From NCBI GenBank assembly GCA_016180805.1, contig JACPAM010000124.1, forward strand, positions 1 to 37,214: a stretch of DNA of 37,214 nt, in the 5' to 3' direction. Positions 1-37,214 of this stretch are shown here, piece after piece; positions within the stretch are counted from its first letter, which is position 1; the number at the start of each line of letters is the position of its first letter. The notes under the pieces are model-generated. The model made no database searches and had not been told where the DNA came from. It saw only the letters and a list, made by a program, of their open reading frames with translations. This DNA is from Deltaproteobacteria bacterium. GTDB taxonomy: Bacteria; Desulfobacterota; Binatia; UBA9968. The position numbers and the translations under genes are program-made.

Positions 1-1018
1 CAAGCGTCTTTCTCGGCGCTTCGGTCAACTTTCCCGTCTTCAGGTCCCAGAAGTAGAAAATGTCCTCCCGGCCGCCAGCCTTGATATCCTTCTCGCGCAA
101 AAACTTGCCCGTCGACTCCACCACCAAAAGCGGCAGATCGGTCTGCTCCCGAACAAAGTCTTCCCTGTAGAGATTCTCCCGCATGATCACCTGACAGATC
201 GAGAGGGCCAAAGCCGCATCGCTGCCGATATTCACCGGCACCCAAAGATCGGCATGAATGGCCGAAGGGCTGTAGTCAGGCGCAATCGTGACCACCTTCG
301 TGCCGTTGTAGCGGGCCTCAGCGACGAAGTGAAAGTTCGGGATGTTGGTGTAGGCGGGATTTCCACCCCAAATCAAAATCATGTTCGAGTAAAACCAGTT
401 GTCGGCGGAGTCCGCAATGATCACCTTCCCCATCGTGACGGCCACCCCTTGATGGTCATCCCCGTTATCGGCGGTCACATTGGAAAGAGGCGCCCCGAGG
501 GTCATAAAAAAGGTCGTAGGACCCGCCCCTTCACTACCCGCGTTCATCACCCGCGTCCCCCCCGCCTGAACGATGGCGTCCGGGCCCTCCTTCGTAGCGG
601 TATCGATAATGGCATCGGCAACTTCGGTCAGCGCCTCGTCCCAACTGATGCGCTTCCACTTCCCTTCGCCTCGCTCGCCGACCCGCTTCATGGGATATTT
701 GATCCGGGTCGGATCATAGACCCGGTGGGTGTAGCAAGCGCCCTTCTGGCAGCCCCTCGGGTTGAAATCGGGGACCGAGGGATCGTTGCGCGCGGGATAG
801 TTGCCCGCCTGCTCCTCTCGCACTACGATGCCGTCTTTGACGTAGAGATTGAAGTTGCAAGCCTGCTGGTATGCGCAGTTGGTCAGGTGGGAGCTTTTCA
901 CCACTTTGTCCCACTCCCAGGGAGCGCGCCGGATCTCCTCACGCGAATAATCACGACCGCGGAGAAGGCCGCCATCGCCCAGCTCCAGGCTTTCTAACTT
1001 CAACTCGAGATCAGCCAT
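1..1018 (-). CDS. Type II DMSO-reductase-family molybdopterin oxidoreductase alpha subunit (alpha1), 3' truncated by window edge
   Basis: Reverse-strand reading from ATG at 1018 gives MADLELKLESLELGDGG...HLTNCAYQQACNFNLYVKDG...RGCQKGACY...DSADNWF...IWGGNPAYTNIPNFHF, collinear with the five full-length paralogs in the window. Not in the ORF track because no stop lies inside the window. Confidence 0.93.
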   Translation of the reverse strand, partial: MADLELKLESLELGDGGLLRGRDYSREEIRRAPWEWDKVVKSSHLTNCAYQQACNFNLYVKDGIVVREEQAGNYPARNDPSVPDFNPRGCQKGACYTHRVYDPTRIKYPMKRVGERGEGKWKRISWDEALTEVADAIIDTATKEGPDAIVQAGGTRVMNAGSEGAGPTTFFMTLGAPLSNVTADNGDDHQGVAVTMGKVIIADSADNWFYSNMILIWGGNPAYTNIPNFHFVAEARYNGTKVVTIAPDYSPSAIHADLWVPVNIGSDAALALSICQVIMRENLYREDFVREQTDLPLLVVESTGKFLREKDIKAGGREDIFYFWDLKTGKLTEAPRKTL

Positions 1019-1038
1019 TGTTTGCGTCCAAACTTTAG

Positions 1039-1204
1039 GGGCTTCGCGGCTCCCTTCGCTCCACGGCCTCCCGCATTGACCCTTCCGCGACTTGCTTGCA
1101 CAAGCTCCCTCGGGGACCGCGCTCTCGGCTGCGGCCGATGGGTTCGTACCATGAGTCGTACCGTCTGTAATCGGACGTCCGCAGCCTCGCTCGCGCTCCC
1201 CTCG
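1039..1204 (-). repeat. Bipartite dispersed intergenic repeat, copy A
   Basis: Reverse complement matches 27168..27390: 28/28 nt identical in one arm, about 99/104 nt in the other, with an unrelated insert (1143..1176) between the arms. Confidence 0.85.
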
Positions 1205-1233
1205 CTCGCGGATAAGCAGGTCCGTGGCCTTTC

Positions 1234-2715
1234 TCAACCATTCGCTCCCCCGCTGCCAAACAGTTTGCCCCACTTCGCTTCGATTTCCCGAATGCGCTCC
1301 GCGCTGGATCGGATGGAAGGGGGAAACCTGTCCTTCCACGCAAACGGCCTGCACGCCAGGATGATGGCTGAGGAGTGCGTGAAATCGGAGCGCTCCCGCT
1401 TGTCGGGCGGGAGCCGGGGATCAATGGGGCTGCCCCAGCAACCGTCTACAACTTGCACAGACTCCCGAGGATCACAGCGCGTGTTCAGGGCCCAGGAAAC
1501 CTGGAGCCAATCCGTCGGATCGATATCGTCGTCGACCACGATGATCCACCGCAGCATATAAGCCGTGCTGTAGGAGCCCAGGACTTTCAAAGCAGCGTGC
1601 AGCGCCTGGCCGCCCCAGGTCTGCTGTAACGCGATGATGAGCCCGCCGTAAGGCGTGCCACCCTCCATAGACCAGACGCCTCGGACTCCCGGAATCTCGC
1701 GGTCCAAGAGATCCCATACGACAGCCGAGCGGCGAATGTGACGCCCCAGGGCATAGTCCACAGTCGTGAGCAGAGGAGGGGAGCCCTGAAGTATCGGACT
1801 GTTTCGGTGCAGAACCGCGTGAATCCTGACCGGAGGTTGAGGCTTCGACGGGTGGTAATAGCCGGTCCACTCGCCGAAGGGTCCTTCGGGCAGGTCCGGC
1901 TCCCGCCCGGGCGGCAAGAACTCCCCTTCGAGCACGATCTCGGCACGCGCCGGAATCGGAAGTCCGCTGTGGGGACCCCTGACGACTTCTACCGGCCGTC
2001 CCCGAAGACCTCCGGCATAATCGTACTCCGACATTCCCCACGGCACCGGAAAGTTGGACGCGGCCCACAGCAGCGGATCCTGGCCGCAGCAGATGGCCAC
2101 GGGACAGCTTTCACCCCTGGCCCAATATTTTTTCCGAATCAAGTCCGTGTGACGACCGGGAGAGAGGTAGACGGTGGCGGTGTTTCGGTTCTGGACCTGC
2201 ACGCGCTCGGTGCCCAGGTTTACCCAACCCTCGTCGGGATCCCGAGTGATAATCATGCAGGCGGTGCCGATGTAGCGTCCGCCATCTTTTTCATGCCAGC
2301 GCGGGGCGGGAAAAAGATTGAGATCCACCTTTTCCCCCTTCACGACGTTCTCGAGCACGGGCCCCGAACCAACCTCATCCGGCGGGCGGGGAGCGAGACT
2401 GCGCTCCCGATCGCGCCAGAGCTTCACGTGTTCGAGCTTGGAAGCATCCAGCGGTAGTCCCAACGCGGCCGCCGCCCGCCTGTGCGTGGTGAAGAGATTC
2501 GTGGCAACCCGAAAACCTTTAGGATAGCCGGGTATGGCATCGAACAAGAGGGCGGGGGAATCAGGCAACAGAGCTTGCCATTCGCTGATCAGACCGATTT
2601 CCGTTTCCCAGTTAGCCCCGTCGACTTTCCTCAAATCTTTCTGGTCTTCGAGGTAGCGCAGGAAAGCCCGCAGGTCGTTAAACGTGAGGCTTTCCGTTGG
2701 CAGCTCCCTGTTCAT
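1234..2715 (-). CDS. UbiD-family (prenyl-FMN-dependent) decarboxylase/carboxylase
   Basis: 493 aa; FNDLRAFLRYLE...N-terminus, MIITRDPDEGWVNLGTERVQV, CGQDPLLWAAS, EGPFGEWTGYY, typical of UbiD family. Confidence 0.92.
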   Translation of the reverse strand: MNRELPTESLTFNDLRAFLRYLEDQKDLRKVDGANWETEIGLISEWQALLPDSPALLFDAIPGYPKGFRVATNLFTTHRRAAAALGLPLDASKLEHVKLWRDRERSLAPRPPDEVGSGPVLENVVKGEKVDLNLFPAPRWHEKDGGRYIGTACMIITRDPDEGWVNLGTERVQVQNRNTATVYLSPGRHTDLIRKKYWARGESCPVAICCGQDPLLWAASNFPVPWGMSEYDYAGGLRGRPVEVVRGPHSGLPIPARAEIVLEGEFLPPGREPDLPEGPFGEWTGYYHPSKPQPPVRIHAVLHRNSPILQGSPPLLTTVDYALGRHIRRSAVVWDLLDREIPGVRGVWSMEGGTPYGGLIIALQQTWGGQALHAALKVLGSYSTAYMLRWIIVVDDDIDPTDWLQVSWALNTRCDPRESVQVVDGCWGSPIDPRLPPDKRERSDFTHSSAIILACRPFAWKDRFPPSIRSSAERIREIEAKWGKLFGSGGANG

Positions 2716-2747
2716 GGTTCGACTCCGCTCACCATAACCGCTCTCTT

Positions 2748-5570
2748 CTACGCCGCTTGCGCGCGCCTTTCAGCCCTCCTGATCTCGACACGGGTGTCGC
2801 GGTCGTTTTGACCGGGCATGCAGATCAAAGGATCGGGTCGGATATGCCCATAGTCTCCAACCAGCTCGATGGGGTTCATGGGGGAGACCATCACGCTCTT
2901 GAAGTGGCGCCAGCCATCGAACTGGTAGTTTTCCCATGCGTGGTAAATGATCACCTGGCCGGGTCGGGCCGCCGCCGAGACAACCGCCTGAGCCCGGAAA
3001 GAGGCCGCGTCATTGAAGACCTCGATGTCGTCACCGTCCACGATTCCCCTCGAAGCGGCATCGCGCGAATTCACGAACAGGACCGGCTCTCCCCGCTGCA
3101 GGCCGAGAATCAAAGCGTCGTCAACCCAGTCGCTGTGGATGCTCCAGCGCGCATGGCCGCCGGTCACCTGCAGCGGATAATCTCCGCCCGCTTTCGGACA
3201 GTCCTTGTGCGTCGGTAGATGCTCTTCGAGCTCGAAATACCAGTCGTGGTCGATGTAAAACTGAATACGCCGGGTGAGCGTTGGATAGGGCTGCTTTTTT
3301 TTCGTGTGCCAGGTGAGAGGCACCAGGGGCTCGCCCACCTCCATGTCGCAGGCATTGCCGATGGAGCGCATCGCCGTCCCAAGGCCCGTGTAGGCGGCGA
3401 AACCTCTTTCCCTGACTTCCTCCCACCCGATCTGCTCCACGTTGCCGGTGTTGAGGAAGGCGTCCCGGGCCACCCCCTCCTCGTCATCCTCCGCGTAAAG
3501 CCCCCCGCATGTCACGCTCTCGGGAAGCCTATCGAACCTTCTCTCTTTGCCGTCCTTGTCCCGGTAAGCCCCCAGGCCCCGTGCCCGCGCCCGCTCGGCG
3601 ATCTTCCGCGCAAGACGCACGAAGACCGTCCACTCGCTGAGCGACTCATATAGAGGCTCGCATGCCTTGTTGCTGACGTGCATGAAAGGCGACTGCGTGC
3701 ATGCCCACAGGTTGGTCGAGGTCCGCTCATACCAGCCGCAGGCAGGCAAAACGTAATCGGAGTAAAGACCGGTGGCGCTCACGCGCCAGTCCACCGTAAC
3801 CACGAGCTTGAGCTTCGGCAGCAGCGTCTGGATGAGTCGATTCGTGGCTCGGGCTCGGCGGAAGACATTCCCGCCAACCTGAAAGAGGACCCGGGGCTCC
3901 TTTTCGACCGGGCGGACCAGAAACTGCCATCGCTTCGCCAGGGCTTCTTTGACATAGTCGCCAACGGGGCGCTTCAGATGCGGGTCCCAACTGTTATGCC
4001 GCTCGCTCAACTCCAGGAGCCCGCCGTGGAACAAGTGCTCCATGCACGTCGCCGAGATCCCGCCGGAGGCGACGATCTGCTTGCCATACTCGTAAAGGAT
4101 CATCTCGGTGGTGTAGCCGTCTTCCTTCCAAGCCGAATAGCGGGGGTCGCTCGAAGCAGCCGAAAGAAGCATCTGGTGCCCGCGGCGCTCCAGGGCGCCA
4201 AGCGCGGTATCGGGGTGCAGCGCCGGGAAGGCGCTAAACGACGCTCCTTTTCTTCCCATGTGGCCGCACAGGGCAAACACCAAGAGAATCGCCCGCTCGA
4301 TCAGATCGCCGTGGTAGAATTTCCCCCAGTTGCCCGCCGACACGTTGACCACGCCGCGGGCTGTGGCGATCTCGCGCGCCAGCTTTTCGATCAGGGATGG
4401 CGGGACCCCGGTAATCGCCGCCGCTTTCTCGGGCGTGAACCCGCGATCGAGGTGTTCGCGCAGAAGCTCGAAGACGGGGCGCGCCTTGATCTCTCCGGAT
4501 AGCGTGCGAACCTCATACTCTCCTTCAAGGGCTGGAGCCTTGCCATCGAGGGTCAGGCTTTTGCGCGGCGCCTCCACCACCTGCCCGCAGCTCTCATCAT
4601 AAAAATAAAAAACATCCTCTCTGCCGCCGGGTTTCAGATCTTTCTCGCGCAAGAGCCTGCCGTTATCCGATCGAACTAAAAGCGGAAGATCGGTTTGCTC
4701 CCGCACAAACTCCTCACGGTAGAGCTTTTTCTCAACGATGACCTGGGCCACTCCCAATGCCAGCGCGGCATCGGTCCCGACATTTATCGGCACCCAGAGA
4801 TCGGCATGGATCGCCGAGGGGCTGTAGTCCGGCGCGATGGTGATGAGGCGCGCGCCGTTGTAGCGGGCTTCGGCGAGGTAGTGAAAATTGGGGATGTTGG
4901 TGTAAGCCGGGTTTGCGCCCCACGTCAGGATGAGATCCGCGTGAAACCAGTTGTCGGCCGAGTCAGCGAAGATGATCTTGCCCAGGGTGATCGCCACCCC
5001 CTGATGGTCGTCGCCGATTTCGGCATTTACGCTCGGATGAGGCGAACCGAGGGCCTCGAAGAAGGCATTGGGGGCCATCCCCTCGCTGCCCTGGCTATGG
5101 ACCCGAGTCCCGCCTCCCTGAATGACGACCTCAGGACCGTCCGTCGTGAGCACATCGATCAGGGGATCGGCAATCTCGGTCAAGGCTTGATCCCAGCTCA
5201 CCCGCTGCCACCGTCCCTGCCCGCGCTCTCCCACCCGCTTCAGCGGATATTTGATCCGCGTGGGATCATACATCCTGTGGACGTAGCAGACACCCTTCTG
5301 GCAGCCGCGCGGGTTCGGATCGGGAACCGAAGCATCGTTCGGCGCAGGATAGTTCCCGACCTGCTCCTCGCGCAGGACGACGCCGTCCTTGACGTAAAGA
5401 TTGAAGTTGCAGGCCCGCTGGTACCAGCAGTTGGTTGGATGGGAAGACTTCACCACCCGATCCCATTCCCATGAGCTCTTCTGTAGCTCGCCGGAGGAAA
5501 AGGTGAAGGTATCGCTTCGGGGGTCACCCTTCACCTCCAAGCCTCCCAGCTCTAGCCTTAACGGAATCAT
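2748..5570 (-). CDS. Type II DMSO-reductase-family alpha subunit (alpha2)
   Basis: 940 aa; HPTNCWYQRAC...RGCQKG FS0-type motif, DSADNWF (aligned with the NarG/EbdA Mo-ligand Asp), C-terminal SDRxTRVE-like end (NDRDTRVEIRR). Confidence 0.92.
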   Translation of the reverse strand: MIPLRLELGGLEVKGDPRSDTFTFSSGELQKSSWEWDRVVKSSHPTNCWYQRACNFNLYVKDGVVLREEQVGNYPAPNDASVPDPNPRGCQKGVCYVHRMYDPTRIKYPLKRVGERGQGRWQRVSWDQALTEIADPLIDVLTTDGPEVVIQGGGTRVHSQGSEGMAPNAFFEALGSPHPSVNAEIGDDHQGVAITLGKIIFADSADNWFHADLILTWGANPAYTNIPNFHYLAEARYNGARLITIAPDYSPSAIHADLWVPINVGTDAALALGVAQVIVEKKLYREEFVREQTDLPLLVRSDNGRLLREKDLKPGGREDVFYFYDESCGQVVEAPRKSLTLDGKAPALEGEYEVRTLSGEIKARPVFELLREHLDRGFTPEKAAAITGVPPSLIEKLAREIATARGVVNVSAGNWGKFYHGDLIERAILLVFALCGHMGRKGASFSAFPALHPDTALGALERRGHQMLLSAASSDPRYSAWKEDGYTTEMILYEYGKQIVASGGISATCMEHLFHGGLLELSERHNSWDPHLKRPVGDYVKEALAKRWQFLVRPVEKEPRVLFQVGGNVFRRARATNRLIQTLLPKLKLVVTVDWRVSATGLYSDYVLPACGWYERTSTNLWACTQSPFMHVSNKACEPLYESLSEWTVFVRLARKIAERARARGLGAYRDKDGKERRFDRLPESVTCGGLYAEDDEEGVARDAFLNTGNVEQIGWEEVRERGFAAYTGLGTAMRSIGNACDMEVGEPLVPLTWHTKKKQPYPTLTRRIQFYIDHDWYFELEEHLPTHKDCPKAGGDYPLQVTGGHARWSIHSDWVDDALILGLQRGEPVLFVNSRDAASRGIVDGDDIEVFNDAASFRAQAVVSAAARPGQVIIYHAWENYQFDGWRHFKSVMVSPMNPIELVGDYGHIRPDPLICMPGQNDRDTRVEIRRAERRAQAA

Positions 5571-5589
5571 TTTCCTTTAGTTTCAGCTT

Positions 5590-5640
5590 CACCCTCACCC
5601 TACCCTCTCCCTTGGAGGGAGAGGATCAAAGGTGAGGGTG
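5590..5640. repeat. Intergenic nested palindrome (REP-like)
   Basis: CACCCTCACC (5590-5599) pairs with GGTGAGGGTG (5631-5640); inner CCTCTCCC (5604-5611) pairs with GGGAGAGG (5617-5624). Confidence 0.75.
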
Positions 5641-5677
5641 TAAAAATTCCAAATATCTTTGGTTAGGATCTACTTTC

Positions 5678-6760
5678 TCAACGCCCCAAGACCCATTTCA
5701 TTCGTTCAACCACTTCTTGAGGTTGCGCAATCAGTTCTTTTGCCAGCGACGCCAGCTCTTCCCCGTCGAGGAGTTTGACTTCCCATCCTCTTTTCTTGGC
5801 TTCGGCTCGAAGCTCCGGATCGCCCACGGCTCTGGCGAAGGCGTCGCGGAGGGTCCTAACGATCTCCGCGGGAACTCCGGGCGGAGCTAGAATGGGGCGG
5901 CCGAGCATGGGAGCGGAGACAACCACCCGGGCAAGCCGCCGGCCGGATTCGGGCGTCTTGTACCGCTCCATCAGCTCATAAATCGTCGGGACTTCCGGCA
6001 GTCTCGGATCCCGTTTTCTGCCGGTTTGAAGCAGCACGCGCACGAAACCCTCTTTGTGCCAGCTCCTGTATGGCTCACGGCCGAAGTACGTGGCTACGAG
6101 CGGTGACCAGCACAGGACTTCGCCCCTAAGGACACCGAGGTCGATCTCCGGCCCGCCCGGATAACCGCTGACAATTTTGATCTTAATACCAAGGGTCTCC
6201 TCGAGTAGCCTGGGGATATAATGGCCGGTAGTAGTTGTTCCCGAACTGCCGCACTTGGGAGGTTCCTTAGCTGCGCGAAGGTCGTCCGCTGTGCGGTAGG
6301 GCGAGTCCGAACGGATATAAAATAAGATCTCATTTTGCTCCGGCGAGCCGATCCATGTGAACTTCGCCCAATCGAACTGAACCTCTTTTCGTCCGATGAG
6401 CTGCTCAAAGTAGAGCGCCGGATTGACAGCGCCGAGAGTCAGCCCGTCCGGTTTCGCAATTCCATAGACATAGTTTGCCGCGACCAGCGAGCCTGCCCCT
6501 GGCATATTCTGGGAAATGATGTCGGGATTTCCCGGGATATGCTTGCCTAAATAGCGGGCGACAACGCGCGCCCACAGGTCATAGCCTCCTCCGGCGGTGG
6601 TTCCGATAAGAAGCCTGATGGACTTTGCTTTGTAGAAAGGCTCCTGCGCAAAAGCGGCTGGATCAAGGGACAAAGGGATGAAGAGATAAAGGGAGAGCGC
6701 AATCAGCCCATTGATCCCTCTAGCGCGTAAACTCTGTAACCCTTTTGGGGTCATGGGCAA
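5678..6760 (-). CDS. Tripartite tricarboxylate transporter substrate-binding protein (TctC/Bug family)
   Basis: 360 aa; hydrophobic signal peptide ending AFAQE, then IRLLIGTTAGGGYDLWARVVARYLGKHIPGNPDIISQNMPGAGSLVAANYVY. Confidence 0.88.
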   Translation of the reverse strand: MPMTPKGLQSLRARGINGLIALSLYLFIPLSLDPAAFAQEPFYKAKSIRLLIGTTAGGGYDLWARVVARYLGKHIPGNPDIISQNMPGAGSLVAANYVYGIAKPDGLTLGAVNPALYFEQLIGRKEVQFDWAKFTWIGSPEQNEILFYIRSDSPYRTADDLRAAKEPPKCGSSGTTTTGHYIPRLLEETLGIKIKIVSGYPGGPEIDLGVLRGEVLCWSPLVATYFGREPYRSWHKEGFVRVLLQTGRKRDPRLPEVPTIYELMERYKTPESGRRLARVVVSAPMLGRPILAPPGVPAEIVRTLRDAFARAVGDPELRAEAKKRGWEVKLLDGEELASLAKELIAQPQEVVERMKWVLGR

Positions 6761-6769
6761 ACCCCTTTC

Positions 6770-9340
6770 CTACACTGGCTCGGCTTGAGCCACGTAGCGC
6801 TCCGCCTCGACCAAGTTAGTGACCGCGGGAGCTGTGACAGGGCTTTCCATATCGGTAAAGAAAATATTCGGCGTGCACCCCCAGTCCACCCCGTCTTTGT
6901 CGGGCTCGTAATTGCCGCCGTGGTGAATCACGACCATCCCGGGTAGAATCCGAGAAGTGACGTAGGCCGGAAGAACTCCCACTCCCTTGTCGTTATGAAT
7001 CCTGACTAAATCCCCATCCTTAATTCCCCTGGCTTGGGCGTCCGCTGCATTCATCCAGATGGCATGGCGATAGCAATCGCCACGCAACCAGGGAATGTTC
7101 CAAAAGGTGGTGTGATTGCGATACCTCGGATAACAGCTCAAAAGCATCAACGGGAAACGCTTCACGTCCGCATGGTCCATGCCTCGGTATATGGGCTGAT
7201 AAGCTGCGAAAGGAGCCAGGTCCCGCCAGTCATTAGGGAGGTTATCAATAAGCTGGCCGTGATCATCGAAGTGAAGCTTCCCTCGCTGCGACTCGTCGCC
7301 AACGATATGGCTATAAAGCTCAATCTTGCCGCTCCGAGTCTTCAGCGGCTTTCCCCCCTCGATAAAACTCTTGTACCCGTGCCAGGGCTCGTCATACGCC
7401 TCATCCACATTGATCAAACAGTCCTTGGTGAATTTCCTCCACTGAGGAGCTTTGACTCCTTGCTTGCGCAGCGCCTTCGCGCAGCTCCGGTACTCATCTC
7501 TGAGGTAACGCTCCCAGCTCTCGTCCCAGTTGCCCCGCTTGTAGTAGCGGTTGTACTGCTCGCCGATGCCCAGCCGGCGCGCCAGCTCAGAGTAGACCCA
7601 GTCGTCTGGCCTCGCCTCTCCCTGTGGCGGAACAACGCCGGGGAGGAATGTGTAATTCGCGAAGCCTCCATAGCCCGCAGTTTGAATTGTCCGTTGTTCC
7701 AGCGTCATCTCAGTCAGAGGAAAGATCACATCGGCATGACGGGCCATCGAAGCCATCTGGGTACCCGCCCACACAACAAACTCAAGCTTCTCGAGCGCCT
7801 TAAGCTGATCATTTGTGGAATCGACGTTGTTGTTGAGCGTGTTCGTACCCGGACCGTAGTATGTTCCCCAAAGCATCATCTTAGGATTGGGCAGGGTCTC
7901 TTCTGTGGCGGTCCCGTTGTCTTCAATGGTGTCTTCGATGGCGCCTCCTGCCGTTCCCCCGGCCCAAACCCTTGACAAAGGCCGCTTGGGAAGCGGACCT
8001 GTACGCCATCCGATCTTTCGCTTGTATTCCTCAACGCTCATCTCGCCGGAGCGAACCTTATCCTGAAGCAGTACCATCTGGGCCCACTTGTGGCTGCGAT
8101 ACATCTTCGGAATCATTCGCCTCGGAATATCTCCGTATGGCATGAGCACGCTGGGCTTGTCGCGAAAACGCAAATGAAGGGGCACGGAACCTCCTGCCAC
8201 ACCCCAATAGCCCATAATGGCCTGGAGACTAGCCGCCCCACGAGCCGTGTTTTCCCCCCGGCTCTTTCTGTCCAGTCCGTAGCCTTTCCACAGCCAGGTA
8301 GGCTTCATCCGCGCATAGAGGCGAGCAAACTCCCGGATCGTCTCTGCTGGAACCGTGCAGATCTTCTCCGCCCATTCGGGTGTCTTCTCGATACCATCAG
8401 TCTCGCCAAAAATATAGGCGCGCCACTTCTCGAAGCCGCCCTGATCGACGTACTTCGCCACGAACTCCTTGTTGTATAGGTTCTCTCTGATGAGCACGTT
8501 GGCCACGGCCAGCATCATGGCCGCATCCGTCCCGGGCTTGATGGGAATCCACTGATCCGCCAGAACCTCCGCAGCGACCGTGTACCGACAGTCGATACAA
8601 ATGACAGGCGTGCCTCTCTCTCTAGCCATCTTGATGTAGTAGGCCAACTGGTGCCCGGGTCCGAAGTGTGTGATCGTCGGCTCAAACCCCCAAAGGACGA
8701 TCATTTTGGTATTCATCAGGAAATCGGCCATGTCGTTGGAGCCTTCACCGTAGGACCAACCCGGCACGCCCGCCATGAGGTGCATGGCAAGCCGCCCGGG
8801 ATCCATGGAGCACCATCCCCATCCCTCGATTCCCGCACCCCACAGACCAAATAGCCGCTCAAGCCGAGCATTGGGCGCATACGGAGTAAAGACCGAGTAA
8901 GGCCCGTAGCGCTCCGCCACCTCTTTCATCTTGTTGGCCACAAGGTCGAGAGCCTCGTTCCAGGTAATGCGCTCGAATTTTCCCTCTCCCCTCTTGGTCC
9001 CTTCCACCCGCTTCATGGGGTAGAGGATGCGCTCAGGCGAAGTGGCGAGCTTGTGGAACATCCATCCCATAGGGCAGCCCCGGAGCTGAAGCCGGTTTTT
9101 GATCAGGTCGAGATCGGAGACAACCGCGTCCTCCCGCCCGACGCCGCGGTTGTAATGATCGTCGGGCTCAATAGCGGTGACCTTGCCGTTGCGCCTGCGG
9201 ACCTTGAGCACGCACTGGCTGCCGCCGCAGTTGATCCGACACCCGGTGTAGAGAACTTCCTCGTCGGCGTGAAGGTTTTTGAGCTTTCTGACGATACCGT
9301 CGCGCCGCGTCCTTACCCCAACTCTGTTTCTCGATGGCAT
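6770..9340 (-). CDS. Molybdopterin-dependent oxidoreductase, DmsA-like, divergent from the alpha array
   Basis: 856 aa; GCRINCGGSQC...LRGCPMGW Fe-S motif, ITWNEALDLVANKM, WIPIKPGTDAAMMLAVANVLI, C-terminal DPR-type molydopterin-binding domain (WMNAADAQARGIKDGDLVRIHNDKG). Confidence 0.88.
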   Translation of the reverse strand: MPSRNRVGVRTRRDGIVRKLKNLHADEEVLYTGCRINCGGSQCVLKVRRRNGKVTAIEPDDHYNRGVGREDAVVSDLDLIKNRLQLRGCPMGWMFHKLATSPERILYPMKRVEGTKRGEGKFERITWNEALDLVANKMKEVAERYGPYSVFTPYAPNARLERLFGLWGAGIEGWGWCSMDPGRLAMHLMAGVPGWSYGEGSNDMADFLMNTKMIVLWGFEPTITHFGPGHQLAYYIKMARERGTPVICIDCRYTVAAEVLADQWIPIKPGTDAAMMLAVANVLIRENLYNKEFVAKYVDQGGFEKWRAYIFGETDGIEKTPEWAEKICTVPAETIREFARLYARMKPTWLWKGYGLDRKSRGENTARGAASLQAIMGYWGVAGGSVPLHLRFRDKPSVLMPYGDIPRRMIPKMYRSHKWAQMVLLQDKVRSGEMSVEEYKRKIGWRTGPLPKRPLSRVWAGGTAGGAIEDTIEDNGTATEETLPNPKMMLWGTYYGPGTNTLNNNVDSTNDQLKALEKLEFVVWAGTQMASMARHADVIFPLTEMTLEQRTIQTAGYGGFANYTFLPGVVPPQGEARPDDWVYSELARRLGIGEQYNRYYKRGNWDESWERYLRDEYRSCAKALRKQGVKAPQWRKFTKDCLINVDEAYDEPWHGYKSFIEGGKPLKTRSGKIELYSHIVGDESQRGKLHFDDHGQLIDNLPNDWRDLAPFAAYQPIYRGMDHADVKRFPLMLLSCYPRYRNHTTFWNIPWLRGDCYRHAIWMNAADAQARGIKDGDLVRIHNDKGVGVLPAYVTSRILPGMVVIHHGGNYEPDKDGVDWGCTPNIFFTDMESPVTAPAVTNLVEAERYVAQAEPV

Positions 9341-9408
9341 AGACAGCTCAAGCCTCCTTCAAAGTGCGATGGTTCAAGTCGTTTAAGACGGTGCTGAACA
9401 AGAGTTTT

Positions 9409-9500
9409 TCATGCTTCGACTAGCTCAGCATGAACGGAAATTCGTCAATCTTTTCAACACTTGCTCCGTTCGCCCTGAGCGTGTCGAAGGGTGAACGGAG
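9409..9500. repeat. Pair of intergenic REP-like palindromes
   Basis: TCATGCT-N11-AGCATGA (9409-9433) and CTCCGTTCGCCCT...AGGGTGAACGGAG (9464-9500, one G/A mismatch). The second translates in one frame to FALSVSKGER, a phrase often seen in spurious ORFs over dispersed palindromes. Confidence 0.75.
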
Positions 9501-9610
9501 GCTTTTTCAGCAACCTGTTAAGCCGTTCAAGCAGTTAACCACATTGAACGCTTTGAACGTTTTAAACGTTCGGTTGCCGTCTTGGCTTGGCGAGCAGGCC
9601 CTGGCTTTGA

Positions 9611-9802
9611 TTACGCCCGCCAATCATCCGGGAGCTTACTGTAGTTGGGGCCCTTTCCCGGCGCGTACTTTTCAGGCTCGTGCCGAAAAGTGTTTCGGCA
9701 GTCTACCGAACAAAAATAAAAGCGCGCCCCCCAGAATTGCACCTTGCCGCCTGGAGCGCTTTTTTCGTCCACTTCTTTCTTGCATACAGGATCGGTAGCC
9801 AT
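9611..9802 (-). CDS. YHS-domain metal-binding small protein
   Basis: 63 aa; MATDPVCKKEVDEKSAPGGKVQFWGARFYFCSVDCRNTFRHEPEKYAP. Confidence 0.85.
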   Translation of the reverse strand: MATDPVCKKEVDEKSAPGGKVQFWGARFYFCSVDCRNTFRHEPEKYAPGKGPNYSKLPDDWRA

Positions 9803-9928
9803 GGCTCACCTCACAATGCAAATTGCAGAATGCAAAAGGCAAACTGCAAAATTCAGATTACAAATTCTCCACTCTGTGTCCCTGCGCCGTTTTTCAATTT
9901 GCATTTTTCATTTTGCATTTTGACCTGA

Positions 9929-12733
9929 TCAGTTAATCTTCCTCATTTCCACCCGGGTGCCGCGGTCGCTCGGACCCGGACTAAAACTCACAACATCGGA
10001 CCGTAGGTGACCGTAATCCCCAACCAACTCGATGGGATTCAGGGGCGAAGGCATCACGCTCTTGAAGTGGCGAAAGCCCTCAAACTGGTAATTCTCCCAG
10101 CCGTGGTAAATGATCACCTGCCCAGGTCTCACCGCCGGTGAGACCATCGCCTGAATCCTGAAGTTTCCCACATCGTTGTAGACCTCCAAAAATTCCCCAT
10201 CCCTGACGCCCCGGCTCTTGGCATCCGCCACGCCGATCACCGCCACAGGCTCACCCCGCTGTAAACTCAAAATAATTGAGTCATCAATCCAATCACTGTG
10301 CAGGCTCCAGCGAGTATGCCCTCCGGTGATCTGCAACGGATAGTCGCCGCCGGCCTTCGGACAGTCCTTGTGGGTCGGCAAATGCTCATCCAGCTCCAGG
10401 TACCAATCGTGGTCGATGTAGAACTGAATTCGCCGCGTAAGCGTCGGGTAGGGCTCCTTTTTCTCCGTGTGCCAAGTGAGCGGCACAATCGGCTCTCCCA
10501 CCTCCATGTCACAGGCGTTGCCCAGGGATCTTATGGCTGTGCCGAGGCCTGCGTAGGCTGCAATCCCCCGCTCTTTGAACTCCTCCCACTCTATCTGCTC
10601 CCTGTTTGTGGAATTCATGAAGGCATCCCGCGCCACGCCCTCCTCGTCGTCTTCGCCGTACAGCCCGCCACTGGTAACTTTCTCTTCGAGCCCATCCAGC
10701 TTTCTCTCCCTGCCATCCTTGTCAAGGTAGGTCAGAACGCCACGTTCCCGGGCCCGCTCGCTCACCTTCCGAGCCAAACGAACGAATATTGTCCAATCGT
10801 TCAGTGACTCGTACAGGGGGTCCACTGCTCTGTTAATGACTTGCATAAAGGGCGATTGAGTGGATCCCAGCATGGAAGTAGAGGTGCGCTCGTACCATCC
10901 GGAGGCTGGCAGGATATAGTCGGAGTAGAGCCCCGTTGCGCTCATGCGCCAGTCCACGGTGACCATGAGCTTGAGCTTCGGCAGCAACGTCTTGAGGAGC
11001 TGATTCGTCGCCCGGCCCCTGCGAAAAACATTTCCGCCGATCTGAAAAAGTATCCGCGGCTCCTTTTGTGGTGCCGGAATCACCCTTTGCCATTGCTTGG
11101 CAATAGCCTCATCTGCGTATTCTCCTACCGGCCTCTTGAGGTACGGATCCCAACTGTTGTGCTTCTTGCTAAGGTCGAGAAGACCGCCGTGAAAGTAGTG
11201 AACCATGGCCGTTAACCCAACAGAGCCGGCGGCGGTTGCCTGCTTGCTGTAGTTGTAGAGGATCATTTCGGTCGTATAACCATCCTCTTTCCACGCAGCG
11301 TAGCGGGGATCGGTTGCCGAAGCAGAGAGGAGCAGTTGGTGTCCATGGCGCTCCAATGCACCCAGTGCCGTGTCGGGAGTGAGCGCAGGAAACGCGCTGA
11401 AGCTCGCCCCCTTGCGCCCCATGTGCCCGCACAGGGCAAACAGAAGAATAATCGCCCGCTCTATCAGGTCGCCGTGATAGAACTTTCCCCAGTTGGCCGT
11501 CGTAATGTTAACTACCCCAGTCGCCTCGGCCACCTCCCGCGCCAGCCGCTCAATCAGAGAGGGTGACACGCCCGTAATACCCGCCGCCCTCTCCGGAGTA
11601 AAATTCCCATCAAGCCTCTCCCGAAGCAACTCAAACACCGGCCGCACCCGCACCTTCCCAGAAAGTGTCTCCGCCTCATACTCCCCCTCCAGCGCAGGCA
11701 CCAACCCACCAAGCGCTAAACTCTTGCGCGAGGCCTCCCTGATCCGGCCAGATGCCTGATCATAGAGATAAAAGGCGTCCTCACGCCCGCCCCGCTTCAA
11801 GTCCTTTTCCCGCAGCAGCTTGCCGCTGTCTACACGGACCAAAAGCGGCATATCCGTCTGCTCCCGCACAAAACCCTCACGATAAAGCTTATCCCTGATG
11901 ATCACCTGCGCCATGGCTAACGCCAGGGCCGCGTCCGTCCCAACGTTCACCGGCACCCACAGGTCAGCATGAACCGCCGAGGCATTGAAGTCCGGCGAAA
12001 CGGTAATTACACGTGCACCGTTGTACCGAGCCTCACTAATGTAGTGAAAATTAGGGATGTTGGTATAAGCCGGATTGCCGCCCCAGGCCAGAATCACATC
12101 CGCGTGAAACCAGTTGTCCGCCGAGTCTGCGAACATGATTTTCCCCACGGTAACACCGGCTCCCTGGTGTCCATCGCCAATCTCTGCGTTCTGGCTCGGA
12201 AGCGGAGAACCAAGAGCCTCGAAGAAAATGTTGGGCGCCACACCCTCACTGCCTTGACTGTGAACACGCGTACCGCCACCCTGGATGATGGTATCCGGAC
12301 CATCCGTGGTGAGCACGTCAATGACCGTATCCGCAATCTCTGTGAGAGCCTGGTCCCAACTCACACGCTGCCAACGCTGCTCCCCGCGCGGACCTACCCG
12401 CTTCAGAGGATACTTCACCCGCGTCGGGTCGTACATGCGGTGGACGTAGCAAGCGCCTTTCTGGCAGCCGCGCGGGTTGGGGTCGGGAACCGAAGGGTCG
12501 TTCGGCGCCGGGTAGTTCCCCACCTGCTCCTCCCGCAGCACCACGCCGTCTTTAACGTAGAGATTGAAGTTGCACGCCCGCTGATACCAGCAGTTGGTGA
12601 GATGGGTTGCTTTGACCACCCGGTCCCACCCCCACTCTTCCTGCCTTAGCCTTTGCAGATCATACGGAGACTCCTGACCCACACCTCCATCGGCGTGCGC
12701 GAATCCTTCCAACTCCAGAGCGAGCTTCAACAC
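9929..12733 (-). CDS. Type II DMSO-reductase-family alpha subunit (alpha3)
   Basis: 934 aa; HLTNCWYQRAC...RGCQKGACY, DSADNWFHADVILAWGGNPAYTN; closest in-window relative is alpha2. Confidence 0.92.
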   Translation of the reverse strand: MLKLALELEGFAHADGGVGQESPYDLQRLRQEEWGWDRVVKATHLTNCWYQRACNFNLYVKDGVVLREEQVGNYPAPNDPSVPDPNPRGCQKGACYVHRMYDPTRVKYPLKRVGPRGEQRWQRVSWDQALTEIADTVIDVLTTDGPDTIIQGGGTRVHSQGSEGVAPNIFFEALGSPLPSQNAEIGDGHQGAGVTVGKIMFADSADNWFHADVILAWGGNPAYTNIPNFHYISEARYNGARVITVSPDFNASAVHADLWVPVNVGTDAALALAMAQVIIRDKLYREGFVREQTDMPLLVRVDSGKLLREKDLKRGGREDAFYLYDQASGRIREASRKSLALGGLVPALEGEYEAETLSGKVRVRPVFELLRERLDGNFTPERAAGITGVSPSLIERLAREVAEATGVVNITTANWGKFYHGDLIERAIILLFALCGHMGRKGASFSAFPALTPDTALGALERHGHQLLLSASATDPRYAAWKEDGYTTEMILYNYSKQATAAGSVGLTAMVHYFHGGLLDLSKKHNSWDPYLKRPVGEYADEAIAKQWQRVIPAPQKEPRILFQIGGNVFRRGRATNQLLKTLLPKLKLMVTVDWRMSATGLYSDYILPASGWYERTSTSMLGSTQSPFMQVINRAVDPLYESLNDWTIFVRLARKVSERARERGVLTYLDKDGRERKLDGLEEKVTSGGLYGEDDEEGVARDAFMNSTNREQIEWEEFKERGIAAYAGLGTAIRSLGNACDMEVGEPIVPLTWHTEKKEPYPTLTRRIQFYIDHDWYLELDEHLPTHKDCPKAGGDYPLQITGGHTRWSLHSDWIDDSIILSLQRGEPVAVIGVADAKSRGVRDGEFLEVYNDVGNFRIQAMVSPAVRPGQVIIYHGWENYQFEGFRHFKSVMPSPLNPIELVGDYGHLRSDVVSFSPGPSDRGTRVEMRKIN

Positions 12734-12773
12734 AGTTAGCCTCCCCTATCGGTCGCGCCGAATGGTGACCGGC

Positions 12774-13856
12774 TTACGAGGGCCTCGCCAACGGCGCTTT
12801 GAAACTTCCGGTCGTAAATTTCTTGAGCATTCGGTCGATGCTTTCTCCGTAGCGCGTCGGGTAACCGCTGAAGGAGGCCGAGCGCTCCAGCCACTTTTCG
12901 CAGTGCGTGCAGCCTGAGCAGCCCAGGCGGCAGTCTTTTCTCCGGAAAAACTCCAGAAAACCTTCGAGCCGTTTGTTGTCCAGGATGACCGGAAACTCAC
13001 CGAACGGATCGATGCCGTCCAGCCCGATGACAAGATCGTTGAGATTGCCGGAATAACTGCGCGCCGAGTACGCGGCCACCGCCCGCACAACCCACTCGCC
13101 TCCTTTTTCTCTCCCGGCCAGCTTGAACTCACGAAAGCCCAACTCCTCGTAGACCGCGAGATCCTCGGGCCGAATCCACGGCGCCTTGATCAATTCGACG
13201 GGACTGGTCGCCTTGAGCTGGGCGCATTTCGCCAGCGAGTAATCCAGGTAGCAGCCATGACGGAAGCTTTCCGAGGCATGACTGATGAAGTTGGCGTGAT
13301 AGTCCCTGAGCGGGCAATGGACGAGACAGCCCAGATTGACAATGGGCACAAGTTCGCAACTGAGCCTTTTCCTGAGCGCCCTGAGGAGCTTGAAATCGCG
13401 GTTCAGGTACTCGGGGAGGTAAATCGCGTCAACGCCAAGGCGGTCGTAAAAGAGCGCCTGATCGAGCGTATCGACGCGCACAAGGCTCGACAGGCTCACG
13501 CTGAGCTCGGGGTAGCGGCGCTTGACCATCTCGATCACGTAAGGGTTGGTCGCCACGACCCCCTCCGCCCCGGCATCCGTCAACCAGCCCAGCCGCTCCG
13601 CCAGCCACTTCTGTCCCTCGGCGGTGAACTCGCGATTGGTGCTGCACGAAGCGTTCAGCGTGTAGACGAAGCCGATTCCGCGCCCGCGGCACTCGGCGAT
13701 ATGCTCCGCTAACTCGTCTTCTTTGACGGCCGGTAGCCACTTCATCGCCCGGGCTCCCGGCTCTTCCACGAGGGAGCCATAGACCCGAGCCACCGGGTAA
13801 GCGGCCAAGGCTTCCATGAAGGCCGGCTCAAAAGTCGTGGGAACGATGAGCTTCAT
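12774..13856 (-). CDS. Peptidase U32 family / UbiU-UbiV-like protein
   Basis: 360 aa; NLGCLVHCPLRDYHANFISHAS...HGCYLDYSLAKC (U32-type four-Cys arrangement) plus C-terminal CRLGCSGCTHC. Start overlaps the alpha4 stop (ATGA). Confidence 0.82.
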   Translation of the reverse strand: MKLIVPTTFEPAFMEALAAYPVARVYGSLVEEPGARAMKWLPAVKEDELAEHIAECRGRGIGFVYTLNASCSTNREFTAEGQKWLAERLGWLTDAGAEGVVATNPYVIEMVKRRYPELSVSLSSLVRVDTLDQALFYDRLGVDAIYLPEYLNRDFKLLRALRKRLSCELVPIVNLGCLVHCPLRDYHANFISHASESFRHGCYLDYSLAKCAQLKATSPVELIKAPWIRPEDLAVYEELGFREFKLAGREKGGEWVVRAVAAYSARSYSGNLNDLVIGLDGIDPFGEFPVILDNKRLEGFLEFFRRKDCRLGCSGCTHCEKWLERSASFSGYPTRYGESIDRMLKKFTTGSFKAPLARPS

Positions 13857-16588
13857 TGCCCCATTCTCCTAAGCTCAACGCGCGTTTCGCGATCGCTAAG
13901 ACCGGGATGGAACGATTCTGACGTGGATTGAAGATGGTAATAGCCACCGGCCAGCTCGAGCGGATTCATCGGAGAAGCCATGACCGATTTGAAGTGTCGC
14001 CACTGTGGAAACTGAAAGTTCTCCCACGCATGGTAAATCAGCAACTGCCCCGGTCTTACCGCCGGGGAGACCGCCGCCACGCACTGAAATGCGGCGACAT
14101 CATTGTAGACCTCGATGCGATCTCCGTCACTAATGCCGCGCGCGGCGGCGTCAACCCGAGAGACGAAAATAGCCGGCTCCCCGCGCTGGAGTCTGAGGAG
14201 CATCGCATCATCGGCTTGGCAGGAATGGACGCTCCAGCGCGCATGCCCGCCGGTGAGCCGGAGGGGATAATCCCCACCCACTTTGGGGTCTTCCTTCTGC
14301 GCCGGCAGCTCCTCGCCAAACTCGATGTACCAGTCATGGTCGAGGTAGAACTGCATGCGCCGCGTCTGGGTGGGATAGGGCTCCTTTTTGACGATGTGCC
14401 AGGTCAAAGGCACCAAAGGCTCGCCGGGATTCACGTCGCACGCGTTGCCGATGCTGCGCGCCGTGAGGCCGAGACCGGTCGCGGCCACCAACCCTTTCTC
14501 CTTTGCTTCCTCCCAATCAAGCTGCTCGACATTGGAGGTGTTGAGATAGTAGTCCCGTGTGATCCCTTCTTCATCCCCATCATCGTAGAGGCCATTTCCC
14601 GTCACTTTCTCATGCAAATTGTCCAGGCGCCGCGTGCTCCCATCCGGGTGGAGGAAGCTCAGGAGGCCGCGGGCTTTCGCGCGCTCTTCGATCTTTTGCG
14701 CGAGAAGGCATGCGATTTCCCACTCGCCTTTGCTTTCGCCCAAGGGCTCCTCGGCCTTGTTGATGATAAAGCCGTACGGGTAGTCGATCTTCAGAGGGCC
14801 ATAGAAACTGAACTTCTCGTACCAGCCTGCTGCCGGGAGGACATAATCAGAATAAAGAGCTGTCGAGCCCCAGCGTGTGTCTACCGTCAGCAGGAGCTCA
14901 AGCTTGGGAAGAAGCGTCTTTAGAACCTGGTTCGTCGCCCGCACCCGGTGCACGATGCTTCCCCCGAACTGAATGACCGCCTTGGGGGTCCGATCCGGAC
15001 TTGGCCAGACGTGGTGCCAACCCTTTTCCAGAGCCTCATCAACATAGGCCTGGAGCGGGCGCTTGAGCGCGGGGTCCCAGCTCTGGTTTCTCTTACTCAG
15101 CTCCAAAAGACCGCTGTGGAAAAAGTGAAAGAGCGAGCTTGGATTGACCCGGCGTTTGGCGGCCGCATCGCGAGCATACTCCAGGATAATCATCTCATCG
15201 GTATAGCCCTGAGACTTCCACTGGGCGTAGCGCGGATCCGTGGACGCGGCCGCCCGCAGGAGAAGCCACCCCGACACCAGCCCACCCGGAGCTAAGGTGT
15301 CGGCAGCCAATCCCGTGTAGCCGTTGTACACGGCTCCTTTTCTCCCCATGTGGCCGCACAGCGCGACCAGGAGGATGATCGCACGCTCGATCTCATGCCC
15401 ATGATAGAATTTACCCCAGTTGAAGGTAGTCACGTTGCTCACGGCCTGGGCGTGCGCGATCTCTCGGGCAAGCGCTCGGATCATGGCAGCGGAAACACCG
15501 GTCACGCGGGCGGCCTCCTCAGGCGCGTAAGAGCGAAGATGCTCCTTCAGGAGTTCGAAGACAGGCTTGACCTCGATCTCCCCGTTTGCGGTGGCGACGC
15601 GAAACTTACCCTCAAGCGCAGGCACGGCATCACCCAAAGCGAGACTATCCCAAGGGGCCGCCGCGAGCTTGCCGGTCTCGAGGTCCCAGAAGTAATAGAG
15701 ATCATCGCGGCCGCCGCGCTTTAAATCCCCCTCGCGCAAGAATTTTCCGTTATCGGCTCGAACCAGGATAGGAAGATCGGTTTGCTCGCGGACGAAATCC
15801 TGCTTGAAAAGCCTCTCGCTCACTATGACCTGGCACATGGAAAGAGCCAACGCGGCATCACTCCCTATGTTTACAGGCACCCAGAGATCGGCGTGGATGG
15901 CAGAGGGGCTGTAGTCCGGGGCAATGCAAACGACGCGGGTCCCGTTGTAGCGGGCTTCGGTCAGAAGGTGGAAGTTGGAGATATTCGTATAGGCCGGGTT
16001 TCCGCCCCAAATAAGGACGAGATCCGAGTACCACCAGTTGTCTACCGAGCCGCCTACGAAGGGCTGCCCAAAAACCAGAGCGGATCCCAAGTGCTCGTCC
16101 CCCAGCTCGTTGGTGGCTGGGGCGTAGGGAACGCCCAAAGCGTCCATCAACGCTTCAAAGCCCGCTGATTCACTGCCCAACGTCCCGCTTCCCGGAAAGC
16201 GCACGATCGTTTCCACCCCATCTTTGGCAATGACATCGATGAGCTTGTCGGCGATCTCACTTAGGGCTTGCGCCCAGCTAACCCGTTGCCAATCGCCGCC
16301 GCCGCGCTCACCCGCGCGTCTGAAGGGATAAAGGATGCGGCGCGCATCGTGGCGGTGCGAGACCAATCCCTTCTGGCAGCCCCGCGGGTTCCAGTCGGGG
16401 AGATCGGGATCCTGGGAAAGAGGATGGCTGCTGCCTTGCTCCAGCCGGACGATCGCCCCGTCCTTGACGTAGGCATGTAAGATGCACGGCTTCTGGTAGG
16501 AGCAGTTGTTGTGGCAGGTAACCTTGATCACCCGGTCCCAGCTCGTCGAAGCCATTTCTTCCATCTTAGCCTTGTCCACCCCGAGCAA
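13853..16588 (-). CDS. Type II DMSO-reductase-family alpha subunit (alpha4), Cys in place of FS0 His
   Basis: 911 aa; VIKVTCHNNCSYQKPC...RGCQKG; GGSVDNWWYSDLVLIWGGNPAYTN; collinear with alpha5. Confidence 0.92.
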   Translation of the reverse strand: MLGVDKAKMEEMASTSWDRVIKVTCHNNCSYQKPCILHAYVKDGAIVRLEQGSSHPLSQDPDLPDWNPRGCQKGLVSHRHDARRILYPFRRAGERGGGDWQRVSWAQALSEIADKLIDVIAKDGVETIVRFPGSGTLGSESAGFEALMDALGVPYAPATNELGDEHLGSALVFGQPFVGGSVDNWWYSDLVLIWGGNPAYTNISNFHLLTEARYNGTRVVCIAPDYSPSAIHADLWVPVNIGSDAALALSMCQVIVSERLFKQDFVREQTDLPILVRADNGKFLREGDLKRGGRDDLYYFWDLETGKLAAAPWDSLALGDAVPALEGKFRVATANGEIEVKPVFELLKEHLRSYAPEEAARVTGVSAAMIRALAREIAHAQAVSNVTTFNWGKFYHGHEIERAIILLVALCGHMGRKGAVYNGYTGLAADTLAPGGLVSGWLLLRAAASTDPRYAQWKSQGYTDEMIILEYARDAAAKRRVNPSSLFHFFHSGLLELSKRNQSWDPALKRPLQAYVDEALEKGWHHVWPSPDRTPKAVIQFGGSIVHRVRATNQVLKTLLPKLELLLTVDTRWGSTALYSDYVLPAAGWYEKFSFYGPLKIDYPYGFIINKAEEPLGESKGEWEIACLLAQKIEERAKARGLLSFLHPDGSTRRLDNLHEKVTGNGLYDDGDEEGITRDYYLNTSNVEQLDWEEAKEKGLVAATGLGLTARSIGNACDVNPGEPLVPLTWHIVKKEPYPTQTRRMQFYLDHDWYIEFGEELPAQKEDPKVGGDYPLRLTGGHARWSVHSCQADDAMLLRLQRGEPAIFVSRVDAAARGISDGDRIEVYNDVAAFQCVAAVSPAVRPGQLLIYHAWENFQFPQWRHFKSVMASPMNPLELAGGYYHLQSTSESFHPGLSDRETRVELRRMGQ

Positions 16589-16639
16589 GGAGCGATGCGG
16601 ACTGAGGTCCGAGTCGGCTCAGCCCCCGTTACTCGCTCC

Positions 16640-19375
16640 TCAGTCCTGCCCGGCCCTTCTCAGCTCCACCCGCGTCTCGCGGTCGCTGTAACCCGGATAG
16701 AAAGTGTCCGAGGTGGGCTGCACATGATAATAACCGCCGGCGAGCTCCAACGGGTTTAGCGGAGAAGCCATCACGTTCTTAAAGTGGCGCCATCCCCTGA
16801 ACTGGTGGTTCTCCCAAGCGTGGTACATAACGACTTGTCCCGGCTTCAGCGCGGGCGACACTCCCGCCAAAGCCTGAAACGAGGAAACGTCGTTGTACGC
16901 TTCCACCCGGTCGCCGTCCTGAATTTGTCGTGCCTCGGCGTCTTCCCCCGACACAAAGATCAAAGGCTCGCCTCTTTGCAGCCGGAGAAGAAGGGTGTCA
17001 TCGACCTGGTTCGAATGGACGCTCCAGCGTGCATGCCCGCCGGTAAGCCTGAGCGGATAATCCCCGCCCGCTTTGGGGTCTTCTTTCTCGACCGGCAATG
17101 CTTCGCCGAATTCGAGATACCAGTCGTGGTCGATGTAAAATTGCATCCGCCGCGTCTGTGTGGGATAGGGCTCTTTTTTGTTGATGTGCCAGGTCAAGGG
17201 AACCACGGGCTCGCCCGGTGTGATGTCGCACGCGTTGCCGATGCTGCGCGCGTTTAACCCCAGGGCGGTCAGGGCTACCAGACCTTTCTCCTTCGCCTCC
17301 TCCCACGGCATTTGCTCGACGTTCGCCGTGTTCACGTAGAAGTCCCGGGTGACGGCCTCCTCATCCTCTTCGGTATACATCCCGTTAGTGGTGACCCGGT
17401 CGTACAGATCATCCAGGCGACGCGTGGTGCCGTCAGGATGGGGGATAGTCTGAATGCCCCGGGCCTTGGCTCGCTCCTGGATCTTTTTGGCCAAGAGGCA
17501 GGCAATCTCCCACTCGTTTTTGCTTTCCCCAAGGGGATCGATCGCCTTATCGATCACGAAGCCGTAGGGGTAGTCGGTCTTCTGCGGCCCGTAGAAACTG
17601 AACTTCTCGTACCAACCCGCCGCCGGAAGCACGTAGTCGGAGTACAACGCCGTGGCCGTCCAGCGCGGATCTATCGTGACGATGAGCTTGAGCTTCGGAA
17701 GGAGCGTTTTCAGGATCGTCTCGGTGGCGCGGGCCCGCCTGAGCATGCTGCCGCCGTAATGGATGAGAGAGCGCGGCTCCTTGCCCGGCCTCGGCCAGAC
17801 CTTGTGCCAGCCTTTCTCCAGAGACTCCTTCACGTACTCCGCCACCGGGCGCTTCAGCGTGGGATCCCAGCTGTTGTGTTTTTGGCTCAACTCTAGCAGC
17901 CCGCCGTGGAAATAAGTGAAGAGCGTGCCCGAGACGATCCGCTCTTTGGCCATCGCTTCCTGGGCATACTCCAATATGATCATCCCGTCGGTGTATCCCT
18001 GAGATTTCCACTGCGCATACCGGGGATCGGAGGCGGCCGCGGCTCGAAGCAGAATCCATCCCGCAACCATGCCGCCAGGGGCTAAGGTATCGGCGGCCCC
18101 TCCGGTGAAGCCGTGATAAACGGCTCCCCTCCTTCCCATGTGACCGCAGAGCGCAAAGACCAAGATGATCGCCCGCTCAATCTCGTCGCCATGGTAGAAC
18201 TTGCCCCAATTAAATGTCGTCACGTTTGTGACCGCGCCGGCCCGGGCGATCTGCCGGGCCAGGTCTCGGATTACCGCAGGCGCGGTACCGGTAACGGTCG
18301 CGGCCTTTTCCGGCTGGTAGTCTTGGAGATGAGCCTTCAGGACTTCAAAGACCGGTTTGACTTCCACAGTCCCGGCGGTTGTCGCGACGCGATAGCTTCC
18401 CTCCAAGGCCGGGACCATATCGCCTAAAGCGAGGGTCTGCCGCGACGCCTCCTTGAGCTGGTTCGCGCTCTGGTCCCAGAAATAGTGGAGGTTATCCCGA
18501 CCGCCCCGTTTCAGGTCAGCTTCCGTGAGAAACTTCCGCGTGTCGGTCCGAACCAGGAGGGGAAGGTCGGTCTGCTCGCGCAGGAAGTCTTCTTTGTAGA
18601 GCCGCTCTTCGACGATGACCTGAGCCATGGCGAGCGCCAGCGCGGCGTCCGTTCCGATGTTCACGGGCACCCACTGATCGGCGTGGATAGCCGAGGGGCT
18701 ATAGTCCGGCGCGATGCAAACGATGCGCGTCCCGTTATAGCGCGCCTCCGTCAAGAGGTGAAAATTGGAGATGTTGGTATAGGCGGGATTTCCGCCCCAT
18801 ATGAGGACCACATCCGCGTACCACCAGTTGTCAACCGAGCCGCCCACGTACGGTTGCCCGAACACCTGGGCCACCCCTTGGTGCTCATCACCCAGGTCCG
18901 CCATGATACTGGTGAACGGAATGCCCAAGACGCTCATCAGGCCCTCGATCCCGACCGATTCGCTGCCCAGGGTTCCGCTGCCGGTAACACGCAGGATGGT
19001 GTCGAGCCCGTCGGTGGTGAATATGTCGATCAGCTTATCTGAAATCTCCTCTAACGCCTGATCCCAAGAGATCCTCTGCCATTTGCCTTCTCCGCGCTCT
19101 CCCACGCGCTTGGACGGATACCGGGTCCGGGTCGCGTCGTAGGAGCGCGCCGCCATCACCAGCCCTTTCTGGCAACCCCGCGGCTCCCAGTCCGGGACAT
19201 CCGGGTCATTGGGATGAGGATGGGTATTGCTTTGCTCTACACGAACGAGCGTGCCATCCTTGACATAGGCATTGAGGATGCACGGTTTCTGGTAGGAACA
19301 GTTGTTGTGGCAGGTGACCTTGACTACACGGTCCCAGCTTAGTCCGCCGTTGGCTTTCGCTTGTTCACCGATCAT
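16640..19375 (-). CDS. Type II DMSO-reductase-family alpha subunit (alpha5), Cys in place of FS0 His
   Basis: 911 aa; VVKVTCHNNCSYQKPC...RGCQKG; GGSVDNWWYADVVLIWGGNPAYTN. Confidence 0.92.
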   Translation of the reverse strand: MIGEQAKANGGLSWDRVVKVTCHNNCSYQKPCILNAYVKDGTLVRVEQSNTHPHPNDPDVPDWEPRGCQKGLVMAARSYDATRTRYPSKRVGERGEGKWQRISWDQALEEISDKLIDIFTTDGLDTILRVTGSGTLGSESVGIEGLMSVLGIPFTSIMADLGDEHQGVAQVFGQPYVGGSVDNWWYADVVLIWGGNPAYTNISNFHLLTEARYNGTRIVCIAPDYSPSAIHADQWVPVNIGTDAALALAMAQVIVEERLYKEDFLREQTDLPLLVRTDTRKFLTEADLKRGGRDNLHYFWDQSANQLKEASRQTLALGDMVPALEGSYRVATTAGTVEVKPVFEVLKAHLQDYQPEKAATVTGTAPAVIRDLARQIARAGAVTNVTTFNWGKFYHGDEIERAIILVFALCGHMGRRGAVYHGFTGGAADTLAPGGMVAGWILLRAAAASDPRYAQWKSQGYTDGMIILEYAQEAMAKERIVSGTLFTYFHGGLLELSQKHNSWDPTLKRPVAEYVKESLEKGWHKVWPRPGKEPRSLIHYGGSMLRRARATETILKTLLPKLKLIVTIDPRWTATALYSDYVLPAAGWYEKFSFYGPQKTDYPYGFVIDKAIDPLGESKNEWEIACLLAKKIQERAKARGIQTIPHPDGTTRRLDDLYDRVTTNGMYTEEDEEAVTRDFYVNTANVEQMPWEEAKEKGLVALTALGLNARSIGNACDITPGEPVVPLTWHINKKEPYPTQTRRMQFYIDHDWYLEFGEALPVEKEDPKAGGDYPLRLTGGHARWSVHSNQVDDTLLLRLQRGEPLIFVSGEDAEARQIQDGDRVEAYNDVSSFQALAGVSPALKPGQVVMYHAWENHQFRGWRHFKNVMASPLNPLELAGGYYHVQPTSDTFYPGYSDRETRVELRRAGQD

Positions 19376-19455
19376 GGGTGGCCTCCCAATAGTTGGTCAG
19401 GAAGGGAAAGGGGTCGGGAGTCTTTCGGTCAGGACTCCCTTGACGGAGGAGCCTC

Positions 19456-22161
19456 CTACGCTCCCACTTTTCGCACCTCCACGCGCGTCCCTCGGTCGCT
19501 GAAGCCCGGGTAGTTGCTCATCGTGATCGGACGAATCTGGAAGTAATCCCCGGCCAGTTCGATGGGGTTCATCGGGGATGCCATCACGCTCTTAAAGTGG
19601 CGCCAGCCGTCGAACTGGTAGTTCTCCCAGGCGTGGTACATGATCACTTGCCCGGTCTTGACCGAAGGCGAAACCGTCGCGTGCACCTTAAATGAGGCAA
19701 CGTCGTTCAAAACTTCAACGACCTCCCCGTCGCGCACTCCTCTGGACTCGGCATCTCGCGCGCTCATGAACATCACCGGCTCGCCCCGCTGGAGTTGGAG
19801 GAGGAGCGACTCGTCGACTTGGTCGCTGTGAATGCTCCAGCGCGCATGCCCGCCGGTGATCATCAACGGATAATCACCTCCCGCCTTGGGAGGGTCCTTG
19901 TGGACCGGCAGGTCTTCCCCGAGCTCGCGAAACAGATCGTGGTCGATCAAGAACTGAATGCGCCGGGTGAGCGTGGGATAGGGATCCTTCCTTTCGGTAT
20001 GCCAGGTGAGCGGCACCACGGGTTCTCCGGGAACGATGTCGCAGGTATTCCCAATCGAGCGCATGCCGGTGCCAACGCCGGTATAGTGGGCGATCCCGCG
20101 CTCCTTAAAGTCCTCCCAGTCGATCTCCTCGACATTGGAGGCGTTCAAGAATGCATCGCGGGCGATCCCCTCTTCGTCGTCCTCATTGTAAAGCCCGCCG
20201 AAGGTCACTTTGTCCTCCAGCCCGGCGAAGCGATGCTCGACACCATTGGCATCCGTATAACTCTCCACCCCCCGCTCCCGCGCTCGCTCCTCGACCTTGC
20301 GCGCAAGCAAGCAGAACATCTTCCACTCGCCGAGCGAATCGTAGAGCGGCTCGGTCGCCTGATTGACGACATGCACGAAGGGCTGCACCGGCATGCCCAT
20401 GAGGAAAGTGGAGGTCTTCTCGTACCAGCTGCACGCGGGAAGCACGAGGTCCGCGTAAAGCGCCGAGGCATTCCACCGCCAATCGACCGAGACCAAAAGG
20501 CGGAGCTTGGGCAAAAAGTTCTCGAGCAGGACATTCGTGCAGCGGGCACGGCGCAGGAAATTGCCGCCGAGGGCAAACATGACTCTGGGCGCCTTCTCCG
20601 GCCCCGGGGCGAGAAACTGCCATTTCTTCTCGAAGGCTTCGCGGACGTATTCTTTGATGGGCCGCTTGAGATAGGGATCCCACTCCGGGTGCTTGGCGCA
20701 AAGGTCCAGGATCCCGCCATGGAGGTAGTACATGAGCGAAGTCGGCGTGATCCCCCCCGAGGCAAAAGCTTGGTGCACGTACTCGTAGAGGATCATCTCG
20801 TCCGTAAAGCCCTCTTCACGCCACTGGGCAAAACGCGGATCTCCCCCCGCGGCGGAAAGGATGATCTGATCGCCGCGCTTCTCGAGGCCTCCCAACGAAG
20901 TGTCCAGGCCCATCATGGGAAAGGCACTGAAGGTGGCGCCCTTTCGCCCCATGTGGCCGCACAGAGCGAAGACGAGCAGGATGGCGCGCTCGATAAGATC
21001 ACCGTGATAATGCTTTCCCCAGTTCGCCGTGCTGATATTGACCACGCCCTCGGCGGTGGCGATCTCTCGCGCCAGCCTCTCGATCATCGAAGCGGGAACG
21101 CCTGTGATCTTGCTTGCCTGCTCCGGGGTGTAGTGCTGATCCAGGTGACGGCGGAGTTGCTCCATGACCGGTTTTACGACGACGCTGCCTTGCGGGGTCT
21201 GGACCTGGTACCGGCCGCCAGCCTTGATATCCTTCTCGCGCAGAAACTTGCCGGTGGACTCGACGACCAAAAGCGGCAGGTCCATCTGCTCCCGGACAAA
21301 ATCCGCCTTGAAGAGCTTTTCTCGCAGGATCACCTGGCACATCGCCAACGCCAGCGCAGCGTCGCTGCCGATGTTCACGGGCACCCACAGATCGGCGTGG
21401 ACCGCTGAGGGGCTATAGTCGGGAGAGATCGTGACGACCTTGGTCCCGTTGTAGCGAGCCTCAGCGATGAAGTGGAAGTTGGGGATATTCGTGTAGGCCG
21501 GGTTGCCGCCCCAGATGAGGATCATGTTGGCGTGGAACCAGTTGTCCGCCGAATCCCCGACGATCACCTTCCCCAGCGTGATCGCGACCCCCTGGTGATC
21601 GTCACCATTGTCCGCGGTCACATTGGACAGCGGCGCCCCCACGCCGATAAAAAAGGCGGTCGGGCCGGTCCCCTCGCTGCCGAGGTTCATGACGCGGGTA
21701 CCGCCAGATTGCACGACGGCCTCGGGTCCCTCTTTAACGCACGTGTCGATAATGGCATCGGCAACGTCGGTCAGGGCTTCATCCCAACTGACGCGCTTCC
21801 ATTTTCCCTCGCCGCGCTTGCCGACCCGTTTCATCGGGTACTTGATCCGTGTGGGATCGTACATTCGGTGGACGTAGCAGGCGCCTTTTTGGCAGCCCCG
21901 CGGGTTGAAATCGGGGACGAGCGGGTCGTTCAGCCGCGGGTAATTGGCCGCTTGCTCCTCTCGCAAAACCACGCCGTCTTTGACGTAAACGTTGAAGTTG
22001 CAAGCCGTTTGGTACCAGCAGTTGGTCAGATGCGAGCCTTTGACGATCCGATCCCACTCCAACGGTTTCTGACGCATTTCGCTGAGGGAGAACTGCGCGC
22101 CGTCCTCCCCGTCTCGCTCGCCGATCTCCAAGCCCCCTAACTCGAGCCTGATGTCAGCCAT
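19456..22161 (-). CDS. Type II DMSO-reductase-family alpha subunit (alpha6)
   Basis: 901 aa; HLTNCWYQTAC...RGCQKGACY; DSADNWFHANMILIWGGNPAYTN; lacks an internal segment of about 35 aa present in the other full-length paralogs. Confidence 0.93.
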   Translation of the reverse strand: MADIRLELGGLEIGERDGEDGAQFSLSEMRQKPLEWDRIVKGSHLTNCWYQTACNFNVYVKDGVVLREEQAANYPRLNDPLVPDFNPRGCQKGACYVHRMYDPTRIKYPMKRVGKRGEGKWKRVSWDEALTDVADAIIDTCVKEGPEAVVQSGGTRVMNLGSEGTGPTAFFIGVGAPLSNVTADNGDDHQGVAITLGKVIVGDSADNWFHANMILIWGGNPAYTNIPNFHFIAEARYNGTKVVTISPDYSPSAVHADLWVPVNIGSDAALALAMCQVILREKLFKADFVREQMDLPLLVVESTGKFLREKDIKAGGRYQVQTPQGSVVVKPVMEQLRRHLDQHYTPEQASKITGVPASMIERLAREIATAEGVVNISTANWGKHYHGDLIERAILLVFALCGHMGRKGATFSAFPMMGLDTSLGGLEKRGDQIILSAAGGDPRFAQWREEGFTDEMILYEYVHQAFASGGITPTSLMYYLHGGILDLCAKHPEWDPYLKRPIKEYVREAFEKKWQFLAPGPEKAPRVMFALGGNFLRRARCTNVLLENFLPKLRLLVSVDWRWNASALYADLVLPACSWYEKTSTFLMGMPVQPFVHVVNQATEPLYDSLGEWKMFCLLARKVEERARERGVESYTDANGVEHRFAGLEDKVTFGGLYNEDDEEGIARDAFLNASNVEEIDWEDFKERGIAHYTGVGTGMRSIGNTCDIVPGEPVVPLTWHTERKDPYPTLTRRIQFLIDHDLFRELGEDLPVHKDPPKAGGDYPLMITGGHARWSIHSDQVDESLLLQLQRGEPVMFMSARDAESRGVRDGEVVEVLNDVASFKVHATVSPSVKTGQVIMYHAWENYQFDGWRHFKSVMASPMNPIELAGDYFQIRPITMSNYPGFSDRGTRVEVRKVGA

Positions 22162-22176
22162 CTCTTCCCCCTTCCT

Positions 22177-22824
22177 TTATGCCGGCTGAACGTGGGAAAG
22201 CTCGCGCTGGCAAAACGCCGCCGCCAGGCTAGCCAAATCCGCATAGAAAGGGACGCCGCTAGCGCCCACTTTCGACGCCACCGTTGCGAGGAAGTCGCTC
22301 AGGTGGAAGCGCAGAAAATCGCGCTGTGCGCTGAGGTATGCGCGGCGCTCGTTGCCCTGAAGCAGAGCCTCTGCCTCGCGGAAGGTCAGAACGTGCATGA
22401 ACTCCAGCTCGGAGGCCAGATGATCGGGCCGATCGCGTTTTTCCTGAGAGAGGCGAAGCCCAAAGTGGTGATAGAAGCGCAAGACCTCCTCCATCACTTT
22501 CATTCGCCCGCCGCCGTACTCCGCTTCGTAGAGAAAGCAGGGAGCACCCAATTCGCCGCCCACCTCGAACAGTTGGATATAGCGGCCCTGGAATTCGTCG
22601 AAGCTCAGAGCGGTTCCGCGCCCGAGCTCGCCGCCCTTCAAGCCGTCATAGGGAAGATGCGCGAGGGCCTCAGCGACTGCGTCGGCGAACCGGCCCGTCT
22701 TCACGCTTTCGAACTGCTCGGGTGCCGGAAAGCGGAACCCCTTGGAAATAAGCGAGTACAGCGCGCTGCGGGAACCGATGTGCTCCTGTTCGGGTCCGTT
22801 GAGTTCCAATCGATCCGTTTTCAT
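22177..22824 (-). CDS. TorD/DmsD/NarJ-like molybdoenzyme maturation chaperone
   Basis: Acidic helical protein with LFEVGGELGAPCFLYEAEYGGGRMKVMEEVLRFYHHFGL and RPDHLASELEFMHVLTFREAEAL. Start placed at 22824 because ATGA overlaps the beta stop; the ORF track extends to 22878. Confidence 0.88.
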   Translation of the reverse strand: MKTDRLELNGPEQEHIGSRSALYSLISKGFRFPAPEQFESVKTGRFADAVAEALAHLPYDGLKGGELGRGTALSFDEFQGRYIQLFEVGGELGAPCFLYEAEYGGGRMKVMEEVLRFYHHFGLRLSQEKRDRPDHLASELEFMHVLTFREAEALLQGNERRAYLSAQRDFLRFHLSDFLATVASKVGASGVPFYADLASLAAAFCQRELSHVQPA

Positions 22825-23855
22825 GACGTGGTCACCTCGCTGGGATCTTTGGGGAAGGGTCCCAGAAGCTCTTGCCACCTGCGAGCAATGAGCGTGTCAA
22901 TAATTTCAGATTCCTCTTTCTTCCTCTTCCTCTCGATTTCCTCCTCCAACCGCCTTAGAACATCGTCCACTTCGGGACCGAATAGAGACCTCAGATAATC
23001 CAAGGGGATCCGTGGCTTGCTTTCGTCCACATTGCCATCAGTGTTGAGGCGCGGCGGAGCCAGTGGTGGCACGTAGAAAACGTTTGGGTATGTGCCGAAC
23101 TCCGCATGCAGTGGCAGCGCCACCTTCCATTGTTTTACTAACTTGTGAACGGGCCCCTCAGCGTCGTCTAAAAACCCGACCCACACACAGCGTCCTGGGC
23201 ATTGCCTCACGCATGCGGGGGCGACCTCCTGCTCCATCCTGGGCAGGCAGCCGTTGCACTTTTGCGCCACGTGTCTAATCGGATTCATGAATATCTCTTT
23301 GTACGGACAACCTTGCATACACTTCGGCTCGGGGCAGGTTACACACTTCGCCTCGTCCAACACCAAGACGACCCCATCCTCCTCCCTCTTATGAATGGCA
23401 TCATAAGGGCAGGCATCCGCACAGGCCGGCTGGCCGCAGTGGTTACAGAGGCGCGGCAGGTAGAAGAAGTAGGCATTGGGATAGTCGCCGCTGGCAATAT
23501 CCTCATCCCAATTGGGCCCCCACCCGGGACTCTCCCGCGGCGCCAGATGGACGGCATTCCCCTTCCCGCCGAAGAACACTTCCTCGTAGTTAAAGTCCAT
23601 GGGCTTGCCGTAATCCTCCGCCGTGGCCGCCCTCCCCAGTCGGAGCTTTCCGTCCCCATCGTAACCTCCACCCATCTGCTCCCAATCCTTCGGGTACCCG
23701 CGACCCGGCATGGTGTTCACCTTCATCCACCACATGTGGTCCATCCCCTTGTCGTTCGTCCACAAGGTCTTGCACGCGATCGTGCAGGTGTGGCATCCCA
23801 TGCACTTGTTGAGATCGACTACGAATGCGATTTGCCTCTTGCCGTTACTGGGCAT
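22821..23855 (-). CDS. Type II DMSO-reductase-family Fe-S electron-transfer beta subunit (NarH/EbdB/SerB-like)
   Basis: 344 aa; QIAFVVDLNKCMGCHTCTIACKTLWT, CNHCGQPACADACPYDAIHKREEDGVV, CVTCPEPKCMQGCPYKEIF, CNGCLPRMEQEVAPACVRQCPGRC, YPNVFYVPPLAPPRL. Confidence 0.93.
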   Translation of the reverse strand: MPSNGKRQIAFVVDLNKCMGCHTCTIACKTLWTNDKGMDHMWWMKVNTMPGRGYPKDWEQMGGGYDGDGKLRLGRAATAEDYGKPMDFNYEEVFFGGKGNAVHLAPRESPGWGPNWDEDIASGDYPNAYFFYLPRLCNHCGQPACADACPYDAIHKREEDGVVLVLDEAKCVTCPEPKCMQGCPYKEIFMNPIRHVAQKCNGCLPRMEQEVAPACVRQCPGRCVWVGFLDDAEGPVHKLVKQWKVALPLHAEFGTYPNVFYVPPLAPPRLNTDGNVDESKPRIPLDYLRSLFGPEVDDVLRRLEEEIERKRKKEESEIIDTLIARRWQELLGPFPKDPSEVTTS

Positions 23856-24010
23856 TGGCCTACCTCCTTAGCCCTCTCAGGGCCGATATTTAGATCGACT
23901 TAATTTGGCGAGGAAACGTGCGCAGACATGGCGACTCATAAGAAATGCCGCTTCAAAGACTGATCTCGAATGAACCCGCAGAACCGACTTGCGACTCGAA
24001 AGAGCGCAGC

Positions 24011-24026
24011 AGCATAATTTGTGCCA
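24011..24026 (-). promoter_or_regulatory. Candidate sigma-54 (-24/-12) promoter for the minus block
   Basis: Minus-strand TGGCACAAATTATGCT: GG-N10-GC spacing, near TGGCACGNNNNTTGCW, upstream of the beta start at 23855. Confidence 0.72.
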
Positions 24027-24052
24027 CGCGGAACTGGAACGATTAGCCGCAC

Positions 24053-24072
24053 AGAAAGCCAGTGTTTTCTTA
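24053..24072. promoter_or_regulatory. Candidate activator-binding site 1
   Basis: AGAAAGCCAGTGTTTTCTTA: AGAAA...TTTCT dyad, repeats the sequence of site 2. Confidence 0.45.
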
Positions 24073-24107
24073 AAAATTAAAAAAAAGCGGGGGAAAATTC
24101 TTTAAAT

Positions 24108-24131
24108 TAAGAAAGCCAGGCGGGTTTCTTA
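24108..24131. promoter_or_regulatory. Candidate activator-binding site 2
   Basis: TAAGAAAGCCAGGCGGGTTTCTTA: perfect 7-bp inverted repeat with N10 spacer. Confidence 0.5.
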
Positions 24132-24153
24132 CCTCAAAAATCAACGATCACGC

Positions 24154-24169
24154 TGGCATATAAGTTGCA
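24154..24169 (+). promoter_or_regulatory. Candidate sigma-54 promoter for the plus block
   Basis: TGGCATATAAGTTGCA: GG-N10-GC spacing, TTGCA -12 element, 41 bp upstream of the MoaD-like ATG. Confidence 0.75.
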
Positions 24170-24210
24170 GCCTGCGCCTCCTTAGAAAGCCCACCCTTTC
24201 GAGAGAAACA

Positions 24211-24504
24211 TTGAGGATCGAGGTCTCTTTTTACGGTTTCGTGCGCGATCTCGTGAACACATCGAAGTTCGTGATCGACACCTCGGATAAAACCACCTTG
24301 CGGGAACTTCTTGACTTAGCGGCACAGCGACACGGTGAAAAACTCCGCGAGCGGTTGCTGAGCGCGAAAGGCGATCTCGCACCCAACGTCCAGATCTTTG
24401 TCGGAGAGCACGCGACAACCTCCCTCGACGAACCCATCGACCACGGCCACGATCTCTGTACCGGGGTAAAGGTTTTTGTGCTCTCCGCCACGGCAGGCGG
24501 CTAA
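24211..24504 (+). CDS. MoaD/ThiS-family beta-grasp sulfur carrier-like protein
   Basis: 97 aa; MRIEVSFYGFVRDLV...TLRELLDLAAQRHG...VKVFVLSATAGG with terminal Gly-Gly. Confidence 0.85.
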   Translation: MRIEVSFYGFVRDLVNTSKFVIDTSDKTTLRELLDLAAQRHGEKLRERLLSAKGDLAPNVQIFVGEHATTSLDEPIDHGHDLCTGVKVFVLSATAGG

Positions 24505-24508
24505 CCGT

Positions 24509-27085
24509 ATGCAAACCGAGAACGTCCAAGAGGACCTCTGGATACCGACCACATGTGGCCTCTGCTATAGCGTGTGCGCCCTCAAAGTTCACCGGGTCAA
24601 CGGCACGGTGATCAAAATCGAGGGCAACCCTGAGTCCAGCACCAACCGCGGCCGGCTCTGTCCCCGCGGCGTCAGCGGTATCATGGCACTTTACGATCCG
24701 AACCGGGTCAACGTACCACTGAAGCGAACCAACCCAAAAAAAGGCCTCGATGTCGATCCCGGCTGGAAGGAGATCACGTGGGAGGAGGCGATCGATACGA
24801 TCGCCGCGCGGCTGAGAAAGATTCGCCACGATGATCCGCGGAAACTCCTTATGACCGGCACCGTAACCACGCAAGACGAAGTGCCGTTTGCCCGGTTCTT
24901 CACTATGGCTTTCGGCACGCCCAACGGTTGGAACTCTGGCGCCGGCAACCACTGCGGCACGGCCGAGCACCTCTACGGCGCCCTTCTCCACGCCTCATGG
25001 GCGAAGCAGCCCGACAGCGATCACTGCCGGTATTTATTAAACTTCGGCAGCGGTGTTGGCTCGGGGAGTTACTATACCGTTACTGGGATGGCCCAGCGAA
25101 TCGCGGAAGCGCGGCTTCGCGGCATGAAACATGTTGCCGTTGATCCGTTTTTAAGCCCCAGCGCGGAGAAAGCGGACGAATGGATTCCTATCCGGCCCGG
25201 GACCGATGCCGCCTTTGCCCTAGCGATGCTCCATGTGCTGGTGCACGAGCTGAAGGTCTGCGACGCCGACTATCTCAAGCACCACACCAATGGCCCGTAT
25301 CTGATCGGCGACGACGGCTTGTACCTGAGGGATGAGACTGAAAAGGTCCCGCTGATTTGGGATCCCGTTGACGGCGCCGCCAAGCCTTTCCACTCGCCGG
25401 AAATCAAGGACTTTGCGCTGGAAGGCGTTTACGCCGTGGATGGCGCGAGCGCGCGGCCGGCTTTCACCGTGCTCAAAGAGCATCTCACCCCGTTCACGCC
25501 GGAGTGGGCCGAACCGATAACCACAGTTTCGGCGGCTACGATCCGGCGTGTCGCCAAGGAATTTGCCGAAGAGGCGAGGATCGGCAGCACCGTCGTCATC
25601 GATGGAAAGGTGCTTCCTTATCGCCCCGTCGCCGTCATGTACTTCAAAGGCGCCCAGGGTCACAAAAACGCGCTGCTGAGTTGCATGGCGCTGGAACTCC
25701 TAACCGAGATCGTTGGCTCCTCCAACGTGCCCGGAGGCTTGCTGGGAATGAATTCGTGCTCCCTGGGCTATCCTGAGACCGGCCAGCCGTCGTGGATCCC
25801 CAAAGCCGATCGCGACGGCCTGATGATCACGGGCTACTGGCCCACCTTCCCGCCGCCCTACCCGCCAAAAGAGGTGAGAGCAACCGAGACCATCGACCTG
25901 AGAGGCTTAATCCCAACCTGCCCTGGAAGCTCCGGCGCCCTGCCGGTCGTCATGGCGGATCCGAAGCGCTTCGGAGTTCCCTACCAGATCGAGATGAACC
26001 TTCAATTGGGCTCCAACTATCTTATGACGTTCGCCAATCCGGAGGCGGTCGCCCGAGCCTTCCAAGATGTTTTCCAGGTCTCCTTCGCCCTTTTCCTCGA
26101 CGAGTCCACCTATTTGTCCGATATCGTTCTGCCCGCGGCGAGCTACCTCGAGCGGCTTAGCCACACCGCGGATTGGATGAGCTCCAACAGCGCCGTCGGA
26201 GAGTGGTGCTACCACGTCCGCCAGCCCGTGGTGGATCCCATCGCGGAGCGCCGAAGCGTCTGTGAGGTCCTGCTCGAGCTGGTGGAGCGGCTGGAGATGC
26301 GCGAGGAGTTCTATGCCTTCATCAATCTCCTGCTCAAGCTCAAGGAGCCTTACGCCCTGGATCCCACGCGCCGCTACTCCTGGAGCGAGATCGTGGACCA
26401 CCGCTACAAATCGCTGTTCGGTGAAGCGCGCGGCCTGGAATGGTTCAAAAAGCACGGCGTCCTGAAATGGCCGAAGCAGGCGGAAGAGGTCTATTGGAAA
26501 CCGTCCTCGACCGCCCGCGTCCCCATCTACTTCGAGTGGTTCAAATCTTTAGGGGAAAAAGTCAAAGCCCAAGCCGATGAGATCGGGATCCCGTTAGACA
26601 CGAGCGCCTTTCAACCCCTACCCGAGTGGCGGCCGTGCCGCGCGCACGAGGAAAATTCGCCCGGGTATGATTTCCATGCCATCTACTACAAGCTCCCCAT
26701 GCAGACTTTCTCTGGTACGTATGATAACCCCTGGCTCGATGAGGTCTGCCAGACCAACCCGTTTGCTTACGGCGTGGCCATCAACGCGGCGGCCGCGCGC
26801 CTGAAGGGTATCGAGGAGGGGGACTGGATCGAGATCACTTCGGTGTCCACCGGCCATACCATCCGCGGACGCGCGGCGCTCACCGAAGGCATCCACCCCG
26901 AGGTGATCGCCATCGCCGGGTGCGGTGGCCACTGGTCAAAATATCTGCCGATCGCGAACCAGGAAGGGAAAGGGCTCTGCTTCGAGTGGCTGATGCCGGT
27001 GGGCCTCGATAACGTCGACATTCCTTCCCTCACACAGGACTCGTGCGTGAAAGTGCGAGTGGCGAAGGCTAAGGAGCAGACGTGA
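24509..27085 (+). CDS. Molybdopterin oxidoreductase alpha subunit (alpha7; PsrA/PhsA/acetylene-hydratase-like class)
   Basis: Start MQTENVQEDLWIPTTCGLCYSVCALKVHRVNG...NRGRLCPRG; C-x2-C-x3-C motif; NHCGTAEH as probable Cys Mo/W ligand; WIPIRPGTDAAFALAMLHVLV. ORF track start (24476) lies inside the upstream gene. Confidence 0.9.
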   Translation: MQTENVQEDLWIPTTCGLCYSVCALKVHRVNGTVIKIEGNPESSTNRGRLCPRGVSGIMALYDPNRVNVPLKRTNPKKGLDVDPGWKEITWEEAIDTIAARLRKIRHDDPRKLLMTGTVTTQDEVPFARFFTMAFGTPNGWNSGAGNHCGTAEHLYGALLHASWAKQPDSDHCRYLLNFGSGVGSGSYYTVTGMAQRIAEARLRGMKHVAVDPFLSPSAEKADEWIPIRPGTDAAFALAMLHVLVHELKVCDADYLKHHTNGPYLIGDDGLYLRDETEKVPLIWDPVDGAAKPFHSPEIKDFALEGVYAVDGASARPAFTVLKEHLTPFTPEWAEPITTVSAATIRRVAKEFAEEARIGSTVVIDGKVLPYRPVAVMYFKGAQGHKNALLSCMALELLTEIVGSSNVPGGLLGMNSCSLGYPETGQPSWIPKADRDGLMITGYWPTFPPPYPPKEVRATETIDLRGLIPTCPGSSGALPVVMADPKRFGVPYQIEMNLQLGSNYLMTFANPEAVARAFQDVFQVSFALFLDESTYLSDIVLPAASYLERLSHTADWMSSNSAVGEWCYHVRQPVVDPIAERRSVCEVLLELVERLEMREEFYAFINLLLKLKEPYALDPTRRYSWSEIVDHRYKSLFGEARGLEWFKKHGVLKWPKQAEEVYWKPSSTARVPIYFEWFKSLGEKVKAQADEIGIPLDTSAFQPLPEWRPCRAHEENSPGYDFHAIYYKLPMQTFSGTYDNPWLDEVCQTNPFAYGVAINAAAARLKGIEEGDWIEITSVSTGHTIRGRAALTEGIHPEVIAIAGCGGHWSKYLPIANQEGKGLCFEWLMPVGLDNVDIPSLTQDSCVKVRVAKAKEQT

Positions 27086-27167
27086 GAAGGTTGCTTCGTA
27101 AGCCGCGCCTCCAACGGAGGGTGAGCGGGCTCCCTAAGCAGAGCATGGACGGAGCAGCGGGGGCGAC

Positions 27168-27390
27168 CGAGGGGAGCGCGAGCGAGGCTGCGGACAAGCC
27201 CTTCGGGATTTCAAATGGCAAATTTCAAATCTCAAATCTGAGATATGAGATCTGCAATCTGAAATCCCGAGCGAAGCGAGGACAGGCCCATCGGCCGCAG
27301 CCGAGAGCGCGGTCCCCGAGGGAGCTTGTCCAAGCAAGTCCCGGAAGGGTCGTTGCGGGAGGCCGCGGAGCGAAGGGAGCCGCGAAGCCC
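27168..27390 (+). repeat. Bipartite dispersed intergenic repeat, copy B
   Basis: See copy A; conserved arms 27168..27195 and 27287..27390, AT-rich insert 27196..27286. Confidence 0.85.
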
Positions 27391-27412
27391 GGTAAACCTG
27401 GTTGAGAATGTC

Positions 27413-28015
27413 ATGAGATACGGCATGGTCATAGACCTGAAGAAGTGCATAGGCTGCACCGGCTGCGCCTTGGTGTGCAAGACCGAGAACGCGACGCCGC
27501 CCGGCATCCTCTGGCTTCGGGTGGTCAAGCAGGAGAGCGGCAAGTACCCTCAAGTCCGACGCGTCTCCGTTCCACTGCAGTGCATGCACTGCGCCGAGCC
27601 TCCCTGCCTGGAGGTGTGTCCCACCGGCGCCACATTCCAGCACCCCAACGGGATTGTCGACATCGATGCGGAGCAATGCGTCGGTTGTCGCTATTGCATG
27701 ATGGCGTGCCCCTATGATCAGCGCTTTTTTCTTTCCGCCGAGCGTACTTACTTTCCCGGGCACACAACGCCGTTCGAGCAGGCGGGCTACCAGCGCCATC
27801 AAGCGGGTGTGGTTTCCAAATGCAACTTCTGCACACCGCGCCTGAATAGAGGGCTCGAGCCGGCCTGTGTTGCCAACTGCATGTCGAGGGCTCGAACCTT
27901 CGGGGACCTGGATGAGCCCAACAGCGAGGTTTCAAAGCTCATTCGCGATCGCGGCGGCTACCAGCTCTACCCCGAGCTTGGGACCAACCCGTCGATCTAC
28001 TATTTGCCGCCATAA
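27413..28015 (+). CDS. 4Fe-4S ferredoxin-type beta subunit (PsrB/DmsB/NrfC-like)
   Basis: MRYGMVIDLKKCIGCTGCALVCKTENATPPG..., four Cys clusters incl. CVGCRYCMMACPY. Start moved from 27326 because the upstream part is repeat DNA. Confidence 0.9.
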   Translation: MRYGMVIDLKKCIGCTGCALVCKTENATPPGILWLRVVKQESGKYPQVRRVSVPLQCMHCAEPPCLEVCPTGATFQHPNGIVDIDAEQCVGCRYCMMACPYDQRFFLSAERTYFPGHTTPFEQAGYQRHQAGVVSKCNFCTPRLNRGLEPACVANCMSRARTFGDLDEPNSEVSKLIRDRGGYQLYPELGTNPSIYYLPP

Positions 28016-28064
28016 AAGGAATGCGATCAAATGTTTAAAAGTTCAAACTGTTCAATGCGCTTAA

Positions 28065-28100
28065 CGATTGGAACGATTCAAACGATTCAAACGACTTGAA
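28065..28100. repeat. Four tandem 9-bp units (CGATTCAAA-like)
   Basis: CGATTGGAA CGATTCAAA CGATTCAAA CGACTTGAA in the gap between the Fe-S and NrfD genes. Confidence 0.7.
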
Positions 28101-28132
28101 CTGTTTGTATTGATGGGGTTTTTGGAGCATTT

Positions 28133-29023
28133 ATGGCCCGGACAGAGCCCTTCCAGATTAGAATAGCTGACTTGCGCGAGCGTTACCGGCCGCAGCGGGA
28201 ATGGGCCGAGGGCCGAGGACTCCTTCTTATCCTCGCTCACTTCCTCACCGGCTCCGGAGCCGGAGCGTGGCTTTTTGCCGTTCCCCTCGGCTCCGATCCG
28301 GGGCTTGTCATCGGCTTTTTCCTCGCCGCTTTAGGCGCCGTCGGCCATCTTCTCTTTCTTGGCCGACCTGAGCGCTTCTGGCGCATGGCGACCCGTATGG
28401 GGAGTTCCTGGATCAGCCGGGGTCTGGTGGGGCTGAGCTTGTTTCTCGTCACGGCCTTCATCTATCTGGTCCTGCTTTTTGTGGCAGAACACAAGACGAC
28501 TCTCGGTGCGATTCTTCTAGCTCTCTCCGTGCTCGGGGCGTTATGGACGATCATTTACAAGGGTTTCGTGTGGGCTTCGAGCAAAGGGATACCGCTCTGG
28601 AACACGCCGTTGGTGCCGGCTCTTTATATCGCTTATGCGCTGCGCGGGGGAGCGGCCGTGCTCATCTTGCTCGCCGGGCTGGGCACTCAACTAGGAGCTG
28701 TGGAACCGCTTGAGCCGATCAAGCTCTGGCTCGCCGTCTCTACGGCCGTGCTCGTCCTCATCTACCTCGAAGTGATGCGCGGAAGCGGGATGACGGCGCT
28801 TCGCTCCGTGAACCTCTTGCTGTTCGGAAAAGTCGCGCTGCCATTCTACGTCGGGGCGGTGCTCTTCGGACTCATCGTGCCCATCGGTATCGGCAGCTTT
28901 GCCTATTTTGACCATGTTCCGTCGGGGCTCTTGGCGCTCGTCGGCCTGCTCTCCCTTTTGGGCGATCTCTCGATCATCTATTGCATCGCCAGGGCCGGTC
29001 TCTATCGCCCCCTGCCGGCCTAG
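28133..29023 (+). CDS. NrfD/PsrC-like membrane subunit
   Basis: 296 aa multi-span hydrophobic protein (GLLLILAHFLTGSGAGAWLFAVPLG, LGRPERFWRM, FVWASSKGIPLWNTPLVPALYIAYALRGGAAVLIL). Confidence 0.86.
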   Translation: MARTEPFQIRIADLRERYRPQREWAEGRGLLLILAHFLTGSGAGAWLFAVPLGSDPGLVIGFFLAALGAVGHLLFLGRPERFWRMATRMGSSWISRGLVGLSLFLVTAFIYLVLLFVAEHKTTLGAILLALSVLGALWTIIYKGFVWASSKGIPLWNTPLVPALYIAYALRGGAAVLILLAGLGTQLGAVEPLEPIKLWLAVSTAVLVLIYLEVMRGSGMTALRSVNLLLFGKVALPFYVGAVLFGLIVPIGIGSFAYFDHVPSGLLALVGLLSLLGDLSIIYCIARAGLYRPLPA

Positions 29024-29046
29024 GGAAAGCCGAGATTAAATCTTCC

Positions 29047-31644
29047 ATGATCACCGTGCAGCCAGGTGAAGCCGTTTGGGAAGATACCTGGATTCCCACG
29101 GCCTGCGACATGTGCTACAACGCCTGCACGGTTCGGGTTCGCCGGACCAATGGCGTTGTCGTCAAGATCGAGGGCATCCCCGACGCGCCGCCCAACTACG
29201 GAAAGGTTTGCGCCAAGGGAAATGCCGGCCTGATGAACCTCTACAACCCCCATCGCATCAAGACACCGCTTGTGCGCGCGAACCCCGAGAAGGGAATCGG
29301 AATCGATCCGCGCTGGAAGCCGATCTCGTGGGGTGAGGCCCTCGACCTGATGACCGCGAAACTGCGCGCAGCGCACGCCAAGGATCCGCGCAGCCTGGTT
29401 GCCGCCACCTTCGACCGCTACGGCCACTTCGTCCTGCGCTCTTTTCTCACCGCCTTCGGCAGCCCCAACCTCACCACCGTATCGGCGGGATTTTTCTGCG
29501 GCAACGGCGTGCACCCGGTAGCCTATACGCTCACCGGCTCCAACGACGTCCACCCCGACCTGAAGCTCTGCAACTATCTCCTCATGTTCGGGACTTCCTA
29601 CGGCTTCGTAGCGCAGATGAACGCGATGGGCCTGACCCAAGAGATGGCGGAGGCGAGAAGGCGCGGCATGAAGCTGGTCGTGGTGGACCCGGTCTGCACC
29701 TACGCTGCCTCCCAGGCCACCGAGTGGGTCCCGATCCGGCCCGGGACGGACGCCGCTCTAGCGCTCTCGTTGATGGACGTGCTCGTGAACGAATTGGGTC
29801 TCTATGACCGCGAATTTTTACGACGCTACACCAACGGCACCTACCTTTTGGGGTCTGACGGCCACTACCTCAGGGATCCCAAGAGCCAGAAGCCCCTCAT
29901 CTGGGATGCCCGACAAAACCGTGCCGGCACCTTTGATGCCATCGATCGCACCGATGCGGCCCTGGAGGGAAGCTTTCAGCTCGAAGGGATCGAAGCCAAA
30001 CCGGCCTTTCAGCTCTTCAAGGAGCATCTCAGCGCCTACACGCCCGAGCGCGCATCCGCCATCACCACGATCCCGGCGGAGACCATTCGGCGCGTGGCGA
30101 GGGAGTTCGGCGAGGCGGCCGGCCTCGGCGCGACGCTTCAACTGGAGGGCCACACCTTCCCCTACCGTCCGGCGGCCGCCTGCTGGTACCGCGGCATCTC
30201 CGCGCACAAGCACGGCATGATGAACGGGATGAGCGTGGGCCAGCTCAACGTCATCGTCGGCAACATCGATATGCCCGGAGGGATGCTCAATGCCACCGCG
30301 GCCGGTCCCTTCTGGGGACCCAGAGAAGGCGCCGACGGCCTGCTCGTCTCCGGCAATCCGTTTACCTATCGCCACATGCGCACGCCGATACCGCCGCGCC
30401 CCGTGCGCCGGCCCGAGACCTTGGAGCTGGTGGAGCTGTTCCCAGTCTCCGTCTATGCGCGGGCCATGCTGTGGCTCGGGATTCTCCACGCGGAGCAATT
30501 TCGCCTCCCTTATCGAGCCGAAGTCCTGATCCAGTGCCGCACCAATATGATGGCCGCCTCCGGCAATCCCGAAATCATGGCCGCAGCGCTGAAACGGATA
30601 CCCTTCATGGTCTCCTTCGCCGACCACCATGACGAGACAACCGAATTCGCCGATCTCCTTTTGCCCGACACTCACGCCTTAGAGCGGCTCATGCCGATCA
30701 CCTATAACCCCTATTACCACTACAACAACGCCACCCTACCCGGGGAGGCCTGGAGCTTTAACTTCCAGCAGCCCGTCGTCGAGCCAATGGGGGAGGCCCG
30801 CAACTGGATCGAGGTCATCCACGAGGTCGGCGGGCGCCTCGGGATCCTGAACGATCTCTACACCGCTTTCAACGAGATCGCCCACCTGGAAGACCCCTAC
30901 CGGCTCGATCCCGCGCGCAAATACACGTGGGAGGAAATCTGCGATCGGTGGGCGAGATCCTATTGCGGCGATGAGCACGGTCTTGCCTACTTCAGGAAGA
31001 ACGGATATTACAAAGGCGAGAAACGGACCGCCGCGCAGAGCTACCCCCGCATTTTTAACACCGGGCGGATTCCATTGTATCTGGAGCACTTTATCGGCGC
31101 GGGTGAAGACGTAAAGCGGTTTACCGAGAGCGAGGGCATTCCGTGGGACACCTCAGGCTACGTGCCGCTCGTCGACTGGCGCCCCTGCCCGGCGCACCCA
31201 GAGAGAGCGTCGGAATTCGATCTGTTTGTGGTCAACCAGAAGCTGCCTTTCCTCACCTTCAGTTTTACCAGCGAAAACCCGTGGCTCACCGAACTGGCCG
31301 AGCGCAACGGCAAAGTTTTCCCCGTCGGGATCAATGCCGAGACCGCGCGCAAAAAGGGGATCGCGGACGGCGACGAGATCGACCTCGAGACCGCGGGCGG
31401 CCGCAAGGCGCGCGCCGTCGCGCGCTTGAGCCAGGGGATTCATCCCGAATGCCTGGCCGTTCCCGGAATCCTCGGCCGCTGGGTTACCGCCAATGAGCGC
31501 ATGAAGCACAAAGGAATCCATTTCAACAGCCTGCTCGAGTACACGCTGGACCGCCTCGACACCCTGTCGGCGGCCGTCGATCAGTGCGTGAAAGTAAAGG
31601 TTTCGCCTGTCCACACCGAGAAAGAAGGAGGCTCTCATGCCTAG
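29047..31644 (+). CDS. Molybdopterin oxidoreductase alpha subunit (alpha8; same class as alpha7)
   Basis: MITVQPGEAVWEDTWIPTACDMCYNACTVRVRRTNG...GKVCAKGNAGLM; GFFCGNGVHP probable Cys ligand; WVPIRPGTDAALALSLMDVLV. Confidence 0.9.
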   Translation: MITVQPGEAVWEDTWIPTACDMCYNACTVRVRRTNGVVVKIEGIPDAPPNYGKVCAKGNAGLMNLYNPHRIKTPLVRANPEKGIGIDPRWKPISWGEALDLMTAKLRAAHAKDPRSLVAATFDRYGHFVLRSFLTAFGSPNLTTVSAGFFCGNGVHPVAYTLTGSNDVHPDLKLCNYLLMFGTSYGFVAQMNAMGLTQEMAEARRRGMKLVVVDPVCTYAASQATEWVPIRPGTDAALALSLMDVLVNELGLYDREFLRRYTNGTYLLGSDGHYLRDPKSQKPLIWDARQNRAGTFDAIDRTDAALEGSFQLEGIEAKPAFQLFKEHLSAYTPERASAITTIPAETIRRVAREFGEAAGLGATLQLEGHTFPYRPAAACWYRGISAHKHGMMNGMSVGQLNVIVGNIDMPGGMLNATAAGPFWGPREGADGLLVSGNPFTYRHMRTPIPPRPVRRPETLELVELFPVSVYARAMLWLGILHAEQFRLPYRAEVLIQCRTNMMAASGNPEIMAAALKRIPFMVSFADHHDETTEFADLLLPDTHALERLMPITYNPYYHYNNATLPGEAWSFNFQQPVVEPMGEARNWIEVIHEVGGRLGILNDLYTAFNEIAHLEDPYRLDPARKYTWEEICDRWARSYCGDEHGLAYFRKNGYYKGEKRTAAQSYPRIFNTGRIPLYLEHFIGAGEDVKRFTESEGIPWDTSGYVPLVDWRPCPAHPERASEFDLFVVNQKLPFLTFSFTSENPWLTELAERNGKVFPVGINAETARKKGIADGDEIDLETAGGRKARAVARLSQGIHPECLAVPGILGRWVTANERMKHKGIHFNSLLEYTLDRLDTLSAAVDQCVKVKVSPVHTEKEGGSHA

Positions 31645-32242
31645 ATGGGGAATGGTCATCGATTTGGCGCGGTGCGTCGGCTGCTACGCCTGTACGATTG
31701 CGTGCAAGGTGGAAAACGGCACTCCGCCCGGCGTCTGGTATGCGCCGGTCTACGAAAGGGAGGTCGGGAGTTATCCCACGGCGAAGCGCCTTTTCCTGCC
31801 CACCCTCTGTTTCCACTGCAAAAATCCCCCGTGCATGAAGGCGTGCCCGACCAAGGCGATCAGTAAACGCGAAGACGGCATTGTGCTTGTCGATTCAAAC
31901 AAGTGCTGCGGCAGCCGCGCTTGCGTCGCCGCCTGTCCCTACGGGGCGCTCACCTTCGTGGAAGAGATCAAGGGCGAGTTCGGTGACGAGCTAACCCCAT
32001 GGGAGCGCGCCCGCTACCCGCAAGACGGCGTGGGAACCGTGCAGAAATGCACGCTGTGCGCGCACCGCATCGATCAAGGAAACCTCGAGCCGGCCTGCGT
32101 TCAGACCTGCCCCACGCACTGCCGCATCTTTGGCGATCTGGACGATCCCGGCAGCGAGGTTTCGAAGTTGATTCGCGAGCACAACGGGACGCAGGCCCGG
32201 CCGGAGGCCGGGACCGACCCGTCCGTGTTTTACCTGCGCTAG
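31637..32242 (+). CDS. 4Fe-4S ferredoxin-type beta subunit of second module
   Basis: MPRWGMVIDLARCVGCYACTIACKVENGTPPG; overlaps alpha8 stop by 8 bp; atypical CCGSRACVAACPY motif. Confidence 0.9.
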   Translation: MPRWGMVIDLARCVGCYACTIACKVENGTPPGVWYAPVYEREVGSYPTAKRLFLPTLCFHCKNPPCMKACPTKAISKREDGIVLVDSNKCCGSRACVAACPYGALTFVEEIKGEFGDELTPWERARYPQDGVGTVQKCTLCAHRIDQGNLEPACVQTCPTHCRIFGDLDDPGSEVSKLIREHNGTQARPEAGTDPSVFYLR

Positions 32243-32315
32243 ACATAGGGGACTGGCTCGCTTGCGTGCCTGTCCCCGTTTGCTAGAGGGCGTGAATAGA
32301 AAGTGAGGACGTGAC

Positions 32316-33251
32316 ATGGCAGCGGTAACTAATCCTTTCACGGCTGGAACTTGGGTCATGGAGCCAAAACCGCAGAACATCTGGGGCGTGCCCCATACGA
32401 GCTGGTTCTTCGCCATGGGAGTCGGAGGCGCGCTCTTTATCAACCGGGCGCTCTTCGGCGTAGAGCTGGGGCGCATAATGGGTATGGCCGTGGCCGACCT
32501 GCTCAGCATGATCCTCATCGGCATCGGCGGCCTGATCCTCATCGGCGATCTCGGCAAGCCTTTGCGGGTGCTCAGGGCATTGCTGAACCCGCGCACCTCT
32601 TGGATCAGCGTCGGCGCGATCGCAGACTTCGTGTTTCTGATCCTGGACGGCCTGTGGGTTATCGCTGATCTGGAGTGGCAGGGAGCGCGACCGTTCGCGG
32701 GCCTTCCGTGGGCCGGCAACTCTCCGCTGGGGATCGCCTTTCAGGTGATCGCCGGGGCGGCGGCTTTTATCGTCATCGTCTACCCCGGCCTGGTGTTGGC
32801 CGCTTCCCCTTCCATTCCGTTTTGGAACACGACCCTCATTCCGCTTCAGTTCCTGAGCTTCGCGTTCGCGAGTGCCGTAGGTTTGGCGCTTATCTTCGCT
32901 CTGTGGCTACCCGTGCCACCCGCTCTTCTTACCACGTGGGCCGGCGCTGAGATCCTGCTGCTGGCGGCGACGTTGCTCCTCTTCGTTGCCCATCTGATCC
33001 AAGGGAGCGCCAGCCATGCGACGGCCAAGGTCTCCGTAGCCCGGCTGCTCAAAGGCGAACTCCAGGTCCCGTTCGTCTGGGGAACGCTCATTGCGGGACT
33101 GCTTCTGCCGCTCCTGTTGGGCCTCTATGGCGCCTTCGCCGCAAGTCCGGCTCCAGGCTGGCTCGCCATCTCGGCTCTGCTAACTCTTCCCGGAAATTGG
33201 CTGTCGAAATATACCGTCATCAAGGCGGGGAGCTATGCGCCATTTTTGTGA
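32316..33251 (+). CDS. NrfD/PsrC-like membrane subunit of second module
   Basis: 311 aa; NIWGVPHTSWFFAMGVGGALFINRALFG, LGKPLRVLRALLNPRTSWISVGA, SIPFWNTTLIPLQFLSFAFASAVGLALIF. Confidence 0.87.
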   Translation: MAAVTNPFTAGTWVMEPKPQNIWGVPHTSWFFAMGVGGALFINRALFGVELGRIMGMAVADLLSMILIGIGGLILIGDLGKPLRVLRALLNPRTSWISVGAIADFVFLILDGLWVIADLEWQGARPFAGLPWAGNSPLGIAFQVIAGAAAFIVIVYPGLVLAASPSIPFWNTTLIPLQFLSFAFASAVGLALIFALWLPVPPALLTTWAGAEILLLAATLLLFVAHLIQGSASHATAKVSVARLLKGELQVPFVWGTLIAGLLLPLLLGLYGAFAASPAPGWLAISALLTLPGNWLSKYTVIKAGSYAPFL

Positions 33252-33487
33252 GGGGTGCCGCTCTGAAAAACATCTGAAGAATATAAGTCGATCCGGCTCT
33301 ACACTTGAGATCGAACTGAGTCTCTTTCACCGCCTCCACTGGCTGTTCCACTGTTTCTAAGAATCATCGGGGTTTCTTTTCCTACTTTCAAGAAAAGTCG
33401 GCGTCGCTCAATCCTCGATAATACCCGCGGATCATACGGACCTTGCACTTTTACCACGAAGGGATTACAAGGGGGCCGAGCTTCCCG

Positions 33488-33503
33488 TGGCACATAATTT
33501 GCT
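33488..33503 (+). promoter_or_regulatory. Candidate sigma-54 promoter upstream of the ThDP enzyme gene
   Basis: TGGCACATAATTTGCT: GG-N10-GC, near-consensus, 109 bp upstream of the ATG at 33613. Confidence 0.75.
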
Positions 33504-33612
33504 GCCGGTCATGCCAGCCGTTGCCTGAGCCTCTTACTCAAGGGCCATGAACTGTGGTGCGATGTTCGCGGAGAAAGATTCGGTGCACAAGGTATTATAA
33601 GGAGACACCACG

Positions 33613-35271
33613 ATGAAGACCGCAGCGGAATTGGTGGTCCAGGTCCTCGCCGACGCCGGGGTTAAACAAGTCTTCGGCATCAGCGGCGACTCGGTGCTGG
33701 CCCTGATCGACGCCATGGATCACACTCCGGGGATCCGTTACATGCCGGTGTGCCACGAGCAGGTGGGAACGGCCATGGCCGATGGGTACGCGCGCGTCAC
33801 GGGCCGCCCCGGCGTCGTGCTCGCCCATATGGGTCCCGGCGTCTGTAACGTCGTGATCGGCCTCGCCTCAGCATACCGCGATTCCTCACCGGTCATCGCC
33901 TTAACCGGCGTGAGGGAGAAGGACAAGATCGGACGCGACTCGTGGCACGAGATCGACCAGCTCTCGCTTCTCCAACCCATCACCAAGTGGCGGGCAAGGA
34001 TCGCCACCGCCGAAAGCGCGGCGCGGATCATGCGCTTGGCCGTGACCCAGGCGTTGGGCGGGCGAATGGGGCCGGTGCATGTCGAGCTGCCCAAAGACAT
34101 TGCCAGAGTCGAATCCGATGTGGAGGCCGGCGAGCCGCTCGACTGCGCGGCGCTTCTGGAGTCGTCCCGGGTGGCGCCCAACCCGGGGCTCGTCGCCCAG
34201 GCGTGCGATCTGCTGCTCGCGGCCGAGCGGCCGGTGATCTTCGCCGGCGGGGGAGTTTTGCGCTCCGGCGCCAGCGCTAGCCTTGCCGCGTTTGCCGAGC
34301 TCCTGGCCGTACCGGTCGCCACCACGAATAAAGGCCGGAGCAGCATTCCGGAAGACCACCCTCTTTGCCTCGGCCCCAGCGGACGCTACGGGACCCCGTT
34401 TGCCGACAAGCAAATTAAGCAAGCCGACGTGCTTCTCGGGTTGGGTTGTCGCTTCTCCGATCTGTCCACCCGGGACTGGACCCTCATCGCGCCCGAGACC
34501 AAGATCATCCACGTCGACATCGATCCCAAGGAGCTGGGAAGGCAGTACGATGAGGAGTTATCGATCCTGGGCGACGCAGAGCTGTTTCTGCAGACGGCGC
34601 TGAAGGAGCTAAAAAAGCGCGCCAGCGTGAAGCCGATCCAGGGCTCCCTCGAAACCCACCCGCGGGTGCACGCGCTGGTTCGGGAGCGGGAAGCGGAACG
34701 CGAAGCCTTTTTCGCCCCGTCGGCCCACGCCTCGATTCCCGGCCAACCGCATCTGCTGGTGAAGGAGATCGGCGACACGCTGGCACGCGACGCCATCATC
34801 GCGCTGGGTTCCGGCTTGTACTCGCGCTTCTCCGGCCGGATCCGAGTCGCCGCGCCGCGCAGCTATCTGAAGTCGGTCGGGCTCGGCGCCATGGGGTGGG
34901 CCTTTCCTGCCGCCATGGGCGCCAAGCTGGCCGAACCGTCACGGCAAGTGGTGGCGCTTTTGGGCGACGGGGATTTCATGATGGTGATGCAAGATCTGGA
35001 AACGGCCGTGCGCGAGAACATTGCGGTCGCCGTGGTCGTCTTCAACGACTACGGCCACGCCTCGATCCGTGAGATCCAGCGCCGCGAGTATGGGGGGCGG
35101 ATCGTCGGCTCGGACTACAAGCCGCCCCCGTTCCATGAAATCGCGCGCGTTATGGGAGCCGTGGGTGTGCGTGCGAATAAGCTGGGGGAAGTGAAACCCG
35201 CCTTGTCCACGCTCTTAAAAAGCGGCAAGCCCGGTCTTCTTGAGATCGCGATCGCGCCACAGCCTCTGTGA
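33613..35271 (+). CDS. Thiamine-diphosphate-dependent enzyme, acetolactate synthase/benzoylformate decarboxylase-like superfamily
   Basis: 552 aa; AGVKQVFGISGDSVLALIDAM, HEQVGTAMADGYARVTGRPGVV (catalytic Glu), GDGDFMMVMQDLETAVRENIAVAVVVFND (ThDP/Mg motif); preceded by AAGGAGA. Confidence 0.9.
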   Translation: MKTAAELVVQVLADAGVKQVFGISGDSVLALIDAMDHTPGIRYMPVCHEQVGTAMADGYARVTGRPGVVLAHMGPGVCNVVIGLASAYRDSSPVIALTGVREKDKIGRDSWHEIDQLSLLQPITKWRARIATAESAARIMRLAVTQALGGRMGPVHVELPKDIARVESDVEAGEPLDCAALLESSRVAPNPGLVAQACDLLLAAERPVIFAGGGVLRSGASASLAAFAELLAVPVATTNKGRSSIPEDHPLCLGPSGRYGTPFADKQIKQADVLLGLGCRFSDLSTRDWTLIAPETKIIHVDIDPKELGRQYDEELSILGDAELFLQTALKELKKRASVKPIQGSLETHPRVHALVREREAEREAFFAPSAHASIPGQPHLLVKEIGDTLARDAIIALGSGLYSRFSGRIRVAAPRSYLKSVGLGAMGWAFPAAMGAKLAEPSRQVVALLGDGDFMMVMQDLETAVRENIAVAVVVFNDYGHASIREIQRREYGGRIVGSDYKPPPFHEIARVMGAVGVRANKLGEVKPALSTLLKSGKPGLLEIAIAPQPL

Positions 35272-35312
35272 GCCCCGATCCGAAAAAAGAACCGAGGCAA
35301 TCGGGGCGTTTT
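35272..35312 (+). terminator. Rho-independent-like terminator after the ThDP enzyme gene
   Basis: GCCCCGAT (35272-35279) pairs with ATCGGGGC (35300-35307), followed by GTTTT; immediately after the stop codon. Confidence 0.6.
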
Positions 35313-35436
35313 CTGGTGCTAATTTACCCCGATCCGAAAGAAAGCGAGGCGAGCCTGTGGTTCTAATGAGAGGCACCGCATGGCGTTGAAAAATTTCGGA
35401 TCGGGGTGAGCGATCCCAAATCGTTGAGGCGCTGCC

Positions 35437-36370
35437 ATGGAATATTTCCAGCCTAAATCTCTCGGTGAGGCGGTTTCGTTGCTCAAGCGATACGGCGAAG
35501 GCGCGAAGGTGATCGCCGGAGGCACCGACGTTTTGGTGGACATGAAGTTCAAGGAAGAGCCGTCATGTCTGATCAACCTGAAGCGCATCCCAAACCTGAG
35601 CTATATCCGCGAGAACAACGGCTGCCTGCGCATCGGCGCGCTTACCTCGATCCGCGAGATCGAGACGAGCCCGGTCGTGCGGCAAAAACTGCCGCTGCTC
35701 TGGGAAGCGGCGCCGCGAGATCGAGACGAGCCCGGTCGTGCGGCAAAAACTGCCGCTGCTCTGGGAAGCGGCGCATCAATTCGCCTCGCTCCAGATCCGC
35801 AATACCGCTACCATAGGCGGCAACGTCTGCAGGGCCTCGCCCTCCGGAGAGACACTGGCGCCGCTGCTTGTCCTGGAGGCGAGCGCCGTTGTGAGATTTT
35901 CCAGAGGAGAAAAAAAACTGCCGTTTACCGAACTGTTCCTTGGTCCAGGGAAGACCCTGTTGGGCGCAAAAGGGCTGCTCAGAGAGATCGAGGTGCCGTT
36001 GCCGTCCAAGGAAAGCCGCGGTACCTATCTCAAGCACGCGGTGCGAGGCGCCATGGACATTGCCATGGTCGGCGTGGCGGTGCTGGTGACGCCCGATGCC
36101 GGCGGCAAGAAAACCAGGGATGTGCGAATAGGATTGGGGGCCGTAGCGCCGACCCCGATCCGGGCCAAGCGCGCCGAAAGGGCATTGCGAGGCAAGGCGA
36201 TGGCGCGCGCCCTGGTCGATGAGGCGGCGCGGATCGCGGCATCTGAATCGAGTCCGATCAGCGATCAGCGTAGCGGCGCCGAACACCGCAGGTGGATCGT
36301 CGAAGCGCTGACCCGACGAGGTCTGGAGCAGAGCTGGAAGGCGGCCACAGGCAAGGAGGTCGACGGATGA
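35437..36370 (+). pseudogene. FAD-binding subunit of a xanthine dehydrogenase/CO dehydrogenase-family enzyme (CoxM-like), frameshifted by a 61-bp tandem duplication
   Basis: MEYFQPKSLGEAVSLLKRYGEGAKVIAGGTDVLVDMKFKEEP...in one frame, continuing in another as ...HQFASLQIRNTATIGGNVCRASPSGETLAPLLVLEA. Removing one copy of the duplication restores a single ORF. May be an assembly artefact rather than a true pseudogene. Confidence 0.85.
35652..35773 (+). repeat. Exact 61-bp tandem duplication (2 copies)
   Basis: 35652..35712 and 35713..35773 both read CCGCGAGATCGAGACGAGCCCGGTCGTGCGGCAAAAACTGCCGCTGCTCTGGGAAGCGGCG. Confidence 0.97.
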
Positions 36371-36843
36371 GTCTGAATATTCGCTTGGTGGTGAATGGAA
36401 GACGGCAGAGCGCAAGGATCGAACCGTCTCTTTCCCTGCTTGATTTTCTGCGCGATACGCTTGGGTACAAGGGGGTCAAGATCTGCTGCAACACCGGCGA
36501 ATGCGGGGCGTGCACCATTTTATTCAACGGCAAGCCGGTGAATTCTTGCGTCATGCTCGCCGCCGACGCGGCCGGCACTGAAATCGTTACGGTGGAAGGA
36601 TTGGCGGAAGGAGATAGGCTGCACCCGGTGCAGCAGGCGTTTATCGATACCGGCGCGGTCCAATGCGGCTACTGCACGCCGGGATTCATCATCTCCGTGA
36701 AGGCGCTGCTCGACCGCACGACGAATCCTACCCCGGAAGAGATCGAAGAGGCGGTCTCCGGCAATATCTGCCGCTGCACGGGCTACGCGAAAATCGTCGA
36801 CGCGATCCACCTCGCTGCCGACCGAATCGCGGGGGGGGCTTAA
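36367..36843 (+). CDS. [2Fe-2S] small subunit, xanthine dehydrogenase/CO dehydrogenase family (CoxS-like)
   Basis: MSLNIRLVVNGRRQSARIEPSLSLLDFLRD...CCNTGECGACTILFNGKPVNSC...CGYCTPGFI...ICRCTGY; start overlaps the upstream stop (ATGA). Confidence 0.94.
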   Translation: MSLNIRLVVNGRRQSARIEPSLSLLDFLRDTLGYKGVKICCNTGECGACTILFNGKPVNSCVMLAADAAGTEIVTVEGLAEGDRLHPVQQAFIDTGAVQCGYCTPGFIISVKALLDRTTNPTPEEIEEAVSGNICRCTGYAKIVDAIHLAADRIAGGA

Positions 36844-36846
36844 GTC

Positions 36847-37214
36847 ATGGCAAAAGCCGAATTCAAGGTCGTGGGCACCAGCCCGGCCCGAATAGGCGGC
36901 ATCGAGCGCGTCACAGGTAAGGGCGTCTTCGGCATCGATCTGATGCTCAAAGACCAACTGCATGGCGGCATTTTGCGCAGCCAATACGCCCACGCGAAGA
37001 TCGTCAGCATCGACACCAGGGAAGCCAAGGCGCTGCCCGGCGTGCATGCCGTGGTGACGGCTGCCGATGCGCCGGATGTGCGTTACGGCCGCACTTATTT
37101 CGACCGCTACATCCTGGCACGCAACAGAGTGCGTTACATGGGTGACCCGGTCGCCGCCGTCGCCGCGGAAACTCCGGCGATCGTCAAGCAGGCGCTCAAG
37201 AAAATCAAAGTCGT
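36847..37214 (+). CDS. Molybdenum-binding large subunit, xanthine dehydrogenase/CO dehydrogenase family (CoxL-like), truncated at window edge
   Basis: MAKAEFKVVGTSPARIGGIERVTGKGVFGIDLMLKDQLHGGILRSQYAHAKIVSIDTREAKALPGVHAVVTAAD... Confidence 0.92.
   Translation, partial: MAKAEFKVVGTSPARIGGIERVTGKGVFGIDLMLKDQLHGGILRSQYAHAKIVSIDTREAKALPGVHAVVTAADAPDVRYGRTYFDRYILARNRVRYMGDPVAAVAAETPAIVKQALKKIKV

Follow-up and report, generated by a model that had tools for sequence, protein, structure and literature searches.

In this study, we show that the minus strand of the window, by which we mean the whole 37,214-nucleotide stretch of DNA that was analyzed, encodes six catalytic α subunits of the type II DMSO reductase family together with a single β subunit and a single chaperone. 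Profile matches bore out the predicted gene order, which spans positions 1–23,855. With moderate confidence, we read the array as a variant of the type II (EbDH/S25DH-like) enzymes that is cytoplasmic and lacks γ, and in which one β and one chaperone would serve several substrate-specific α subunits. Subfamily II includes enzymes for the oxygen-independent activation of hydrocarbons and steroids, and in its characterized hydroxylating members, EbDH and S25DH, electrons exit via a [3Fe-4S] cluster and heme b. If our reading is true, a cytoplasmic branch with a rebuilt electron exit would show how the redox direction of type II enzymes can be retuned, and six α subunits with one β would offer a natural set for asking whether α subunits are interchangeable and what the FS0 ligand does.

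Gene content and operon structure

The host is an uncultured groundwater bacterium, represented by a MAG of 4.46 Mb in 339 contigs that is 91% complete, and the window is its entire contig C71. The features discussed below are as follows.

22821..23855, minus strand: β subunit, EbdB/NarH-like, 344 aa, 16 cluster Cys (TIGR03478, 461 bits; PDB 4ydd_B and 2ivf_B, E ~1e-114)
23307..23345, minus strand: β motif C171-x2-C174-x4-C179-x3-C183, with C174 as the extra ligand (Trp in NarH; no Cys in EbdB or PcrB)
22177..22824, minus strand: TorD/EbdD-type assembly chaperone (TIGR03482, 137 bits; its ATG overlaps the β stop, 4 bp)
19456..22161, minus strand: α6, 901 aa (TIGR03479)
16640..19375, minus strand: α5, 911 aa (Cys in place of the FS0 His ligand, codon 19310-19312)
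13853..16588, minus strand: α4, 911 aa (Cys in place of the FS0 His ligand, codon 16514-16516)
12774..13856, minus strand: U32 protein (PF01136; 4 bp overlap with α4)
9929..12733, minus strand: α3, 934 aa (TIGR03479, 899 bits)
9611..9802, minus strand: YHS-domain small protein (PF04945, 44 bits)
6770..9340, minus strand: DmsA-like molybdoenzyme (TIGR02166, 442 bits, under cut-off; no Tat signal seen)
5678..6760, minus strand: TctC-type solute-binding protein (PF03401)
2748..5570, minus strand: α2, 940 aa (TIGR03479, 891 bits; 2IVF EbdA, E 6e-195)
1234..2715, minus strand: UbiD-family (de)carboxylase (over the cut-off for the general UbiD subfamily TIGR00148)
1..1018, minus strand: α1, N-terminal ~339 aa, truncated by the contig end (very probably continuing at C187:1787-3541)
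24211..24504, plus strand: MoaD-like small protein, opening the divergent operon (TIGR01687, 30 bits, under cut-off; 46-53% identical in five relatives)
24476..27085, plus strand: PhsA/PsrA-like MopB protein, divergent operon (no Tat signal seen; synteny in 5 other family genomes)
27326..28015, plus strand: DsrO-like 4Fe-4S protein, divergent operon (NF045797, 205.5 bits, cut-off 200)
28133..29023, plus strand: NrfD-type membrane anchor, divergent operon (PF03916, 51 bits)

Five of the α genes are complete and α1 is cut by the contig end. TIGR03479, TIGR03478 and TIGR03482 were the top-matching families for the α subunits, β and chaperone in every case (TIGR03479 scored 818-899 bits with α2 to α6 and 424 bits with the α1 fragment), despite scores below the curated NCBIfam cut-offs (best α 899 vs 984.75 bits, β 461 vs 480.7, chaperone 137 vs 152.3). 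The identities first given to the UbiD, TctC, DmsA-like and U32 genes were confirmed by Pfam and NCBIfam, and that of the YHS protein by Pfam. The reading frame listed for α1 had to be corrected: the true start is at ~1018, and ~112 aa at the beginning of the frame are not part of α.

The successive gaps from β through the chaperone, α6, α5, α4 and U32 to α3 are -4, 15, 80, 51, -4 and 40 bp, and given this spacing these seven genes, with β and four of the α subunits, are probably one operon. Several α genes had been described as near-contiguous, as α6, α5, α4 and α3 are (gaps of at most 80 bp). α2 and α1 lie beyond a 588-bp gap between α3 and dmsA, which contains the YHS gene, and a further gap of ~220 bp separates UbiD from α1; their membership of the operon is therefore less certain, and they may be transcribed separately. 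Scans for promoters and terminators gave no excess over shuffles.

The 3.5-kb contig C187 opens with an α fragment that is 83% identical to α6; behind it lie a YHS-like ORF, an FeS protein gene and another DmsA-like gene. G001 and G002, genomes of the same genus, have these FeS and DmsA-like genes behind an α1-type gene, and from this matching gene order α1 very probably continues on C187. The DmsB-like FeS gene after α1 (L058, C187:~576-1342) appears frameshifted, and the matching frame is continuous in G002. Moreover, α6 lacks ~36 aa that are present in all orthologs, and the first 99 bp of C187 are identical to α6 exactly at the site of this gap. Because the gap coincides with a 99-bp exact repeat common to the C187 start, we suspect that it is an assembly artifact.

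Loss of the export signal and γ, and a fourth cysteine in β

Periplasmic αβγ enzymes had been taken as the model for the array, and in this respect the original prediction does not hold: no α carries a Tat signal, no γ lies by β, and the set of iron-sulfur ligands in β is different. No twin-Arg motif was found at the α N-termini of the clade, while many sister-clade α subunits have a Tat signal; a regular-expression match on the C197 α was spurious, the true start lying downstream of the match by alignment. A γ gene beside β was found in none of the eight family genomes, as against 7/7 other class genomes tested (TIGR03477, 137–179 bits). In a wider locus set searched with a home-made γ profile, a neighboring γ was present in 51 of 80 three-Cys β loci vs 0 of 5 four-Cys β loci. 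Of the remaining 29 three-Cys loci, some stand at the edge of a contig and others truly lack γ; the loss of γ as a unique mark of the clade was ruled out, as γ-less β without the fourth Cys occur elsewhere. The only TIGR03477 match in the MAG (L062, C223:8101-9687) was rejected as the missing γ, since it is a fusion in which an EB_dh (γ-like) domain is joined to cytochrome c domains, next to a cytochrome bd-like gene. NarI was not found next to αβ, and PF02665 gave 24-37 bit matches on other contigs, mostly in frames of 600-700 aa.

In the window β there are 16 Cys, four of them at the FS4 motif, compared to the subfamily II expectation of 15 Cys for three [4Fe-4S] clusters and one [3Fe-4S] cluster. 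The motif reads C-x2-C-x4-C-x3-C vs C-x2-W-x2-C-x3-C in NarH, and EbdB and PcrB are also without the second Cys. From NarH Trp220 and DmsB Cys102, we take the position of the extra Cys to be the [3Fe-4S] site. When all 16 Cys positions were checked, the fourth Cys was present in 14 of 116 β subunits, all of them in one clade; a β search of viral contigs gave no relatives.

In the α subunits, the Mo-ligating Asp at EbdA 223 was found in 145/145 aligned sequences, the position of EbdA Lys450 is Lys in 142/145, and the remaining FS0 Cys are invariant. The FS0 set of one His and three Cys is present in α1, α2, α3 and α6, whereas α4 and α5 carry Cys for His. This replacement is notable in that the literature describes the FS0 His as apparently fully conserved in subfamily II (PMC8840923). 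It also occurs in the orthologs of α4 and α5 and in three Chloroflexi α subunits of a separate clade, and because of this occurrence in two separate clades it probably arose at least twice. Taken together, the sequences show that each α keeps the Mo Asp, the pocket Lys and a four-ligand FS0, and that β has the ligands for four predicted [4Fe-4S] clusters.

The S25DH1-4 and S26DH enzymes of Sterolibacterium denitrificans likewise have many paralogous α, fewer βγ and one chaperone (PMC6016249), but by description they are periplasmic αβγ enzymes with Tat on α and heme b in γ. The α subunits are 36-38% identical to EbdA of EbdABC (PDB 2IVF), with the Mo Asp223, Lys450 and FS0 Cys positions kept, and β matches with E 3.5e-114. 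However, EbDH has a three-Cys FS4 site, Tat and γ, in contrast to the C-x2-C-x4-C-x3-C motif and the lack of both Tat and γ in the window; EbdA has the FS0 His where α4 and α5 have Cys, and its His192 is not kept in the alphas inspected, as is also reported for S25DH. NarGHI shares a cytoplasmic αβ, a NarJ/TorD-type chaperone and type II membership, but its similarity is much lower, there is no NarI gene by the window β, and the NarH Trp site is Cys in the latter. PcrAB and ClrABDC also combine type II α/β with a chaperone (window β vs PcrB, E 3e-114), but ClrABDC is a single-copy operon with γ, and ClrA is 0.34-0.37 identical to the window α subunits. A limited literature search found no description of a Tat-less, γ-less branch with a four-Cys β. 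Although the sharing of an electron-transfer partner is already known, the Tat loss, γ loss and extra β ligand look like an undescribed cytoplasmic branch.

Proposed mechanism and direction of the reaction

Each α would be loaded with Mo-bisMGD, aided by the chaperone, and every α would dock on the same β, the set differing mainly in the substrate pocket. Electrons would move along Mo-FS0-FS1..FS4 to or from a partner other than the heme b/cytochrome c of EbDH, since the altered FS4 and the absence of heme b relative to EbDH call for a different electron partner. By conserved synteny, the best candidate for a link to the quinone pool is the divergent MoaD-MopB-FeS-NrfD operon. Hydrophobic or aromatic carbon compounds may be the substrates, with UbiD and U32 taking part in their conversion. 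We tentatively go further and suggest a subclass relocated to the cytoplasm through coupled loss of Tat and γ, in which the fourth Cys would turn the [3Fe-4S] exit cluster into [4Fe-4S] and interchangeable α subunits (two with an all-Cys FS0) would share one β, possibly at low potential or in the reductive direction.

It is also possible, but in our view rather unlikely, that the enzymes work in the reductive direction, as dehydroxylases or another kind of reductase for instance, and not as water-dependent hydroxylases. In EbDH, FS4 (+70 mV) and heme b (+256 mV) are matched to hydrocarbon oxidation (PMC8840923), and both are altered or absent in the window enzymes; the predicted change from [3Fe-4S] to [4Fe-4S] would lower the exit potential and let low-potential donors feed α, and the cytoplasmic location is in line with this. 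However, a 4Fe cluster need not be low-potential, and the nearest outside relatives of the α subunits are Tat-bearing, γ-linked enzymes of the hydroxylase type by inferred function.

Probable sharing of β among α subunits

That only one β exists for the six α subunits is correct within the window but not for the genome, as a profile search of the genome contigs found a second β–chaperone pair on C197, the β 69% and the chaperone 52% identical to their window counterparts, and a third, distant chaperone on C126. About four further α genes lie on C197, C299, C16 (frameshifted) and C185 (partial, at a contig edge). The α on C16 (L057, 3885-6585) is split by the frameshift and has an intact close relative on C51 of G002. 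The β/α genes of C61 were considered as a partner and left out of the tally, being a separate NarGH-like pair with 33% identity to the window β. The tally for the genome is therefore ~10 α to 2 β, with the proviso that, in view of the completeness of the MAG and its frameshifts, an additional β could be missing; a separate β per α was not found elsewhere in the genome.

Similar ratios were found in the relatives (G002 7:1, G001 ~5:1, G015 6:1, G009 3:1, G006 2:1, G014 2:1 and G008 ~8:2, with split α genes merged by eye). A surplus of α is also present in other families of the class, for example in G043, at 15:4 with one β followed by four tandem α, and multi-α loci with a single β occur in Myxococcota- and Deltaproteobacteria-labelled, Chloroflexi and Acidimicrobiia MAGs. 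The excess of α is widespread and not specific to the window. In G043 and G069, both of the same class, there are ~15 and ~20 type II α with 4 and 5 β, respectively, and γ lies next to one β in each.

The proposal of a swappable-α system is upheld insofar as the genome has no β per α and the relatives have 2:1 to 7:1; it is not new, however, S25DH being a precedent, and the periplasmic αβγ model attached to it does not fit. We think it quite likely that the α subunits are swappable on a common β, though this is already published for another system: the sharing of βγ by several α subunits was proposed for Sterolibacterium S25DH in 2018, backed by recombinant α1, α2 and α3, each of which gave active complexes with the same β3γ3 (α1β3γ3, α2β3γ3 and α3β3γ3; PMC6016249).

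A less inclusive arrangement, which we consider improbable, is that only the β-proximal α6 (perhaps with α5, α4 and α3 of the same operon) uses the window β, and that the partner of α1, α2 and the distant α subunits is either the C197 β or a small ferredoxin-like subunit of the kind encoded next to α1 on C187. The existence of a second four-Cys β on C197, the position of α2 and α1 beyond the 588-bp gap and the DmsB-like FeS protein that comes after α1 on C187 and in G001 and G002 agree with such an arrangement. On the other hand, relatives with a single detected β (G002, G009 and G015) still have 3-7 α, including those of the α1, α2 or α3 type, and the small FeS protein lies directly beside a DmsA-like gene, which is its more natural partner.

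Origin and divergence of the α subunits

The pairing of the α subunits as 1/6, 2/3 and 4/5 proved to be real, with identities of 0.81, 0.74 and 0.72 vs 0.54-0.65 for other pairs, and the pairs are kept in the tree. In this phylogeny, anchored by EbdA and ClrA only, the α subunits of the family group in one clade with those of the single-α loci L100, L102 and L104 (fork support 100), and for most window α subunits the genus or family contains a dedicated ortholog. A β tree from which the cysteine-motif columns had been removed gave one clade with the same membership as the α clade, also with support 100. The loci L100, L102 and L104 have the order β–chaperone–α with one of each, and this 1:1:1 order suggests that the array grew from a β–chaperone–α operon through multiplication of α next to a β that stayed unchanged.

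Each of the six α subunits had an ω of 0.08-0.13 against the nearest orthologs compared, which indicates purifying selection. The segments that vary most among paralogs yet are conserved among α6 orthologs map to EbdA 188–232, 484–564 and 658–687, and the paralogs diverge somewhat more near the pocket positions of EbDH than elsewhere (overall p ~0.03 in a circular-shift test, a modest effect that relies on the EbDH residue numbers used). These findings give modest support to paralogs acting on different substrates on a common scaffold. The view that the array is a decaying tandem-duplication relic with mostly non-functional α subunits, to which the α6 internal gap, the frameshifted α on C16 and the frameshifted FeS gene on C187 might point, is very improbable and already largely refuted by the low ω values, intact orthologs and retention of all cofactor ligands in the six α.

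Conserved neighborhood and accessory genes

The order β–chaperone–α6–(α5–α4)–U32–(α3)–dmsA–(α2/α1)–FeS–dmsA2 recurs with gains and losses in eight family genomes, and the MoaD-like–MopB–FeS–NrfD operon diverges from β in five relatives, namely those with contigs long enough. The named relatives are MAGs, mostly from groundwater and labelled Deltaproteobacteria; going by the name JACPRU01, they presumably belong to the GTDB class Binatia. The MoaD-like gene (24211-24504, plus strand) was absent from the earlier gene list. A second MopB-FeS-NrfD set follows the first at 28981-33251 on the plus strand and was not seen in the relatives' loci examined.

With regard to the accessory genes, the closest NCBIfam equivalog of UbiD is phenylphosphate carboxylase β (282 bits, under cut-off), and the VdcC model is also near. 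The U32 protein has 10 invariant Cys, including C177/C181/C202/C211 and a C-terminal Cx3Cx2Cx2C, that are kept in seven genomes, and it is possible that it holds two clusters. It was rejected as UbiU/UbiV, whose oxidase cluster motif is CX6CX15CX3C (PMC11574389), because its spacing of C177-x3-C181-x20-C202-x8-C211 with a C-terminal CX3CX2CX2C differs and the NCBIfam match is 19.8 bits. UbiD, U32 and TctC point weakly to aromatic or other recalcitrant carbon.

Two further observations concern the window at large. A MITE-like dispersed repeat of ~165-230 bp with internal inverted symmetry has copies at 1039-1234, between UbiD and α1, and at 27163-27390, and genome-wide ~40 places were scored from 365 first-look candidates. 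An XdhB-like FAD-binding ORF (35437-36222) contains an exact 62-bp tandem duplication at 35652-35774, and its homology ends at about residue 92, consistent with a frameshift or assembly error.
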